Shown here piece after piece: positions 1 through 64,000 of a stretch of DNA of 64,000 nucleotides. Under the pieces are notes generated by a model, which saw only the letters and a program-made list of their open reading frames with translations, was not told where the DNA came from and ran no database searches. The DNA comes from Paenibacillus aceti. GTDB lineage: Bacteria; Bacillota; Bacilli; Paenibacillales; Paenibacillaceae. How positions within the stretch are numbered: position 1 is the first letter of the stretch; each line of letters opens with the position of its first letter. Both the position numbers and the translations under genes were made by a program. The stretch spans positions 1,482,633 through 1,546,632 of the forward strand of contig NZ_KZ987724.1 of NCBI RefSeq assembly GCF_003614185.1. The letters are read 5' to 3'.

Positions 1-1114
1 TTTTTGGATTGAGTTCCCCGATCAAGTCATTTATTTTCTTGTGGAGTAGATGTCGTGAGCCCGTTATCTCTTTCACCGTCGCTCGCATTTTCTTCATCGC
101 CTTCTTGGATGGAAAGCTTCTCAAAATATGAGCTTCCTTTCCCCCTTTGCGAGCCACTTTTAATCTCCGAAAGTGATGTCCCAAGAAATCAAAACCCACA
201 TCATCGTCCCATATGTTCACCAGCTTACTCTTCTCTAGGTTCATTTCCAGTTCCAAGCGGGTGAACACCGTTCTTAAGATGCGAATCGCCTCCATCGCTT
301 CCGTTTTTCGGTAGCATAAAACGACTAAATCGTCAGCATACCGGACCAGCGTACCGATATGGGAGAATTGTTGCTCCCATATCGTATCCAGATAGTTGAG
401 GTAGATATTGGCCAGTAATGGAGATATCACGCCGCCCTGCGGACTTCCCAGCTCTGATTCATAAAACTGATCATCTTTTATGATTCCTGCCTTTAACCAT
501 CCGCGGATTAGTTTCAATACTCTACGATCGTTTACTCGCCTCTCTACCAGCATCATCAGTTTCTCATGCGATATATGATCGAAGTATCCTTTGATATCCA
601 CATCGACGACCCAGTATATTTTCCCTTCATTGACCGTCGTCATGATTTTCTGGATCGCATCGTGGGCACCTCGTTTCGGGCGGAATCCATAGGAGAAGTC
701 CTTGAAATCTGCCTCGAAGATCCCTTCTAGCACGATTTTTGTGGCCATCTGTACCAGTCGATCTCGCAGGGTTGGAATCCCCAAGGGTCTTGTTCGACCA
801 TCCCCTTTAGGGATTTCGACTCTCCGAACGGGAGAGGGGCGGTACGTTCCATTTCTGAGTTGACCACAGGTTTCCTGGATAAAGCGTTTCTCTCCATATT
901 CTTCGGTAATCTGCTGGATCGTTACTCGATCTATCCCCGCGCTACCTTTGTTTGCTTTGATCTGTTTCCACGCGTAGGTCATGATATCTTCCCGGTAGAT
1001 CTTGTCATAGAGGGCATGAAATCGACGTGTCGGTTTTTCCTTAGCCGCAAGGTATAGAGTTCTTTGTAGTTGTCGAGCTTTTTCTTTGGCGTAGTTAGCC
1101 TTTCGGGCATTCAC
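1..1114 (-). CDS. ltrA: Group II intron reverse transcriptase/maturase (partial, C-terminus off window)
   Basis: About 371 codons are visible. The protein reverse-transcribes and helps splice its own intron. Reverse transcriptase landmarks read in order: KGSAGIDRVT near residue 60, RPLGIPTLRDR, SYGFRPKRGAHDA, a DVDIKGYFDHI block, SPQGGVISPLLANIYL, and the catalytic YADD in LVRYADDLVV. The start is a GTG at 1114, preceded by GAGGAGGT at a suitable distance; no ATG fits better. The maturase X domain and any endonuclease domain lie outside the window. The frame is open and undamaged in the part seen. Confidence 0.95.
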   Translation of the reverse strand, partial: MNARKANYAKEKARQLQRTLYLAAKEKPTRRFHALYDKIYREDIMTYAWKQIKANKGSAGIDRVTIQQITEEYGEKRFIQETCGQLRNGTYRPSPVRRVEIPKGDGRTRPLGIPTLRDRLVQMATKIVLEGIFEADFKDFSYGFRPKRGAHDAIQKIMTTVNEGKIYWVVDVDIKGYFDHISHEKLMMLVERRVNDRRVLKLIRGWLKAGIIKDDQFYESELGSPQGGVISPLLANIYLNYLDTIWEQQFSHIGTLVRYADDLVVLCYRKTEAMEAIRILRTVFTRLELEMNLEKSKLVNIWDDDVGFDFLGHHFRRLKVARKGGKEAHILRSFPSKKAMKKMRATVKEITGSRHLLHKKINDLIGELNPK

Positions 1115-1652
1115 TCGCTCTTACCTCCTCAGTTCCCATGAATGAAGTGGGGTATTGTCTTTTGACGCCCTTCCCTCCGCAAGGTTATGTTGTCCTTTGC
1201 CTCATCAGTACTATGGCCCCCTCCGACTCCCTTCCCACGGATTCCCATTTCACCTATTTAGGCTTATAGGTTCACCATTTACGTATTTTTTTCGTGTGGG
1301 TGAGGGTCTCCCTAGTTCCAGACATAACTTTCTCCACATGCCGACCCCTATACACCGGAGAGTTCTTCCGCACTGCGATCCAAGTTCTTCATGCGTTCCA
1401 TGGCCTTCACCCTTTCGCTCGGGGCTCGGCACTCTCTTTTCCTCCCTTTGAGGTAGGTTAACCTTGACGATGCGGTAGGGTTCATTTTCATTACGGCCTG
1501 TGGATTTGCTTCACATGTTTTTTTTTACATGCTTTTTACAGGGCTTCAGTCCACGAATTTCGTCGTAGACTGCCTGCTAGCTACGGGGCAGCTTGGTCTT
1601 TACCCCGACTGAACTTTCATCAGTTAGTTATGCCTAGCTTGGCTAGGCGCGC
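1..1652 (-). mobile_element. Group II intron, 5' part (3' end beyond window)
   Basis: The minus strand holds the catalytic RNA 5' region (about 1115-1652) followed by the intron-encoded protein. The RNA part has no coding gene, contains many short inverted repeats and leads into the maturase ORF, as expected for domains I to III before the domain IV ORF. The 5' boundary is inferred at about 1652, where the sequence changes from a repeat unit ending TTTCGTT (minus strand) to GCGCGCC. This resembles the usual GUGYG intron start with one mismatch. Domains V and VI and the 3' exon are outside the window, so activity cannot be judged. Confidence 0.85.
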
Positions 1653-1834
1653 AACGAAACAGGGTATCGCTATTTGCGCCAAAAAGGGCTTCGAGAGATT
1701 GTAACGAAACAGGGGAACGCTATTCGCACAAATTGGGGGTCCGGGGCTTGTTTTCCTGTGAATAACGATATGATGTATCGTTAAAATTTTTTTGCCGATG
1801 TTTTTGTGGAAATAACGATCAGGAGTTTCGTTAG
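1651..1834. repeat. Four-unit intergenic element A1 (complete)
   Basis: Two forward units start at 1651 and 1701 and two inverted units at 1761 and 1811. The unit is CTAACGAAAC, four variable bases, then TATCGCTATT. Spacings are 50, 60 and 50 bp. The element ends 31 bp past the stop of the thioredoxin-like gene. The first two bases of unit 1 are replaced by the group II intron boundary, so the intron abuts the element. Function is unknown; five more loci are in this window. Confidence 0.85.
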
Positions 1835-1865
1835 AGCAATCCCAAGTAGAGCCATCAAAACGAGC

Positions 1866-2858
1866 TCAATCGGTCAACTTCGCCGTCTTCTTGATGCCCT
1901 CGTAGCTGATCGCGCCCAGGTATCTCTCCCGGATCATGCCGGAGGAATCGATAATATAGGTGGTCGGATAAGCGGTCACACTATACTCTTTGAGCACCTC
2001 TCCACTCTTGTCCAGCACGATAGGGAAGGTTAGCCCTTCTTTATCCGCATACTCCCCCACGAGATTCGCATTTCTCTCCTGCCTCGTCGCGTTGACCGAG
2101 AGAATAGTGACATCCTCCCCTCCTTGTTCGCGGTAAAACTTCTCCATATGCGGCATCTCAGCTTGGCAGACACGGCACCAGGTGGCCCAAAAATTCAGCA
2201 CTACAGTTGAACCACGATAGTTGGATAAGCGCACAGCATTTCCATCTAAGTCAGTTAGCTCAAAATCGGGAGCAGCTTGATCAAGCTGGACATTTTTGCC
2301 GCTCGATGAGTAATTAAGTATGGTAAACCCGATCATTCCGATGATCAGTGCAGTCGCAAGGGAGCGGACTGCCGCTTTGAGCGAGGGGCTCAGCATGAAC
2401 GCCAGCAATGTAACGGCCACGGACAATCCTGCGTAATCAGCAATTCCCGCCGCGTCATCCAGCAGGAGGAAGAGAAGAAATGCGGCCGCCGCCATTCCAG
2501 CTCCCCAGGTCACTGCGTTCATCATCGCCTCTCTGCTTCCAGCACGGCGAACCTCCCGCAGAAACAAATAAGCTAACACTACAATGGATGCAAGCCATAC
2601 TCCTCTAATTCCACCGCTGAAGAAAAGCAGGGATTGCGGGTGCCGGATGACCCCCTGGAAATCGAAAAGGATCAAGCTTGCTTTCCAGACAATGATCCAT
2701 ATAAAGACCGCATTCCAAGCCCCTGACATGCGCCGTTCCCTCTCCAGTCGGCCCCGTTCCCGGTAACGAACCGACAGAACGCCGACGATGCCCGCGATCA
2801 AATAAATCAACAGCTCCATATTCAACACGAATGTACCTATCTGCAAATTCGGCAGCAC
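1866..2858 (-). CDS. Membrane-anchored TlpA/ResA-like thiol-disulfide oxidoreductase
   Basis: A 330-residue protein. The N-terminal 190 residues are strongly hydrophobic, with about five to six membrane spans. The C-terminal 130 residues are a thioredoxin fold of the AhpC/TSA-Redoxin type, with the redox motif WCRVC near residue 228 and the cis-proline region AYPTTY near 300. Such proteins reduce disulfides outside the membrane, for example in cytochrome c maturation. The large membrane part is unusual beside ResA, which has one anchor, and is closer to CcdA/DsbD-like or uncharacterised fusions. The ATG at 2873 has an AGGAGG within its next codons, so the GTG at 2858 is the likelier start. 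Confidence 0.8.
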   Translation of the reverse strand: MLPNLQIGTFVLNMELLIYLIAGIVGVLSVRYRERGRLERERRMSGAWNAVFIWIIVWKASLILFDFQGVIRHPQSLLFFSGGIRGVWLASIVVLAYLFLREVRRAGSREAMMNAVTWGAGMAAAAFLLFLLLDDAAGIADYAGLSVAVTLLAFMLSPSLKAAVRSLATALIIGMIGFTILNYSSSGKNVQLDQAAPDFELTDLDGNAVRLSNYRGSTVVLNFWATWCRVCQAEMPHMEKFYREQGGEDVTILSVNATRQERNANLVGEYADKEGLTFPIVLDKSGEVLKEYSVTAYPTTYIIDSSGMIRERYLGAISYEGIKKTAKLTD

Positions 2859-2996
2859 CATCGCCTCCTTCATATTGAATACGAATTATAGCACAAAAAA
2901 CAACCTCATAGGCTGATGGGAAGATCAGGATCGAGTGTTTACAGACCGACGGCCTCGCACAGCTTGTCTATGAGTTGGGTATAATGAGGCTCATTT

Positions 2997-3072
2997 TGCA
3001 CATTTGCAGGCTTTTCCTAGAAACAAGCGCTTTCGGGCGATAATCCCTGCAGATTTGCGGGGATTTCCTGGC
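2997..3072. repeat. Two-unit repeat with TGCA core, 51-bp phase (family C)
   Basis: Two similar units begin with TGCA at 2997 (TGCACATTTGCAGGCTTTTC) and 3048 (TGCAGATTTGCGGGGATTTC), 51 bp apart, just downstream of the TPP-enzyme stop. A related pair lies at 44931-44996 with 50-bp spacing. The phase matches the four-unit elements. No function is assigned. Confidence 0.4.
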
Positions 3073-3078
3073 AGCCCA

Positions 3079-4707
3079 TTAATCCAGCTTCATCTCCCGC
3101 GCTAAGGAGGAAGGAATCTCTTCTTTATCGACAATCACATCGATGACATAAGGCTTGTTCAAACTTAGCGCCTGCTTGAGCACCTCCGTAAATTCGCCGA
3201 GAGTTGAACATCTGGCGCTATCCGCCCCCATCGAAGCTGCATATGCCGCAACATCAAGCGGCTGCTTGAATATGGTGCCGTCCGTCCGTCCGGTAAATTG
3301 CCGCATCCCCTTCAAAGCCATATCCAATTGCCCATTATTGATTACGATGAATATGACAGGCAGTTGCTCCGCGACACAGGTCGATATCTCGGAGCCCAGC
3401 ATGAACAGGCAGCCATCCCCGGTCAGACAGATGACATTGCGTGATCGGTCCGCGAATTTAGCGCCAATCGCCATCCCGATCGCATTCGCCATCGAAGCGA
3501 AATACGAATCGAAGAAGAACCTCACGCCAGGCTTGAGATCGAGCCAGCGAACCGCATGGTAACCATGGGCGCCATCATCAGCGAATATCGAGGTATTTTC
3601 AGGAATAAGTCCACTCACTGCCTGACAAACCTCAGCAACAGACAGAGATTCTAGCACAGGCAACGGATCATGATAAGGCTTGGCTATATGTAAATCGGCA
3701 GTCTCATCTGGGTATAAACGCAAGATTTCCTCCAGATTTGTCCGCAAATCTCCGAGAACAGGTAAATAATCTGTCTGAATAATTCCGCCCATGAATTCGG
3801 GTGAAATATCAAACTGAACAATGGACTGAGGATAATGAGCACGGTCCAGGCCACATAAGGCAGTATCACTCAACCGCGAACCCATCACCCATATCAAGTC
3901 CACCCCGGATTCCAGCAAATCCTTGGCCCTTTGATGCCCACCGAGACCAAAAGGCCCGTAATAAAGTGGATGGGAGGAATGGATGCTCCCCTTGCCTCCA
4001 GGAGTTGTTACGACAGGTACATTAAACTTCTCAGCGAACTTGTCCAACGCCTCCTGTGCGCCCGATAATACGACTCCCTTACCTGCCAGAATGACAGGGT
4101 TGCGAGCACTTTGCAGTTGCTTGACCGCATCCGCTAAATTCGTTGCTATGTAATTGATATTTCCAGACGGTAAATAGATTGTTGGATCAGCTACAGGCGA
4201 GATCATCACATCAAAGGGGATGCACAGATGCACAGGCCCTTTCCTCCCCGTCATCGCTTGACGCAGCGCGTATGTAAAGATAGCCGGGAAGTTATCGGCA
4301 CGAGTCACCATCGTACTGAACAAAGTAACCGGCTTCATAATCTCCGCCAAATCAATCCCAAATTGCGAAGAATCCTGGCATTGCGGAATTCCCATTTCAG
4401 CGACCGACTGATGTCCGGTAATGAAGAGCACCGGCAGACAATTCATCTTGGCATGGGCTGCCGCGGTGACAAGATTAGTTCCCCCCGGCCCTGAGGTAGC
4501 TACAACTACCCCCAATCTATGATTGGTAAATGCATAGCCTCCAGCGGCGAAGCCCGATCCGCTCTCATGCCTGCCTAGAATAAATTCAATGTTCTGGTCG
4601 CCAAATTCTAATATGATCGGAGCCACCGATTTTCCCGGAATTCCAAAGACATGTTCAACACCAAGCTTAGCAAGAGTTTCAACCAAGAGCTGTACAACAT
4701 TCTTCAC
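3079..4707 (-). CDS. Thiamine pyrophosphate-dependent acetolactate synthase-like enzyme
   Basis: A 542-residue protein with the three-domain acetohydroxyacid synthase/pyruvate oxidase fold. The N-terminal PYR domain carries the catalytic glutamate in LGRHESGSGFAAGGYA and the VVATSGPGGTNL block. The central domain follows (residues about 190-320). The C-terminal PP domain has the cofactor motif GDG followed about 25 residues later by NNG. It probably acts on a 2-keto acid such as pyruvate; substrate cannot be read. GTG at 4707 is chosen: AAGGAG lies 8 bp upstream and it overlaps the kinase stop as GTGA, implying translational coupling. No small regulatory subunit or other branched-chain gene is next to it. 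Confidence 0.85.
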   Translation of the reverse strand: MKNVVQLLVETLAKLGVEHVFGIPGKSVAPIILEFGDQNIEFILGRHESGSGFAAGGYAFTNHRLGVVVATSGPGGTNLVTAAAHAKMNCLPVLFITGHQSVAEMGIPQCQDSSQFGIDLAEIMKPVTLFSTMVTRADNFPAIFTYALRQAMTGRKGPVHLCIPFDVMISPVADPTIYLPSGNINYIATNLADAVKQLQSARNPVILAGKGVVLSGAQEALDKFAEKFNVPVVTTPGGKGSIHSSHPLYYGPFGLGGHQRAKDLLESGVDLIWVMGSRLSDTALCGLDRAHYPQSIVQFDISPEFMGGIIQTDYLPVLGDLRTNLEEILRLYPDETADLHIAKPYHDPLPVLESLSVAEVCQAVSGLIPENTSIFADDGAHGYHAVRWLDLKPGVRFFFDSYFASMANAIGMAIGAKFADRSRNVICLTGDGCLFMLGSEISTCVAEQLPVIFIVINNGQLDMALKGMRQFTGRTDGTIFKQPLDVAAYAASMGADSARCSTLGEFTEVLKQALSLNKPYVIDVIVDKEEIPSSLAREMKLD

Positions 4708-6095
4708 ATAGAACACTCCTTATAATTGCTTGTTAGAGGCAACTGAATATTAAAATCTGTACCTTCGCCCCATCTGGAATCGATAGTGATCTCTCCGTTG
4801 TGATTATTAATAATGCGGTAAGAAACCGACAGCCCGAGCCCTGTACCGTTCTCCTTGGTCGTAAAGAAGGGGTTCTGAACTTTGGTCAGATTCTCAGGAC
4901 AAATCCCGCTGCCCTGGTCAGAGATCGTAATGAGTAGATTATCGCCCAATTTCTGTGTTCTCAAGGTAACAATTTGATGGGGTTCAGAGGCTTCGACAGC
5001 ATTTTGTAAAATATTGAACAAGACCTGCTTGATCTGCGCAGCATCAGCAAATAAAATCTCCTCCTCGGCAGTATGGTAATCCCGTACGAACCGAATATCA
5101 TGCAGAGCAGCTTGTCCTTCCATAAAACTAAGTACACTATCCAGAAAAGCATTGATCGCAATCGGCTTGACAATAGGAACGGAAGGCTTGGACATCGTCA
5201 CAAAATCGGATACAAGGTTTTTGACCCTTTCCAATTCCTCTTGCACATACCCCATATACCGCTTCGTTACAGGATCAAGCAGGCGGGAATGGGTAATTTG
5301 CACGAAGCCCATGATGGTAGTAAGTGGGTTGCGTATCTCATGGGCGAGACCGGCTGCCAGTTTACCAATCGCTGACAGCTTCTCACTGACTATGATTTGC
5401 TGCTCTAGTAAATAGCGCTCGGTAATGTCGCGAACTTGGGCGTATACGCCTTGAATGACTCCACTCTCGAAGATCGGGATCATATCCATCAGGCAAACCG
5501 TATGCACTCCGTCCACATTATAATGAACCTCAATATCCCGCTGCCGCCGCCCCTTCGTAATCGCTTCCGAAATATAAGGCCCCAGCTCAGCAATTTGAAG
5601 CGCGGATTGCCCCACCTCAATACGATCCGGAATAATGCTTAGTGCCACCTTGTTAAAATCAACGATTACACCTGCTTGGTCAGCCAGGAGAATGCCTGTA
5701 TCCAAGTTATTGACCATAAGATGATGTAGATTCAACTGACGCTGGTTCGTCCTCCTTAAGATCAGTTCCCTCGCCATCGACTCTACCATATTAACCAGCA
5801 TCGCTAGCTGATAATTGCTAAACTCAACGATGCTTGTCATCAGTGAAATCGTGCCTTCCAATACTCCTTGCCCGCCATGGGGCTCAGGGAAAGAGAAAGG
5901 AACACTATGACAGGCAGAATCATGCAAAGCCAAATGGAAATGATCCGTTCCCACCGTCTGAAAAGGGATCTTCTTCTCCAGTGCAATCAAGGTCGCACAA
6001 ATCCCGACTTCTCGTTCAAGCAACATCCTCCCTTCTTTAATGTTCAATTGCGATAAGTTTTCTTTCAAGATCCGGTTGCCAAAAGAGTCAATAAC
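4704..6095 (-). pseudogene. Sensor histidine kinase, 3' part separated by IS insertion
   Basis: This part encodes the end of a GAF-like sensor region, a PAS domain (from the NLDTGILLADQAG block), a HisKA H-box (GLAHEIRNPLTTIMGF) and a HATPase domain with DQGSGI, FFTTKENGTGLGLS. It is the missing part of the gene that starts at 7845. Deleting the IS and one copy of the 9-bp duplication joins the two parts in frame (VTDDKGLVID then SFGNRILKEN), giving a 538-residue kinase. An internal TTG at 6068 could still yield a 454-residue kinase lacking the N-terminus. It is translationally coupled to the TPP enzyme. No response regulator is adjacent. Confidence 0.85.
6087..6095. repeat. Target-site duplication, left copy (GTCAATAAC)
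   Basis: The nine bases GTCAATAAC immediately precede the left terminal repeat of the IS4-type element and are repeated exactly at 7612-7620 after its right end. Nine bp fits the IS4-family subgroup this transposase resembles. Confidence 0.93.
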
Positions 6096-7454
6096 TCAAC
6101 TTTCGCAGCTTAATTTCGGCAGGTAGGCCTTGATGTAATTAGGCAAACCAGCGATCCATTGCTGGAGTTGTGTCTGGATGAGTATTGTGATCTTCTTACT
6201 GGCCTTCTTGGCGATATCCTCAAGCAATTCAATAAGTTGTGTTAAGGCGACTGCCCAATCTAGTTGACTTACTTCGTCGCACAGCAAATGAAATAAGCCG
6301 CCCAGCGTGCGGTTGTCAGTGCTTTGTCGGTGTTGCCATGCCAGCAAAATGTAACGTGAAAAGACAATCGTCGTATGACTAATCAGCAGGTCATAAGAAC
6401 GGCCCTGAAACTCCTTTTGTAGACGCAGCAAGGATTTGGCGCACTTGAAAAACACTTCAATATCCCAACGAATTCCGTAAATCCGGATAATTTCTTCTTC
6501 GGGGATCGAGAGATCGGTGCATAGAATCGCAAGCCATTCCTTCTTCTTCGAGCGGTGGCGGACAAATACCATCATAACCGGAATCCCTGGGGATAACTCG
6601 GTACGGATGGAACGTAAGATTCCCTTGTTTTTTCCTTGGACAGGGGTTGCTCTAAAGTAAAGCTCTTGCAAAGTTAATCGGCTTCCGCCAACAAGATAAC
6701 GCTTCTTGTCATCTTTAACCATGCCGATCACATCCAGACCGCGATCAAGTATCGATTGGATCAATGGGGCATGAGTGAACCAACTATCCATGAGGACGTA
6801 TGAAGCCTGCACACCCGCTGAAAGCGCCCGATCAATCATCGCCGGAATGACTTCAGGAGCAGGAAGCAAAGCTTCAACTCGCCGCTTGTAGCCGGACGTA
6901 CGCTTATCAATCTCTTGCATGATGCCGTTCACTTGAGACTTCATCGAAGCAAGCAAGGAGAAGTCCACCGGAATGAACGTATGGCCATCTGACCAACCTA
7001 GAGTAAGCATACGAAATCCCTTATAGTAGCACCCCGTTGCATGGTCTTTAAATCGGGAAAGCAGTTCAACCGCTTTGCTGCGATTGCGCTCGAACATGGA
7101 GTCGTCAACTACAAATACGGATACGCGATCTTCTCCCGTTAGCGGTTGAATTTTCTCAATTGTAGAGGAACTGAGCAACGACAGAAACCGCCGCCATGCA
7201 TAGCCGCTGTGATTCAGGAAGCGATAGACCGCATCTTTGCCAGGAAAGGATGCACCTTTCTCGCTTTCCAGTAGACGAAACCAGTTCTTGTGGTGGAACA
7301 AAAGGACAAAGACAAGCTGGAATAAAAACGAACAGGTATAACCGAATTTCTTTTTAAAGCCCGCTGTTCTTAGGTGTTGCAGTACTTTTAGTTCTTTAAA
7401 GGCTGGTTTAATTTCATTTGGAAGTTGATTCTGCTGTACGTTTTGTTCTATCAT
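6096..7454 (-). CDS. IS4-family transposase
   Basis: A 452-residue DDE transposase. The first catalytic Asp is in VVDDSMFERN, the second in VLMDSWFTH, and the Glu in RWDIEVFFK, which belongs to the Y-(2)-R-(3)-E-(6)-K signature (YGIRWDIEVFFKCAK) typical of IS4. The gene looks intact, and its length matches the IS4Bsu1/IS5377-like group. A poor A-rich region and AGGTGTCC precede the ATG. The last codons and stop are within the terminal inverted repeat. Confidence 0.95.
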   Translation of the reverse strand: MIEQNVQQNQLPNEIKPAFKELKVLQHLRTAGFKKKFGYTCSFLFQLVFVLLFHHKNWFRLLESEKGASFPGKDAVYRFLNHSGYAWRRFLSLLSSSTIEKIQPLTGEDRVSVFVVDDSMFERNRSKAVELLSRFKDHATGCYYKGFRMLTLGWSDGHTFIPVDFSLLASMKSQVNGIMQEIDKRTSGYKRRVEALLPAPEVIPAMIDRALSAGVQASYVLMDSWFTHAPLIQSILDRGLDVIGMVKDDKKRYLVGGSRLTLQELYFRATPVQGKNKGILRSIRTELSPGIPVMMVFVRHRSKKKEWLAILCTDLSIPEEEIIRIYGIRWDIEVFFKCAKSLLRLQKEFQGRSYDLLISHTTIVFSRYILLAWQHRQSTDNRTLGGLFHLLCDEVSQLDWAVALTQLIELLEDIAKKASKKITILIQTQLQQWIAGLPNYIKAYLPKLSCES

Positions 7455-7611
7455 GTAGAGGACACCTCTTCTGCGTGGTAGTGATTGCTTAGGACACTCT
7501 CACTTTACCAAACGAAGCGGTGTTTTTCTATTTTTACAACTTCCATATTGAATCGACATTCTACCCAGTAACACCATGTAATAAGGCTAGTTTTCGCTCT
7601 GCGAAAGTTGA
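6096..7611 (-). mobile_element. IS4-family insertion sequence, complete, 1516 bp
   Basis: The ends are perfect 13-bp inverted repeats: TCAACTTTCGCAG at 6096-6108 and CTGCGAAAGTTGA at 7599-7611. They are flanked by the direct duplication GTCAATAAC. The single transposase gene fills the element, and its stop codon lies in the left terminal repeat. Perfect duplications and an intact transposase suggest a fairly recent insertion. It interrupts a sensor kinase gene in the GAF-like domain. Confidence 0.95.
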
Positions 7612-7620
7612 GTCAATAAC
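7612..7620. repeat. Target-site duplication, right copy (GTCAATAAC)
   Basis: Exact second copy of the 9-bp target duplication of the IS4-type element. On the minus strand it encodes the last codons (V-I-D) of the intact 5' kinase fragment. Confidence 0.93.
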
Positions 7621-7845
7621 CAGACCTTTGTCATCAGTGACGAGAAATAGCACCATCTGACCGTTAAGCAATTTGATTGTGTTTTCCCCAAAAATCTCCG
7701 TAACCTCAAGAATGTCGGCATAGAGCCGCTTTTGCGTCTGTAAATGTTCTTCAGTCACCTTTGTTAAGGGAGAAGGGACATCAGTCGGCTGCATTCCATT
7801 CGCGATACAACGTCGGCGAATCTCAGCAAGGAGATTGTTTTCCAT
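7612..7845 (-). pseudogene. Sensor histidine kinase, 5' fragment (N-terminal 78 residues)
   Basis: The ATG at 7845 has GGGGGGA upstream. The 78 native codons contain a start like the GAF-type sensor domain of AcoR-family regulators (IKLLNGQMVLFLVTDDKG). The frame then runs into the IS and stops at 7561 after about 16 foreign codons. It joins in frame with the 4704-6095 part when the IS and one duplication are removed. As it stands it makes only a short truncated product. Confidence 0.85.
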
Positions 7846-7882
7846 GTGATCGTCCCCCCGGATTGCGGATTAGCAGATTAGC

Positions 7883-7911
7883 AGAAAATACTATTTTCTC
7901 TACTGATTATA
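7883..7911 (-). promoter_or_regulatory. Putative promoter -10 and 17-bp palindromic operator of the kinase gene
   Basis: AGAAAATA, one base, TATTTTCT is a perfect palindrome at 7883-7899, 38 bp upstream of the kinase start. A minus-strand TATAAT (7911-7906) lies just upstream of it, so a bound protein would cover the likely transcription start. No confident -35 is seen, and the regulator is unknown. Confidence 0.4.
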
Positions 7912-7969
7912 CTATAATATTCTATCCTACTTACTGTACATCCCCAAACAAAAGTGATGAAGTTTTTCA

Positions 7970-8914
7970 TTAGCCTTTTCTGTTCCTGAACCAGTCCAGC
8001 GTTTCGGCAATCGCCAGCTCATGCGGAGTCGTATCCAAACCGAATGTTTTCTCGTATTTAGTCGTATCGACAATGAAGGGCTTCTCAAAAAGATAGAGCA
8101 TTTCTTTGATCTCTCTCATGTCTGGGTTGAACAAGGCTAATAGAGAAACGAGGGGCTTAGGTGCAACGCGAAACTTAGGCTGTTTACCTGCCATGTCGTA
8201 GACCATATTAATTAGCTGTCTGGTCGTTAGTGTGGCTGCCCCAGGGATATGCCAGCTCTGACCTAATGCCTCTTCGCGCTCTCCTAATGTCACCAGGCCT
8301 TTGGCAAAATCACGGATAAAAAGATATGTATGCGGCATATCTATATTCCCCAACACCTCTGCGGGGCGGCCATCTAATGCAGCCTGGAAGACACGTTCAC
8401 CTAATGAGGATTCCATAACCCGTGGTCCATAAAAGTCGGCACCACGCCCTATGGTCGCCTGTACCTTCCCACTATGATGTGCAGTTAGCAACTGCTGAGC
8501 CATTTGGGCGCGGGTTCTGCCCTTACGGCCGGTGGCACCATTCGGCAAATCCTCAGTAAGAACCTCATATTCACTGCCATACATATACAAATTGTCGCCA
8601 TAGACGATCTTGGCCTCTTCTTTTGCAGCGGCATGAATAATCCCGTTCATCATTGGCGGGAATTTCTCCGGCCACTCGGTATAAGGAGCTTTGGCGCAAT
8701 TATAAATAACCGAAGCCCCTTTACAAGCTTGACTGATACTTGCCTCGTCGCTGGCATCCCCTCTGATAACCTCTACATCTGAAGGCGCGTTTGCCTGGCC
8801 GCTACGATTCACCATCCGCACGCTTCTGCCTCTGTGCAACAGTTCCTCCATTACCGCCATACCCAGCGGCCCCGTCCCCACTACCACATGCAGTTCACCA
8901 GTTCTTGTAGTCAT
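7970..8914 (-). CDS. NAD-dependent epimerase/dehydratase family protein
   Basis: A 314-residue extended short-chain dehydrogenase-like protein. The N-terminal Rossmann fold shows VVVGTGPLGMAV (the glycine-rich loop) and an acidic/Asn region RGDASDEAS. The usual YxxxK active site is replaced by a NLYMYGSE region, so it may be an atypical reductase or an NmrA-like protein. The ATG at 8914 is preferred because GAAAGGGGAA precedes it; an upstream ATG at 8944 lacks a ribosome site. It stands alone between the kinase promoter and the TetR gene. Substrate is unknown. Confidence 0.8.
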   Translation of the reverse strand: MTTRTGELHVVVGTGPLGMAVMEELLHRGRSVRMVNRSGQANAPSDVEVIRGDASDEASISQACKGASVIYNCAKAPYTEWPEKFPPMMNGIIHAAAKEEAKIVYGDNLYMYGSEYEVLTEDLPNGATGRKGRTRAQMAQQLLTAHHSGKVQATIGRGADFYGPRVMESSLGERVFQAALDGRPAEVLGNIDMPHTYLFIRDFAKGLVTLGEREEALGQSWHIPGAATLTTRQLINMVYDMAGKQPKFRVAPKPLVSLLALFNPDMREIKEMLYLFEKPFIVDTTKYEKTFGLDTTPHELAIAETLDWFRNRKG

Positions 8915-9036
8915 ATGAATTCCCCTTTCCGAATCTTGATTCATGGATCATAATACTTACAATGCAAATTATATTTCAAAACTTTACTTGAGTAAATGTT
9001 TTTATTCAAGTTAACAATAATAGACGGCGTCACAGT

Positions 9037-9068
9037 AAAAAAAAGCCCACACCTAAATGGCATGGGCC
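9037..9068 (-). terminator. Rho-independent terminator after tetR
   Basis: On the minus strand a GCCCA/TGGGC stem with inner CC/GG pairs is followed by eight T residues, about 50 bp past the TetR stop codon. Confidence 0.8.
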
Positions 9069-9117
9069 TCACATAAAATCGTAGCTGAATAACAGGTTTA
9101 CTGCTGCTATAGCTGTT

Positions 9118-9762
9118 TTATTGATTTTCAAGCAACTGAAGATGGATCTCATAGAATCCGCTAATATCGGTAGAAGCGTATTGATGAGCCGTCAGAAAAG
9201 CCCCATAAAAAATGGTAAGCATAATCTTCACCGCATCATCTATGGATATTCCCCTTTTGAGCTGTCCTGCTTCTTCGGCCTCTAACATACTACGCTTAAA
9301 TAATTCAAGTAGGTTCGGCTCTTTACCTCCTATCTCTTCTTCGTCAGGGAATAAAAGAAAGACTTCAGCCCTGCTCAATTCCTGCAGACATGGATGCATC
9401 TTCATCTGCGCCAGGAAAGAAATCAGGCTTGGCATAATTCCCGTGATCTCCTGGGATTGTTCTCCTATTTTATATAGCAGATGCCGAATCGCATCGAAAC
9501 CACGCTTATGCTCATTCTTGATTTCTATGATCCGTTCGGTAAGCCATATTTGCATGAAATAAATAAGTACATCTTCTTTTTTCGGAAAAAACTTAAAAAA
9601 AGTAACACGCGACAACTCCGCTTTCCGACAAATATCCTCCACCATAACTTCATGAAACATCTTATCTGCCATCAAAGACAGACTGGCTTCATATAGCGCT
9701 ATTTTAGCTCTCGCCTTCTTGATCTCCCTTAGTGAAATATCCGTATTGGTCATGCTCATCAT
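9118..9762 (-). CDS. TetR/AcrR-family transcriptional regulator
   Basis: A 214-residue repressor-type protein. Residues about 10-60 form the TetR helix-turn-helix, with MVEDICRKAELSRVTFFKFFPKKEDV as the recognition region. The C-terminal part is helical and ligand-binding. It follows the MFS gene by 70 bp in the same direction, and a 30-bp inverted repeat sits in that gap, which suggests it controls itself and perhaps the exporter. Of the closely spaced ATGs at 9762, 9759 and 9753 the true start is uncertain. Confidence 0.9.
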   Translation of the reverse strand: MMSMTNTDISLREIKKARAKIALYEASLSLMADKMFHEVMVEDICRKAELSRVTFFKFFPKKEDVLIYFMQIWLTERIIEIKNEHKRGFDAIRHLLYKIGEQSQEITGIMPSLISFLAQMKMHPCLQELSRAEVFLLFPDEEEIGGKEPNLLELFKRSMLEAEEAGQLKRGISIDDAVKIMLTIFYGAFLTAHQYASTDISGFYEIHLQLLENQ

Positions 9763-9771
9763 CCTATTAAT

Positions 9772-9801
9772 TTAGTTAACTTATATTAATAAATTAACTA
9801 A
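9772..9801. promoter_or_regulatory. Putative TetR operator (TTAGTTAA inverted repeat)
   Basis: TTAGTTAA (9772-9779) and TTAACTAA (9794-9801) are perfect 8-bp arms separated by 14 AT-rich bases, directly upstream of the TetR start. The position fits an autoregulatory operator; binding is inferred. Confidence 0.55.
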
Positions 9802-9832
9802 GGATAATCAAGCTTGTCAAGAAATCAAGCCC

Positions 9833-11290
9833 TCACATCTCCTTCTCTTTTAACCTATTTACGCAGCCAAACGCCGCTAAGGCCAATCCACCGCTTATTC
9901 CGGTTGACAAGGAGAAAGCTCTTACATAATCCTCCAGGCTGGCTTCCGCAAGGGGGGAGCGCAGGGCCGCTGAGAACAAGATGCTGATCAATGCTACTCC
10001 AAAAACATTCGCCAGATACATCAAGGTCGTGAACAGCCCTGAACCGGTTCCGGCCAAGGCCGGCGGCACCTGATGCAGGATCATATTGGCCAGCGGTGTC
10101 GTCGCCATGCCCAAACCCAGCCCGTACACCGATAGAATCAGTATATTTTGCCCCTGAAATAGATGAACGGCATCAAGATGCAAGGACCAGATCAGCAAAA
10201 ATAAGCTAGCTCCCATCGTAAGCATCCCCATTTTTAATACCCCGGCTCCCCATCTTTGCACCAACCGCGATGACAATAATGAAGTGGTGAAGTATCCCAG
10301 ACCCAGCGGCAGAAAGGCAAAACTCGTCTCTGCAATCCCAAAATGCAGGCCCGACTGCAAATAATAATTCAAGATGAAGAAAAAAGTGAACATGCTTAGA
10401 TATACGACCAGTTCTGTAATTATTCCCATGCGGAAGGACCTAATTTTAAAAATAGATAGCCCGACTAAGGGTATGCGTCCGATCTCTTCCCTCTGTCTCT
10501 GCAGAAGCACGAACCTAATCAGCAGCAAAATCGACAACAGCACAGAGCCCCAGGTCCATAGCGGCCAGCCTTGCTTTTGCCCGGTCGTCAAAGGATAAAT
10601 GAGCAGGAGCAAGCCTGGAATAATCAGGGCAATCCCGAACCAGTCAATATCTTGGCTGGACTGCCCGCGAGATTCAGGGATGATAGGTAGACCCAGCATC
10701 ACTAGCAATCCAAAGGGCACATTAAATAGCAAGACGATCCGCCAACCAAGGCCGAATAAGTTCCAGTCCACCAATAAACCGCCCAGGATCAGTCCCAACG
10801 TGAATCCGATACCGATCACTGCGCCGTAAATGGCGAAGACCAGCCCTTTTTCACTAGGAAGGAAGCTGCTCTGCATGATGGACAACACCTGCGGTTGAAT
10901 CATCGCCGCCGACACCCCCTGAACAATGCGAATCATAATGAGTAGAGTCGGGTTCGACACCAATCCACCGAGCAAGCACATAAAGGTAAAGCCCATAACC
11001 CCGATCCATAACATGCGTTTTCTTCCATACATATCTCCCAGCTTCCCGCCTAGTATCAAGGCAATAGCCAGCCCCAACGAATATCCTGAGAAAATGAGCT
11101 GTGCTTCAGCAAAGCTGGCATGAACACTCGCTTGCATGCTCGGAAGCGCCACCTGCATCATATAATTATTCAGCGAAATCAGAAGTGTTGGCAGCAAAAT
11201 CAGTATTAAGGCGAACCAGCGGCGCGGATCGGCCTCGGGTGCTGCATTAACCTCACTCGCATGCGAAGCAGTCAGATCATTTAAAGTCAT
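9833..11290 (-). CDS. MFS multidrug/siderophore exporter, DHA2 (14-span) type
   Basis: A 485-residue membrane protein with about 14 spans. Motif A is GGKLGDMYGRKRMLW in the loop after span 2, with an antiporter motif C-like GAVIGIGFTLGLILGG in span 5. These are marks of the EmrB/QacA drug:H+ antiporter group. The start has GGGAGAGG upstream. A perfect Fur box lies 64 bp upstream, so the gene is probably induced by iron starvation. With the AraC gene upstream, it could export a siderophore. TetR follows. The substrate is inferred, not read. Confidence 0.88.
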   Translation of the reverse strand: MTLNDLTASHASEVNAAPEADPRRWFALILILLPTLLISLNNYMMQVALPSMQASVHASFAEAQLIFSGYSLGLAIALILGGKLGDMYGRKRMLWIGVMGFTFMCLLGGLVSNPTLLIMIRIVQGVSAAMIQPQVLSIMQSSFLPSEKGLVFAIYGAVIGIGFTLGLILGGLLVDWNLFGLGWRIVLLFNVPFGLLVMLGLPIIPESRGQSSQDIDWFGIALIIPGLLLLIYPLTTGQKQGWPLWTWGSVLLSILLLIRFVLLQRQREEIGRIPLVGLSIFKIRSFRMGIITELVVYLSMFTFFFILNYYLQSGLHFGIAETSFAFLPLGLGYFTTSLLSSRLVQRWGAGVLKMGMLTMGASLFLLIWSLHLDAVHLFQGQNILILSVYGLGLGMATTPLANMILHQVPPALAGTGSGLFTTLMYLANVFGVALISILFSAALRSPLAEASLEDYVRAFSLSTGISGGLALAAFGCVNRLKEKEM

Positions 11291-11353
11291 TTATTACCTC
11301 TCCCTTCCCTGCAGCCGTCATTCGAATGAAAAGCGAAGGCAGCACAATCGAGC

Positions 11354-11376
11354 TGATAATCATTATCAGTGATAAT
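11354..11376 (-). promoter_or_regulatory. Fur box upstream of the MFS exporter
   Basis: TGATAATCATTATCA (11354-11368) is a perfect 7-1-7 inverted repeat matching the Bacillus Fur consensus, followed by GTGATAAT. It lies 64 bp upstream of the exporter start. Confidence 0.85.
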
Positions 11377-11436
11377 ATGGCGGTGTTCTACCTGCTAAGG
11401 GATTTTCTTTCCCTGTAAAGGGAGCGGGAGAAGCCG

Positions 11437-11481
11437 AAAAGGGATTCCGAACAGGCTGATCATGTCCGAAATCCCTCTTTT
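11437..11481 (-). terminator. Terminator after the AraC gene
   Basis: The stem pairs GGGATT with AATCCC and has further pairing inside, with CCCTTTT at the 3' side on the minus strand, 23 bp past the AraC stop. It isolates the AraC gene from the Fur-controlled exporter. Confidence 0.75.
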
Positions 11482-11503
11482 AACAACTTGTCTATTCTAT
11501 GGA

Positions 11504-12493
11504 TTATATTCGATGCGAGAACCTTCTGAGGTATTCGCTTGGATTGTAGCCATAAATTTTACGGAAAGCGGTCGTGAAATTACTAACATTACTATAGCCC
11601 ACGGCTACCGCCGCTTCCCCTATATTCATCCGCTGTACCTCCATATAATACAAGGCCTTCTCCATCCTCTGCTTACGCACCAGCTCAAATACGGTCATAT
11701 CGAAACGTTCCCGGAAGCCCTTCTTCAGCTTGAATTCATTAAGCCCGACTCTTCTGGCCAGCTCCTGGAGGGATAATGGTTGTTCAAAATAGCGAATCAC
11801 CAATTCCCTGGCTTGATCCAGTTTCAGCAGATCATCACGGGTCAGAAAGCGGCTGTGGCTCTCCATTTCATGACCTTCTACTTCCCCGAACAAAGCGATC
11901 AGCTCCATGGCCTTGCTCTCCATATACAGTCGTTTCATCGCACCATCATAAGCGCAGTTCATCATATCCGACACGCATCGATGGATCTCCGCTGTATTCG
12001 GGTAAGGATTAATTTGTCCCTTATGGCGTTTCAGCCAAGTCTCCATTCTGTGCTGCTCGCTCGGATCAGCCGCATAATGGAACAGCGCCTGCGGGGATAA
12101 GCGGACTTCCAGCATTTGATGTCGCACACCAGCGCTCTTCTCTTCATAGACCAGTTCGTCCTCGAAATATAATACATTGCCCGTCCAATGATGGGTATGG
12201 CTTTCTTTGCCATCCCATTCACAATAAATGTCTCCGCTAAGGCAATAGCTAAGCTCAAACAACGGACAGGCCTCCTGAATACGAAGCTTCATATCCTGGG
12301 CATAGGTCAGGTCGGTCAACACAATTTCCATCCCAGGACGGATGGGCGTTCTTAAGAGGCTGCCCTCTCCAACCTGTGGCGGAATTGTGATATGCTGTTC
12401 CCATGACCGCAGCCGACGAGTTTGCCCCTGGATCAGATCCGTAAATTGATCAAAGAGGCTGTGCACCTCGCTATTCAGTATATTAAGAGTCAA
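11504..12493 (-). CDS. AraC-family regulator, PchR/YbtA-like
   Basis: A 329-residue protein with an N-terminal cupin-like sensing region and two C-terminal AraC helix-turn-helices (LQELARRVGLNEFKLKKGFRERF and NIGEAAVAVGYSNVSNFTTAFRKIYG). The overall layout (about 330 residues, early IRPGMEIVLTDL region) is like siderophore-responsive PchR/YbtA activators, which fits the Fur box and exporter downstream. The start is a TTG at 12493 with AGGTGG five bases upstream. It is divergent from the LysR gene. The siderophore link is inferred from context. Confidence 0.85.
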   Translation of the reverse strand: MTLNILNSEVHSLFDQFTDLIQGQTRRLRSWEQHITIPPQVGEGSLLRTPIRPGMEIVLTDLTYAQDMKLRIQEACPLFELSYCLSGDIYCEWDGKESHTHHWTGNVLYFEDELVYEEKSAGVRHQMLEVRLSPQALFHYAADPSEQHRMETWLKRHKGQINPYPNTAEIHRCVSDMMNCAYDGAMKRLYMESKAMELIALFGEVEGHEMESHSRFLTRDDLLKLDQARELVIRYFEQPLSLQELARRVGLNEFKLKKGFRERFDMTVFELVRKQRMEKALYYMEVQRMNIGEAAVAVGYSNVSNFTTAFRKIYGYNPSEYLRRFSHRI

Positions 12494-12574
12494 TCAGACC
12501 ACCTACTTACTTCGATTATTTCTTTTTTTTCATATAAGAGCATTATACTCTGTGTATCCCAGGAGGAGAATCCG

Positions 12575-13504
12575 ATGACATTGCAGCAACTTAAATACTT
12601 CATCGAGATCGTGAATAGCGGCTCGATCAATAAGGCAGCAGAGAGCCTGTATATTTCGCAACCGAGCTTGTCTAATGCGGTAAAAGACCTGGAAGCTGAG
12701 GTCGGCGTCGAACTCTTCAATCGAACACCGAAAGGCATCACCTTAACGATGGACGGTGTGGAGTTTCTAGGCTATGCCCGGCAAGTTGTCGAGCAGGCAA
12801 GCCTGCTTGAGCAGCGCTATTTGAGCAAGAAACCGTCGCGTCGCCTATGTTCCATCTCAACCCAGCATTATGCCTTTGCAGTGAACGCATTCGTGAATAT
12901 GGTCAAGAAGACCAATGCCGATGAATATGAATTCACCCTGCGCGAGACACGGACGCATGAAATTATCGAGGATGTAAAGACACTTCGGAGTGAGCTAGGC
13001 ATTCTGTACATGAATCCATTTAATAAAAAGGTACTCGAGAAGCTGCTGCGTGAGAACGGCTTGACCTTTCATCCGCTGTTTATCGCTAAGCCACATATTT
13101 TCGTCAGCACGACCAACCCGCTCGCCCAGAAGAAGTATGTTACACCGGAGGATTTGGAAGACTATACCTGCCTCTCTTTTGAGCAAGGGGAGAACAACTC
13201 ATTTTATTTCTCCGAGGAAATCCTCAGCACGGCGTATAGCAAAAAGACGATTCGCGTCAGCGACAGGGCAACGATTTTCAACCTGATGATCGGCCTCAAT
13301 GGTTATACGATTTCAACGGGAATTGTAAGCGCAGATCTGAATGGAGACAATATTACGGCCGTGCCGCTTCACATCGACGATTCCATCGAAGTAGGCTGGA
13401 TTGCCCATCACTCCATCCAACTCACCAGACAGGCCACGATGTACCTTGAGGAATTAAAGCAGGTAGTATCCGAGTATGATGTGCTGATGGATGAACAGAT
13501 ATAG
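12575..13504 (+). CDS. LysR-family transcriptional regulator
   Basis: A 309-residue protein. The winged helix-turn-helix spans residues 1-60 (LKYFIEIVNSGSINKAAESL, SQPSLSNAVKDLEAEVGVELF). A substrate-binding domain fills the rest. The ATG at 12575 has AGGAGGAG upstream; longer reading frames to 12422 overlap the divergent AraC gene. It lies 95 bp upstream of a MetE-like gene in the same direction, so it may regulate methionine or sulfur metabolism, by analogy with LysR regulators of met genes. Confidence 0.9.
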   Translation: MTLQQLKYFIEIVNSGSINKAAESLYISQPSLSNAVKDLEAEVGVELFNRTPKGITLTMDGVEFLGYARQVVEQASLLEQRYLSKKPSRRLCSISTQHYAFAVNAFVNMVKKTNADEYEFTLRETRTHEIIEDVKTLRSELGILYMNPFNKKVLEKLLRENGLTFHPLFIAKPHIFVSTTNPLAQKKYVTPEDLEDYTCLSFEQGENNSFYFSEEILSTAYSKKTIRVSDRATIFNLMIGLNGYTISTGIVSADLNGDNITAVPLHIDDSIEVGWIAHHSIQLTRQATMYLEELKQVVSEYDVLMDEQI

Positions 13505-13599
13505 CTAATACCTATAACGGATCATAGAATAACGGAGTTACCCTATATGCCCCTCCTTATATTACATTGTTGATATTACACATTCAGGAGGGCTTCATG

Positions 13600-14760
13600 A
13601 TGAGCAAGAAATTTCAAACAGTCGGCAGTTTGCTGCGCCCTGCAGAGCTGCTAAGCTACAAACACCAAATCGAACATCGCGATGATATAACTTATCCGTT
13701 CTATACCGATTTTGCGGGATATGAGAAATGTGAACATAAAGCAACCCAACAAGTGATAGATCGGGAAATTCAGCATGGGCTTGAGGTTATTACGGACGGG
13801 GAGTTCTCCAAGTCCATGTGGCATTTGGATTTCGTGTGGGGATTAGCAGGCATCAACCGTTATATCGCCGAGCATGGTTACTTCTTCCGCGACAAGGACG
13901 AGACGCAAAAATACGAAACCCGTCGCGATATTGGTCTACGTATCACCGCACCGCTCAGCGGCAAGAACCACCATTTCATTAAAATATTCCAAAGACAGGC
14001 GGCGCTCGCAGGCGACAGAGAGACGAAGCTCTGTGTCCCATCCCCATCTCATATTTTCGGGGAACTCTCGTGGTCCGATAATATCGGCGGCAAGGATTCC
14101 GTCTATGCCACGCCACAGGAGTTAAAAGCAGGCCTGATTCAGGCCTATAAAGAATTCGTACAGGAATACGCCGCCGCAGGCGGGAAGATTCTGCAATTCG
14201 ATGATTGCTTGTGGGAGATTTTTGCGGATGACAATCCTAACTCCCCATACACGGGCGAAAATATCGATCAAGAATCGGTTCGTGCATTAGCTGCGGAATT
14301 TATCGACATCAACAATACCGTGATTGAGTTCGGTCACAGTCTCGGGCTGAAAATGTGGACGCATAACTGCCGTGGCAACTATGACTCTCGAAATATGGGC
14401 GGCGGATCGTACAGCAAAATTGCCGATTTGTTCCTGAAGCAACTGAAATACGATCGCTTCTTCCTGGAGTGGGACGATGAGAGAGCGGGTTCGCTTGAGG
14501 CGCTTGCCGTATTCAAGGACAAGCCCGATACTGAAATCGTACTCGGTCTGCTGTCGAGTAAAACTAACACCCTTGACGACGAAGCCCGCGTCTTCAAACT
14601 GCTGGACGAAGCGTCCAAGATTATCCCGAAAGAGCGCCTGCTCCTCTCCCACCAGTGCGGCTTCGCCTCCTGTGACGGCGGCAATGAGCTGACCGAGGAT
14701 GAGCAATGGGCCAAGATTGACCAAGGGCAAAAAATTGCTCAGCAATATTGGGGCGAGTAA
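13600..14760 (+). CDS. Cobalamin-independent methionine synthase-like protein (YxjG/YxjH type)
   Basis: A 386-residue protein similar to the MetE C-terminal catalytic half. Zinc ligands are visible: His/Cys in MWTHNCRGN and LSHQCGFAS. QFDDCLW is the aspartate/substrate region, and the start VGSLLRP is typical of this family. In Bacillus, YxjG/YxjH lack the N-terminal MetE half and act in methionine formation from an unusual methyl donor. AGGAGGG lies 7 bp before ATG 13600 and 4 bp before ATG 13597. A strong terminator follows. The adjacent LysR is the probable regulator. Confidence 0.88.
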   Translation: MSKKFQTVGSLLRPAELLSYKHQIEHRDDITYPFYTDFAGYEKCEHKATQQVIDREIQHGLEVITDGEFSKSMWHLDFVWGLAGINRYIAEHGYFFRDKDETQKYETRRDIGLRITAPLSGKNHHFIKIFQRQAALAGDRETKLCVPSPSHIFGELSWSDNIGGKDSVYATPQELKAGLIQAYKEFVQEYAAAGGKILQFDDCLWEIFADDNPNSPYTGENIDQESVRALAAEFIDINNTVIEFGHSLGLKMWTHNCRGNYDSRNMGGGSYSKIADLFLKQLKYDRFFLEWDDERAGSLEALAVFKDKPDTEIVLGLLSSKTNTLDDEARVFKLLDEASKIIPKERLLLSHQCGFASCDGGNELTEDEQWAKIDQGQKIAQQYWGE

Positions 14761-14763
14761 AGC

Positions 14764-14812
14764 AAGGGGCTGTCTCAAAAGTCGAGCTTCCGACTTGAGA
14801 CGCCCCTTTTGC
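14764..14812 (+). terminator. Rho-independent terminator after the MetE-like gene
   Basis: A long stem pairs AGGGGC with GCCCCT, and GTCTCAA-type with TTGAGAC-type arms, around GAGCTTCC. TTTT follows on the plus strand. Confidence 0.9.
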
Positions 14813-14855
14813 GTATCCTAAAATGTGACATCCCCATGTTCTGGCCGGATTAACG

Positions 14856-15041
14856 CTAACGGACATCATTGTCCGTTAGCGTTGATCCTGTGGCATCCTT
14901 GCCCTTGTAACGGACAATAATGTCCATTACAAGGGGATTTGTCGCGAGAAATTGCATATTTGTGCTTCTAAGGGTCAAAAGTGTCCGTTAGAAGAGCGTA
15001 GTTGTTGTTTTCATGCTCTAACGGTCATTTTTGACCGCTTG
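14856..15041. repeat. Four-unit intergenic element B (self-palindromic units)
   Basis: Four 24-bp units start at 14856, 14907, 14968 and 15018 (spacings 51, 61, 50). The model unit is CTAACGGACA, four bases, TGTCCGTTAG. Unit 1 extends to a perfect 14-bp-arm palindrome, and unit 2 to 15-bp arms with one mismatch. Flanking stem bases differ between units yet stay paired (CGCT/AGCG, CTTG/CAAG, CTTC/GAAG). This is covariation and suggests a folded nucleic acid. It fills the gap between two convergent genes. The geometry equals that of family A although the unit sequence differs. Confidence 0.8.
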
Positions 15042-15169
15042 TCAGTGGAAAGTCCTGGCTCGTTCCGTCGGTTCTCCTTGCGGGGGCTAGAGAAGGTTCA
15101 CACTGAGTTTGGGAATCGTGGCTTTGACCCACAAAAAAGTTGGACAGGCCCTTGTTACTTATGTTCTAC

Positions 15170-16000
15170 TTATTTCATTGGCAAGGAATTCACTACATGC
15201 CATTTCAGATCAAGCAGAATGGGCGGATAATAGATGGGTTGAATCCAATTGCAACTCCCGTCTGCCTGTAAGTTCCCAAGTCTTACTGTACTGTCAGGAG
15301 CTTGCTGAAGTCGCCATGGACCACTGGCTAAACTCTCCCCAGCCTCCATTCTTTTTATAGCCTCATCAAAGGGAAATTCCTCACCCTTATTATGCTCAAC
15401 AGCCGCTAGTGCCTCCTGATACTGTCGCTCCAAATCCGCCTCAGCATCACTGTTCGCTTCAGAGTCCCACAACAACTCAAAAGTAAATCCCTTTAGCCCA
15501 TTGGCCTCAACTGCATCTTTAAAGGTATCCGTCACAAAAATACGAAGACTCTTATACTCTGGAATTTTAAAGATTGCATGCTCTTGGATAACATCCAACT
15601 TAAATACAAATCGATGAACTTGATCTATAAGGTGCGGGCGCCCTTTAACATATTCAATAACTGAGTTCTCATAGTCCAATGCATCGATAATTCTAGTGAC
15701 ATTGACAGCATAGTAAGCCTTTGAAGGATGCTGCAATGGTAGTAACTCTGCATTTGAGTTCAGATAAGGTTCGAGTAGTCGTACGGCTTTCTCACTAAAT
15801 ATTGGAATATTACTACCAATCCCTGTGCAGTCACAACGCTTCCGAGAACGATAGGTTTCAAACGGCACCACTCCCCATTTCTCACCGATTACAGTTCCAT
15901 TGAAATAAGGATCAAAATATTGATCAAATACCTCAAGCGGATCAGGAAAAGTAAAAGAATCATACTTATCAGATTCATAGCCCCATTTCCAGACTTTCAT
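15170..16000 (-). CDS. Imm11/DUF1629-like immunity protein (orphan)
   Basis: A 276-residue soluble protein with no signal or membrane span. Features that recall the Imm11 family are the opening MKVWKWGYES, an IFSEKAVRLLEPYL block, LLPLQHPSKAYYAVNVT and the D-ALDYENS segment; the family usually neutralises polymorphic toxins. The gene is AT-richer than its neighbours and has no toxin gene on either side, so it looks like an isolated immunity gene or an acquired fragment. GGAGGTAAACG precedes the ATG. The family call is by resemblance only. Confidence 0.6.
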   Translation of the reverse strand: MKVWKWGYESDKYDSFTFPDPLEVFDQYFDPYFNGTVIGEKWGVVPFETYRSRKRCDCTGIGSNIPIFSEKAVRLLEPYLNSNAELLPLQHPSKAYYAVNVTRIIDALDYENSVIEYVKGRPHLIDQVHRFVFKLDVIQEHAIFKIPEYKSLRIFVTDTFKDAVEANGLKGFTFELLWDSEANSDAEADLERQYQEALAAVEHNKGEEFPFDEAIKRMEAGESLASGPWRLQQAPDSTVRLGNLQADGSCNWIQPIYYPPILLDLKWHVVNSLPMK

Positions 16001-16416
16001 CGTTTACCTCCAGTTTTTTATTTGATTTTTCCAAGTGCGATTTTCCCAGTAAATTTTTCCTAGGGGTATATTTTGTATTATTGTATCATTCTATGGAAGT
16101 ATAGAGGTAATTCTTGGAAAGTACGAGAGTTGTAGTTGCAAATAGTACACTTATTATTCCGAATTCTTAGAATTACTTCTTCATAAATGCATTTTGTACA
16201 CTTAAAATTATTAATTTTAAACTAATCTCGAAAAATCATAGTTTTAACTGTACTTTTTGCAATTAAAGGTCACGATAGAAGCAATTTGTGATCTTTTACT
16301 TGTATATTATGCAATTAAAAGAGAACCCCATAATATTCCAAGAAACGCTCAGATAAAAGTAGATGTAGATCATTTCTGGCAGTCAAAAATAGAATCTCGT
16401 AACTTTATGTATACGT
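16001..16416. other. AT-rich intergenic gap, no gene seen
   Basis: About 415 bp of AT-rich sequence between the Imm11-like gene and the terminator of the ADP-ribose operon. I see no supported coding frame and no repeat-element unit. The short string GCAATTAAA occurs twice (near 16260 and 16313). It probably contains the promoter of the immunity gene. The composition suggests transferred or decayed DNA. Confidence 0.5.
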
Positions 16417-16439
16417 AAAAAAACGCCCATAAAAGGGCG
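16417..16439 (-). terminator. Terminator of the ADP-ribose operon
   Basis: CGCCC/GGGCG stem with a six-base loop, followed on the minus strand by seven T residues, 18 bp past the DUF4272 stop. Confidence 0.85.
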
Positions 16440-16456
16440 GAAATGAGAAGTTGCTA

Positions 16457-17632
16457 CTATGTATCCATCGATATATCATCCCAGGCTTCGTCGAAGCGGC
16501 CGATCATCCAGAACAAGCCTCGGCGTCTCTCCATCACGATGCTCTCGTTCATGCCAGCCGGTGCTTCCTGATCATGAATCCGACTGTTTACGCAGGCCCA
16601 GTGCAGCCGATAGATTCGATCGGCCTCGTCCAGAATTTCCTCATGGCTGCGCAGCGAGGTCTTGCGATAGAATTCAGCGAAGGAATCACATTCCGAGACA
16701 GCCCAAATCGCATAATCACAGTCACACACTTGATCGGGAAAATCAAGCTTCTCCACCAGACCGAGTGCCCAGATCAATGCCCAATAGGCTTCGTATTGCC
16801 AGGTTATATTAATGGCCGCCTGACTCGTCGGACTCTCATCCTCCAGAAGCTCTCGTTCATTGTCGGTCAACTCGTCCTCCACGCCGAATTTTCGCAGCAG
16901 CTCGATGATGAAATCCCTGGATTCCCCGAGATCGGCTCCTTGGGCTACATCGCAAGCGTACTGGATCACGATCAATAGCGCGGCCGCCCTCCTCGCGATA
17001 TCCTCCTGCGACTTCCAGTTACAGGCTTCTTCAGGCGGAAGCTCAGGCATCGATTCCAGACAAGGTATGCCGAGCTCCCGGATATAGGCGATAGACGCTT
17101 GCTTTCTCCGTCCGCCCTCCTCTGTCGTGACTTGAGGCCCCATGACTTTATTCGTGCAGGCATGCACTTTGAAATCAGCCGGTCCAGAAGCACCATCTGG
17201 ATGCACAATAATCCGGCCGTCACTATCCAGCAGTGTCCCATCCTGTATAAATCCGATGCCCCCGATAGCCGCCATCAGCTCCAGACAGGACTGGAATTGT
17301 CCTTCATTCAGATCCTTCTCAGCCTCAATAGCCAGCAGCGTATTAAAGACAGAGATTTGCATAAGCACTCGTCCCTGCAGATCCTCATCCGCAAAAGGAA
17401 TCCGACTATAAAACCCCATCATTCCAGGTATATTCGTCTCAAAATAATCAGGAGCCGTATCTTCGGTCAAGGTACGGATCGTTAGTTTCTGCTTTTTGAA
17501 CATCGAATTCGTCTGTAAAAAGTAATCATTGCCTCGCTTCTCCACTTTATAGGTTCTGGCGAACACATCCGATATTTTATCCTCAAGATCATCGATGTCG
17601 TTCCTGGAAACAAATATGCTGAAATATTGCAA
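16457..17632 (-). CDS. DUF4272 domain-containing protein
   Basis: A 391-residue soluble protein. The C-terminal half carries the DUF4272 pattern (ARRAAALLIVIQYACDVA, WALIWALGLVEKLDFPDQVCD, ILDEADRIYRLHWACVNSR). The first 190 residues are an acidic region of unknown fold. Function is unknown. It is the last gene of the Nudix-NADAR-PARG operon, with a 35-bp gap after the PARG stop. A TTG at 17632 has GGAGGG seven bases upstream and is a better start than the ATG at 17647, whose next codons contain that ribosome site. A terminator follows. Confidence 0.8.
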   Translation of the reverse strand: MQYFSIFVSRNDIDDLEDKISDVFARTYKVEKRGNDYFLQTNSMFKKQKLTIRTLTEDTAPDYFETNIPGMMGFYSRIPFADEDLQGRVLMQISVFNTLLAIEAEKDLNEGQFQSCLELMAAIGGIGFIQDGTLLDSDGRIIVHPDGASGPADFKVHACTNKVMGPQVTTEEGGRRKQASIAYIRELGIPCLESMPELPPEEACNWKSQEDIARRAAALLIVIQYACDVAQGADLGESRDFIIELLRKFGVEDELTDNERELLEDESPTSQAAINITWQYEAYWALIWALGLVEKLDFPDQVCDCDYAIWAVSECDSFAEFYRKTSLRSHEEILDEADRIYRLHWACVNSRIHDQEAPAGMNESIVMERRRGLFWMIGRFDEAWDDISMDT

Positions 17633-17667
17633 GCTCCATCCCTCCATGACTGTATAACCGCTTAACG

Positions 17668-18504
17668 CTAGCCTACTTGATTTCCAAAACGGCTGTCAAA
17701 TGCACGAATACATTTTCGATCTTTCGAACTATCGAGAACAGCGTATACAATCCGCTCGAAGAATCTTCCATAGCCCTCCTTCACCAACAGCTCTTCCCAC
17801 CAGGCGGCGATCTTCACCGGATCATTGCGGAATACACCGCAGCCATAAGCCCCAAGCACGAGATTTCGGTCACCCCGATCCGCAAAAATAGCCAGAGCCA
17901 GACGCATACGTTCCAGCATGATTTCTAGCGCCAGCTGTGGATCTTCCCCCTTCAACAGTACCTGACCATAATTGACCGCGGGCAGCGTCAGTACGGAAGC
18001 AGTCACAGGCCGTTCCAACAGTTCGAAGCGCTCATCACGAAAAAATACCACATCTGGCGAATAGATCGCATGGTTTGTGTACATCATCGATTTGCAGGCG
18101 CGATTCGCCTGATAATAGCCTTCATTGCGCAGCTGAGTACCGTAGAGACCGCTTGAAGCCGCCAGGCTCTCCTCCTGCGCCATCGCTCCATTCAGGAAGC
18201 CGCCGCCTGGATTTTTGGCACTGGCGAAGTTGAGCACACCGACCTGCCGAGTCCCGGCCTGTGCGAAATCAAGAATCGCCTTGACCGTCGCTTCATTGGC
18301 GACCGTCTGTTCCGCCACGGCTCCAGTCGGGGGCGGCGTACAGCCGCTGACTAATTCAGCTCCCTGCTGCGGTGTAATAAGCACACTATTTTCCTCCGAA
18401 TATCGCTGCTCCGCCGCAAAATCAACCCGCCGTCCGTTTATTTCATAGTATCCTTGCTGCATATAACGCAGCGTATCTTGGGCGATTGTTTTTCGATTTG
18501 TCAT
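17668..18504 (-). CDS. TIGR02452-type bacterial poly(ADP-ribose) glycohydrolase
   Basis: A 278-residue macrodomain-like enzyme expected to remove ADP-ribose polymers. The catalytic signature of bacterial-type PARG is present: GGG at about residues 100-102 (AKNPGGGFLNGAMAQEE) with the catalytic double Glu at 111-112. LGAYGCGVFRNDP near residue 215 is the second family block. The N-terminal region has a NSVLIT motif common in this family. The start has GGAGAG upstream, inside the end of the NADAR gene (6-bp gap). Second enzyme of ADP-ribose processing in this operon. Confidence 0.93.
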   Translation of the reverse strand: MTNRKTIAQDTLRYMQQGYYEINGRRVDFAAEQRYSEENSVLITPQQGAELVSGCTPPPTGAVAEQTVANEATVKAILDFAQAGTRQVGVLNFASAKNPGGGFLNGAMAQEESLAASSGLYGTQLRNEGYYQANRACKSMMYTNHAIYSPDVVFFRDERFELLERPVTASVLTLPAVNYGQVLLKGEDPQLALEIMLERMRLALAIFADRGDRNLVLGAYGCGVFRNDPVKIAAWWEELLVKEGYGRFFERIVYAVLDSSKDRKCIRAFDSRFGNQVG

Positions 18505-18510
18505 GATCCT

Positions 18511-19068
18511 TTACTCTCCTTCTTGTATTAGTAGCTGATCCCGAACCTCAGTCAATGCAAAACCCAACAAGTTGCGTCCCCGCCATTTCAGCGGATTCTC
18601 CGCCTCTGGCCCGGACTTCATCCCAATGCCCCAGATGCGGTCATACGGACTGGCCTCTACAATGATCCGGTTTCTCGTCGCTCGCAGGAAATCCCATAGC
18701 TGCGGATTCTGCGAGAACTTGGCATGGTTACCCCTTCTCACGATTTCATAGCCGTTTTTTTCCCATACGTCATTGTCGAAGTTCTTCACAGCGCGGCCAT
18801 AGGCCTTCATCGCTTTCGGATGCTTCGCCTCCATGATCACTGCCTCCATCTCTTCATCGCCGAACAGTCTCGCCTTCTCCGCCATCATATACTGCTCCAT
18901 ACACGAATAACGCACACCGTCTACGATGAAGTCACTCTTCCACCACTGGCTGAAGCAGCTCTGATTGACACCTCCACCTGCAGGCGGCGTATGCCCCCAA
19001 AAGAATACATATTTGAATTTCTGTCCCGCATTATGAGCCTTGCGCAGCTCCTCTATGTTATAAATCAT
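18511..19068 (-). CDS. NADAR-family protein (YbiA-like N-glycosidase)
   Basis: A 185-residue protein. NADAR signatures are SQWWKSDFIVDGVRYSCMEQYMMAEKARLF near residue 40 (with the key Glu of EQYMM), NGYEIVRRGNHAKFSQN, and PYDRIWGIGMK. Related enzymes cleave N-glycosidic bonds in riboflavin intermediates, and some reverse guanine ADP-ribosylation. The start codon overlaps the Nudix stop by 4 bp (ATGA), and GGGGGAGG precedes it, so the two are translationally coupled. The partners favour an ADP-ribose role over riboflavin. Confidence 0.93.
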   Translation of the reverse strand: MIYNIEELRKAHNAGQKFKYVFFWGHTPPAGGGVNQSCFSQWWKSDFIVDGVRYSCMEQYMMAEKARLFGDEEMEAVIMEAKHPKAMKAYGRAVKNFDNDVWEKNGYEIVRRGNHAKFSQNPQLWDFLRATRNRIIVEASPYDRIWGIGMKSGPEAENPLKWRGRNLLGFALTEVRDQLLIQEGE

Positions 19069-19958
19069 ATAATCCTCCCCCTATTCCTCCGGTACAATCG
19101 TGATGGACGATGCCCAGCGTTCTCTGTATAATGATCTGTCTCCTCGACAAGATGAGCTACCTTCCTCCGGAATGCCGCCTTCAGCAACTCCCGATCCATG
19201 ATGACCTCATATACCTGCTGTAGCTCGGTCAAGGTGAACAACTTCGGCATCAAATGCAGTGCAATATCCGTATACTCAACCTTGCCTCGCAGACGCTCGA
19301 TCGCACAGGCGATAATCTTTGCATGGTCAAAGGCGAGGCCGTCATTTGACACAACCATATACTCTGTGGCATCGACCGTATCTGTGGATGTGATCTTTCG
19401 TTCCACCACCGCCGTCAACACATCAGCTCCGTGAACCAGACTTAACTCATACTGCTTCGTCTTGATGTAGCCATCCTCCAGTAACTCTTTTGACTCACGC
19501 AGCAATCGGTATGAGATCTGGAACCAGGCAGCGTTATCCGCATCGTCCCCGGCCTCTACCCTTACCTGGCCACTATCGATCAGTGCCATATAAGAGCAGC
19601 TCATTACCCAGGTCCGCGGATCGCGACCCGGATCGCTGAATGTGTACAATTGCTCTAGATAGACATTGTCTACACCCGTCTCCTCCCGCAGCTCCCGCTG
19701 TGCTGCCTGCTCCGTCGTCTCCGTAGGCCGTACAAATCCGCCCGGCAAGGCCCAGCTTCCCAAATAAGGATGTCCGCCGCGCTGAATGAGCAGGATGCGC
19801 AGCTGCTTCTCCGGCAGCTTCCGGTAATTGTCCTCCTCTGTATCTGTCACCGTGAAAATCACCATATCCGTGGCCACCGACGGCCGCTCATAATCCCCCG
19901 CATCATATTGCTCCAGGAACTCACGCTCCGTCAGCCCGTTGCGATCCCGCAATTCCAT
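19065..19958 (-). CDS. Nudix hydrolase with C-terminal winged helix (NrtR-like)
   Basis: A 297-residue protein. The Nudix domain (about 30-170) has an intact Nudix box at about 74-96 (GGFVRPTE, then RELREETG), so hydrolysis of ADP-ribose or a related compound is possible. The C-terminal 80 residues (LFTLTELQQVYEVIMDREL, AAFRRKV) match the NrtR winged helix. NrtR proteins repress NAD-synthesis genes and sense ADP-ribose. It is first in the operon, directly behind a promoter with a palindrome over its start region, which fits autoregulation. Intact box residues mean it may be both enzyme and repressor. Confidence 0.88.
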   Translation of the reverse strand: MELRDRNGLTEREFLEQYDAGDYERPSVATDMVIFTVTDTEEDNYRKLPEKQLRILLIQRGGHPYLGSWALPGGFVRPTETTEQAAQRELREETGVDNVYLEQLYTFSDPGRDPRTWVMSCSYMALIDSGQVRVEAGDDADNAAWFQISYRLLRESKELLEDGYIKTKQYELSLVHGADVLTAVVERKITSTDTVDATEYMVVSNDGLAFDHAKIIACAIERLRGKVEYTDIALHLMPKLFTLTELQQVYEVIMDRELLKAAFRRKVAHLVEETDHYTENAGHRPSRLYRRNRGRII

Positions 19959-19998
19959 CTACCCTCACCTAACTTTACGAATCTATTAGTAACTTTAT

Positions 19999-20050
19999 GT
20001 TATTATCAAGTCGATACTAACAATATATGTGATCGTTCCTCCGTTGTCAA
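19999..20050 (-). promoter_or_regulatory. Promoter and putative NrtR operator of the ADP-ribose operon
   Basis: Minus-strand -35 TTGACA (20050-20045) and -10 TATATT (20027-20022) are separated by exactly 17 bp, a strong SigA promoter. It is followed at 20021-19999 by GTTAGTATC, five bases, GATAATAAC, an inverted repeat with one mismatch that covers the start site. Position and symmetry suit a repressor operator. Confidence 0.75.
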
Positions 20051-20126
20051 GCACGAGCTACAGTAATATACAGCAAATAATGCGGATTACACCTCCACAC
20101 CAGCCAGGTACCGACAACTCTGAATC

Positions 20127-20310
20127 GTAACGAAACTACGTATCGCTATCTGCAACAAAAAGAGTGATTTCAAGATCTAATGAAACTGGGTATCGCTATT
20201 GCGGCAAAAAAGGGCTAAACAGCGGGTTTCGGCTCAAATAACGATATGGTGTTTCGTTAGATTTGAACGGGGGCTGATTTTACTCAAATAACGATATGGA
20301 GTTTCGTTAG
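20127..20310. repeat. Four-unit intergenic element A2 (complete)
   Basis: Forward units start at 20127 and 20177, inverted units at 20237 and 20287 (spacings 50, 60, 50). It sits between the operon promoter and the dedA stop (183 bp past that stop). The remaining 20311-20493 has no supported gene. Confidence 0.85.
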
Positions 20311-20493
20311 AGCTCCAGGAGACACACCTGTGCTTTCAACAACCTGCGATAATGAAGTTTCTTCAAATAAGCTGGATTCTGCAGAAATAGGCCAACCAGA
20401 AATCTCTGGCTGACCTAATAATACGAAGCCTGCATTAGCAAACTTTAGCGCGAACCCGCGAGCTGCGCAGCAGGCAACATACATCAACCTGCC

Positions 20494-20988
20494 TCACCCC
20501 TGCAACAACTGAGCCCCGATGAAATACCCCAGGGAGATGAACAATATGGTCCAGACCAGCGCGCCAGTACAGCAGAATAGCAGGTATCTCCTGAAGGAGA
20601 GGCAGGTGACACCAGACATATAGCCAGAGGCATGCCGGACTCCCGGAATGAAATAGGCGAACACGATCGTCCATGTGCCGTATTTATCGAACCATTTCTT
20701 CACCTTATCGTAGCGCTTCGGGGTTAGTCCCACCCATTTCCCATATTTCACAATAACGCTTGAGCCGACCTGTCTCCCGATCAGATAAGTGATGGCCATC
20801 CCGGCAACAGAGCCGATGAAACTGATAATTAATGCGATAAAATAATTCAATATACGCTCCGACGCCAAATAACCGACGAACACCATCAGCGTCTCATCCG
20901 GGATGGGAAGCCCTACTATACCTAGGGCGAGAAGCACGAATATTGCTCCATACCCATATTGCGAAATAAACAGAATTGCCTTGTCCAT
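20494..20988 (-). CDS. DedA-family membrane protein
   Basis: A 164-residue protein with four to five hydrophobic spans. DedA landmarks are an ETLMVFVGYLAS block and the conserved FAYFIPGVRHASGYMSGVTCLSFRRYL region (the F/Y-x-R-x-x-P-type loop). DedA proteins are undecaprenyl-phosphate or phospholipid transporters. It is somewhat shorter at the C-terminus than typical family members of about 200 residues. GGAGG precedes the start, and it follows pssA by 10 bp, so the pair are co-transcribed and both concern membrane lipids. Confidence 0.88.
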   Translation of the reverse strand: MDKAILFISQYGYGAIFVLLALGIVGLPIPDETLMVFVGYLASERILNYFIALIISFIGSVAGMAITYLIGRQVGSSVIVKYGKWVGLTPKRYDKVKKWFDKYGTWTIVFAYFIPGVRHASGYMSGVTCLSFRRYLLFCCTGALVWTILFISLGYFIGAQLLQG

Positions 20989-20998
20989 ACTTCCTCCG

Positions 20999-21520
20999 TT
21001 ATTTTCTGATTGCGATATTCTTCAATGAAGGGAACGGAATGCGGCTGACCATCAGGAAAGACAGCACCACAATCAATGCGATCACGACCGCTGGCTTAAT
21101 GCTATTGGATAGTGACAGGAGCGCTAATATCGTCCCGGCACAAGTAATCGGCATGCCCGTAAATTGAGGACTCGACACCGAAATATTGAACCTCGCCAAG
21201 CGAGATGCGCCGCAAGCCAGGAATAAAATCGCCGTCACCGTACTTAACCAATGAAAATCTCCTATCCTATGTAATAGAATGAGAAATACCGGCGCAATAC
21301 CAAAGGACACGATATCTGCCAATGAATCAAGCTGCTTGCCGAAATCACTAGTACAATTCATCAACCGAGCCAGCAATCCGTCAAACACATCGAAAAACGC
21401 CGCCAATACAATACATAAAAATGCGATTCTATATTGCTCATGAATGGTTAATATTAATGAAGTTACTCCCGCTGATAAATTGACAATCGTACATCCATTA
21501 GGAATGAATTTCCAATTCAT
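20999..21520 (-). CDS. pssA: CDP-diacylglycerol-serine O-phosphatidyltransferase
   Basis: A 173-residue integral membrane enzyme making phosphatidylserine from CDP-diacylglycerol and serine. The CDP-alcohol phosphatidyltransferase motif D-x2-DG-x2-AR-x8-G-x3-D-x3-D is complete (DVFDGLLAR then DFGKQLDSLAD). Six hydrophobic segments are seen. ATG 21520 has GAGGAG upstream and is preferred to TTG 21526. It sits 14 bp after the response regulator, so is co-transcribed with the two-component system and dedA. Confidence 0.92.
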   Translation of the reverse strand: MNWKFIPNGCTIVNLSAGVTSLILTIHEQYRIAFLCIVLAAFFDVFDGLLARLMNCTSDFGKQLDSLADIVSFGIAPVFLILLHRIGDFHWLSTVTAILFLACGASRLARFNISVSSPQFTGMPITCAGTILALLSLSNSIKPAVVIALIVVLSFLMVSRIPFPSLKNIAIRK

Positions 21521-21534
21521 AACCAATCTCCTCT

Positions 21535-22221
21535 CTACTCTGATAAATCCTCTTGAAATTTATATCCTACTCCGATTACTGTCCGGATATATTGCGAATC
21601 GTAGCCGAGCTTCGACCTTAGCTTTTTAATATGCGAATCTACCACTCGATTATCTCCCTCGAATTCGATCCCCCACACCTTGGCGATGATCACCTCACGG
21701 GTGACGACCATATTCTTATGATTAATAAGCAGCAGGAGCAGTTCGTACTCCTTCGGCGTTAGCTCAACCTCCACCTCATTGACCTCCAGCCGATGCGCCA
21801 GCGTATTAAGGACGGAGGAACCGAACTTAATTTGGTACCCGTCCGGTCGATAATTATCCGTAACACGCTTCATTAACGAATTGGCCTTGGCGACCAGCAC
21901 CTTCGGACTGAATGGCTTCGTGATATAATCATCCGCCCCCAGCTCATAACCTAGCAGCTTATCTTGATCCGCCGACTTGGCTGTCAGCAGAATGATAGGA
22001 ACCCCAGAGCGGAATCGCAGTTCCCTGCATACCTCGAACCCGTCCATCTGCGGCATCATGACATCGAGAATGACCAAATCGGGATACATCGTGTCGAACC
22101 AATCGAGCGCCTCCCGCCCATTATCCGCCTCACTAACCTCCCAGCCATCCTGGAGAAAATAATCCGAGATCACTTCACGAATTCTCGCTTCATCTTCTAC
22201 AATTAGCACACGCTTTCCCAC
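21535..22221 (-). CDS. OmpR/PhoB-family response regulator
   Basis: A 228-residue regulator. The receiver domain has the acidic pair EDE near residue 10, phospho-acceptor Asp in PDLVILDVMMPQMDG near 53, and Lys in DDYITKPFSPKVL near 104. The C-terminal winged helix ends with NRVVDSHIKKLRSKLGYDSQYIRTVIGVGYKF. GTG 22221 is the start, with AAGGAA upstream. The cognate kinase is the next gene upstream. Confidence 0.95.
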   Translation of the reverse strand: MGKRVLIVEDEARIREVISDYFLQDGWEVSEADNGREALDWFDTMYPDLVILDVMMPQMDGFEVCRELRFRSGVPIILLTAKSADQDKLLGYELGADDYITKPFSPKVLVAKANSLMKRVTDNYRPDGYQIKFGSSVLNTLAHRLEVNEVEVELTPKEYELLLLLINHKNMVVTREVIIAKVWGIEFEGDNRVVDSHIKKLRSKLGYDSQYIRTVIGVGYKFQEDLSE

Positions 22222-22289
22222 ATGACTTCCTTCTTTCTACCTGTACGATCCTGGTCTGATCCTAGGCCTGAATCTAAATCAAATCTGAA

Positions 22290-24050
22290 TCAGTTCCGGA
22301 GTTCAACAATAAATTGCACCCCATCCTTCAGATTTCTCACTGTATAATGACATCCATGTAAATCCATAATCTGTTGCGCTATAGAAAGGCCCAGCCCGGT
22401 ACCGCCAGTTTGCCGACTGCGCGAAGCTTCCCCGCGATAGAATCTCTCCCAGATCTGCTCCAGCTGATCCTCGCGAAGCCTCTCGCCTTTATTCGCAATA
22501 TATAGCGTAGTTCCGTGTACTTCGCTGCAGATCTCGATCAGAATGCTGCTACCCGCTTCCGCATGGCGAATGGCATTCGTAATCAGATTCAACACCACCT
22601 GCTCGAACCACATCGGATCCGCCATCACAGGCTGCTCATTCACCGGCACGACGACGATTTCCAACGCTTTATCCTGTAACTGATACATCAGCCTGCTCGC
22701 TACCTTCTCTACTAATTCACTCAGCATAAAAGAGGTCTTGCGGAGCTCAATCGTCCCCGAATCCAATCGCGCCAAATCGAGCATATCCTTAATCAACACT
22801 TCCATCTTATCCGCTTCTTCGAGAATCACAGACACATAATGATCCTGCTTATTCAGGTTTACCCCGTCCTTCAACCCTTCGGCGAAGCTCTTCACAATAC
22901 TTAAGGGAGTCTTCAATTCATGCGATGCATTCGTAAAAAACTCCTTCTGCGTCTTCTCCATTCTCTCTTTCTGTTCCATATCTTTCTGCAGCCGCTCATT
23001 CGCTTCCTGAAGCTCACGCAGCGCCTTATCCAGCTTCTGCGACATCGTCAGCATACTCATCGACAGGCTGCCCAGCTCATCCTTCTGGCGAATCGGCTTG
23101 AGCGCCCCGAATTCAAAATTCAGCATTTTCTTGGCCATCTCATTTAAAGCGATTAACGGTTTGGCCACCATCTTCGAGAAGAACAACGCCAGAATCAGAA
23201 TCAGGACAAAACCGCCGCATCCGACGTAAATAAACAACCAGCGCAGCGCCTCATTGGCATCGCTGATCTCCTGTAATGACGTAACTGAGAACAGCAATTC
23301 CTTCTTGCCATCCTCCTTCATAATCGGCTTGATAATGACGAAGTTGCTCGTGCCGCTCCAAGGCTCAACCCAATTGAATTCCTGTCTCTCCATCGCATTG
23401 AGCCGTTCCTTGACCTCAGGCGACAATGGGAAATATTCGAATAAAGCGACCATCAACAAGCCCTGGCGATGGTTCCAGTTCTTAATATTCGGAAGCACAA
23501 GATCAACGACAGTTCCCGAAATCTCCGTCGGATTATCTTCCACATCCTGACCGATTAGCGTGGAGTCAGGGTTATGTCTATAAATTTTGTCCGGATACAA
23601 CACAATGGAAGATTCATTCTGACCGGTATCGGTTTGACCCGAAATCGTTAATCGATCGCCCAATTGAATCCCCGCTGTCTTGAACTCATCCGAATACATA
23701 CTTAGAAATAATGATAGAGCGACCAGTACCTTCTGATTATTCGGAAGCTTCAGCACCAAGCGATAGGGATCATCCATCACCATATTGCCGTCCATATTAA
23801 CGACAGCCAGCTGGCTGCGGCTATGACCCATGAACTTGGCTGCCTCGAAGAGAATCTCCCGGGTCTCTGTCTCCTGCTGCGAATACTTCAAGGCGAACTT
23901 ATCCAATTCACGTTCCACCTTCTCTATCCGATAATCCTGATAGAATCTCTCAAAGAAGAAGAACTGAGACAGAATAATCATAAGATAAAAGCAAGCAAAA
24001 AAAATGACAGACAAAAAAAACAATTTAAAAGTAATACTTCTGTTTTTCAT
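22290..24050 (-). CDS. HAMP-containing sensor histidine kinase
   Basis: A 586-residue kinase. Span 1 is near residues 8-28, an extracellular domain follows to about 275, span 2 is about 276-296, and HAMP follows (LNEMAKKMLNFEFGALKP). After a coiled coil comes HisKA with ASHELKTPLSIVKS, and the ATPase domain carries NAIRHAE and GGTGLGLSIAQQ. All catalytic blocks are present. The large sensor domain is not recognised. Pairing with the OmpR-type regulator, pssA and dedA suggests envelope-lipid or antimicrobial-peptide stress sensing (inference). Confidence 0.93.
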   Translation of the reverse strand: MKNRSITFKLFFLSVIFFACFYLMIILSQFFFFERFYQDYRIEKVERELDKFALKYSQQETETREILFEAAKFMGHSRSQLAVVNMDGNMVMDDPYRLVLKLPNNQKVLVALSLFLSMYSDEFKTAGIQLGDRLTISGQTDTGQNESSIVLYPDKIYRHNPDSTLIGQDVEDNPTEISGTVVDLVLPNIKNWNHRQGLLMVALFEYFPLSPEVKERLNAMERQEFNWVEPWSGTSNFVIIKPIMKEDGKKELLFSVTSLQEISDANEALRWLFIYVGCGGFVLILILALFFSKMVAKPLIALNEMAKKMLNFEFGALKPIRQKDELGSLSMSMLTMSQKLDKALRELQEANERLQKDMEQKERMEKTQKEFFTNASHELKTPLSIVKSFAEGLKDGVNLNKQDHYVSVILEEADKMEVLIKDMLDLARLDSGTIELRKTSFMLSELVEKVASRLMYQLQDKALEIVVVPVNEQPVMADPMWFEQVVLNLITNAIRHAEAGSSILIEICSEVHGTTLYIANKGERLREDQLEQIWERFYRGEASRSRQTGGTGLGLSIAQQIMDLHGCHYTVRNLKDGVQFIVELRN

Positions 24051-24311
24051 ATTTTCACCTATGGATTTTATAAATCACGTACTCCTGCACTTCTGAATAA
24101 TTTCTTAACTTACATAAACTATAGCTTAATCATTTGTTCTTTATGTGTCCTTCACCTCTATAACGCCGCGCTAACCGAAAAATTTACATCCAGCCCCTCT
24201 TGAAGTTAACGAATCTGTGACATTCCTCCTAATGCCTTCTATAATAATATAATAGTAGGATACATATATTTTACAGCATCATTACATACGCTTGATCAGG
24301 AGGGCTTCCCT

Positions 24312-25946
24312 ATGTCGTCATTCCGATCTGCCCGCACCATTCGCACTATCCTTTTTACACTGGCTACCTTATTATTCATCTCCGTCCTGCCTGCATCCGA
24401 GCAGAGCAAAGCGTCCCTGTCCCCAACGAAGCAGAAACTCACGGAAGAGACCTCGCCTTACCGTGAGCATCTTACCATTTCCATCGCCTTCTGGGATATC
24501 GGCACCGCCTTCGAGCGGAATGACCCCATCCTGCAGAAGCTGGAGCAGAAGTTCAATCTGACGATCCAACCGATCAACATCACCAGCTCGGATTATATCC
24601 AGAAGCTGCAAATGTGGGCCACGACGGACAAACTCCCGGATGTATTCGCGCATTCAATCGCCAGTGACTCACCGGGAATCTACAATGAATGGATCACTCA
24701 CCAATTGATCAAGCCCTTGCCCGAGGACCTGTCCCCTTACCCCTACGTAGACCAGATCGCCCAGATCCCGGACATTCGTCTGCTCAAGCAAGACAACAAG
24801 CTGTACATGCTGCCCCGGATCGGCTATCCGACCAATCGGCTATGGATGCTGGAGAGAGTGTTGTTCGTGCGCAAGGACTGGATGGAGGAACGGAAATTCA
24901 AGGACATCGCAAGCTTCGAGCAATTCTCTAATCTGCTGACGATCTTTCACCGCAAAACAGGACCGGACGGAACGCGCCCCGTCGAAGGATTAACCGCCCC
25001 GGGAATGAATATGCTGACTTGGGCCCTGAGCTCCACCTTCCCGCAACTGGCAACCGAGCAATGGGTGTTCGAGGATTCACAGTGGATTCCTTATTATGCT
25101 TCTAGAAAAATGGATAATGTCGTTGTGCAGCTGCGACAACTGTACACCAGCGGGGTGCTAGACCAGGAGTTCTACTATATGAAGGAAGAGGACGCGATTC
25201 AGAAATTCGTTAGCGATGCGGCGGGAGCGCTTGTCTACAAGGCTACGCCGGATATGCTAAGCAAGCTGGAGGAGCGCTGGAACGAGCTCCACCCTTGGCA
25301 GAAATTTTATGATGCTGTGGACATCCTGCATCTGTGGCTGACAGAGGAGGGGCAGCGGTATTTCTACGCCGCTCAGACCTACTGGTCGGAGACTTACTTC
25401 AACGCGAAGCTTAGCGATGAGAAGATGGATCGTATCTTGCGTTTATACGATTACCTGCTCTCCCCAGAAGGGCAGATGCTCACCAGCTACGGGCTTGAGG
25501 GGCAGGATTATTATAGCGAGGATGGTCTGATCATCATCACCCGGCCCTATGACGAAGAGAAGCGGAAGTTGGTCGATCTCGAACGCTTCTACCCGTCCCT
25601 CTCCATCTTCAAGTCTTTGGCTTCCTGGGGGAAGGAACAGAATTTCCGCTTTGACCAGACGAACCGGATTAACTTCCGTGATCGCAACATCCAGAAGAGC
25701 CTGGACGAGATGGAATGGCAGCTGAATTATGCCACGGCCACACCGACCTATCACAAGATCAACTCCCTATCCACGCCGGCCAAGGATATGCTCGGAACGC
25801 TGATTAATCCGTTGGAGGATCTGATCAAGGTCACGATTAGCAGCGAGGACCCGGTTGTCATGTGGCATAACACTGTGAAGCACTACGAAGAGCTGGGCCT
25901 TAACGAGATGATTGAAGAAATAAACGCGGCGCTACAGCAGCGGTAA
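24312..25946 (+). CDS. Extracellular solute-binding protein (family 1-like), non-lipidated
   Basis: A 544-residue exported protein. A signal peptide lies at residues 1-33 (FTLATLLFISVLPASEQSKA) with no lipobox cysteine, which is unusual for a Gram-positive binding protein. The rest resembles the large Paenibacillus sugar-binding proteins (QKLQMWATTDKLPDVFAHS near 95, LDQEFYYMKEEDAIQKF, LLSPEGQMLTSYGLEGQDY). AGGAGGG precedes the ATG. It converges on the permease operon and shares its terminator. It may deliver a sugar to the adjacent second permease pair, or act as a sensor for the divergent kinase. Confidence 0.8.
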   Translation: MSSFRSARTIRTILFTLATLLFISVLPASEQSKASLSPTKQKLTEETSPYREHLTISIAFWDIGTAFERNDPILQKLEQKFNLTIQPINITSSDYIQKLQMWATTDKLPDVFAHSIASDSPGIYNEWITHQLIKPLPEDLSPYPYVDQIAQIPDIRLLKQDNKLYMLPRIGYPTNRLWMLERVLFVRKDWMEERKFKDIASFEQFSNLLTIFHRKTGPDGTRPVEGLTAPGMNMLTWALSSTFPQLATEQWVFEDSQWIPYYASRKMDNVVVQLRQLYTSGVLDQEFYYMKEEDAIQKFVSDAAGALVYKATPDMLSKLEERWNELHPWQKFYDAVDILHLWLTEEGQRYFYAAQTYWSETYFNAKLSDEKMDRILRLYDYLLSPEGQMLTSYGLEGQDYYSEDGLIIITRPYDEEKRKLVDLERFYPSLSIFKSLASWGKEQNFRFDQTNRINFRDRNIQKSLDEMEWQLNYATATPTYHKINSLSTPAKDMLGTLINPLEDLIKVTISSEDPVVMWHNTVKHYEELGLNEMIEEINAALQQR

Positions 25947-25954
25947 ACAGCGAT

Positions 25955-26011
25955 AAAAAGCCTCGTCCTGGCAACACGGTTACAATTTAACCGGTCGGGA
26001 CGAGGCTTTTT
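25955..26011. terminator. Bidirectional terminator
   Basis: AAAAAGCCTCGTCC and its inverse GGACGAGGCTTTTT flank an inner imperfect stem. The T-runs serve the solute-binding gene on plus and the permease operon on minus. Confidence 0.9.
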
Positions 26012-26034
26012 GCAAATGAATAAGATTAACCACA

Positions 26035-27003
26035 TTAACCAATCAATCCGCTCCGCTCCACACTTTCCACGAAATAACGCTGGGCGAAGATGTACAGAAT
26101 GATGATAGGTGCCATAAACAACAGTTCGCCTGCGTTTTTCACCAGATATGCATATAACGGATCGTTCAGGGAGAACGAAGCCCACATAACCGGCAGCTTG
26201 GTGGATAGCACATCGGTCGAGGTGAGGAATAGCGACACATAGTAATTGTCATTCCATTGCCAGACGAAGGAGAACAGGATCACCGTCACCATCGCCGGAA
26301 CAGCATTCGGTACCATAATCCGCGTGAAAGACTGCAGCACGGAGCAGCCATCTATATAGGAAGCTTCCTCTAGCTCGATCGGAATGCCACGGAAGAACTG
26401 ACGGAAGATAAAGATGAACAGCCCGCTCTTAATCCCCATACCCGTGATCGATTGCAGGATGAATGGCCAGTAGCTGTCCAGCAGATTGATCCCCTTCTGC
26501 CCGGTGAATAGCTCGATCAAGCCAAAAATATCAAAATAGCGATAGTTCAAATACGTCGTGACCATCAAGGTTTGCACCGGTACGATGATCGTGAAGATGA
26601 CCCCGCCGAATAACAGACCGCTGCCCTTGAAGCGAAGCCGCGCGAACGCAAAGGCGGCGAGCGAACAGGAGATGAGCTGCAGCAACGTGGACACGCTGGC
26701 GATCAGCAAAGAATTGAGCGCCGTCTTCGGATAATTAAGCGCATTAAAAGCAATGCGGATCGTATCTATCGTGAAATGCTTCGGTATCCATAGCACAGTT
26801 GAATCATACACATCCATACGATCCTTGAAGGAGACGGACAGCTTGAAGAACAGAGGATATAAGATGACGAAGCAGAAGCCCGTAATCAGGATCGCACGTA
26901 CAATCACCCAGCTCCAATGCTTGGCGCGCTGCAGTGGGGATATTGTCTGCAAACTTTTTTTTATTTTCCAAGCGGCCGCCCTGACTTCAGTCTGTACCTT
27001 CAT
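26035..27003 (-). CDS. Carbohydrate ABC transporter permease, MalG-type (second pair)
   Basis: A 322-residue protein with six spans. The EAA loop that contacts the ATPase is present as EEASYIDGCSVLQSFTRIMVPNAVPA (EAA---G pattern slightly changed). A cytoplasmic N-terminal extension of about 30 residues precedes span 1. It is the last gene of the long minus-strand operon, with a terminator after it. No ATPase gene is nearby; Bacillota sugar importers commonly share a MsmX-type ATPase. Paired with the MalF-type gene 20 bp upstream. Confidence 0.92.
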   Translation of the reverse strand: MKVQTEVRAAAWKIKKSLQTISPLQRAKHWSWVIVRAILITGFCFVILYPLFFKLSVSFKDRMDVYDSTVLWIPKHFTIDTIRIAFNALNYPKTALNSLLIASVSTLLQLISCSLAAFAFARLRFKGSGLLFGGVIFTIIVPVQTLMVTTYLNYRYFDIFGLIELFTGQKGINLLDSYWPFILQSITGMGIKSGLFIFIFRQFFRGIPIELEEASYIDGCSVLQSFTRIMVPNAVPAMVTVILFSFVWQWNDNYYVSLFLTSTDVLSTKLPVMWASFSLNDPLYAYLVKNAGELLFMAPIIILYIFAQRYFVESVERSGLIG

Positions 27004-27023
27004 TCAGGTTCCCTCCTTGTTCG

Positions 27024-27974
27024 TTAATCATAGTAGAACACCTTGCGTGAGATCAGCCCCGTTGTAATTAGCAGAATGATAGAGACGATCAGGAAGTATA
27101 CCCATGCCATAGCCGCACTAAGACTGAAATTCAAGGATTGGAACGCCGTGTCCTTAATCATGACGCTAAGCTCATTACGGTTGTAAGAGTCAATGACCGT
27201 GTACACCACATTGGTAAGCATAATCGGACTGATCATCGGTAAGGTGATCTTCCAGAAGGCTTCATATCCTGTCGTTCCTTCAATCCTAGCCGCTTCGTAC
27301 AGCGATGGCGAGATCGACTGCAGGGCGGCGAGGAAGATTAGAATCTGTACGCCGGATGAACTGATCACCTCATAGATCCGGTCTACAGAGCCCGTAATAT
27401 AAGTGACGATCCCACTGCCTACACCTGCTTCAAGCAGCATCCGCTTCAGCTCGAAGCTCGTAAATGCCAGACCGCCGCCCTCCGTCGCCCCTGTGAGGGA
27501 AGCCGCGATAGAGGTCATCTGCGAGCTATTCTCCAGAGAGAGAACCGGCGCAGCAAGCAGCACGGGCAGGAAGAAGATCGCCCTTGCGAACACCCTTCCC
27601 CTGAACTTCTGATTGATCAGTGTCGCCACGAATAAGCTGAAGATCGTAATTGATGGGACGCTGATCACAATGTCCATAATTGCTTCGACCAGCGTTCGAT
27701 TGAAGGTAGGATGCTTCGTGAACAGCTCCCGATAGAAGCTGAACCCAGCGTAACTTGTATCGAAGCCACCCTTGCCCAGAGTGAGCGTATTAAGACTGTA
27801 GATAAAGGATTGATACAGCGGGATCAGGAACAAGAAAATGAAGCCAAGCAGCCATGGAGTGACGAATAGCACTCCTAATACTGCTTTTTTCTGATTCATG
27901 GTGAGCTTGGTGTGTTGCTTCGGTATTCTTCGCTTTTCCCCGGTTCGTGTCCGCCATTTCAGCAGCTTGCTCAT
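27024..27974 (-). CDS. Sugar ABC transporter permease, MalF-type (second pair)
   Basis: A 316-residue permease with six spans. The EAA-type loop is YEAARIEGTTGYEAFWKITLPMISP. The N-terminal basic segment is cytoplasmic. The start overlaps the DUF5696 stop by four bases (ATGA), and the GGAGG site is inside that gene. It forms a heterodimer with the next gene. Confidence 0.92.
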   Translation of the reverse strand: MSKLLKWRTRTGEKRRIPKQHTKLTMNQKKAVLGVLFVTPWLLGFIFLFLIPLYQSFIYSLNTLTLGKGGFDTSYAGFSFYRELFTKHPTFNRTLVEAIMDIVISVPSITIFSLFVATLINQKFRGRVFARAIFFLPVLLAAPVLSLENSSQMTSIAASLTGATEGGGLAFTSFELKRMLLEAGVGSGIVTYITGSVDRIYEVISSSGVQILIFLAALQSISPSLYEAARIEGTTGYEAFWKITLPMISPIMLTNVVYTVIDSYNRNELSVMIKDTAFQSLNFSLSAAMAWVYFLIVSIILLITTGLISRKVFYYD

Positions 27975-30586
27975 GCTTCTCCACCTCCTGTCACGCGATA
28001 CCCCAGCGCCTCAATCGTCATCCCGTCCACGGTAACAGCTACCCGGTTATAATTCACTAACACGCGAAGCCCTTGCCCATAGGTCGTCTCATATACCTGT
28101 TCCTGCAACCTGCGATGATTGGTGATCGGCTGATTACGGACCTCCCCGAGCACCTCATTCATCTCTTGGTACCCCTGGGCTGCTTCATCGATCCAGTTCA
28201 TATAAGAAGCGGAATACAGCCCGTTCAGCTTCGTATCACGGATCATGGCAGGATCTGCATAGAACCATTGATAAGCAGGCACCGCGCCAGTCTCCAGTAT
28301 GCGCAGCAGCGATACACGAGGGTCCTGATCCTGCTCCAGATTCAGCGGCCTGCCCGCATAATCCATATAGCCGTGGATCACGATCGAATAGAACGGCACT
28401 TCCTCCGTCTCGATATTGAAGCGACTGCTCCGTAGTGGAGCATTTACAATCGTGCTGGCATAAGGAAGGCTGTAGGCATTCCCGCCGCTGATCATCAGCC
28501 GCTCCATCTCGGTCTTCATCTTCTCCAGGCTGTCCGTTACCAGCGATTGCACCTCCTGCCTGGACGTCGTCTTCTCTGGCGCCACACTGCTGTTCAACTC
28601 CTCGCCCAGATCACGCAGAGACAGGGAGCGGATAGGATAAGGTGTAATATGATTCACAAATGCATCTGTGATGCTCTTGAGCTTATCCGGAGCGAGCAGA
28701 TAATACAGTCTTTCCGCGAGATTCGTCGTCACCAGGTCAACAGCCTGCCTGGACGCGCCTTTACGGTTCAAGAATCTGGTGCTGTCCCGCTGTGCTTTGA
28801 ATCCTTTGCCGTTCTTATATACTCGCTGGAAGGCGACATCGGGATACAGCTCAATCTGATGCTCCTTCGTGTACTCGATCAGCTTCTCAAGCCCCTTCGC
28901 TCCGCCGAGCACCCGCTCCGGCTTGACCCTAGAAGGCAGCGAATGGTAATAGCCGCCATTGAACCAGCCGGAATATTTAAGCTGGATACGGTGGATGCCC
29001 TGCTGTTGGAGCTGTTCGAGGATCTCTATCGCCTCGCTGTAGGTCGTAACCGCTTCTACAGTTTCGTAGGGAATACCGAGGAACGTCTTGCGCACCGGGA
29101 TCGCCCCCACCAGCTCGACCACGAAAGGAAGCTCCCCGTTCTCCGGCAGCGGTGTCAGGCCATGCTGCTGAATCAAATATTGGCGATATCGTTCAGCCAT
29201 GCCCACATAATTCGCTTTGGCTCCGCTCAAGAAGCTATACCGGATCGCGATCCCCTGGCTATACATCGCTGAGTATTTCGGAATCTGCCGGGTCACTGAT
29301 CCGGCGCGGAATTGGACCGGCTCCATATCCTTCATGCGGAAGGAAGCATTCACGCGGTTGTAGCTGTTCAAGCGTCCACTCGGCTCAGCGTGAATAGACG
29401 CCTGCGCATCTCCCTCTTCAATAATCGCCAGCAGCGCCTCATCCCCGCGCTTCAGCCCGAATACGGGCAGGCGCGATATTTCCTTGTACTGCGCTTGTAT
29501 CAGCTCATTGCCCTTCGGGGTAGCGTCCTCCCCGTACAGCGGTAATTCATAGGCTCTGGCCCCGGCATGATTCTGATTCAACTCGAACAATGCTCCCGAA
29601 CCATCCGGTACGAGCATGTAGCCTTCTTCTTCCAGCCCGGCAGCACCGAAGAAGGGCAGAAGCTGAATCGTATGCAGCGGAAAGGCCTCTGTATCCTGGA
29701 CATCCTCAGTATCGATTCGGGCCAGTAGCTGCGGCCCGTCAAGCTCATATACTAGCGGCACGATGAAGCGAGGCGCTGCGCTCTCCTTAACCACGGTGTC
29801 CCCATCGGCTGCGGAGCTGTTCTGCTTCGCTTCCTCTGCCGTATAGCCGATCGATTCGAGGATTTCCACCACATCCTTCACGATGTAATCCTGCATCTCC
29901 TTGCGCTCATACTGCTGCTTCTCCTCATTGTAGAAGAAGCGGTTGCGCAGCCGGCTACGCATCGATTCATCGCTAATCTGCTCCAGAATTCGCTGCTCGA
30001 ATCGTTCCTTGCTGATCACCTTCGGAATCGCCCCTAGCCCCTGCTCAGAGCTCCCGATCTCATAGGTGATCTTCACACCCTGCGGCAGCTGCTCGATCTC
30101 GAACTGTCCCTTCGTGATGCTCTCCGCCGCATTATTGATCAGCGATTCATGCCCTTTATCATTGAAATAGGACAGGATCAGCTGGGAATCGAGATCACTG
30201 CGGTTGGCCGCCTTCGCGATCTTATCCTGATCGCGGTCGGCAGGATTACTGCTCCAGAGTTGACCAGTGCGCTTATCCCGCACTGACAGGACTGTCGTCT
30301 TGCTGTTTAAATACAACTGCAAATTCTCATTCTCCGCCACCAGATCAGCACCCTGCGGCAGCTCAGGCAACTCCGTTGGCTTCGCCACTGCCGAGCTTTG
30401 CTTCGCGCCCACATCACTTTCCTTGACGCTGAAATCCGCCGCTTTCACCCCGTCCTGCGTCTGGATCTCAGCAGCCGCGCTTACTTCCTCGGCCCTGATC
30501 GTATTACCCGCTCCTCCGCTGCCAATCCCTGCTGCAAGGAGCAGGCTGCAGCAGAGCAGAATGACCCATTTTCTCCGTATGCCCAT
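27971..30586 (-). CDS. DUF5696 domain-containing exported protein
   Basis: An 871-residue protein with a signal peptide (WVILLCCSLLLAAGIGSGG, cleavage near 28-32). It holds the features of the DUF5696 group: an N-terminal NLQLYLNSKTTVLSVRDKRTG block, GYMLVPDGSGALFELNQN near 330, and a barrel-like IHRIQLKYSGWFNGGYYHSLPSRV segment near 545. The fold in the second half reads like a TIM-barrel glycoside hydrolase, but I cannot identify acid/base residues, so activity is not claimed. It sits between the NHL-YIP1 gene (12-bp gap) and a permease pair, so a role in handling an imported glycan is likely. Confidence 0.8.
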   Translation of the reverse strand: MGIRRKWVILLCCSLLLAAGIGSGGAGNTIRAEEVSAAAEIQTQDGVKAADFSVKESDVGAKQSSAVAKPTELPELPQGADLVAENENLQLYLNSKTTVLSVRDKRTGQLWSSNPADRDQDKIAKAANRSDLDSQLILSYFNDKGHESLINNAAESITKGQFEIEQLPQGVKITYEIGSSEQGLGAIPKVISKERFEQRILEQISDESMRSRLRNRFFYNEEKQQYERKEMQDYIVKDVVEILESIGYTAEEAKQNSSAADGDTVVKESAAPRFIVPLVYELDGPQLLARIDTEDVQDTEAFPLHTIQLLPFFGAAGLEEEGYMLVPDGSGALFELNQNHAGARAYELPLYGEDATPKGNELIQAQYKEISRLPVFGLKRGDEALLAIIEEGDAQASIHAEPSGRLNSYNRVNASFRMKDMEPVQFRAGSVTRQIPKYSAMYSQGIAIRYSFLSGAKANYVGMAERYRQYLIQQHGLTPLPENGELPFVVELVGAIPVRKTFLGIPYETVEAVTTYSEAIEILEQLQQQGIHRIQLKYSGWFNGGYYHSLPSRVKPERVLGGAKGLEKLIEYTKEHQIELYPDVAFQRVYKNGKGFKAQRDSTRFLNRKGASRQAVDLVTTNLAERLYYLLAPDKLKSITDAFVNHITPYPIRSLSLRDLGEELNSSVAPEKTTSRQEVQSLVTDSLEKMKTEMERLMISGGNAYSLPYASTIVNAPLRSSRFNIETEEVPFYSIVIHGYMDYAGRPLNLEQDQDPRVSLLRILETGAVPAYQWFYADPAMIRDTKLNGLYSASYMNWIDEAAQGYQEMNEVLGEVRNQPITNHRRLQEQVYETTYGQGLRVLVNYNRVAVTVDGMTIEALGYRVTGGGEA

Positions 30587-30598
30587 GTCCGGCCCTCC

Positions 30599-32707
30599 TT
30601 ACAACCTTGCCCGAATTTCGATGAAGATCGATTGGGCGAATGCGATCATTTGCTGCAGCAAGCTGAAGCACAGAATACCGAGGAAGACGATGAACAGCAT
30701 GACGATCACCGTCAGGAATAATGTTAAGATCGTCTTATAAATGCTGTACTGATGCACCGTCATCATGCCGACGAAGAGCAGCCATAGGAACCAGATCACT
30801 GCGATCGTCTCCATCAGATAGTAGAAGGTCGCTTCCTCGCGCGTCATTATATTGCTGAACAAGATCTGCGGGATATAGACGATGACGAGTGGAAGCAATG
30901 AATATCCGGTCGCCATCACGATATCGCGGAATTTCCCTTCGCCGTCCATCAGCGTCGTTAATGACCAGTTCGCGATACAGAACAGCAGGAACGGCAGAGC
31001 AACATAGCTCAGCTCGCTAAGACTGTTCAGCTCGGACGGCTTGTTGAAGTTCACGATGAATCCGGTATACTGCTGCTTCAGGATCATCACCAGCATCAGC
31101 AGCATCAGGATCATGACCGCGATCTTGATGCGTCCCTTCTGCTCATACTTCATTTCCCAGAACCCATTAAAGGGACGAAATATCGTGTGAAAAGGTGTCG
31201 AGATCACGCCCCGATCCACATAGAAAGCCTTGGCTCTGCGCCTTACCCACAGCACCCGCGCTGCGATTGCTAGAGCGGCGGCAGTGAGCAATCCGGTCAT
31301 CATCGTCCCGAAATGATCCCAGAGGAACTCCTTGCGATAGCGCTTGAACGCCTCGGAGTAATACTTGCGGTTGTTGCCATGCTTGAAATACTCCATCGCC
31401 AGATGATTCTGATCCTTCTTCATCAGCGCCTTGCCGATGCCGATATAGGCAATATCGAAATTAGCGTTCAGCTGGAGCACTTCCTCCCAGGCTGTGGCGG
31501 CTTCATCCGCTCTTCCGTCATAATGCGCCTTCACCGCACTGCGGATCAGCTCGCCATAGCGAGTCGGGGCAAAGATCGTCAGGCGGTTCATCTCCTGATC
31601 GAGCACGACCATCCGCTCCCCTTGCATCGCCATGGCGACCGGCTTCTGAAAGTTGTCCGAGCGCGTCCCCACCCCGCCGAATTGATAGAGCAGATTGCCA
31701 TCCCGATCATAAGTAAAGATACGATTGCGCGCTGAATCCAGGCCACTGTACATCCCGCTCACATCGGAGACCACGTCGATGAATCTGGAGCTGCCGGCAT
31801 TCTGTAAATCAGCTGCTTCTCCCTCTGAAGCCTCGACATGAATGACCGATACATCCCCCATCGGGCTGAAATATCCTTCCCTTCTCAGAATATCCTCCCC
31901 ACTCGGGTTGAAGCGCTTGATCGGCGCCTTCGAGTTAATCTCTGCGGAGACCGCATAGATGAAGCCGCGTTCATCCACATCGAGATTGCTGAATTCGACG
32001 GGCAGGAACAGCTCCATCTGTTCTGATTGCTCCTTCGTTGATAATCTTTTCCATAGTAGGTCTGCCGGGCTAAATCTGACCTTGTTCGTACCGACATATC
32101 CCTTGAAGCTGCCGCTGGTATCGAACTCCATAATTCCTTCATAGGCCCCTTGCGCGACTACATAAATCCGATTGGCTAGATCCACATAGATCTTGTTCGG
32201 AAAAAACTGAAATCCCTCCGGCAAAACGCTGGATTCCGGCGCTTCGATGATCTGTAGCAGCTGACCCTGCTCATCTAGCTTCACAATCCGCTGATTCTGC
32301 GTATCGGCGACATACAGATTGCGGTTTGGATCTACATAGAGGCCATAGGGCTTATTGAAATGATCCGGCATGGGCGCTTCGACTCCATCCCCCGGCGGAA
32401 AATCCTTAATAATCCGTATCAGCTTGCCCTGCTCATCCAACACCACGATCCGGTTATTCCCGGTATCTGCGATATAAATGTGATGATCATCCGCAACGAA
32501 TACATCCTGCGGCGTGTTCAATTCGCCGATCCCCAGATCAGTCCCATAGATATGTCTCTCGGCCAGATAAGGATATGGCGCAGGCTCTGCGTCGCCCCAA
32601 TAGGAATAGTTATAGCCGTAATCCGGCAGCGCATCGGCTTCGGGAGCAAGGCCGAGGAACAGGCTGATCAGCACTAGAACGGAGGTCATCCTTCGTATCC
32701 AAGTCAA
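30599..32707 (-). CDS. Exported NHL-repeat propeller with C-terminal YIP1-type membrane domain
   Basis: A 702-residue protein. The signal peptide (residues 1-26, VLVLISLFLGLAPEADA) is followed by an NHL propeller at about 45-370, with repeats such as IYIADTGNNRIVVLDEQGK and LYVADTQNQRIVKLDEQGQ. A short TPR-like helical stretch (about 400-450) comes next, and then six hydrophobic spans of a YIP1-type domain (about 470-700). TTG 32707 has GGAGGG seven bases upstream; the in-frame extension to 33145 overlaps the permease gene and is not used. Function is unknown. The outside propeller could bind a glycan or a protein. Confidence 0.85.
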   Translation of the reverse strand: MTWIRRMTSVLVLISLFLGLAPEADALPDYGYNYSYWGDAEPAPYPYLAERHIYGTDLGIGELNTPQDVFVADDHHIYIADTGNNRIVVLDEQGKLIRIIKDFPPGDGVEAPMPDHFNKPYGLYVDPNRNLYVADTQNQRIVKLDEQGQLLQIIEAPESSVLPEGFQFFPNKIYVDLANRIYVVAQGAYEGIMEFDTSGSFKGYVGTNKVRFSPADLLWKRLSTKEQSEQMELFLPVEFSNLDVDERGFIYAVSAEINSKAPIKRFNPSGEDILRREGYFSPMGDVSVIHVEASEGEAADLQNAGSSRFIDVVSDVSGMYSGLDSARNRIFTYDRDGNLLYQFGGVGTRSDNFQKPVAMAMQGERMVVLDQEMNRLTIFAPTRYGELIRSAVKAHYDGRADEAATAWEEVLQLNANFDIAYIGIGKALMKKDQNHLAMEYFKHGNNRKYYSEAFKRYRKEFLWDHFGTMMTGLLTAAALAIAARVLWVRRRAKAFYVDRGVISTPFHTIFRPFNGFWEMKYEQKGRIKIAVMILMLLMLVMILKQQYTGFIVNFNKPSELNSLSELSYVALPFLLFCIANWSLTTLMDGEGKFRDIVMATGYSLLPLVIVYIPQILFSNIMTREEATFYYLMETIAVIWFLWLLFVGMMTVHQYSIYKTILTLFLTVIVMLFIVFLGILCFSLLQQMIAFAQSIFIEIRARL

Positions 32708-32727
32708 TTGTGAGCCCTCCTTCTCTC

Positions 32728-33621
32728 TTATTCTTTGAGCCCTGAGGTAGACATCGTCTGTATGACACTGCTCTGTGTCAGAACGAAGATCAATACTGGC
32801 ACGATCATCATAATCAGCGCAGCCGCAGCCATCGGACCCGAGCGGTAGAAGCCGCCGGACAGAATCTGGCTGAACACATAATCCATCGTCTTGAGCTGTT
32901 CGCTGTAGACGAATGATGCCCCCTGCCCCCCGCTCCCGGTGCCCCATAAGCCCTTGAAGGAGAATATAATCAAGGTCAGCCAGGCCGGCTTCACCATCGG
33001 CATGACGATGCTGCGAAAGATGCGGAATTCGCTGGCTCCGTCTATCTTGGCCGCTTCGATCAAGGCATCGGGAATTTGCTCCATGAACTGCTTCATCAGG
33101 AACAGCCCGAGCGAAGTTGCAAATGCCGGGAAGATAAGCGCCCAATAGGAATCGAGCAGACCGAGCCAGGTGATCGTCAGATAGTTCGGGATCGCCGTCA
33201 CCTGCGAAGCAAACATCAACGAGAGGACGACGATCGTGAACAGGATGTTCCCTCCCGGAAGCTTCAGCTTGGCGAGCGGGTAAGCCGCCATCGAGGCCAG
33301 AATCACGTGTCCGACGGTGCCCGTCAGAGCGACGAAGATCGTATTGAACATATATCGCGATAACGGTACCCAGGTATTGGAGAAGATCAAGATCAAATCA
33401 TAGAAATTGTCCATCGTCGGAGAACGCACGAAGAAGGTCGGCGGAAATAAGAATAGCTCATCCAGCGGTTTCAGCGCCGTGCTGATCATGAACACAAACG
33501 GAACCGCCATGAAGACGCCCGCGCCCGCCAGGAAAAGGAACAGCACCATGTCCACCGGCAAGGAGCGGTTCAGCTTCTTCTGCCTGCGCCATCTCCATCT
33601 CCATCGAATCGTCCATTTCAT
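32728..33621 (-). CDS. Carbohydrate ABC transporter permease, MalG-type (first pair)
   Basis: A 297-residue, six-span permease. The EAA loop reads IEAAKIDGASEFRIFRSIVMPMVKPA, a textbook match. A very basic N-terminus precedes span 1. GGTAGGTGA lies upstream. It ends 20 bp before the NHL gene and begins 3 bp after the MalF-type partner stops. Confidence 0.94.
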   Translation of the reverse strand: MKWTIRWRWRWRRQKKLNRSLPVDMVLFLFLAGAGVFMAVPFVFMISTALKPLDELFLFPPTFFVRSPTMDNFYDLILIFSNTWVPLSRYMFNTIFVALTGTVGHVILASMAAYPLAKLKLPGGNILFTIVVLSLMFASQVTAIPNYLTITWLGLLDSYWALIFPAFATSLGLFLMKQFMEQIPDALIEAAKIDGASEFRIFRSIVMPMVKPAWLTLIIFSFKGLWGTGSGGQGASFVYSEQLKTMDYVFSQILSGGFYRSGPMAAAALIMMIVPVLIFVLTQSSVIQTMSTSGLKE

Positions 33622-33624
33622 CGG

Positions 33625-34599
33625 CTAGTCACCTACCTTCTTCAGAAGCTTCTGAACGATCAGGTTCGAGCCGAGCATGATCGCGAAGAGTACGGTAGCG
33701 ATAGCGCTCGCATATCCCATCTCGAAGCGGATGCTGCCATAGTCGTTCAGATGAGTCACAATCGTGTGTCCGGCGTACTGCGGACTTGGAAAGCCAACCA
33801 TATTCGTCGCCACATCAGCGACCGCAAACGAGGATGTTATCTGCATCACGGCGCCGAACATCAGCATCGGCCTCAGCGACGGCAGTGTAATGAACCACAG
33901 CTCCTGCCAGCGATTGCGAATCCCATCGATCGCCCCCGCTTCGATCAGCGACATATCCATCCCCTGCAGACCGGCGATGAAGGCCAGGAACGCCGTTCCC
34001 AAGCTAAGCCATAGCTGCACGATCATAATGATGAACAGCATGTATTTCGGGTCCTGAAGCCATTGAATCGGTTCCAGGATGAAGCCCCATTTCATCAGAA
34101 AAGCATTCACATATCCGAACGAATCGCCGGAGAACGCCACCTGCCAGATCAAATACACATTGCCTGATATGGATGGTGCATAGAACAACAGTGTGATCAC
34201 TGAGCGAATCCGTGGAGGTAATTCGTTAATTAACCAAGCGAGAAAAAAACAGGCGATATAACTGAGTGGCCCCGTAACGACGGCGAACAGTAAGGTATTC
34301 TTCAAGGCGATCAGGAACACATCATCCTTGATGAACAGGTTCGCGTAATTCTCCCAGCCGATGAAGCTCGGCGGCTCCAGAATATTGAAATTGGTGAAGC
34401 TGAGTCCCAGCGCCATGAGTACAGGGAAAGCGGTGAAGATGAAGAAGAGAATGAAATATGGGGCCAGCAGCATATACCCTTGCCGCTTCATCTTCATCTC
34501 ACGGAATAGCTGTGCTGCCCGCCCCTTGTCAGGTCCTCCCAGACGATGCAATTCGGGATTCGTAGCGATCTCTTGAAGCCCTTGATTGGATAGTGACAT
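33625..34599 (-). CDS. Sugar ABC transporter permease, MalF-type (first pair)
   Basis: A 324-residue permease. The N-terminal 35 residues are cytoplasmic, followed by six spans. The EAA-type loop is LIEAGAIDGIRNRWQELWFITLPSLRPM. GAGGGAGG precedes the start. A 233-bp gap holding repeat element A3 separates it from the binding-protein gene upstream, the only large gap inside this operon. Confidence 0.93.
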   Translation of the reverse strand: MSLSNQGLQEIATNPELHRLGGPDKGRAAQLFREMKMKRQGYMLLAPYFILFFIFTAFPVLMALGLSFTNFNILEPPSFIGWENYANLFIKDDVFLIALKNTLLFAVVTGPLSYIACFFLAWLINELPPRIRSVITLLFYAPSISGNVYLIWQVAFSGDSFGYVNAFLMKWGFILEPIQWLQDPKYMLFIIMIVQLWLSLGTAFLAFIAGLQGMDMSLIEAGAIDGIRNRWQELWFITLPSLRPMLMFGAVMQITSSFAVADVATNMVGFPSPQYAGHTIVTHLNDYGSIRFEMGYASAIATVLFAIMLGSNLIVQKLLKKVGD

Positions 34600-34643
34600 G
34601 TAATGAGACGCCTCCCTTCTCTAACAGAAGTTGTTCAAGATCT

Positions 34644-34828
34644 CTAACGAAACACCAGAGCGCTATTTTCCCAAAAACGAGCGCGTTTTAAATCTAACGA
34701 AACACCATAACGTTATTGCTGAGAAATACAGACTTACGGTCATAATTCCGGCTCGATAGCGATACCAGGTTTCGTTACAATTTTTAAAGTCACCTTTGGG
34801 TGCAGATAGCGATACCCTGTTTCGTTAA
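34644..34828. repeat. Four-unit intergenic element A3 (complete), inside the sugar operon
   Basis: Forward units start at 34644 and 34694, inverted units at 34755 and 34805 (spacings 50, 61, 50). It begins 4 bp past the stop of the CBM-like binding-protein gene and precedes the first permease pair. It could end, weaken or protect the transcript there. Confidence 0.88.
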
Positions 34829-34831
34829 AAC

Positions 34832-37795
34832 TTAATTGGGCAATCCGAACTCCTTACGCTTCTTCGTAATCTCATCATTGATATATTGCGTGTAGGTGTC
34901 GATCGCTTCACGAGGGTCCTCGCTCGAGATCACGACACTGCGGAATGCATTGTCCAGATGACGACCGGTGAAGTAGCCGCCTGCCACTTCAGGAATGCCC
35001 CGCGCCCATTTCCACTGCTCCATCAGCGTCTTATAATGCTGCGATTGCCACGGAATACGTGCCATCGCTTCCAGGTTTGCGGTGGAACCGCGGCCTGAGG
35101 GACCGAATAGTCCTTCCAGCTCCAGGCTATACTTGGCCTGGGTCTCGGTGCTGGTCCACCATTTCAGGAAAGCCCAAGCCTCATCCTTATACTTGCTGGC
35201 TTCCAGCATCACCGCTGCTGAGCCTCTGGTCGGCACATCGCGGCGAACCGTTCCATCCGCCTGCTCCGTCCCCGGTACCACAGTAAAATCCCATAATCCT
35301 TTTAACTCAGGCGCTGTGACGCTGATGATATTGAACCGGGTGTAATCATCAATCGCGATCGGCATCTCGCCGCTGCGGAAGCGGTTGACAAAGTCGGTCG
35401 TAATCGGCAGCTTATACGTCGTATACAGATCGGTCCAATCCATGAAGGTCTTGATCGCCAGCTCGGTATCAAGCGCGCTCGCTTGGCCTTCCTCTCTATA
35501 CAATTGTCCGCCGTTCTGATACAGCATCGTACCGAAGGCTGCGTTGACTGGCAGAGAAGATGCGTCTTGGACGTTGGCACCGAGACGAACCAGTACCTGA
35601 ATGGGGAAGCCGAACAGCAGATTATGCTTCTGCAGCTCTGGAATCATCGTGAACACGTCTTCCCAAGTCTCCGGCACTTCCAGATTCATCTCCTCCAAAA
35701 TGTCCTTGCGATAGAAGAGAACCGGAAAAGACTGATCGATCGGCAGACCATAGATCCCCCCGTTGAATTGGTAAGGAACCATCGCGCTCGGATGGAAGCG
35801 CCCCGCTACCTGCTCGTACCCGGGGTACTTGGACAGATCCTCCACCGCATTGCGCAGCGCATAGTTTACAGGCTTATCATTCGGCAGGGAGAACGCCACG
35901 TCAGGTCCACGTCCGGCCAGCATCGCCTGCAGCAGCACGCCTTCACTGACGACCTGAATATCGACAGCGACCCCCGTCTCATTCGTGAATGACTCATCGA
36001 TCAGCCGCTTGGCGATCTTCGCCTGATCAATCCCCTGAGTCATCCAGAGCGTGATCTTCTTATCCGTGTCCTTCGCCGCCCCAAGCACGTTGAAATCGGT
36101 GAAGAATGACAGCATGAAGGTCCCCGTATTGTATTTGAGCTTGCTCCAAAAGCTGGCCTTGGCCGTAGGAAGCTTCATATCCGGGGAAGCAACGATCAGG
36201 TAATCGATCGACAGCGGCATATAATTGATCGAATAGATCCAGTCGCCAAGGGAGCTGGTGTTGGACTTGAAGGTCTCCAGCCGCCTGGCAATGGTCTCCG
36301 GGCTCTTGGCCATATCGCGCAATTGCACGATCAACCGCGTAAGCGATGCGGTGCGATCCCCGCTGCCGGCCAAGCGCTCGGCTTGTCTGGCGACAGCTTC
36401 AAGAATATCGGCCTGATCCTGCATCGTCCCTACGAGATCCGGCAGCTTCTTATCCAGCTGATAGTCGCGATATTCATCCGGAACCGTGCCGGTAATCATA
36501 ATAATGTGACGATACATCCGGTTGAGCTCAAGCACGCTGGATTCCACGATGCGCAGCAGATCCGCCATCTCACCCAGAGTGACTTCCATTTTGAGCTCAT
36601 GCGAGCCCTTAGTAAGGTAGAACAGATACGGCTCCGCCGGGGAAGAACCGCTCGGTTCCGTGCTCAGCTCCTTCATCTCCCAATCGGTTGAGAAGGGGAA
36701 GGCGATGTTCTCCATCTCGGCAAAAGGAAGCTTCCCATCGATGTACAATTTGCGATAGGAGGTCATTCCCCGCTGGAAGTTCTGCTTCGCCTTGATTCCT
36801 ATATGATAGAGACCATCCTCTGGAACCTCGATATTCCAGGTCAACCATTGCCCGGCCTCCGACCAGTTATAACCACCGATCGTGTTCAAGCGGATTTGCG
36901 AAATATGGGTAGGCTCTGTGCCGGGATCGCTGCGATCCATCAACGGATATAGCACCTGGCTTGATTTCAGCACCGCTTCCTCGCCTTGGATTTTAAGCAG
37001 AACGTTAGAAGACGGAGTATGGCCTAGCTCTGCATAACCAGCGGATACCTGTGCATAGTCAGGAACTTCATCCGACTGCTTCAAGGTAATCCGGTCGATC
37101 AGCATCCTCTCCCTTGCCGATATGAGGGTCAGGGTATGCTCTCCCTGAGAGAAATAATAGGAATACGGCGCCGTATGTCGCCCATCCGGGCTCTGTACGT
37201 AGGTCTCCTGCCAGAGCGGCTTCTCGATCTGCTTCTGATACAGATCATTGCCGCGGTCATCCTGCTGCATCTCTCCCTCATTAGCCCAAATGCGCCGGAA
37301 CATAACATTTTTGCTCTCATTAAAAGGAAGCTCTCCATCAATATGCAGCTCCCGGTCGATATCCGCGTTCTTGCCCTCCAACTGATAATAGCGAACCGCA
37401 ATCTGGTACAGACCTGCCTGCGGGACTTGAAAGCTCCACGTCAAGCTGCCTTCCTCCCCCGTCTCTACCGCCTGTCCGCTTAAACCGGGAATCCCCTCTA
37501 CGATCTGCGGGTTCATTTTATCCGTACTAGTGAAGCTCTCTCCTTCGATCACAATCGGAGTGTCAGGACGCGGGGCCGCTTGATGCTGGGCCAAATATTG
37601 ATCATAGCTGCCTTCCTGATATTGCCTGGGTATGGCCTCCGTCTCGAAGGTCTGGACCGGCTCTGCGGCTTCTGCTTGCGTAGACCTCGTCAGATCGAAT
37701 GTACCGGGCAGAATCCCCCCCGTCCCAAGCACGATGACGAGCATTAGCTTCAGCCAGCGACCCTTGACGGTTGAACTGCTATGAACTGAAGGCAT
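34832..37795 (-). CDS. Solute-binding protein fused to two N-terminal carbohydrate-binding-like domains
   Basis: A 987-residue exported protein. The signal segment is WLKLMLVIVLGTGGILPGTF, with no lipobox. Two beta-sandwich domains of CBM6/CBM35 character follow: one with EGESF, then LTWSFQVPQAGLYQIAVRYY, and another with WLTWNIEVPEDGLYHIGIKAK (about residues 60-430). A family-1 binding domain occupies about 570-987 (KKITLWMTQGIDQ, LLQAMLAGRGPDVAFSL, YGLPIDQSFPVLFYRKDIL). ATG 37795 has AAGGAGG six bases upstream and is preferred over 37846. The fusion is unusual, since binding proteins rarely carry surface carbohydrate-binding modules. Confidence 0.85.
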   Translation of the reverse strand: MPSVHSSSTVKGRWLKLMLVIVLGTGGILPGTFDLTRSTQAEAAEPVQTFETEAIPRQYQEGSYDQYLAQHQAAPRPDTPIVIEGESFTSTDKMNPQIVEGIPGLSGQAVETGEEGSLTWSFQVPQAGLYQIAVRYYQLEGKNADIDRELHIDGELPFNESKNVMFRRIWANEGEMQQDDRGNDLYQKQIEKPLWQETYVQSPDGRHTAPYSYYFSQGEHTLTLISARERMLIDRITLKQSDEVPDYAQVSAGYAELGHTPSSNVLLKIQGEEAVLKSSQVLYPLMDRSDPGTEPTHISQIRLNTIGGYNWSEAGQWLTWNIEVPEDGLYHIGIKAKQNFQRGMTSYRKLYIDGKLPFAEMENIAFPFSTDWEMKELSTEPSGSSPAEPYLFYLTKGSHELKMEVTLGEMADLLRIVESSVLELNRMYRHIIMITGTVPDEYRDYQLDKKLPDLVGTMQDQADILEAVARQAERLAGSGDRTASLTRLIVQLRDMAKSPETIARRLETFKSNTSSLGDWIYSINYMPLSIDYLIVASPDMKLPTAKASFWSKLKYNTGTFMLSFFTDFNVLGAAKDTDKKITLWMTQGIDQAKIAKRLIDESFTNETGVAVDIQVVSEGVLLQAMLAGRGPDVAFSLPNDKPVNYALRNAVEDLSKYPGYEQVAGRFHPSAMVPYQFNGGIYGLPIDQSFPVLFYRKDILEEMNLEVPETWEDVFTMIPELQKHNLLFGFPIQVLVRLGANVQDASSLPVNAAFGTMLYQNGGQLYREEGQASALDTELAIKTFMDWTDLYTTYKLPITTDFVNRFRSGEMPIAIDDYTRFNIISVTAPELKGLWDFTVVPGTEQADGTVRRDVPTRGSAAVMLEASKYKDEAWAFLKWWTSTETQAKYSLELEGLFGPSGRGSTANLEAMARIPWQSQHYKTLMEQWKWARGIPEVAGGYFTGRHLDNAFRSVVISSEDPREAIDTYTQYINDEITKKRKEFGLPN

Positions 37796-37882
37796 TGCCA
37801 TCCTCCTTCCATCCCTTCCATCTAAGAGGGACACCCCATTCGACATATCCGCCTTTGAGGTGTCCCGTCAGGGCTCTAATGA

Positions 37883-39202
37883 TTATTTCTTCAAGGTCAC
37901 ATCGATGGCTGCCTGCGTCAATGGTTTGATTCGCGCCAGCTCACTGGCAGGTGTGCCTTTCCCATTCATAATGTTATCGATCGCTTCTTTGAAGTAATCC
38001 TCGAAGCCATCATAGGAATAGAACTGTAGCACGGTGCCGTTGCCTAGCATTTTCCGCAGGGTATTGAGCCCTTCCTGACTCCTGAAGTTCTCTTCCTCAC
38101 CGCGGACGACCAGATCAAAGCCCTGCTCCTGGTTGCGCTCATACAGCTCCATCCATACGGCCATGACTTCCTTCGGATTCTCTACATCATTCATCAGATG
38201 CCACATATTCACCGTCGTCGGCACCACATATTTGTCCGCTTTCGGACCTTTCGGGAAGAAGACATAGCCCCAGTCATCAGCCATACCGCCGTTGAAGTCA
38301 TAGGCGACCCAGCGATATCCCGGATAGAAGAGAGCTGTCCCTTCCGGGAAGGAACCGCCCACAACCTTATGCACGTTATACAGATCCGATACGAATTGGA
38401 TCGCTTCCAGCGATTCCGGTGAATCATAGGCAATCTTGTCATCCTTCGTCACGAAGCCATTATTCGAATAGATGAACGGTAAGGTGAGGGTGATTGGCCC
38501 ATCGTAAGGAGATACGCCGAACACTCCGTCCTTCGTCACCGCCTTAGCCAGCTCCAGGAACTTATCCCAGGTCCATTCCCCTTTTTCCTGCAGCTCATAT
38601 GGATCTTCAAGTCCGTTCTTCTGAATCAAGGTCTTATTGTAGTAGAACCCATTGCCATTATTATCGTTATAAGTGAAGCTGTACTGCTTCCCGTTATATT
38701 TGCCATAGGTGAGCATAACATTGTTCCACTCTGGATCATTCAGATCCACGAGATCATCGATATTGCGGATATATCCCTCGCTGACCATCTTCGGAATCGA
38801 CCACTCCAGAGGAATCATAATGATGTCGGCGAAGGGCTGTCCGGCCACAGAGGTCGTAATGATCCGCGACTGAATCTCATCGAACGGCACGGTTACATAT
38901 TCAATTTTCACATTGAACTTCTCTTCGGCCTTGCGCTGCAGTTCCTTCTCCTCTTCGGACAAATAATTCTCCATCCCCCACCATTGACCGATGCGGATCG
39001 TCCTTCCCTTCAGATCAATCTTCTCGTCCGCCGGCGGTGCTGGATCCTTGCTATTCTCCGCTTCCTTTGCCGTATCACTGCTGTTGCTTGCAGCAGGCTG
39101 TGGATCTGTGTTAGCCCCATTGTTCGTCTTCCCTGATGAACAGGCCGCAAGTATGATAACCATGGTGATGATAAGCAGCTTCCCGAGCCACTTCAGCTTC
39201 AT
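37883..39202 (-). CDS. ABC transporter substrate-binding lipoprotein (sugar type)
   Basis: A 439-residue lipoprotein. The signal peptide ends in a lipobox (IILAACSSG, Cys near residue 21). A Ser/Ala/Pro linker follows, then the family-1 binding fold (IRIGQWWGMENYLSEEE, VAGQPFADIIMIPLEWS, GYRWVAYDFNGGMADDWGYVFFP). ATG 39202 has GGGGGAA upstream, so the ATG at 39220 is not used. It is the first gene of the operon, 24 bp downstream of a cre-like site. Confidence 0.9.
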   Translation of the reverse strand: MKLKWLGKLLIITMVIILAACSSGKTNNGANTDPQPAASNSSDTAKEAENSKDPAPPADEKIDLKGRTIRIGQWWGMENYLSEEEKELQRKAEEKFNVKIEYVTVPFDEIQSRIITTSVAGQPFADIIMIPLEWSIPKMVSEGYIRNIDDLVDLNDPEWNNVMLTYGKYNGKQYSFTYNDNNGNGFYYNKTLIQKNGLEDPYELQEKGEWTWDKFLELAKAVTKDGVFGVSPYDGPITLTLPFIYSNNGFVTKDDKIAYDSPESLEAIQFVSDLYNVHKVVGGSFPEGTALFYPGYRWVAYDFNGGMADDWGYVFFPKGPKADKYVVPTTVNMWHLMNDVENPKEVMAVWMELYERNQEQGFDLVVRGEEENFRSQEGLNTLRKMLGNGTVLQFYSYDGFEDYFKEAIDNIMNGKGTPASELARIKPLTQAAIDVTLKK

Positions 39203-39225
39203 GTCAGTTCCCCCTATCATTGAAT

Positions 39226-39239
39226 TGTAACCGCTTTCT
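39226..39239 (-). promoter_or_regulatory. Putative CcpA cre site of the sugar operon
   Basis: The plus strand TGTAACCGCTTTCT matches the cre consensus TGWAANCGNTNWCA at 13 of 14 positions. It lies just upstream of the first binding-protein gene, overlapping the expected transcription start. This suggests carbon catabolite repression. Confidence 0.55.
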
Positions 39240-39311
39240 TACTAGACATCTCTCATTGTAGAGGATGATATCTGGTGCACATATCGAGGTATCTTCGTTA
39301 TTTCTCTCCAT

Positions 39312-39333
39312 AAAAAAGCCCCGTTACCGGGGC
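39312..39333 (-). terminator. Terminator upstream of the sugar operon, probably that of yesN
   Basis: A GCCCCG/CGGGGC stem with a four-base loop is followed by six T residues on the minus strand. It is separated from the yesN stop by the second insertion sequence and isolates the sugar operon. Confidence 0.85.
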
Positions 39334-39351
39334 GATCCACATTCTGATCTA

Positions 39352-40820
39352 TAATATTGAGCGTTTTGCAGTAATCTGAGGCCTTGAGCCGTAAGGATTT
39401 TCGGACATAAAAAAGGGACTTCACCCCAACTTGGAGAAGTTTTCAAGTGACCAAACCCAAAAACCTCAAGGATGGAGGAAGTCACTTTGTATATTCTCCA
39501 AGAATGTCTGTTTTCCTTCGAAGAACTTTTAAAAATTCAACCCAAGGAGAGATTGCCGATCTTCTTCAGTTCTCTCGATCTGAGACCGTATGCCAAGGAA
39601 CTGAGAAGCCGTTCACCCCGAGGCGCTGAGGGATACTGCAGACAAGGTATTCTACGAGCACTCTTGGCTGCGCCGCTTGAAGGAATAAGTACCTTTTCAG
39701 GGTTGCATAAGCGTTTGGATACGGATCTCCGGTTTCGTTATCAGTGTGGTCTTCCGCTGGATCGAGAAGCTCCTTCCATATCCACATTAAGCCGAGTTTT
39801 CTCAGAACTGACGAGAAAGGACTTGGCAAAACGGCTTTTTGAGGATTTGGTCACACGCTGTCAGCAGGAAGGTATCATAGAAGGCAGTAACGTCGCCATA
39901 GACAGCGCCGCTCTCCGCGCTTACGAGAAAAAGCAGCCCAAACGCAAAAGCGAGCAAACGGGTAATGCGAACTGGGGCGCAAAAATTGATTCCTTCGGCA
40001 ATAAAATCACATGGTTTGGTTACAAAATTCATCTGGCGGTCGATACGAAAAGTGAATTGCCGATCGCCTTGGAAGTAACGCCGGCGCATGTCAATGATGG
40101 AGAAATGGCGCCGGGCCTGATCGAGAAAACAGCGTCCAGGACGAGCACACGATTTTTCATACTCGATGCGGGCTACGACCAAATGAAAGTTTATGAGGCC
40201 GCCCGCAACGTCAAGGCACAAGCCATCATTCCCCTTAATCTGCGGGGGGAGAAGGAACCGCCTGCTGGCATGACCTCGAACGGAACACCGTGCTGTTCCA
40301 TGGGTTATGCGATGACATACTGGGGAGTTGACGGCGATATGCATAAATTTCGCTGCCCGCATGCCACGGGTAAAGTCGACTGTCCGCTTGGCATGGCTGC
40401 CTGCTCGTCTTCAAACTATGGAATGGTCGTCAAAGTAAATGCGAAGGATGATCTCCGGCGATACAGCATCCCTCATCGGGATACAAAGCGTTGGAAGGAA
40501 CTTTACAATGAACGAACCAGCGTAGAACGCTGCAACTCCCGATTGAAAACCTATTTGACGGCAGACGCCGCACATGTCCGGGGCATTCAGAAAGTCACAA
40601 CTCACCAGTATTTGAATGCCATTGTTCTGCTTGCATCTGCGCTCGCCGTTTCTCATCATTCAAAACGGGCTGCCGCTTAAAAAACGAGCTGTTCTAAAAT
40701 TCTGCAAGTCTGCCCTTTTCTTCACCCATATAATACCATTTTCGAAAATTACCCCTTAACGACAGTGAATATGCTATCGCTTCTTCTCTGAAACGGAATT
40801 ATGCAAAACACTCAATATTA
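39352..40820 (+). mobile_element. Insertion sequence, DDE transposase type (IS5/IS1182-like), about 1.47 kb
   Basis: Terminal inverted repeats are TAATATTGAGCGTTTTGCA at 39352-39370 and TGCAAAACACTCAATATTA at 40802-40820; 18 of 19 bases are complementary. One transposase gene is inside. I see no certain target duplication, though GATCTA occurs near both ends at different offsets. It lies between the yesN stop and its terminator. Confidence 0.8.
39472..40680 (+). CDS. DDE transposase (IS5/IS1182-like)
   Basis: A 402-residue transposase. N-terminal RLPIFFSSLDLRPYAKEL and a SISTLSRVFSEL helix-turn-helix-like region come first. The DDE core follows: AIDSAALRAYEK (first Asp), LDAGYDQMKVYE (second Asp), and NERTSVERCNSRLK (the Glu). 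A Cys/His cluster (PHATGKVDCP) lies between. The reading frame appears intact. The family assignment between IS5 and IS1182 is uncertain. Confidence 0.85.
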   Translation: MEEVTLYILQECLFSFEELLKIQPKERLPIFFSSLDLRPYAKELRSRSPRGAEGYCRQGILRALLAAPLEGISTFSGLHKRLDTDLRFRYQCGLPLDREAPSISTLSRVFSELTRKDLAKRLFEDLVTRCQQEGIIEGSNVAIDSAALRAYEKKQPKRKSEQTGNANWGAKIDSFGNKITWFGYKIHLAVDTKSELPIALEVTPAHVNDGEMAPGLIEKTASRTSTRFFILDAGYDQMKVYEAARNVKAQAIIPLNLRGEKEPPAGMTSNGTPCCSMGYAMTYWGVDGDMHKFRCPHATGKVDCPLGMAACSSSNYGMVVKVNAKDDLRRYSIPHRDTKRWKELYNERTSVERCNSRLKTYLTADAAHVRGIQKVTTHQYLNAIVLLASALAVSHHSKRAAA

Positions 40821-40871
40821 AGAAGATCTAAGAAAAATCCATATTAAATCTAAAACGAAGACATAGTGCCC

Positions 40872-42365
40872 CTATAGTTCTGTCCTGAATTGAGATGGGG
40901 TCTTGCCCATATATTTTTTGAACATTCTCGTAAAATAGAAATAATCCATATACCCCGACTTCTCCGCCACTTCCCCAATCAGCAGATTCGTGCCTCTTAG
41001 CAGCTCACACGCATGAGCAATGCGCAGCTTCGCCACATATGCCGTGAACGTCTCGCCGATTTCCTTCTTGAACAGCTGGCTAATATAGCTGGGATTCGTA
41101 TAGAACTGCTGAGACAGCGATTGAATCGATACATCCTCGGTAAAATGCTGGTTCACATAGGACAGAATGACCCGGAACGTCTCATTGCCCGATTGGATAC
41201 AGCTCTCGTCCTGGGTATGGAGAATCGAGCCCGTGATACACTGACGCAGATCCTGCAGCATCTCCTGAACCGAAGGATAAGCCAGCAGCAACCGCTCGCG
41301 GCTGTAGAGCATCAACTCGTCTTCATCCGGCTTGAAGAAATATAAGTAAGCGCTCACATTATGGTGCAGCTGTAGAGCATGTTGAACAGTAAGCAAGCCG
41401 CTATGGAAGAGAAGTACCATCTTGTCAAAAATAGAGTTAACCCGAGCCATATCTCCCGCCCGCATCCCCTCATCCATCTGCTTGAGCAGGTCTTTGAAGC
41501 CCCTTACTCGATCGGGCTGCCTTCGGGCCACCATGAAGCCACCATGAATGAAATATTGATCGGCCAGTTCATTCGCTTCCTTCACTGCGTGGTACAGGTC
41601 GGGACGGGCAGCAGAGCGCTCGCTGATTCCAGCCCCGTAGAGCTTGGTAGTCCGCTCTCCCTCTGACGTATGTAACGTAGCTCTCTCCAATTCTTCAATC
41701 TGGCCGATTAATTGATCAGTCTGATCATAAGGGATCAGGAAGAGATGCTTCGATCTGCCGATTTTGGCATATGGATAGAGTGCAAGGAAGTTTGGTCTGG
41801 CTGCACTTGGAGAAGATAACACGAATACGCTGAGCGAATCGCTCGCCTGCCGGATCACCGCCAGTTCTTCCAGCTTATTTAGTAGCTGCTGCTCCCGGGT
41901 CCCATCCGGCTCATCCAGATACCCCAAGATCAGCGACTCTATATCGAGTTCTGGATTCGACGGATTGTCATGGGAATGGATACGATGCCTTACTCGTTCA
42001 CGTCTCAGTCTGCCTAGAATTGATTCAATCTCCGCTTCCTCAAAAGGCTTCAAACAATACGCAATGGCCCCATACGATATCGCCTTCTGCGCATAGGCGA
42101 ATTCTGCATAACCACTGACTAGAACATAATCAATTGCTGGAGCGATTGCCTTACCACGCTTGACCAGCTCCAATCCGCTCATCCCCGGCATCCGTATATC
42201 TGTGAAGACTACATCGGGCTTAAGCGTCTCCAGCATAGAGATGGCCTCAGCTCCGCTACATGCCGTAGCGACTACCTCGAATCCGTGAGTATTCCAATCG
42301 ATGCTCGCCTTAAGACTCTCGGTCACCCACGGCTCATCATCCACCAGCAATACCTTCAAATTCAT
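40872..42365 (-). CDS. YesN-type response regulator with AraC output
   Basis: A 497-residue regulator. The receiver has DDE near residue 10, phospho-acceptor Asp in PDVVFTDIRMPGMSG near 55, and Lys in IAYCLKPFEEAE near 106. A long linker region follows, and the C-terminal AraC domain (about 400-497) has two helix-turn-helices (VSIQSLSQQFYTNPSYISQLFKKEIG and LIGEVAEKSGYMDYFYFTRMFKKYMG). The start overlaps the kinase gene by 29 bp. It is the likely activator of the sugar operon, though an insertion sequence now lies between them. Confidence 0.93.
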   Translation of the reverse strand: MNLKVLLVDDEPWVTESLKASIDWNTHGFEVVATACSGAEAISMLETLKPDVVFTDIRMPGMSGLELVKRGKAIAPAIDYVLVSGYAEFAYAQKAISYGAIAYCLKPFEEAEIESILGRLRRERVRHRIHSHDNPSNPELDIESLILGYLDEPDGTREQQLLNKLEELAVIRQASDSLSVFVLSSPSAARPNFLALYPYAKIGRSKHLFLIPYDQTDQLIGQIEELERATLHTSEGERTTKLYGAGISERSAARPDLYHAVKEANELADQYFIHGGFMVARRQPDRVRGFKDLLKQMDEGMRAGDMARVNSIFDKMVLLFHSGLLTVQHALQLHHNVSAYLYFFKPDEDELMLYSRERLLLAYPSVQEMLQDLRQCITGSILHTQDESCIQSGNETFRVILSYVNQHFTEDVSIQSLSQQFYTNPSYISQLFKKEIGETFTAYVAKLRIAHACELLRGTNLLIGEVAEKSGYMDYFYFTRMFKKYMGKTPSQFRTEL

Positions 42366-44154
42366 GATGCACCTCCGCCTTAGATGATAATGTTAGTTGT
42401 ACCCAAGTACCTTGGCCAGCCACACTATGGACATCAACTCCGTAGTGAGCCCCATACATCAGCTTGATTCTGGCATTCACATTCGCAAATCCGATGCTGC
42501 CTGCTCCCTTGGAGGATAGCAGTTCCTTGGGCGAGTCCAGAAGCATGGACCTCAGCCACTCCAATCGCTCCGGCTCCATCCCGACGCCATCATCCTCTAC
42601 GGTAATGACGAGATCAGCGTCGGCATTTCTCGACGCGTGGATGCGGAGCAGTCCCGGCTCTTCTTTTAATTCAAGACCATGGTAGACGGCATTCTCGACG
42701 ATCGGCTGCAGGATCATTTTGGGAACCAGGTCTTCCAGCACCGCGTCTTCGATATCCAGCACAACCTGGAATCTCGAGCCGAAGCGGAGCCTCTGAATAT
42801 GTAAATAAGATTCAATGATGGATAGCTCTGTCTTGAGCGGAACCAGGCTATCCCCTTTGATGCTGTAGCGGAATATGCTGGCTAGAGCCGAAGCAGAAGC
42901 TCGAATCTCCTGCGCCCCCTGGACGGCAGCCATCCCTTTGATCATTTCCAATGTATTGTATAAAAAATGCGGATTGATCTGACTGCGCAGGTAAGACAGC
43001 TCCGCCTGCTTCTTCTCCAGCTCGGTTCCCAGCAACGCAGTATTCGTATCAAGTAATTCCTTCGTCAGCGTATCAATCTGATTCATCATCTTATTGAATT
43101 CATTGGCCACAACGGTAATTTCCACATAGCCATCCAGATCGATTCCAGCTTTCAGCTTATCCAGATTACCGCGCTTGACGGTGTTCATATAGACCATCAG
43201 CTTCTTCAATGGCAACAGGATATTATTCGTCAGAATCGAGAACAGTACCAGCATGATGATCCCGCCCACCACGAAGATTCCGCCGAAGAAGATACGGATA
43301 GAGTTCAAATCCCGCATCAGCACATCCTTCGGGATGATACTGACGATCGAGCTCTTGAGCTCTGGAAGATACTCGCCCTTGGCGATATAGGTTCTTCCGC
43401 TCCAGGCAAGCTCCTTCTCCACATCACTGATCAGATTCTGTTCCTGATACAAGGTCTCGAGCTTGCTCGCCAGCTCTTCCGTCTCACCGCTTGAGATGAC
43501 TCGATGGTCTTGATCGAGGAAGAAGGCCTGTGAATGCATTTCCTGCGAAATACTGTTGATGCTCCCCATGAGAGCCTTTGGAGAGATCACGAAGAAGAGC
43601 GTCCCTATCTGCTGATTAAAGCGCTCGCCAGGCTGGGCATACTTGATATTCACACCGATCAGGAACAAGCTTGATGTATTATACTGATCCCAGGCATCCG
43701 TGATGGTGTAATACTGGAATCCCTCTTCCGCATCGACCTGCGGCTGATAGGGAGCGACCACTCTCCGGCTTTCCCCGGTATCCACCCAGCTTCCTTCCTC
43801 ACCGATTACGAGAATGTCGAGGATTCCTTCCTTCAGCGTCCGCGTATTAATCAACAGATCCTCGACGCGCTTGCTAAGCATGAATCGTTGCACCTTATCT
43901 TCTTCGGTCAGAAAGCTCTGAACATCGTTGTTGAAAGCAATATTCGTAATAAGACGTTCCATTACATCCTTATTGGCGTATATTGTCTGCTTCATTTGCA
44001 GGATCAGATCGCTCGTCGCCTTGTTATTGTTCGACTTCACGATCTTCGTCATCTGCAGATAACTGGCCGATAGGATGATCAATATAATCAATGCCAAAGT
44101 ACAAGCGATGAAGGTTAACTGCGAGCGAATGGTCAGCTTGCGTAGAAGAGCCAC
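42337..44154 (-). CDS. YesM-type sensor histidine kinase
   Basis: A 605-residue kinase of the LytS/YesM class. Span 1 is at about 12-35, an extracellular Cache-like sensor follows to about 285, span 2 is about 285-310, and HAMP follows. The H-box is of the His_kinase family (SYLRSQINPHFLYNTLEMIKG), with an ATPase domain (VYHGLE, GIGFANVNARIKLMYG). The GTG at 44154 follows GGAGAGGG. It heads the operon with yesN and probably senses an extracellular sugar or a binding protein. Confidence 0.93.
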   Translation of the reverse strand: MALLRKLTIRSQLTFIACTLALIILIILSASYLQMTKIVKSNNNKATSDLILQMKQTIYANKDVMERLITNIAFNNDVQSFLTEEDKVQRFMLSKRVEDLLINTRTLKEGILDILVIGEEGSWVDTGESRRVVAPYQPQVDAEEGFQYYTITDAWDQYNTSSLFLIGVNIKYAQPGERFNQQIGTLFFVISPKALMGSINSISQEMHSQAFFLDQDHRVISSGETEELASKLETLYQEQNLISDVEKELAWSGRTYIAKGEYLPELKSSIVSIIPKDVLMRDLNSIRIFFGGIFVVGGIIMLVLFSILTNNILLPLKKLMVYMNTVKRGNLDKLKAGIDLDGYVEITVVANEFNKMMNQIDTLTKELLDTNTALLGTELEKKQAELSYLRSQINPHFLYNTLEMIKGMAAVQGAQEIRASASALASIFRYSIKGDSLVPLKTELSIIESYLHIQRLRFGSRFQVVLDIEDAVLEDLVPKMILQPIVENAVYHGLELKEEPGLLRIHASRNADADLVITVEDDGVGMEPERLEWLRSMLLDSPKELLSSKGAGSIGFANVNARIKLMYGAHYGVDVHSVAGQGTWVQLTLSSKAEVHHEFEGIAGG

Positions 44155-44289
44155 ATCTCCCTCTCCTTCTTCTTATAGCATTAGTCTCTACTATGCTTCT
44201 TTTCGCTGACAGCTCGTTAGATTCCTCCTATCTTAAGCTTATGCAACTGTCGATCTCCCGATCTATAAATTCAGGGCTTCATGCTCCGG

Positions 44290-44760
44290 TTATAAGTCCA
44301 TCATGTACCAAGCGTCACAGGCAAAGTGTTCTGTGGCATTCAAGGGCTTGTCCATGGGCACAAAGCCTTTCTTAAGATAGAACTTATTGGCTGCAGTCAT
44401 ATTGCTAAGGGTCTCGAGATAGCACTGTTTATAGTAGTCTTTGGCAAAATCCAGCGACCTCTCAAGCAATTGACTAGCTACTCCGGTGCCACGCGCTTCT
44501 TCAAGTGCATACATCTTCTGCAGCTCGCATATATCCGGGAATCCCTCGACCGGCCCAATGCCGCACCCCGCTATAATTTTACCGTCTTCCTCAGCGACCC
44601 AGTATTTAGAGCCTTCCGCTTGATAGAGATGGTAGAAATCCCCCAGCTTCGGATCAGCCCACGCCGTCCCCGGCTTATTCGCACCGAATTCAATGAGACA
44701 AGTTCTGATAAGCTCCTCCACCTGTTTATTATCTTTTTCCTTAATCTCTCTAATTACCAT
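44290..44760 (-). CDS. GNAT-family N-acetyltransferase
   Basis: A 156-residue acetyltransferase. The acetyl-CoA-binding motif A reads LQKMYALEEARGTGVASQLLERSLDFAK, with R/QxxGxG/A as ARGTGVA near residue 92. The C-terminal NKFYLKKGFVPM is motif B. GGAGGGGAAGG lies before the ATG. Substrate unknown; it stands alone. Confidence 0.9.
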   Translation of the reverse strand: MVIREIKEKDNKQVEELIRTCLIEFGANKPGTAWADPKLGDFYHLYQAEGSKYWVAEEDGKIIAGCGIGPVEGFPDICELQKMYALEEARGTGVASQLLERSLDFAKDYYKQCYLETLSNMTAANKFYLKKGFVPMDKPLNATEHFACDAWYMMDL

Positions 44761-44930
44761 ATCCTTCCCCTCCGGATTTCAATATAACATACTAGACCTG
44801 GCAAAAAAACTGGCCAAAAAAGGGAATTGAAACCCGCGACCAGGCGGTGCACCCTTCAGTTCGGGGGCGGCCAGTTCTGAAGGCTAGCGGGAGGGCGACA
44901 TATCGACGCCGCATCGATCGCCCAACAGAG

Positions 44931-44996
44931 CCTGCAAATATGCAGGAATTCTGCCCTTTTCCGGCCTGCAATGGTAAATACCTGCGAAAATGCAGT
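44931..44996. repeat. Two-unit repeat, CCTGCAAATATGCAGG-type, 50-bp phase (family C)
   Basis: CCTGCAAATATGCAGG at 44931 is a perfect palindrome with AATA loop. A related unit CCTGCGAAAATGCAG starts at 44981, exactly 50 bp later. It resembles the pair at 2997/3048. Confidence 0.4.
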
Positions 44997-45024
44997 TTTC
45001 GACTTTGTACGAAGGGGGTGGAGG

Positions 45025-45185
45025 TAGGCAAGTTAGTAGCGGATTGAGGTTGGTTAGCTTTGAGGCAGGCAGTTTGTGGCGGATTGCGAGGTAAGTTTGC
45101 TTTGAGGCAGGTAGTTTGTGGTGGTCACAGTAAATTAGCGTTGGGGCAAGTAGTTTGCGGCGGATCACGGTAAGTTAACGCTGGA
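45025..45185. repeat. Degenerate tandem repeat, about 40 bp period, four copies
   Basis: Repeats of the pattern GGCAGGTAGTTTG, TGGCGGAT, GGTAAGTTTGCTTTGA run from about 45025. Four copies have recognisable AGTTTG and GCGGAT cores, with decay at both ends. No protein frame is conserved across them. Confidence 0.5.
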
Positions 45186-45276
45186 CAGATGGTTCATGCG
45201 GGGGGTGCTATGGAGTCAAGGTTAGTTTGTGCGGGGAATCGCTGGGGGTACGAGCGTTTGTGCTAATGAGCAAATT

Positions 45277-45461
45277 CTAACGAAACGTGGTATCGCTATC
45301 TGCACCAAAAAGGGCAGTCGATAATTCTAACGAAACTGGATATCGCTATTGAGGCCATTTTGGGGTCTAAAGCCGGGATTTAGCCTGAATAACGATATGG
45401 TGTTTCGTTAGATTTTTTTTACCGCTGTTTTTGAGGAAATAGCGATATAGTGTTTCGTTAG
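45277..45461. repeat. Four-unit intergenic element A4 (complete)
   Basis: Forward units start at 45277 and 45327, inverted units at 45388 and 45438 (spacings 50, 61, 50). It ends 40 bp beyond the nosF stop. Confidence 0.88.
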
Positions 45462-45501
45462 AGCCGAACGATGGCCGAAGCTTCCAACACAAACACAAAG
45501 G

Positions 45502-46248
45502 TTAACAACGAAAGGGGGACCTTGTGATGGGCTTAATGCCCAGGCTGTCCTGGAAGGCGGCGTGCAGAGGGTATTTCCCGTAAGTTTCTCGTAATTGCTG
45601 GAGGGTTCCTCCGCCGCAGCTTTGGCCCGCATTCAGGAAAACGACCGAATCGGCGATCTCTTCAGCGATCTCCAGCTGATGCGTGGAGAAGAGAACGGTC
45701 TGTCCCTCCTGCTTGATATGTCTAAGCAGCTTGACAAATTCACTCGTCCAGTAAGGATCGAGGCCATTCGTTGGCTCGTCCATAATCAGCAGTGGCGGCT
45801 TGGCCAGGATCGCTTGAGCGAATAAGACCCGTTGCCGCATGCCTTTGGAGAAAGTGCTAACCGGCTTATTTTTTCTATCCTCCAGCCCCACTATCGCAAG
45901 CACATCCCCCACTCGCTCTTCAGGTACTCGGCGCAATGCCGCCCAGAAGGACAGCATTTCCTGTGCGGTCAGGCCCTGCGGGAATTGGTAATCATCGGGC
46001 ATATAACCGATTTGCTCAGCAAACCGCCGTCGATCCTTCTTCCACTGCAAGCCATTCACATGGATCTCTCCTGAGCTTGGCTGGATAATCCCAGCGATCA
46101 TTCGCAAGATCGTACTCTTCCCCGCGCCATTGCCGCCGCAAAGGCCTACTATATCGGCCGCATCGATGCTCAGATTAATTCGTTCCACAATTCTCTGCTT
46201 ATTGATCATTTTGATCACATCTATAACTTTTACCAAGGGATCAGCCAC
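45502..46248 (-). CDS. nosF: ABC transporter ATP-binding protein NosF-like
   Basis: A 248-residue ATPase. Walker A is GGNGAGKST (near residue 41), Walker B LLIMDEPTNGLDP, and the signature FSKGMRQRV is the degenerate form usual in NosF/CcmA-type ATPases. The GTG at 46248 has AAAGGAG upstream and overlaps the permease stop by 8 bp; the longer frame to 46347 is not used. It energises the NosY permease for copper-site maturation. The last gene of the operon. Confidence 0.88.
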   Translation of the reverse strand: MADPLVKVIDVIKMINKQRIVERINLSIDAADIVGLCGGNGAGKSTILRMIAGIIQPSSGEIHVNGLQWKKDRRRFAEQIGYMPDDYQFPQGLTAQEMLSFWAALRRVPEERVGDVLAIVGLEDRKNKPVSTFSKGMRQRVLFAQAILAKPPLLIMDEPTNGLDPYWTSEFVKLLRHIKQEGQTVLFSTHQLEIAEEIADSVVFLNAGQSCGGGTLQQLRETYGKYPLHAAFQDSLGIKPITRSPFRC

Positions 46249-47068
46249 GAGAACGTCTCCTTTCCCAAATCCAGTACACACAAGCGATAGAACCAGCAAT
46301 CCAGGTGATAAATACGAGGACAAAGGCCAGACTCCCTCCGGGCTCACGAATCCAGCTTACCCAGCGGTAATATTCCGGGCCCAGCACCGAGCCTCCACCG
46401 AGTTTGATGACGACGAACAGGCGCACCAGCTCGGCCGGGTTCAACAAGGTCAACAGCGTCAGCAGCGGCTTGATCCATAGATAGGGCAGCACTCCCAACA
46501 CCGCGATCAAAATAGCCGGCCAACCGATCACAAGGAAGAACCAGAGCATGACAGAGATGGTCAGCGCCTGCCAGCGATTCCGGGACAAAGAGCCGACGAA
46601 GAGTGCTACACTCAGGAATAATAGAACCAACCCGCAGGAGAAAGCGAGAAAGAGCAAATAGGTGTTCAATTCAAAAGTGATACCGAGAAGTACCGCAATG
46701 AAGCCCATCAGTCCGTAACCGAAAGTGACGATCGTCAATAATACAATGGATAGCCCGGCAAACTTTCCAACCAGAAATGGCAAGGTACCGAGCGGGTAAG
46801 TCGATAGCAGCTGCCAGCTCCCCTCCTCCTTCTCCGCCGTCAGCGAGAAAGAGCCCAGGAACAAGGCCATGAGTGGAAGTAGATACAATATAAGACTGAG
46901 CATAGAGCCAGTCACTCCCGAATAGCCGCTGACTTCATTTCGGGAGTTAATCAACAGCAGACATAAGCTGAACACCGAGAACAGGACGAGAAAAGAATAA
47001 GACCAAGGATTTCGAAATCCGATTTTAATCTCTCTTTTCGCAATTTGCAGTAAATCTGTCATGCCCAC
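46241..47068 (-). CDS. nosY: ABC transporter permease NosY-like
   Basis: A 275-residue protein with six spans (ABC-2 type). The LLQIAKREIKIGFRNPWSY start, EKEEGSWQLLSTYPLGTLPFLVGKF block and first extracellular loop are typical of NosY. It overlaps nosF and lies 5 bp downstream of nosL, so the four genes are one operon. Confidence 0.88.
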   Translation of the reverse strand: MGMTDLLQIAKREIKIGFRNPWSYSFLVLFSVFSLCLLLINSRNEVSGYSGVTGSMLSLILYLLPLMALFLGSFSLTAEKEEGSWQLLSTYPLGTLPFLVGKFAGLSIVLLTIVTFGYGLMGFIAVLLGITFELNTYLLFLAFSCGLVLLFLSVALFVGSLSRNRWQALTISVMLWFFLVIGWPAILIAVLGVLPYLWIKPLLTLLTLLNPAELVRLFVVIKLGGGSVLGPEYYRWVSWIREPGGSLAFVLVFITWIAGSIACVYWIWERRRSRG

Positions 47069-47073
47069 CTGCC

Positions 47074-47658
47074 TTAGTGCCCGCTATTGCTGTTCATATT
47101 CATTTCCTTAGACTCATCTTCCCCGGCTCCATCTCCATGCATCTGCCCATGAGTCCCGCTACTCTCTTCCATATGCTCATGATCGTCCATCCCCATCATG
47201 TCCTTGCTCTGTTGCCAACTATGCTGTGCCAGCTCATCCGCGCTTAATAGCTTCCCCGCGCCTTGCTCCTTCATGAATGCTTCCGCCGCCTTCTTATCCT
47301 TGAAGCTGACGATCCCATACGCCATCGGTGTCCGGATGGAAGGATCATAAACATAAGCGGCCTTCTCATATTCAATCCAGCTCTTATCGTTATAATCCCG
47401 CACATAATCCATACCGATCTGATCTGTTCCATTCTCCATCTTCCATTTGTTCATACATCCAAGATCATCAAATTTCAGGCTTCTGCCGTCTTTGGTGATG
47501 ATCTGCGTGGCATAGGCCCCATCCTTCACCTGCATGTTGCAAACCGCACAGACATCCACATCCTCATGGATCGCCTGCGGCGCAAACTTCTTCTGACCGC
47601 ATCCGAGCAGAGCGGTGAATACAAGCACGATCGATAGAATTGCCAGACTTTTTCTCAT
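47074..47658 (-). CDS. nosL: NosL copper lipoprotein with a Met/His-rich tail
   Basis: A 194-residue lipoprotein. A lipobox is present (FTALLGCG, Cys near residue 20). Copper-binding family motifs are CAVCNMQV (near 40) and FDDLGCMNKW (near 67). NosL hands Cu(I) to the nitrous oxide reductase maturation machinery. The last 45 residues are rich in Met, His, Asp and Glu (MMGMDDHEHMEES, HGQMHGDG), an added tail that could bind copper. It overlaps nosD by 4 bp. Confidence 0.92.
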   Translation of the reverse strand: MRKSLAILSIVLVFTALLGCGQKKFAPQAIHEDVDVCAVCNMQVKDGAYATQIITKDGRSLKFDDLGCMNKWKMENGTDQIGMDYVRDYNDKSWIEYEKAAYVYDPSIRTPMAYGIVSFKDKKAAEAFMKEQGAGKLLSADELAQHSWQQSKDMMGMDDHEHMEESSGTHGQMHGDGAGEDESKEMNMNSNSGH

Positions 47659-49103
47659 GATTTAATTACCCCCGAATAAATGATAGTTAATGAAGCAGTA
47701 ATTAGCAGCATACAAGCAATAATCAGCATGAATGTCTCCTTAGACAGAACCCGCTCCTTCACCACATCGCCGCTGCTTAATGCTGCGGTTTCGTCCAGAG
47801 CCACATTTAAATGCATAAATGGAGAGCGGTCGGTCGTCCATTGCTCCCGATTTGCCGTGTACATAGCGCTCAGAAATGCCATCCCCGGTGACTGAAAAAA
47901 AAGCATAAACGCCGGTTTATCCGCTATCATCTGCTGATAGAAAGGGTTGATCGCGTAAGCGATTTCACTGATTCCGTCATCGTCCATGTCCAGGCCCTGA
48001 GCGGAGTCCCAGTAGTTATGATAGAGCTCGTTATCCTTGCTATTCGTCGCTTCCGCCTCGATGACGTTGGCGACAAAATCATTGTGATGAAGCTTGTTAT
48101 TCTCAGCGCCCAGCATTTGAATTCCTATGAAATTTCGGTATACGGAGTTCTCCATCAACTCATTGTTACTGGAACGCTCGATATAGATTCCGACGCGATT
48201 CCCCTCCACATAATTGCGCTCGATGGTAGAAGTTTGCACATCATAGAGCAGTAAGCCCTGCGAATACACATTTCGATTTTGCTTCAAAAAAGAATTATTA
48301 GATATCTGTGCGTTTTTGACTCCCATAATCATCGCGCCTGTGAAATTATATTCACCGATATTGCCGACAATCCGGGACTCGTCTATGTACATGCAATGAA
48401 TGCCGTAGCGAGAGCTGTAAATGCGATTCTTTTCCACGATTAACTGACTGCTGTTCTCTAAATAAATGCCATCCTTCATATTAGCAATCCGATTGCGCTC
48501 AATCCGACTACCGCGAGAGTTGTACAGATCGATCCCATTCCCCCTCGGCCTTGCCTCATTGCTGCTGACACCGTTAGTATCCCGCGCCCTGTACCAAGTA
48601 ACTTCATTATTAAAAATTGCCGCTTCATTCGCGTCGCGCAGCATAATGCCGGACCCCTGCGTCTTGATCCTGAGCTCCGTCAGAGCGGTATCATCCGCTT
48701 GCACCAGCACTGCCGCTGTCTCTTCATCCGCATATTCCTGCGTGATACGCAGGCCTTGAAGCACCACACCATCGGCCTTGATCATTACTGCGGGACTAGA
48801 CGTTGTATTCGTGAGCACAACATTATCCGCCGCCTGAACTGTCAGCTCCTTAGCGATCACGATCGCCCCTGAGTAGCTTCCTTCAGGTAACACCACAACA
48901 CTTCCCGGTTCTGCTTCGTCAATAATTCGTTGTAGCGTGGCGGACTGTAGACTGGACAGCCCCTCGCTATCCCCCGTCGCTGAAGCGTAAGCAGAAGGCG
49001 TCCCGCATCCGCAGCATATCCCTATTGCCAAGCCTATAATGAGAAGCTGTACGCCAAATCGGACATAGAAGCTCATTAATCGTTTTGGGCGAATACCTAC
49101 CAT
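47655..49103 (-). CDS. nosD: NosD-like periplasmic copper-maturation protein, parallel beta-helix
   Basis: A 482-residue exported protein. The N-terminal signal region (LLIIGLAIGICCGCG) has a possible lipobox. A PbH1 right-handed beta-helix covers about 60-400, with repeats such as DGIYLENSSQLIVEKNRIYSS. A C-terminal membrane anchor is near 465-482. NosD works with NosF and NosY. ATG 49103 has GGAGGGGAGG upstream. The nosZ gene expected beside it is absent. A CRP/FNR-like site lies in its promoter. Confidence 0.9.
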   Translation of the reverse strand: MVGIRPKRLMSFYVRFGVQLLIIGLAIGICCGCGTPSAYASATGDSEGLSSLQSATLQRIIDEAEPGSVVVLPEGSYSGAIVIAKELTVQAADNVVLTNTTSSPAVMIKADGVVLQGLRITQEYADEETAAVLVQADDTALTELRIKTQGSGIMLRDANEAAIFNNEVTWYRARDTNGVSSNEARPRGNGIDLYNSRGSRIERNRIANMKDGIYLENSSQLIVEKNRIYSSRYGIHCMYIDESRIVGNIGEYNFTGAMIMGVKNAQISNNSFLKQNRNVYSQGLLLYDVQTSTIERNYVEGNRVGIYIERSSNNELMENSVYRNFIGIQMLGAENNKLHHNDFVANVIEAEATNSKDNELYHNYWDSAQGLDMDDDGISEIAYAINPFYQQMIADKPAFMLFFQSPGMAFLSAMYTANREQWTTDRSPFMHLNVALDETAALSSGDVVKERVLSKETFMLIIACMLLITASLTIIYSGVIKS

Positions 49104-49242
49104 ATACTGTTCCTCCCCTCCTTTCCTAGAATGACAAATGGCCCGACGCACACACTTTCTCTACGAAACTATAATAAGCTATAACTTTTATCACCGACAT
49201 AGCCCTTTCGAGTCCTTTTTCATAGAAAATAGAGTAATTATA

Positions 49243-49258
49243 TGTCAATTATGTGACA
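49243..49258. promoter_or_regulatory. Putative FNR/CRP-family operator of the nos operon
   Basis: TGTCA, six bases, TGACA is a perfect inverted repeat 140 bp upstream of nosD. It resembles the TGTGA-N6-TCACA class. Low oxygen or nitrogen-oxide control is an inference. Confidence 0.45.
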
Positions 49259-49395
49259 ATCATACCTTCTCGCCCAAAAAGAAACAGCGGCAGCCTGAAA
49301 AATCAGACCACCGCTGCATAATCCTATATTTGGAATTCTACCTACTTCACACTATAATTCTATTATATACAATTCCATTTCTGGGAGGAGTAGTT

Positions 49396-49776
49396 ATGAA
49401 AATTATATTTATAGTCCTATTAATCACTATAATTACAGGATGCGGAGAACATAATTCATCTACAGTTGAAACGAATACTGGGGATATTTTAGCAAATGAA
49501 CTCATTCAAACAGATCCCTCTGCTGACTTCTTTATCCTCAATGATCGAGTGTATGTACGAAATAAGGAAGTCAAGAACGGACAGGACGATTTAGGAGAAT
49601 CGCTCGGAAAAATTGAAAGTCATTACATAAAAGAAGGGGAATTTAATCATTTAATGTCTACTAAACTCCCGCTAGGGACAGAAATATATCGGATCAAAAA
49701 TGAAAATTCAGTGGATCAAGTTATTGTTAAAGTGAATGATAGGCTGGTTATTTACAAGGCACTACCTGAAGGTTAG
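49396..49776 (+). CDS. Small secreted lipoprotein of unknown function
   Basis: A 126-residue protein with a lipoprotein signal (IFIVLLITIITGCG, Cys near 16). The remainder is polar with a beta-rich pattern (FFILNDRVYVRNKEV, GTEIYRIKN, VIVKVNDRLVIYKAL) that recalls small Bacillus lipoproteins such as the DUF3221 group. GGGAGGAG precedes ATG 49396. It is divergent from nosD and ends 3 bp from the convergent hydrolase gene. Its DNA is AT-richer than its neighbours. Confidence 0.8.
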   Translation: MKIIFIVLLITIITGCGEHNSSTVETNTGDILANELIQTDPSADFFILNDRVYVRNKEVKNGQDDLGESLGKIESHYIKEGEFNHLMSTKLPLGTEIYRIKNENSVDQVIVKVNDRLVIYKALPEG

Positions 49777-49779
49777 ACT

Positions 49780-50700
49780 TCAGTGGGAATGTAGCCTCAA
49801 ATCTATTACATGACCTTGCATAATGTCAATTACCATTTGATTGATCTCATCCGCGATTTCATGATTAATGCCATGGCCTGCCCCTTCATAGAATCTTGCG
49901 TTCATATCATATGCTCTCAGAGCCTCCGCGCCTCCCATCTTCTCAAACGGATCGTCAAGTCCAACGAGATAGAAAACTTTGTCCCGAAGCTGCTTGACCT
50001 CCTGATCCGAGAATCCCCTAACCTTATGATAGGTCATTGCCATCGTATTGAACCCTTTCAGCAGCCAAGTGTAGTGCTCCATAATTAAGGGGTTCTCAGT
50101 AAAGACCTTATAGTTGGCTCCCGCTAGTTTTCGAAGTAATCGCGCTATGTTGTTTTTGGTGGGAAACAAGGCTTCCGGCAGAAAAATCCTCATCATCGTT
50201 CTCATGGAATTTCCGTTCTTGCCAGCGGGCACCGCTGCAGCTAGACTGATCGCCTTATCTACGCTTTCTGGCCTGTGCAGTGTATATAACTGTACTAAAT
50301 ACCCGCCATGAGAGACGCCCATGAATGAAGCCTTCACCTCACTCAATCCGAGCCCTGCCAATACCTCATCAATCCAGCGGATACCGTCAAATGTCTTGTC
50401 ATATTTCTCACCTATGACGCTCTTGCCCGGCCCCCCGATCGTATCTATCGCGTAAAGCCTGAAATGCTGCCCCAATGCCTTCGCATTATAAATCCACATC
50501 AAAGCAGAATCATCGCCCACACCATGAAAAAGCACCAGCGGAGGAGCATCCTCTTTTCCCCATTGAATGACATGTGTCGTTCCATAGGAGGTGGTAATAT
50601 CCCTCTCTTCCTTGTCAATATCCCATAGGGCCAACAATTGGTTGTATGTATCCAGGATGCACTTCTGCGCTTTCGCGCTCCGATAGACCTTCACAGTCAT
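49780..50700 (-). CDS. Alpha/beta hydrolase
   Basis: A 306-residue hydrolase. The oxyanion region is PPLVLFHGVGDD. The nucleophile elbow G-x-S-x-G is GVSHGG, with candidate acid DDPF near 245 and catalytic His in GAGHGINHE. GGGGAG precedes ATG 50700. Substrate not identifiable. Confidence 0.9.
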   Translation of the reverse strand: MTVKVYRSAKAQKCILDTYNQLLALWDIDKEERDITTSYGTTHVIQWGKEDAPPLVLFHGVGDDSALMWIYNAKALGQHFRLYAIDTIGGPGKSVIGEKYDKTFDGIRWIDEVLAGLGLSEVKASFMGVSHGGYLVQLYTLHRPESVDKAISLAAAVPAGKNGNSMRTMMRIFLPEALFPTKNNIARLLRKLAGANYKVFTENPLIMEHYTWLLKGFNTMAMTYHKVRGFSDQEVKQLRDKVFYLVGLDDPFEKMGGAEALRAYDMNARFYEGAGHGINHEIADEINQMVIDIMQGHVIDLRLHSH

Positions 50701-50807
50701 CCTCTCCCCTACCACTTCTTAGTCATGAGCTTCTGCAGATTCTAGAGATATGATCATTTAAGTGTCATTTTATCATAATAGTTCCATAACCAGAACTCCT
50801 CGAATCT

Positions 50808-50881
50808 CTAAAGAAACCTCATATCGTTATTTCCGCAAAAATGAGGGGAATGGGAATCTAACGAAATGTACAATATCCCTG
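50808..50881. repeat. Half element A5 (two forward units)
   Basis: Two degenerate forward units start at 50808 and 50858 (spacing 50). The inverted half is replaced by an unrelated hairpin at 50899-50945. It looks like a decayed copy. Confidence 0.65.
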
Positions 50882-50898
50882 AACTCTGGCATGCAGAA

Positions 50899-50945
50899 CA
50901 AGGGCCTATCTCTATGCAGCTTGCACTACAGAGAGATGGCCCTTG
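50899..50945. terminator. Hairpin downstream of the siderophore-binding gene, weak terminator
   Basis: AAGGGCC, ATCTCT and their inverse form a 14-bp stem, but neither side ends in a long T-run. It may act as a transcript-end stabiliser for the minus-strand gene that stops at 50996. Confidence 0.5.
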
Positions 50946-50995
50946 CCTTCTTAGCATAATCATTTTATCCGCTTATTCTTTTGACAACCGCCTAC

Positions 50996-52009
50996 CTATT
51001 CCCCCGTCAACTTCATAAATTCATCCGCGGCCAGCCGAATGGCCAGCACGCTTCCGGAATTCAGCGAGCCATCGAAGAATAGAACATGGTCGTTCTTTAC
51101 AGCCTTCAATGATTTCCATACCGCCATCGTCTCCTTCTCTTGCACCGCTGCCTCGGCGACCCTGGGATCATGCTGGATAATGATATAATCGGGATTCATT
51201 TCCGATAAGGCCTCGAGGGAGAGCGTTTGGCTGTCCTCAGGATATTTCTCCGGCTTCAACAGGCCGAAGCCTGTAGCTTCATTATAGTATACGGTGTTCT
51301 TGACGCCCTGTGCGGTAAAATTGGCTTTACTGTCTACACGCAGCAAGGCGAAGCTTTTATCTTTCAGATCACTCAATTTCTCCTTCGTTTTTGCGATCAT
51401 TGCTCTCGTGTCCTGAATCAGCTGCTCCGCCTCTCGCTCCTTGCCTATGATCTGAGCACAGAGCATCGTTGCCTGCTCCCAAGTGTCACCGTAATCGATT
51501 TGGACGACAGGAGCAATCTTACTCAACTCATCATAGTTCGCGTCGATATGACCTTTGAAGGTTACGATCACATCAGGGCTCGTGGCCATAATCGCTTCCA
51601 GATTCAAGTCTCTTCCACTACCCAAATCGATAATTTCAGCCGTTCCGGCGTAAGGCTGCAGGGTCGCAAAATCTTTTAACGCAGACTCCGCACTACCTGA
51701 AGCAATCGGAGGTGTACCTAGTGCGAAGAAATAATCCATGTACAAAGGATGAAGCACAGCTATACGCTCCGGCCGTTCCTGGAGTACAATCTCATGTCCC
51801 GCGGCATCCGTTATCGTTCTTGGCCATGTGCCAGTATCAGGCTTGCTAGTATCGGATGTGTTTGCCCCGGCTGTCTCTCCGCTTTCATTTACCTTGGTAT
51901 CGTTCGCCGCGGTGGCAGGTGCAGATGTATTCGTGCTCGTTCCCGAGCATCCTGCCAGTATAGTAGTCAGAATGACAAGTGATACCAATAAACCGATCCA
52001 TCTATTCAT
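50996..52009 (-). CDS. Iron-siderophore ABC transporter substrate-binding lipoprotein
   Basis: A 337-residue lipoprotein with lipobox LTTILAGCSG. The periplasmic-binding fold of the FecB/FhuD type is clear: RTITDAAGHEIVLQERPERIAVLHP, NLEAIMATSPDVIVTFKGH, PVVQIDYGDTWEQ, and MNPDYIIIQHDP. No permease or ATPase is nearby. ATG 52009 has GGGGG upstream and follows the reductase gene by 20 bp, so it shares the Fur-box promoter. The siderophore is unknown. Confidence 0.92.
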   Translation of the reverse strand: MNRWIGLLVSLVILTTILAGCSGTSTNTSAPATAANDTKVNESGETAGANTSDTSKPDTGTWPRTITDAAGHEIVLQERPERIAVLHPLYMDYFFALGTPPIASGSAESALKDFATLQPYAGTAEIIDLGSGRDLNLEAIMATSPDVIVTFKGHIDANYDELSKIAPVVQIDYGDTWEQATMLCAQIIGKEREAEQLIQDTRAMIAKTKEKLSDLKDKSFALLRVDSKANFTAQGVKNTVYYNEATGFGLLKPEKYPEDSQTLSLEALSEMNPDYIIIQHDPRVAEAAVQEKETMAVWKSLKAVKNDHVLFFDGSLNSGSVLAIRLAADEFMKLTGE

Positions 52010-52029
52010 ATGATTTCCCCCAACGCGCT

Positions 52030-53082
52030 TCAATTCTTAGTATATAAATGCTGCATCAGCTCGCGATTCTTTTGCGTGAACAGATCATTATGAGAAGAGA
52101 CCATTCCGTACGCATTGGCATCCGGCGAAATATACTTCTTCGCTTGGTTCACCGCATTCGCCGCATCCTGGAAAGCTCCAGCAATCAGATGCAGCTTTCC
52201 TTCATGATCCAATACATCACCAGCTGCATAGATCCCGGGCACCGATGTCTCGCTCAACGGAGTACCGGCAATCCCGTATTCCCTCAATTCCAGCTGAACC
52301 TCGCTGTTAGCCAGCAGATCCTTATCGCGCTCATAGCCGTGGTTAATGATCATTTCATCGATAGCCAGCTCAAATGTAGCGCCCGTCTCATTGCTTTTCA
52401 GGGCAATCGTTTCGATTCTCTGATGATCCTCCGACGCAATCAGCTTCTCGATTGAAGTGTTCAGCAGGCACTCCACATTGCTCTTCTCCAGTCGGGAGAT
52501 TTCAGCCTCATGCCCCTTCAAGGTATCTTTGCGATAGGTTAAATATACCTGCTTCGCAATCGGCCCTAGTTCATTCGCCCAATCCACCGCCGAATTGCCG
52601 CCGCCAGAGATCAGCACCGTCTTGTCCTTGAAGCGGGCCAGTGATTTTACAGTGTAATGTAGATTCGTAACCTCGAAGCGCTCCGCTCCTTCGATATCCA
52701 GCTTAATCGGCTTCAGAATGCCGCCGCCAATAGCCAGGATAATCGCCTTGGAGTAATGCAGCTGGCCTGAGCCAGTATGTAGAATGAAGCGCCCCTCTTC
52801 ATCCTTCGCAATAGACGTCACCTTCTCACCAAGTACAACCTCTGGCTGGAAGGTCAAGCCCTGAGCAACCATTTGCTCGATCAGCTTCGCACCAGGAACC
52901 GGTGTCAAGCCCCCGACATCCCAGATCATCTTCTCCGGATAGACATGCACCTTCCCACCTAGATAGGGTTGAAATTCAACGATTTTCGTCCTCATTTCAC
53001 GCAGACCGCTATAAAATGCTGCAAATAGTCCTGCGGGGCCGCCCCCTACAATCGTTACATCAAATAAATCTATATCATGCAT
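52030..53082 (-). CDS. Ferredoxin/flavodoxin-NADP+ reductase-like flavoprotein (YumC/YcgT/IruO type)
   Basis: A 350-residue FAD protein. It has the FAD loop VTIVGGGPAGLFAAFYSG, the NADPH motif VLISGGGNSAVDWANEL, and the C-terminal YAAGDV with DAANAVNQA. No redox CxxC is present, which sets it apart from thioredoxin reductase. In Staphylococcus, IruO of this group reduces siderophore iron and haem oxygenases; the Fur-box operon supports such a role here. Proposed partner: the LLM monooxygenase upstream. Confidence 0.9.
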   Translation of the reverse strand: MHDIDLFDVTIVGGGPAGLFAAFYSGLREMRTKIVEFQPYLGGKVHVYPEKMIWDVGGLTPVPGAKLIEQMVAQGLTFQPEVVLGEKVTSIAKDEEGRFILHTGSGQLHYSKAIILAIGGGILKPIKLDIEGAERFEVTNLHYTVKSLARFKDKTVLISGGGNSAVDWANELGPIAKQVYLTYRKDTLKGHEAEISRLEKSNVECLLNTSIEKLIASEDHQRIETIALKSNETGATFELAIDEMIINHGYERDKDLLANSEVQLELREYGIAGTPLSETSVPGIYAAGDVLDHEGKLHLIAGAFQDAANAVNQAKKYISPDANAYGMVSSHNDLFTQKNRELMQHLYTKN

Positions 53083-53136
53083 CGTACAATCTCCTCACTT
53101 ATATGGATATGGCGCTTTGGCCTTTTATTTCTCTCT

Positions 53137-54477
53137 TCAAATTGATGATTGAATCCCTGATTGAAGCTCTGGACGAATCCCTAAATGCTCCTTCAGCGTC
53201 GAGCCGGCATATTCACTCCTGAACAAGCCCCGCTCCACTAACTTTGGCACCAACTGCTCAAAGAACAGCTCCATCGATTTCTCGGAACCACCCGGAAGAG
53301 CGATGAACCCATCGATTGCGCCAGCATCATACTTCTGCACAATATCCTCCAGTACATCGTCCACCGTACCGACAGAAACCCAATGCGCTGACCCGAGAAC
53401 CTCTGGTCTGGACAGCACTTCCGCCACGGTCGGCTGGTGATTGGCAATAAATCGGCGAAGCAACTCGGCATGGGTTCGGCTGCGCACCTTCTGCTCCGGA
53501 TCAGGGAGCATATCGGCAGTCACGCGCTCATTCAGAGCAAGACCGCTTAAATCCAGACCGAGCACAGATTTCAGGGATGCCAGTCTTCGCTCCGTGCTAA
53601 AATGTGCGTTCGCCTCGGCGAATAATGCCTGAGCCTCCTCGCGCGAGTCGGCCAAGAAGAAATAGAGTCCCGGCAGAATACGGATCGCATCCGGGTCACG
53701 CCCCTGCTCCTCTGCCCTTCGTCTCAGATCATGCCGTAATTCAACCCCGGACTCGAGATCCGGCATCGCGGCGAAGATCGCATCCGCTACCGAAGCTGCG
53801 AAATTCCGGCCAATATCCGATGCGCCTGCCTGGAACAACGGGATGCTGCCCGATGAGTGAGCAGGCAAGGAGAGCGGCCCCTTGACACTATAGAACTCTC
53901 CGGAATGATCGATCGCGGAGACTTGCTGCGGGTCCGTAAATTGGCCCGATTCACGGTCAATTCGGATCGCTTCATGCGGGAAGCTGGCCCATAGCTTGCG
54001 CACTACATCGGTGAACTCCCTCGCTCTCGCATACCTCTCTTCTGGCGAAGGCATAGGCGCATCACCGAAATTCTCCGCTCCTTCAATCGAGGTTACAATA
54101 TTCCAGCCTGCACGCCCATTGCTCAACCAATGCAGCGATTGCAGCTGCCTCGCCACGACATACGGCGGATTGAAGGTGGTAGAGACCGTTGTAACGAGTC
54201 CGATGTGCTCCGTCTCGCGGGCGATCGCCGCAAAGATCATCGTAGGGTCAGGACTGCCAAAATTAGCGGAATCGCCCAGCATCTGCGGGCTTACATACAG
54301 ATAATCCGCTCTGAATAGGAAATCGAGCTTCGCCTTCTCCGCCAGCTTGGCCAAATCGATATAATAATCAATCGAACCCATTCTCTCTACGCCGCTATCC
54401 GGACGCCGCCAGCCATGGCCCTTCATCCAGGTAGCTGATAATGAAAGTCCGATACATAATTGCCCGTTCGCATTCAC
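53137..54477 (-). CDS. LLM-class flavin-dependent monooxygenase (NtaA/SnaA/DszA family)
   Basis: A 446-residue enzyme. Family blocks are YIDLAKLAEKAKLDFLFRADY, TFNPPYVVARQLQSLHWLSNGRAGWNIVTS, and GSIPLFQAGASDIGRNFAA. These enzymes use reduced FMN to oxidise small molecules such as metal chelators. GTG 54477 has GGGAG upstream. The ATG at 54519 would place the start inside the Fur box. First gene of the iron operon. The substrate is unknown. Confidence 0.9.
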   Translation of the reverse strand: MNANGQLCIGLSLSATWMKGHGWRRPDSGVERMGSIDYYIDLAKLAEKAKLDFLFRADYLYVSPQMLGDSANFGSPDPTMIFAAIARETEHIGLVTTVSTTFNPPYVVARQLQSLHWLSNGRAGWNIVTSIEGAENFGDAPMPSPEERYARAREFTDVVRKLWASFPHEAIRIDRESGQFTDPQQVSAIDHSGEFYSVKGPLSLPAHSSGSIPLFQAGASDIGRNFAASVADAIFAAMPDLESGVELRHDLRRRAEEQGRDPDAIRILPGLYFFLADSREEAQALFAEANAHFSTERRLASLKSVLGLDLSGLALNERVTADMLPDPEQKVRSRTHAELLRRFIANHQPTVAEVLSRPEVLGSAHWVSVGTVDDVLEDIVQKYDAGAIDGFIALPGGSEKSMELFFEQLVPKLVERGLFRSEYAGSTLKEHLGIRPELQSGIQSSI

Positions 54478-54518
54478 TTTGCTACTCCCATCCTCTCCTG
54501 CATAATAGAATAATAACA

Positions 54519-54537
54519 ATAATGATTATCATTCTCA
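54519..54537 (-). promoter_or_regulatory. Fur box of the iron operon
   Basis: ATAATGATTATCATTCTCA contains TGATTATCATTCTCA, which matches the 7-1-7 consensus TGATAATNATTATCA at 12 or more positions. It lies 42 bp upstream of the monooxygenase start. Confidence 0.8.
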
Positions 54538-54604
54538 ATTAACAGTGTAGCAAGCTCCCTATCAATTGCAAATACACAAATGACGAATGCGACATGCACA
54601 ATTA

Positions 54605-55420
54605 TCAAATCTGATCCCCGTATGCGGATGGAGATACGCCAAATTTTTTCTTAAATGCCCGGCTAAAATAGAGCGGATTCGCATAACCCACACTGACAGC
54701 GATATCACGAATTGGAAAATTACCAGTCCTCAATAGCTCGCTCGCCCTCTCCATCCGGTAATGAATGACATAATCAATCGGCCGGAGGCCCGTATATTTA
54801 TGGAAGAAATAAGAGAAGCGCTTCGGATTCATGGCATGCAGACCAGCCAGCTCCTCCAGGGTTAACGGATTCATATAATTCCTCTTAATATACGCGATCG
54901 CTTCCTCTATTACTTCTATATTGGGAGAGCTGCTAGACTTGCGATTCTGATGGCCGACCAGCACCTGATGCATGATGCTGAGGAATAATTCCTTCACACG
55001 AAGCTTCCCGATCCCTCCCGCAGTATGCATATTCTGATGAAGCATAAGCAGCATTTCGATCACTCTCGGAAGGGCTCCGGGCTCTAGCTTGAAATGAGTA
55101 TTGCACTCATGCTCGCTATTCTCTGCACATTGTTTATCCAGACTATAGTAAATGGAATAATACTCAAGCTCGGCTTCACTAGTGACCTGAGCTTCCATCT
55201 GCATGCCCGGAGCAGCATGAAATACAGAGCCTGGCTGCAATTCATAGACCGTACCGTTGACGGTTATTTGGTTGGTTCCACGAGTTATAAAGATAAATCC
55301 ATATTTAATAGTCCTGAATTCTCGCAAAATACTCCTCGGCTGAATTACTAGACGATATACACTTTCGATCTCATAGGAATCATTGGCGAATACCGCGGCT
55401 AACCTCTCCACATCGATCAT
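54605..55420 (-). CDS. AraC-family regulator beside the iron operon
   Basis: A 271-residue protein. Cupin-like N-terminal domain (GFIFITRGTNQITVNGTVYELQPGSVFHAAPG) and two C-terminal helix-turn-helices (LTLEELAGLHAMNPKRFSYFFHKYTG and PIRDIAVSVGYANPLYFSRAFKKKFG). It is in the same direction, upstream of the Fur box, as in the other AraC/Fur-box locus at 11504. It may activate iron uptake, as Btr does for bacillibactin (inference). Confidence 0.88.
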   Translation of the reverse strand: MIDVERLAAVFANDSYEIESVYRLVIQPRSILREFRTIKYGFIFITRGTNQITVNGTVYELQPGSVFHAAPGMQMEAQVTSEAELEYYSIYYSLDKQCAENSEHECNTHFKLEPGALPRVIEMLLMLHQNMHTAGGIGKLRVKELFLSIMHQVLVGHQNRKSSSSPNIEVIEEAIAYIKRNYMNPLTLEELAGLHAMNPKRFSYFFHKYTGLRPIDYVIHYRMERASELLRTGNFPIRDIAVSVGYANPLYFSRAFKKKFGVSPSAYGDQI

Positions 55421-55576
55421 GGCTTTACACCCGCTTCCTGTTTAGATATTGTCACCTTGACTCTTTCTTCAAATCACCGAACTAACTACATATCATGTTA
55501 TGCACAATATATGATTGACTAATATATTGCAAAAGTATAAGATGTCCTAAATGGTAAATTATAGGGGTCGTTACAA

Positions 55577-56443
55577 ATGAAGGAGAATAATGTAGCGAAT
55601 ATAGAGATAAAGTTGCTCGACCTAGATGCTATGGTAAAATTAATCAAAGGTGCATTTTCTCTCGAATTGTGGTATAATTTAGTAGAGTTGTCGGATGCCT
55701 TACTATTTAAAGTGAATCAAAGGCTTCGCGGCATGACTGTTACAGATAGCGAGGAATTAATAACGCCTCCCCAGCGGCCCTTAGTTTACTATTATGGCTA
55801 TTCATTATTGATGAAGGGCTCCGCATTGAAAAATTTGGGGAAATACCACGAGGCTAAACATTGCATTGAAAATTACTCAGATTTAAGCTGGTTTGAAGAT
55901 TTAAATGATGAAGGGTTAGAAGTTGTAGATTACTTTAGATATGTTTCCTATCCTAATAGATTAGAAATTGAACTAACATTAGGAAATTTCAATGTAATGA
56001 GTGAATTCATTACTTTCTTGCGAGAAAATCCTGACGAAATCCTGTATGGAGTCATCGCCATATTAAAAGCAGCCAACAAACATCATATCAATGTAGACCA
56101 AGAATTATCTATATTTGCTGAACAAATCAATGAACTGACGCATAGGCGCATAGATGTAAATGAGGTATTCGACACTTTGGTATGTGCTTATTATGCTGAA
56201 CAAACTCAATATTGCCTGAATAAGCAATCCTATCAGGAAGCCATTCACTACTGCTTTTTACTAGCATCTTTGTCTTTAAAATATGAGAAAATAAAAGCTT
56301 TTAGAAAAGCAGTCATTTGGATAGAGCAGTTAAGGAGCTTCACTACGTCTTCTCAGATTGACACATATATATCAATTTTAAAAGGAGAGTGGCAAAATGA
56401 AGAAGTTTCTATTAACGGTGACCCTGTTCATGTCAGTCATTAG
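55577..56443 (+). CDS. TPR-like helical peptide receptor (RRNPP/AimR-like, no helix-turn-helix)
   Basis: A 288-residue protein, wholly helical with TPR-like repeats: PLVYYYGYSLLMKGSALKNLGKYHEAKHCI (about 70-100), LELTLGNFNVMSEFITFLREN and QEAIHYCFLLASLSLKYEKI. The blocks recall TPR receptors of Paenibacillaceae peptide signalling. No DNA-binding domain precedes residue 1; the ATG at 55577 follows AGGGGTCG. It would act, like Rap proteins, by contacting another protein. Its 3' end overlaps a secreted-peptide gene, the usual layout of receptor/propeptide pairs. Its DNA is AT-richer than the neighbours. Confidence 0.7.
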   Translation: MKENNVANIEIKLLDLDAMVKLIKGAFSLELWYNLVELSDALLFKVNQRLRGMTVTDSEELITPPQRPLVYYYGYSLLMKGSALKNLGKYHEAKHCIENYSDLSWFEDLNDEGLEVVDYFRYVSYPNRLEIELTLGNFNVMSEFITFLRENPDEILYGVIAILKAANKHHINVDQELSIFAEQINELTHRRIDVNEVFDTLVCAYYAEQTQYCLNKQSYQEAIHYCFLLASLSLKYEKIKAFRKAVIWIEQLRSFTTSSQIDTYISILKGEWQNEEVSINGDPVHVSH

Positions 56444-56513
56444 TATTGTACTGCCAGCCATATCAGCCGGGGATGATACAGTCGCTCAACGCTACTTCGG
56501 AGAACATTATTAA
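56397..56513 (+). CDS. 38-residue secreted propeptide overlapping the receptor gene (Phr-like)
   Basis: Too short for usual gene callers. ATG 56397 has AAGGAG nine bases upstream and overlaps the last 47 bp of the receptor gene in another frame. The product begins MKKF, has a hydrophobic core at residues 4-19, a likely signal peptidase site after A-I-S-A (residue 24), and a C-terminal tail GDDTVAQRYFGEHY. Phr-type signals are cut from such tails and re-imported. The mature peptide is unknown. A terminator follows, giving a two-gene unit. Confidence 0.72.
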   Translation: MKKFLLTVTLFMSVISIVLPAISAGDDTVAQRYFGEHY

Positions 56514-56544
56514 GTCTTTATCATCATAGCAATTTAGCACCACA

Positions 56545-56583
56545 AGCGGGCCAGAGTTCCAACTCTGCCCGCTCTTTCATTTT
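56545..56583 (+). terminator. Terminator of the receptor/peptide unit
   Basis: AGCGGGCCAGAGTT and its inverse AACTCTGCCCGCT form a strong hairpin with a CC loop, followed by CTTTCATTTT, 31 bp past the peptide stop. Confidence 0.9.
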
Positions 56584-56598
56584 ATAAGTCAGGATATG

Positions 56599-57720
56599 CT
56601 ATTCGATAGCTCCATGAATGTCATAGTCATGAAGATCAATCTCCAATTCCATTTCCAAGGCGAGCTTAGCGAGCTGGCTACCGATATACGGCCCCATCGT
56701 AAGTCCGGATGCTCCGAGACCATTGGCGGTGATCAGCCCCTGCCAACCGGGAATCCGCCCGATAACGGGAAGAAAGCCGGGAGTAAAAGGCCGAAATCCG
56801 ACTCTTATCTCTTCGAAGGTGCTAGTCTCTAAGCCGGGTGCCAGCGCCAAGCCTTTATTCAAAATTTCCTGCATCCCGCCTGGCGTAATTCTTGTATCAT
56901 AGCCTTGGACCTCATTCTCATGGGTCGCTCCCATCACCATCTTATGATGCCCGAAGCCAAGCAGATATTGATCCGTTGGCGGCATAATGACAGGCCAGCT
57001 TCCGCTATCCATACTATGATCCACCTGAAGATGCATAATTTGTGCTTTTTGAAAATGTACATTAAAAAGAATGCCCAGCGGCTGCAGCAGCTCCCTCGCC
57101 CAAGCCCCTGCGCAGACAATCGTCTGATCAGCGGTGTAGTTGATATTATCCACACGAGCTCCTGTTACCCGGTTCGCTTGGAATTCGAGTGCGGCTTCTC
57201 CATGAATCAGCCTTGCTCCATTTCGCTGTGCCGAGCGAAGCAAGGCATCGCGCAGAGCTCGGCCGTCCACCCGGGCTGCCCCACTGATATGAACGGCATG
57301 ATACCCCTCCGCTAATAGAGGAAAGCGCTGATGGGTCTCGGACTCGTTCAAGCGGGTAATCTCCCCAATCTCTGCTGCATCCTCTTTACGCAGCTTCGCC
57401 CGTTCCTCCATTTTGATCACTTTCTCGGGATCATGATGAATGCTGAGCGCACCAACCCTGGCGTACCCTGTCTCCGTCTCCCCTTCTCTTATCAGCTCTT
57501 CGATCAATCCCGGATAGAAGCTTGCGCCTGCCTTAGCCAGCCGATACCAAGCCTGATTACGCCGTTGTGACAGCCAAGGACAAATGATCCCGGCAGCCGC
57601 ATCGGTAGCCTGTCCCTCGTCTTGTCGATCTATAATAAGAACGTCTGCCCCCAGCTTCGCCAGCTGATAAGCGGTGGACGCTCCTAGAATTCCCGCTCCA
57701 ATGACCATATATTTCTTCAT
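56599..57720 (-). CDS. FAD-dependent amine oxidoreductase (DadA/ThiO-like)
   Basis: A 373-residue flavoenzyme of the DAO family. The FAD loop is MVIGAGILGASTAYQLAKLGADVLIID, with TDAAAGIICPW after it, and the C-terminal IGRIPGWQGLITANGLGASGLTMGP block. Likely substrates are D-amino acids, glycine or sarcosine; not readable. It is not linked to the other genes by spacing. Confidence 0.88.
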   Translation of the reverse strand: MKKYMVIGAGILGASTAYQLAKLGADVLIIDRQDEGQATDAAAGIICPWLSQRRNQAWYRLAKAGASFYPGLIEELIREGETETGYARVGALSIHHDPEKVIKMEERAKLRKEDAAEIGEITRLNESETHQRFPLLAEGYHAVHISGAARVDGRALRDALLRSAQRNGARLIHGEAALEFQANRVTGARVDNINYTADQTIVCAGAWARELLQPLGILFNVHFQKAQIMHLQVDHSMDSGSWPVIMPPTDQYLLGFGHHKMVMGATHENEVQGYDTRITPGGMQEILNKGLALAPGLETSTFEEIRVGFRPFTPGFLPVIGRIPGWQGLITANGLGASGLTMGPYIGSQLAKLALEMELEIDLHDYDIHGAIE

Positions 57721-57887
57721 GATGCAATCCCCTTCTACATAGCTACTCCTTCAGTTCCGGGTCATGTACCTCTATAACCTTAGGACTCGCATGACCCGCA
57801 AAACCATTATAGCTTATTATCGCCCCGAGCCCCATAGTATACGGACAAGAGACGAGAAAGCCTGCGGATTTCTGGCTCATGATATTC

Positions 57888-58022
57888 TAAACGAAACTAC
57901 GGAACGCTATTTGAGCTAAATCGAGGCTTTAAGTGACTATTTCGGCCGAATAACGTTACACAGTTTCGTTACAATCGTCAGAGGCGCTTTGGGGCACGAA
58001 TAGCGATACCAGGTTTCGTTAG
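57888..58022. repeat. Three-unit element A6 (first forward unit missing)
   Basis: One forward unit at 57888, then inverted units at 57949 and 57999. Spacings of 61 and 50 bp equal the unit 2-3-4 spacing of complete elements, so it is a copy that lost unit 1. Confidence 0.8.
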
Positions 58023-58083
58023 AATTCGCAGCAAAGCGGAGTCTACGAATGACCGCCACTTGGCTGTTATAGTCCTCAAATAT

Positions 58084-58146
58084 AAAAAAACACTCTTAAT
58101 CACAATTGGAACCACTTAGGTAACCATAGATGATAAGAGTGTTTTT
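58084..58146. terminator. Bidirectional-type terminator after the lipoate ligase gene
   Basis: AAAAACACTCTTA and its inverse TAAGAGTGTTTTT enclose a 35-base loop. A- and T-runs flank both sides, 7 bp from the ligase stop. Confidence 0.75.
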
Positions 58147-58153
58147 AGTAAGC

Positions 58154-59101
58154 CTATGAAGGGAACGATCCAGATCCCATCCATTCTTCCACAAAGGCAA
58201 ATAACCGATCTTCAAAATGCATATCAAATATCTGGCCCGTGAAGTGTTGCTCTACTTGTTCATAGGGCGCAATGCTCAGGCTGTCGGAATGGATTTTCAC
58301 CCTTTGGATCACCCCATTCTCCACATTAAGCAAGGCTTGCACCATGCCCTGAGCAGTTCTTCTCTCCAGCATAACATCATATTTAGGACTCTCCCCAAAT
58401 AGCCACTGGGGATCTTCATACTTGCTCAACTGCGCCGGACTGTAATTGCCACGATTGTATCTAAGCGGCTCCTGGACATCTCCATAGACTTCGCCAAAAC
58501 TACCTACTAGCAGATCGATCAATTTATCCACTGTACAAGAAGGATCAAGCTGTTGTAAATTCACGACCCGGCTCTTCACAGAGGTGATGCCCTTGGCCTG
58601 CATTTTCAGCTTGGAAGGCTTCAATACCTGTCCCAACCTGCTCAAATCCACATTCACCATGAGAGTCCCATGATGAAATTCTTGGTCATCCTCGGCATAG
58701 AAGGCATGTCCGGAAAATTTCTGCCCCTGGATCGTCAGATCATTTCGACCGGAGAACTCTACCGTAACCCCCAGCGCTTCGACCGCTTTTTTTATCACAC
58801 TTAACTGCTGTTCCAGATTCTTATTATGCTCCTGATAAATAAAAGTGAAGTTCAAATTGCCCAGATCATGATACACGGCACCCCCACCGGAGATCCGCCT
58901 CGCCAAGCGAACGCCGCCCGCTGTCAGTTCGGAGACATCGCATTCAAGATACGGATTCTGGTTTCTGCCGATGACGACCGTTTTCTCATTTTGCCATAGA
59001 TACAGAATGACCTCATCCGCATGAACGCCGCGCAGCAACTCTTCCTCCAATGCCAGATTATAGTAGGGATCATGCTCCTCGGATATTATAATCCTATTCA
59101 T
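58154..59101 (-). CDS. lplA: Lipoate-protein ligase
   Basis: A 315-residue ligase. The signature RRISGGGAVYHDLGNLNFTF is at about 70-90, with WQNEKTVVIGRNQNPYLEC before it, and a C-terminal accessory domain (PKYDVMLERRTAQGMVQALL). It attaches lipoate to lipoyl domains. Its start overlaps the lpd stop by 8 bp, so it is coupled to the lipoyl-Lpd gene, which has a lipoyl domain as a possible substrate. Confidence 0.92.
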   Translation of the reverse strand: MNRIIISEEHDPYYNLALEEELLRGVHADEVILYLWQNEKTVVIGRNQNPYLECDVSELTAGGVRLARRISGGGAVYHDLGNLNFTFIYQEHNKNLEQQLSVIKKAVEALGVTVEFSGRNDLTIQGQKFSGHAFYAEDDQEFHHGTLMVNVDLSRLGQVLKPSKLKMQAKGITSVKSRVVNLQQLDPSCTVDKLIDLLVGSFGEVYGDVQEPLRYNRGNYSPAQLSKYEDPQWLFGESPKYDVMLERRTAQGMVQALLNVENGVIQRVKIHSDSLSIAPYEQVEQHFTGQIFDMHFEDRLFAFVEEWMGSGSFPS

Positions 59102-60818
59102 CGTAATGCAATGCCCCTATGCTCAGCCCGAGCACAGCTTCATGGATCACTTCACCCGTTGTCGGATGGGCAAAAATGGTGTGCGCGATTTCATCCTCAC
59201 TAATGTCCGCGCCGATCATGACGGTCAATGTACTAATCAAGGCCGAAGCCTCCGGCCCGATAATCGACGCGCCGATTAGCCTGCCGCTGTCCAGATCCTT
59301 GATCAGCTTGATGAAGCCTTTTCCTTCCCGCATCGTTAATGCTTTGCCATTGGCCTGGAATGGGAACTTGCTGACCTGGATGTTCCGGCCCATGAATCTG
59401 GCCTGGTCTTCATTCATCCCCACCGCCGCAATTTCTGGCGAAGTAAAGACGACATTCGGCACCATTCCATAATCAACATGAGCCTCCTTACCGAGAATAT
59501 GATCCACCGCTGCGATTCCTTCATGGGAAGCGACATGCGCCAATTGAATCCGGTTCGTGACATCGCCGATCGCATAGATATGATCCACCGAGGTCTGTAA
59601 ATGCTCATTAACCGCAATGCCTTTTCCATTGTCATTCAGCTTGACGCCGGTCTTCCCGAGATCCAGTCCATCTACATTCGGCGTTCTGCCAATTGCGACT
59701 AATACCTTCTCACTAGTCATAAACTTCTCTACGCCATCCTGCTCAAAGATCACAACCGCTCTGCCCGCCTGATCCTGCTCAATTCGGGTCACCTTGGCGC
59801 CCGTAAATACGCCGATTCCCTTCTCTGCCGCAATATGAGCAATCTCTTCCGAGACATCCTTGTCCACCATCATCAGCAGCCTGTCGCAGTATTCCAGCAC
59901 ATTGACCTGAATCCCGAAATTGGCATAGAGGAAAGCGAACTCCATTCCGATGACCCCGCCACCGATAATCGTAACCGAGCTTATGTTGTTCTTGTAGGCC
60001 AGGGCCGAGGTGCTATTCATGACAAAATCATGCTTGATCCCTGGCAGATCAATATCTGCGATTTGTGATCCAGTAGCAATCAGAGTATGCTTCGCTTCAA
60101 TCGTGTATTCATCTTTTCCACTCTTGACGAGTACTTGGTCGTCATTTAGAAAAGAAGCCATCCCCTTAATGACGCGAACATTATTCTTGTCAAGCAGATA
60201 CTCAATACCTGATACCAGGGTTCCCTTGATCTCATCCTTCTTATCGATCACCTTGGCCATATCCAGCTCTATTTCCTTGACGGCGAGTCCGAAATCATCG
60301 GCATGTCTCATTTGATCGAAAACCTCGGAGGACTTGATTAGAGCCTTGGTCGGAATACAGCCGACATTCAGGCAGGTTCCGCCCATGGAATCCATCTCCA
60401 CCAGGACGGTCTGAATACCCTTCTTAGCCGCATAGAGAGCAGCGACATAGCCTCCCGGTCCCGCGCCAATGATTAACAGCTCAGTCTGTACATCCTCCTT
60501 CTTCCCGCGTAGAAGCCCACCGAAATAATCCAGCTTCGGTTTGGTCTGCTCAGATTTGTCTACTGACGGTGCGGGTTCCACGCCGTCTTCCGCTGTCACT
60601 TCGAACAAGCTCTGCCCAAGCTCAACTTCCTGGCCTTCTTCGACCAGCACTTTATCGATGGTGCATTTATATTTAGTTGACAAAGGGGAGTTCCCCTTCT
60701 TCGTCTCCATCTGCAGTAACGCTTGCCCCGCTTCAACCTGATCGCCTGCGGTGACGTTCAACTTCCCGATCTTCGCCTTCTTGGCATGTCCTGTGATCTG
60801 CTCCAGCTTGATAATCAT
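59094..60818 (-). CDS. lpdA: Dihydrolipoyl dehydrogenase with N-terminal lipoyl domain
   Basis: A 574-residue enzyme. Residues 1-80 are a lipoyl domain (VEAGQALLQMETKKGNS, lipoyl Lys in METKKG). A linker follows to about 110, then the Lpd fold: FAD loop LLIIGAGPGGYVAALYAAKKG, redox pair GGTCLNVGCIPTK, NAD-binding IIGGGVIGMEFAFLYANFG, and C-terminal FAHPTTGEVIHEAV with His/Glu. It recycles dihydrolipoamide with NAD+. No E1 or E2 genes are adjacent. GGAGGGAAG precedes the ATG. Confidence 0.93.
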   Translation of the reverse strand: MIIKLEQITGHAKKAKIGKLNVTAGDQVEAGQALLQMETKKGNSPLSTKYKCTIDKVLVEEGQEVELGQSLFEVTAEDGVEPAPSVDKSEQTKPKLDYFGGLLRGKKEDVQTELLIIGAGPGGYVAALYAAKKGIQTVLVEMDSMGGTCLNVGCIPTKALIKSSEVFDQMRHADDFGLAVKEIELDMAKVIDKKDEIKGTLVSGIEYLLDKNNVRVIKGMASFLNDDQVLVKSGKDEYTIEAKHTLIATGSQIADIDLPGIKHDFVMNSTSALAYKNNISSVTIIGGGVIGMEFAFLYANFGIQVNVLEYCDRLLMMVDKDVSEEIAHIAAEKGIGVFTGAKVTRIEQDQAGRAVVIFEQDGVEKFMTSEKVLVAIGRTPNVDGLDLGKTGVKLNDNGKGIAVNEHLQTSVDHIYAIGDVTNRIQLAHVASHEGIAAVDHILGKEAHVDYGMVPNVVFTSPEIAAVGMNEDQARFMGRNIQVSKFPFQANGKALTMREGKGFIKLIKDLDSGRLIGASIIGPEASALISTLTVMIGADISEDEIAHTIFAHPTTGEVIHEAVLGLSIGALHYDE

Positions 60819-60861
60819 GATGCTTCCCTCCGCTTATACGTTAATACCTAGCTTCTCTTTG

Positions 60862-60897
60862 AAAAAAAGCAACCTCCCGAACCAATCAGAAGGTTGC
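60862..60897 (-). terminator. Terminator after the AhpD-like gene
   Basis: GCAACCT/AGGTTGC stem on the minus strand with a T-run of seven, 26 bp past the stop and just upstream of lpdA. Confidence 0.9.
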
Positions 60898-60922
60898 CGT
60901 GTGTCAGATGATAACGAAATGA

Positions 60923-61276
60923 TTATTTAAAGTCCTTCTCAAACTCATCGATGGAATCCTTGAGCAAAGTCACAGAGTAAGCCATGCTTGGCCCACCGCC
61001 AAAGGCTACGGAAATCATAGCCGCCTCGATGATCTGTTCGCGGGTCGCCCCGGCTTCGAGCGCTTTATAGACGTGGAACACAATGCAATATTCGCAGCGG
61101 TTATAAGCGGCGATCCCTACACTGATCAGCTCTTTTGTCTTCGTATCGAGCGCACCATCGGCATAGTTCGTTCCCAGCAGGTTCATAAATGCGTTAACAC
61201 TCTCCGCATTCGTTCCGGACAGCTCCTGCAAGCCACCTGTGAAATCATTCAGCATTTGTCTAACGTCTTTTTTCAT
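60923..61276 (-). CDS. Carboxymuconolactone decarboxylase/AhpD-like protein
   Basis: A 117-residue helical protein. It carries the AhpD-type redox motif RCEYCIVFH (Cys61 and Cys64) and a GATREQIIEAAMISVAFGGGPSM block. AhpD proteins reduce peroxiredoxin and accept electrons from lipoamide, which fits the lipoyl-Lpd and lipoate ligase genes downstream. ATG 61276 has AAGGAG eight bases upstream; the GTG at 61312 lacks one. Its own terminator separates it from lpdA. Confidence 0.9.
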   Translation of the reverse strand: MKKDVRQMLNDFTGGLQELSGTNAESVNAFMNLLGTNYADGALDTKTKELISVGIAAYNRCEYCIVFHVYKALEAGATREQIIEAAMISVAFGGGPSMAYSVTLLKDSIDEFEKDFK

Positions 61277-61380
61277 TTCAATCAGCTCCTTATTTATTGT
61301 GAAATAATTCACTTATGCTTAATATTAGTTTACACTGCATTAATTGCATTGTAAAGTATTTTGTCGAAAATAATCGATTT

Positions 61381-61416
61381 AAAAAAGACGGAAGTGGTTT
61401 CCCGCTCGCGTCTTTT
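61381..61416 (-). terminator. Terminator after the beta-helix gene
   Basis: GACG/CGTC outer stem with inner pairing and a T-run of six on the minus strand, 16 bp past the stop. Confidence 0.75.
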
Positions 61417-61431
61417 CTCTATTCAATGCTA

Positions 61432-64000
61432 TTAAGATGATTCATCCGTAGACGAAACCCATTTTGCATAAAGAACCGCATTATCGAAGACGGTGCAGGT
61501 TTCAAAGCTCCACTCTGCTGTATAGCTTTCGTCCATATACCAGCCGTCGAATTGATATCCGTTCCTCGTCGGGTCAGTTAATGGTTTGGCTACAAAACCA
61601 CCAACAGGTAGAGTCTGATAATGAATATAGCTTCCTCCCTGCCCTGTTTTGAACTCTACGGCTTTCAGGCCCTCATTCTTGATTTGATGCACACCTATAT
61701 CTAGCACATCATCCGGTCGAATTGCATTTCCAAAAAAATCGCGTGTCAAAGGGGAAATTTTACTGAGATCCCTCCGGCCTTCAAGAGTTTGATCTGCCCG
61801 GAATCCAGCGCCTACCGCAATATTTTGATCTAATAGCTTAAGCTTGAAGCCCGCCAGCTTGGACACATCAAATTCTGAGCGGGCAATCGCTTTGCCGATC
61901 CCGGTATTTCTCGTGTTGAACAGAACCGTATTCTTATCTCCGTTCTCAACAATGGTTCCGTTAGTCAGAATGGCCTCTTTTGGAATAACGTCAATATCCA
62001 AAGACTGGTCTATATTCGCCAGTATAGTTGTCGGGTCGGCATAAATATTATGCGATCCGTAAACTCCTGAAGCAAATTTACTTCGATCAATCAGCGTTTT
62101 CGGATAAATGATATTGTAATCAAAACTGCCATGCGTCATAACGCTCTTTGAACCTGTGTTGAAAACACCGACCTTATCCTTGCCATACAAAATATTGTTA
62201 TAAAAATGGCTCCAGATCGGGCCTGTGCTGCCTGTACCGAATATTTGCGTCGTGTTTGCACCAAGCTTGAATATATTGTTGTGAATAATCGGATAATCGA
62301 CACTATTCGAACTTCCGCCAACCGCATAATAAAACAAATGCGAGGATGCCGCAGATCCTTCTTGGGGACTGCCATCATCAATGCTAATGTTGTAACGCAC
62401 AATGCTGTTCTTTGAGCTTGGCATGAACAACATAAAACCGCCATAATTGTTTCGGCTATAGTTATATTGATAAACTGCCCCATCATTAAAACTATCAATA
62501 TCAAATGCTTCACCGTCTGCACAATTATACGGATTATCCACCACTTCATTAAACTCCATCACGGAATCCTTGACGCCCATGAACCACAGGGCGGCATAGT
62601 TGGCCACACTGATATATTTGCCAACTCCATCAGTGATGTTTGGACCTTCCCCGTTCGGCTTCGCGTCAGTTAAATACGTTTTTCCAAAACCCGTAATATA
62701 GTTGTATCGAGCTTCGCCCTCAAGAGCGTTGGAAAGAACCATCGCATCGCCAGAGCCATTAGCCAAGTAATTGTTGAAGTAACGCACCTTCATAATGGCG
62801 GGATATCCGCTCTTGGTCCAACCGTCCGGGTGGAAACCTGTATTGCGAATTCCTTCGTTGTCACAGCGGATTGCGGTATTGCCCTCAGCCAGAATATCAT
62901 CGATATAGCCGTAAAATATAATGCCGCCAGCCACCTTGGCACCGCCATAGGACTGATGAAGGGCATTGACATCATGTACATAGGAATTGGTCACGTATAC
63001 ATGGCTTTTTTTGCTGGCCATAAAGTTCTCGGGAGTACGCTCCTTAAGCGTCTTGGCGTAATTATTCATAATCATAATGCCGTTGCGCCCTATTTCCCAT
63101 TGGGAACCAAGGTTTGTCACTTCAAGCCCGTCGATCTCCCAATATTCCTCGTTCACGAGCTCGACAGCGCCGGAGGCTAGACGTCTTTCTACCGGATTGG
63201 TGTCAAAAATATAGTACGTATCCTTGCTTAGGGTGCCGCCGCCATTAATGACAGGTCTCTTGTACTTTTGACCTCCGTCGTTATATTTGCCAAGCTTAAT
63301 CACCTTGTCCTCCGTGCCGGAGCCTCGCAGCTTCAGTTGGCCGTTCCAAATCGACTCGGCATCCAGGAAGATTTGATCCCCAGGATTGAATCTTTTCTGA
63401 TTTATTTTGTCCAAAGACTTCCAGGCAGTCTCTGGCGCCAGTCCGTCATTGGCATCATTTCCGGTTTGGTTTGAAACATAATACACTCTCGGTTCATGAT
63501 TCACAATGTCGACCATAACGTCCAGAGTCTGACCGCCTTCAAATTCAAGCTGGACTGCAGCCTGACCCACAGGTAGCAAGCTTAAGAAGCCGTTCTTCAA
63601 TAGCATCATGCCTGTGGTGTCCAACAGACTATAATCGACATCTTCGATAAGTCTCTGACCATCGTACAGTACCCCTGTAAGGTCGACCAGGTCCGGCGTC
63701 ACGCCCAGGGTGATATTTTCCTTGTTCTCCAGGTCAAATTCAACAGCAGCGGGCGTTACTTTATATTGTTTACCAGCCAACTTGACCTGAGTGGAGATTG
63801 TAGTTGTTTTCAGACTCGCAGATTGCGAAATGACAGAGATATCGTCAAAAAAGTAACGATTTTCGATATTTCCAGCGTTAGCGTTCCAGTTGGTCATCAG
63901 CACAAGGGCGCCGATGTCCTTTACCGCAGTAGTGTTATACGCTATTTGCCCGTCAATTTTAGCTGTCATACCGTTACTGTTGACGATCCACTCGAATTTA
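61432..64000 (-). CDS. Large parallel beta-helix surface protein with C-terminal InlB-type repeat (N-terminus off window)
   Basis: More than 855 residues are visible; the frame stays open beyond 64000, so the ATG at 63969 is not the start. The first 60 residues resemble the end of a carbohydrate-binding or LamG-like domain. A right-handed beta-helix with pectate-lyase-like repeats fills about residues 150-700 (NDGLAPETAWKSLDKINQ, YVTNSYVHDVNALHQSYGG). The end carries a Listeria-Bacteroides repeat (RNGYQFDGWYMDESYTAEW). It is probably an exported polysaccharide-binding protein or lyase. Catalytic residues are not identified. Confidence 0.85.
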   Translation of the reverse strand, partial: KFEWIVNSNGMTAKIDGQIAYNTTAVKDIGALVLMTNWNANAGNIENRYFFDDISVISQSASLKTTTISTQVKLAGKQYKVTPAAVEFDLENKENITLGVTPDLVDLTGVLYDGQRLIEDVDYSLLDTTGMMLLKNGFLSLLPVGQAAVQLEFEGGQTLDVMVDIVNHEPRVYYVSNQTGNDANDGLAPETAWKSLDKINQKRFNPGDQIFLDAESIWNGQLKLRGSGTEDKVIKLGKYNDGGQKYKRPVINGGGTLSKDTYYIFDTNPVERRLASGAVELVNEEYWEIDGLEVTNLGSQWEIGRNGIMIMNNYAKTLKERTPENFMASKKSHVYVTNSYVHDVNALHQSYGGAKVAGGIIFYGYIDDILAEGNTAIRCDNEGIRNTGFHPDGWTKSGYPAIMKVRYFNNYLANGSGDAMVLSNALEGEARYNYITGFGKTYLTDAKPNGEGPNITDGVGKYISVANYAALWFMGVKDSVMEFNEVVDNPYNCADGEAFDIDSFNDGAVYQYNYSRNNYGGFMLFMPSSKNSIVRYNISIDDGSPQEGSAASSHLFYYAVGGSSNSVDYPIIHNNIFKLGANTTQIFGTGSTGPIWSHFYNNILYGKDKVGVFNTGSKSVMTHGSFDYNIIYPKTLIDRSKFASGVYGSHNIYADPTTILANIDQSLDIDVIPKEAILTNGTIVENGDKNTVLFNTRNTGIGKAIARSEFDVSKLAGFKLKLLDQNIAVGAGFRADQTLEGRRDLSKISPLTRDFFGNAIRPDDVLDIGVHQIKNEGLKAVEFKTGQGGSYIHYQTLPVGGFVAKPLTDPTRNGYQFDGWYMDESYTAEWSFETCTVFDNAVLYAKWVSSTDESS

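Follow-up and report, generated by a model that had tools for sequence, protein, structure and literature searches.

A dispersed four-unit repeat of near-constant geometry in Paenibacillus and its family: a candidate DNA platform

Dispersed repeats of bacterial genomes are usually read as selfish elements or as RNA hairpins. By contrast, the repeat considered here, four dyad units of which two are forward and two inverted, has a spacing that outlasts its sequence at single loci across species. Its geometry is common to elements made of different units, and one genus shows it shifted by a single helical turn. Near-constant distances amid sequence drift suggest that a putative protein complex reads the spacing, and our best explanation, to which we give close to an even chance, is that the element is a chromosomal DNA platform for a putative sequence-specific protein. 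This raises a testable question: can repeat families be selected as DNA platforms and, if so, which protein reads them?

Geometry of the element

The window is the whole stretch of 64,000 nucleotides of Paenibacillus aceti that was analysed. Allowing up to three mismatches, it holds 19 unit matches, against none in 100 dinucleotide shuffles. All six loci named by an earlier sequence-only reading were recovered where it had placed them (Table 1), including the three-unit copy, which is in phase. The copy at 50808 had been described as two forward units, a slightly generous account: it has one whole unit and keeps the 50 bp phase, and its second unit, starting at 50858, 50 bp after the first, consists of the first nine bases only. 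The element has a polarity, as in most copies the middle four unit bases are C-rich on one strand throughout; in the element at 1651-1834 the C-rich middle lies on the - strand. The element at 34644 is bordered by a permease-like gene (33625-34599, - strand) and by a gene with a weak match to sugar-binding proteins (34832-37846, - strand).

Table 1. Copies of the element in the window, with the positions of their units
Feature	Position	Strand	Spacing (bp)	Units	Basis
Complete four-unit element	1651-1834	-	50/60/50	1651-1674 (+), 1701-1724 (+), 1761-1784 (-), 1811-1834 (-)	Window unit matches
Complete four-unit element	20127-20310	-	50/60/50	20127-20150 (+), 20177-20200 (+), 20237-20260 (-), 20287-20310 (-)	Window unit matches
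Complete four-unit element	34644-34828	+	50/61/50	34644-34667 (+), 34694-34717 (+), 34755-34778 (-), 34805-34828 (-)	Window unit matches
Complete four-unit element	45277-45461	-	50/61/50	45277-45300 (+), 45327-45350 (+), 45388-45411 (-), 45438-45461 (-)	Window unit matches
Truncated copy	50808-50866	+		One whole unit, 50808-50831	
Three-unit copy, outer forward unit absent	57888-58022	+	61 and 50	57888 (+), 57949-57972 (-), 57999-58022 (-)	

The unit is a 24 bp dyad site with a 21 bp core, TAACG-N11-CGYTA, which has 142 + 143 (285) exact matches genome-wide, against 0 for the reversed control. In the loci examined, units less than 200 bp apart were grouped into 66 clusters without any other spacing filter, overlapping units within 24 bp being collapsed into one. 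Successive forward units are 50 bp apart in 52 of 55 cases (49 twice, 51 once) and successive inverted units in 49 of 49. From forward to inverted unit (n = 58) the distance is 61 in 47 cases, 60 in eight, 59 in one and 110-111 in two, where one unit is absent. The fixed geometry is thus borne out with clusters that required no spacing. Neither randomly scattered lone units nor a wide spread of spacings is what these loci show, although seven of the 66 clusters hold a single unit, with up to four mismatches allowed.

In four related genomes, 185 of 214 four-unit elements are exactly 50/61/50. The whole element is about 185 bp long, and its dyad centres follow one another at 50, 62 and 50 bp. 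For the four dyads in turn, AAA or TTT stands at a distance of 18-22 bp in 88, 87, 56 and 91% of 131 copies of the G000 clade, against 20% in other spacer 5-mers, and these tracts are less regular in diverged species (35 copies; 0.25-1.0 at U1/U2, 0-1.0 at U3/U4). The words conserved in the flanks beside elements differ by subfamily. Higher-order arrangements exist as well: one genome, GM2, carries tandem arrays of the element, and another, G067, has eight or more successive units that all point the same way.

Relatives, shared loci and gene context

The exact pattern is found in 4 of 41 congeners, but restriction to four species was overturned by a profile and by a generic pattern of two units 50 bp apart. 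Of the genomes sampled, the latter matches 171 of 296 in the host's family and 4 of 351 outside it. Eight further congeners have different unit 'dialects' in the same geometry, with the ++-- quartet at 57 of 67 loci and in none of 20 mononucleotide shuffles (three of 70 loci, L307, L324 and L326, were dropped as other-strand repeats of the same places). Because profile and pattern favour the known geometry, the 50 bp spacing in diverged species is not an unbiased observation; in the pattern searches, the central distance carries no such bias. The 13 quartets of genus g7 are 50/71/50 in ten instances, 50/70/50 in two and 50/65/50 in one, so that the usual centre is 71 instead of 61, a gain of 10 bp or one DNA turn. 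The sequence-only reading was too narrow in its scope, the system being family-wide and multi-dialect. Thirteen of the 41 congeners gave no match by profile and pattern alike, and the element is therefore dispensable in the genus. More than one dialect is present in the single genomes G037 (L323 against its other loci) and G014; as a result, the idea that each genome has one reader co-evolving with its sites is not strictly upheld.

Constraint was measured at 31 loci common to several species, taking the most diverged pair at each. One locus is doubtful: group 23 (L076/L286) is probably not orthologous, since its members have opposite polarity and a spacer identity of 0.35. In the averages, which still include it, identity is 93.9% at unit positions, 76.8% in the middle four bases, 70.2% in the spacers and 86.1% in the flanks. 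Length changes affect 10 of 93 spacers (31 loci with 89 bp each, 2759 bp in all), and the flanks show 137 indel events in 3639 aligned bp. Derived from these loci, spacers undergo one length change per about 80 substitutions, whereas flanks have one indel per about four. At shared loci, as in the dialects and in g7, spacing is therefore conserved far better than sequence. The element had been proposed to be 'selected or transposition-made', and the constraint at shared loci supports the first part of this alternative: on the best reading of these comparisons, individual element sites are probably under selection.

Convergent and divergent gene pairs stand at 42:18 where an element is present and at 14:35 where there is no unit (Fisher p = 2e-5). 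An overlap of more than 40 bp with a called gene occurs in one of 214 elements. Along co-directional genes, the polarity of the element is the same in 65 cases and opposite in 43, a weak bias (p = 0.043) that might point to a role at the transcript level.

Platform, mobile element or hairpin

As a DNA platform, the element would work as follows. Each 24 bp dyad unit is a site of the kind expected for a protein dimer, and the four sites, a direct pair and an inverted pair arranged around a central axis, would lie about 5, 6 and 5 turns apart at 10.0-10.3 bp per turn. A putative protein or complex may occupy all four at once, the approximately 185 bp probably being bent or wrapped by it. Intergenic and placed between convergent more than divergent genes, the assembly could serve as a boundary, either topological or transcriptional. 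We more tentatively propose, as a possible extension, that dispersed four-dyad platforms may be a new kind of chromosome-architecture site, where a lineage-specific protein would co-evolve with its dialect, its complex would measure helical phase, and turnover would place sites at gene boundaries family-wide.

The main rival to the platform is a MITE-like origin, possible in our view but on the doubtful side, in which a non-autonomous mobile element has two pairs of transposase-binding sites, one per end; the needs of a transpososome would keep the geometry, and dialects would follow the transposase of each lineage. The high copy number, the intergenic location and the inverted ends fit this well, as do the patchy occurrence among congeners and family genomes, the tandem arrays of GM2 and the presence of unit dialects, at times two in one genome. 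A mobile element also fits lineage-specific window copies at least as well: the element is absent at the nine species-sites examined for four of them (34644 in D2_2; 45277 in G011 and D2_2; 50808 and 57888 in G011, D2_2 and GM2). However, copies kept at the same locus across species stay constrained, as dead insertions should not. PF01797 (Y1/RAYT) has 14 matches in G000 but none in G011, G031 and G032, all of them element carriers, which rules out RAYT/IS200 as the mobiliser for three of the four hosts. The ORF clusters that recur near elements (at 8, 6, 5, 5 loci and fewer) look, by eye, like members of ordinary gene families, like orthologous neighbours or like a spurious frame lying on a different repeat, and none looks like a transposase. 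Neither a target-site duplication nor a clean empty site was found among loci mostly chosen for holding elements. Of 116 flank-pair comparisons, 95 showed an occupied site; the other 21, mostly at array junctions, had at most one unit, and three of them none. The empty-site candidates proved to be array artefacts and unclean cases only. 'Transposition-made' is thus plausible from the lineage-specific sites and the GM2 arrays, with mobiliser, target duplication and clean empty site all missing from what was found. The likeness to MITEs lies in a short, non-coding, high-copy sequence whose outer units form terminal inverted repeats; the differences are that no autonomous partner or target duplication was found among the loci examined and that retained copies are constrained.

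Two other explanations fare worse. Ancestry alone, with copies too recent to have changed in length, was already disfavoured and is highly improbable: copies of a repeat family would indeed start with the same geometry, but the spacers of shared loci, about 30% different, have changed length far more rarely per substitution than the flanks, and the same geometry accompanies quite different inner unit sequences. The sequence-only reading had also suggested a long hairpin (U1:U4, U2:U3). Such an element would work as structured RNA or as single-stranded DNA and might, for instance, stabilise mRNAs or terminate transcripts at 3' ends. This reading we hold to be unlikely, even though the inverted order makes units 1-4 and 2-3 complementary, single copies fold, and the enrichment between convergent genes, the weak polarity bias and the position of element 34644 between two transporter-like genes would all suit it. 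A hairpin would need no fixed absolute lengths. RNAalifold gives the consensus fold a covariation term of +0.05 kcal/mol, and 2 of its 33 pairs keep a double change. Complementarity between the arms of one copy does not exceed that of arms shuffled among copies, in 36 copies as in 131 dereplicated ones (in the latter, spacer arm complementarity is slightly lower, 0.408 against 0.423 shuffled, z -2.8). Mutual information peaks on the hairpin diagonal (mean 0.0143); a pair-by-pair Watson-Crick excess is absent from it (mean z -0.57). The top pairs, 91-102 (z 4.1) and 80-108 (z 3.7), are not claimed because there were 570 tests and a broad background (sd 1.19, 1% above z 3). Of the 214 elements, the mutual-information, pair and 131-copy tests left out the 29 that depart from 50/61/50, together with one whose polarity score is zero; the pair and 131-copy arm tests also left out copies at least 85% identical (184 to 131). 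No Rfam match above gathering score covers an element in the window or at seven further loci. RNAalifold, arm complementarity and Watson-Crick pair tests thus all speak against a folded RNA hairpin. Two minor observations belong here. Between U1 and U4, the four middle bases pair less than chance, a signal that subfamilies can produce and that is not claimed, and the only Rfam match in the window adjoins an element without covering it.

Resemblance to known systems

Among the matches listed in the open-access PMC literature, none describes the element in Paenibacillus. Its unit ends may bear some resemblance to integron attC sites.

Several families of repeats invite comparison. REPINs and BIMEs are REP doublets mobilised by RAYT; GI REPINs have inverted units at a fixed distance of 71 bp, BIME-2 is reported to bind DNA gyrase, and compensatory changes are described in the spacers of REPINs (PMC3116915, PMC2817692). 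Like them, the present element has many short intergenic palindromic units, inverted at a fixed distance and forming clusters, with species-specific units and a spacer length kept while the sequence varies. It differs in having four units in 2+2 order, in having three of four hosts without a PF01797 match, and in having arms without a pairing signal, in contrast to the compensatory changes of REPIN spacers; its constraint was measured at shared loci, and it has a one-helical-turn shift in one genus. The bcr1 repeat of the Bacillus cereus group, about 150-170 bp long, is listed with a shared secondary structure (PMC2267715) and called mobile-like in the title of a paper cited there. Like the present element, it is a dispersed intergenic repeat in Bacillales; by that description they differ in the shared secondary structure, which is unsupported for the element here.

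CRISPR arrays come to mind because of the unit-plus-spacer period of about 50 bp and the same-direction run in G067. However, the orientations of the element are mixed, its spacers can be aligned between copies and its loci are many and dispersed, which upholds the earlier view that it is not a CRISPR.

Distances between units in Paenibacillus aceti and its relatives

The copies described by the sequence-only reading are present in the window, C1:1482633-1546632 of its genome, at the positions it had named (Table). With at most three mismatches, the unit CTAACGAAAC-NNNN-TATCGYTATT has 19 matches in the window and none in shuffles of it at the same threshold, and a 21-base core has 285 exact matches across the whole P. 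aceti genome (G000), where its reversed control has none. The fixed geometry claimed for the element was borne out there by near-invariant distances. In 66 clusters, collected as units within 200 bp with no other distance filter, neighbouring forward units (U1, U2) lie 50 bp apart in 52 of 55 cases and inverted ones (U3, U4) in 49 of 49, and the central distance is 61 or 60 bp in 55 of 58, 59 bp in one, with a unit missing in the other two. Exact 50/61/50 spacing is found in 64/69 quartets of GM2 and 18/19 of D2_2, both congeners, and in 4/6 from other Paenibacillus records. A further set of 214 four-unit elements spans four related species, with 72 from G000, 77 from GM2, 35 from G011 and 30 from D2_2, and was restricted beforehand to distances no more than 4, 6 and 4 bp off these values; spacing is exact in 185 of them.

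Table. Copies of the element and adjacent features in the window
Feature	Position (strand)	Basis or remark
Complete four-unit element	1651	unit search
Complete four-unit element	20127	unit search
Complete four-unit element	34644	unit search
Complete four-unit element	45277	unit search
Truncated copy	50808	unit search
Three-unit copy	57888	unit search
Group II intron D1-D4-4	1486-1626 (-)	Rfam match, 87 bits; directly adjoins element at 1651
37-nt repeat, three copies	45046-45163	42 and 39 bp spacing; just ahead of element 45277
1004-aa protein	34832-37846 (-)	residues 643-742 weakly match a sugar-binding family; gene upstream of a permease-like gene

When flanks were compared between species, 49 strict pairs emerged at 31 loci, including one group (L076/L286) that is probably not orthologous. 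In the most diverged pair per locus, identity is 93.9% at unit positions, 76.8% in the middle four bases, 70.2% in spacers and 86.1% in flanks. Spacers changed length in 10 of 93 cases, against 137 indel events in 3639 aligned flank bases, a ratio that is approximate because the flanks contain coding sequence and gaps may be over-called. Spacers show more sequence divergence than flanks but far less length divergence, and the direction of this difference is strong. Spacing is conserved better than sequence, as the check named beforehand had asked.

Every unit is a near-palindrome, and the element is directional: on one strand the middle four bases are mostly NCCA, ACCA, CCCA and CCNN (36 G000 copies), a polarity with which a larger copy set agrees (G at 1-7% in these bases). 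Mean column identity is 0.84-0.91 in units versus 0.51-0.62 in spacers, and dyad centres are spaced 50, 62 and 50 bp. Among 131 G000-clade copies, an AAA (U1, U2) or TTT (U3, U4) stands on the TATT side of the dyad centre, at a distance of 18-22 bp, in 88, 87, 56 and 91% for U1 to U4, versus 20% AAA/TTT elsewhere in spacers; placement is less regular in 35 copies from diverged species.

Dialects across the family and a one-turn shift in one genus

The exact unit pattern occurs in 4 of 41 congeners; searched with a sequence profile, 28 of the 41 show matches at E up to 0.01. The ++-- quartet was present in 57 of 67 loci read in eight profile-positive genomes, with mostly different unit sequences, such as the dialects CTAACGGAAC..AGAGACGTTATT (G018), CTAACGGTTGCCACAGCCGTTATT (G012) and CTAACGAATCTCA...ACGYTATT (G037); G037 (L323) and G014 each hold more than one. 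Spacing in 63 quartets from eight genomes is 50/61/50 in 41, 50/60/50 in 13 and other in nine.

Because the profile is biased to the known geometry, a generic paired-unit pattern with a 50-bp step (at most two mismatches, central distance free) was also run. It was found in 171/296 family genomes and 16/19 genera, its reversed control giving 0 in every row, and outside the family in 1/215 and 3/139 genomes (4/351 distinct), with one to three matches each. Leaving aside palindromic units matching both strands at one place, neighbouring +/- pairs among the matches listed are separated by 119-120 bases in 16 of 17 cases in one genus, g7 (114 in the other), and by 109-111 bases in 16/16 from other genera. 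Thirteen quartets in fetched g7 loci read 50/71/50 (10), 50/70/50 (two) and 50/65/50 (one); a fourteenth locus, L387, has a -- pair only. This ten-base change is one DNA turn, which fits recognition of one helix face. Fully palindromic units, e.g. TAACGGCAC..GTGCCGCTATT, likewise follow a 50-bp period (G067:C1:1243597-1244120, where at least eight follow one another in the same direction; also G268, G154 and G188).

Possible readings: protein platform, hairpin or mobile element

The long hairpin that the sequence-only reading had envisaged did not hold up at the RNA level, as far as tested: the covariation term of the consensus fold is +0.05 kcal/mol, complementarity between a copy's own arms does not exceed that between shuffled arms, and mutual information peaks on the hairpin diagonal with no Watson-Crick pair excess behind it. 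No Rfam family matched over the elements tested. The data fit a DNA platform for a putative sequence-specific protein, since units and distances are constrained and spacers are not, since the shift is one turn and A/T-tracts stand at two turns in one clade, and since a pairing signal is lacking and species have their own dialects.

The main rival, a non-autonomous mobile element (MITE), keeps that rank because of site turnover, patchy occurrence and mixed dialects. Some sites are not old: there is no element at the corresponding place for 34644 in one related species, 45277 in two, and 50808 and 57888 in three each, the few single unit matches in those loci having five mismatches each and lying elsewhere. 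In GM2 there are also tandem arrays, whose period differs from locus to locus (200, 201, 211, 220, 244, 272 and longer) and whose junctions, where read, carry both right and left flank sequence. A 50-bp module is in D2_2 and absent from G000 at a locus that the two have in common (L083 and L040). As for a mobiliser, the Y1/RAYT transposase family (PF01797) has 14 matches in G000, with identical profile scores and 157-aa frames, and none in G011, G031 and G032, which bear the element in the same clade; recurrent ORF clusters near elements, inspected by eye, did not resemble transposases. The platform and MITE readings may both be true, if a mobile element was co-opted.

Gene context and neighbouring repeats

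Gene calls in the loci of four species were made with a simple hexamer score rather than an annotation pipeline. By these calls, the intergenic regions that hold an element comprise 108 co-directional, 42 convergent and 18 divergent ones, versus 100, 14 and 35 for unit-free regions of at least 150 bp (convergent versus divergent, Fisher p = 2e-5). Between co-directional genes, the element points the same way as the genes 65 times and the opposite way 43 times (p = 0.043). An overlap of more than 40 bp with a called gene is seen for one of 214 elements.

A second intergenic repeat, the short hairpin TTCCTGC-(4-12)-GCAGG..TTT, lies in flanks of several G000 loci (e.g. L041, L065, L032); 362,248 bp of G000 loci contain 30 matches, the window none. 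A third dispersed sequence, ...TTCAGCACCGAGAAGG...AATTCAAGATTCGATGYCGAATA..., stands near elements of several species (L157 near 2394-2480, the right flank of L061, others) and is probably the source of flank matches between unrelated loci. Extra units continue outward in steps of about 47-57 bp at L085 (6701-7343) and L096 (3777-4036 and 6392-6710), so that the elements there reach at least six units.
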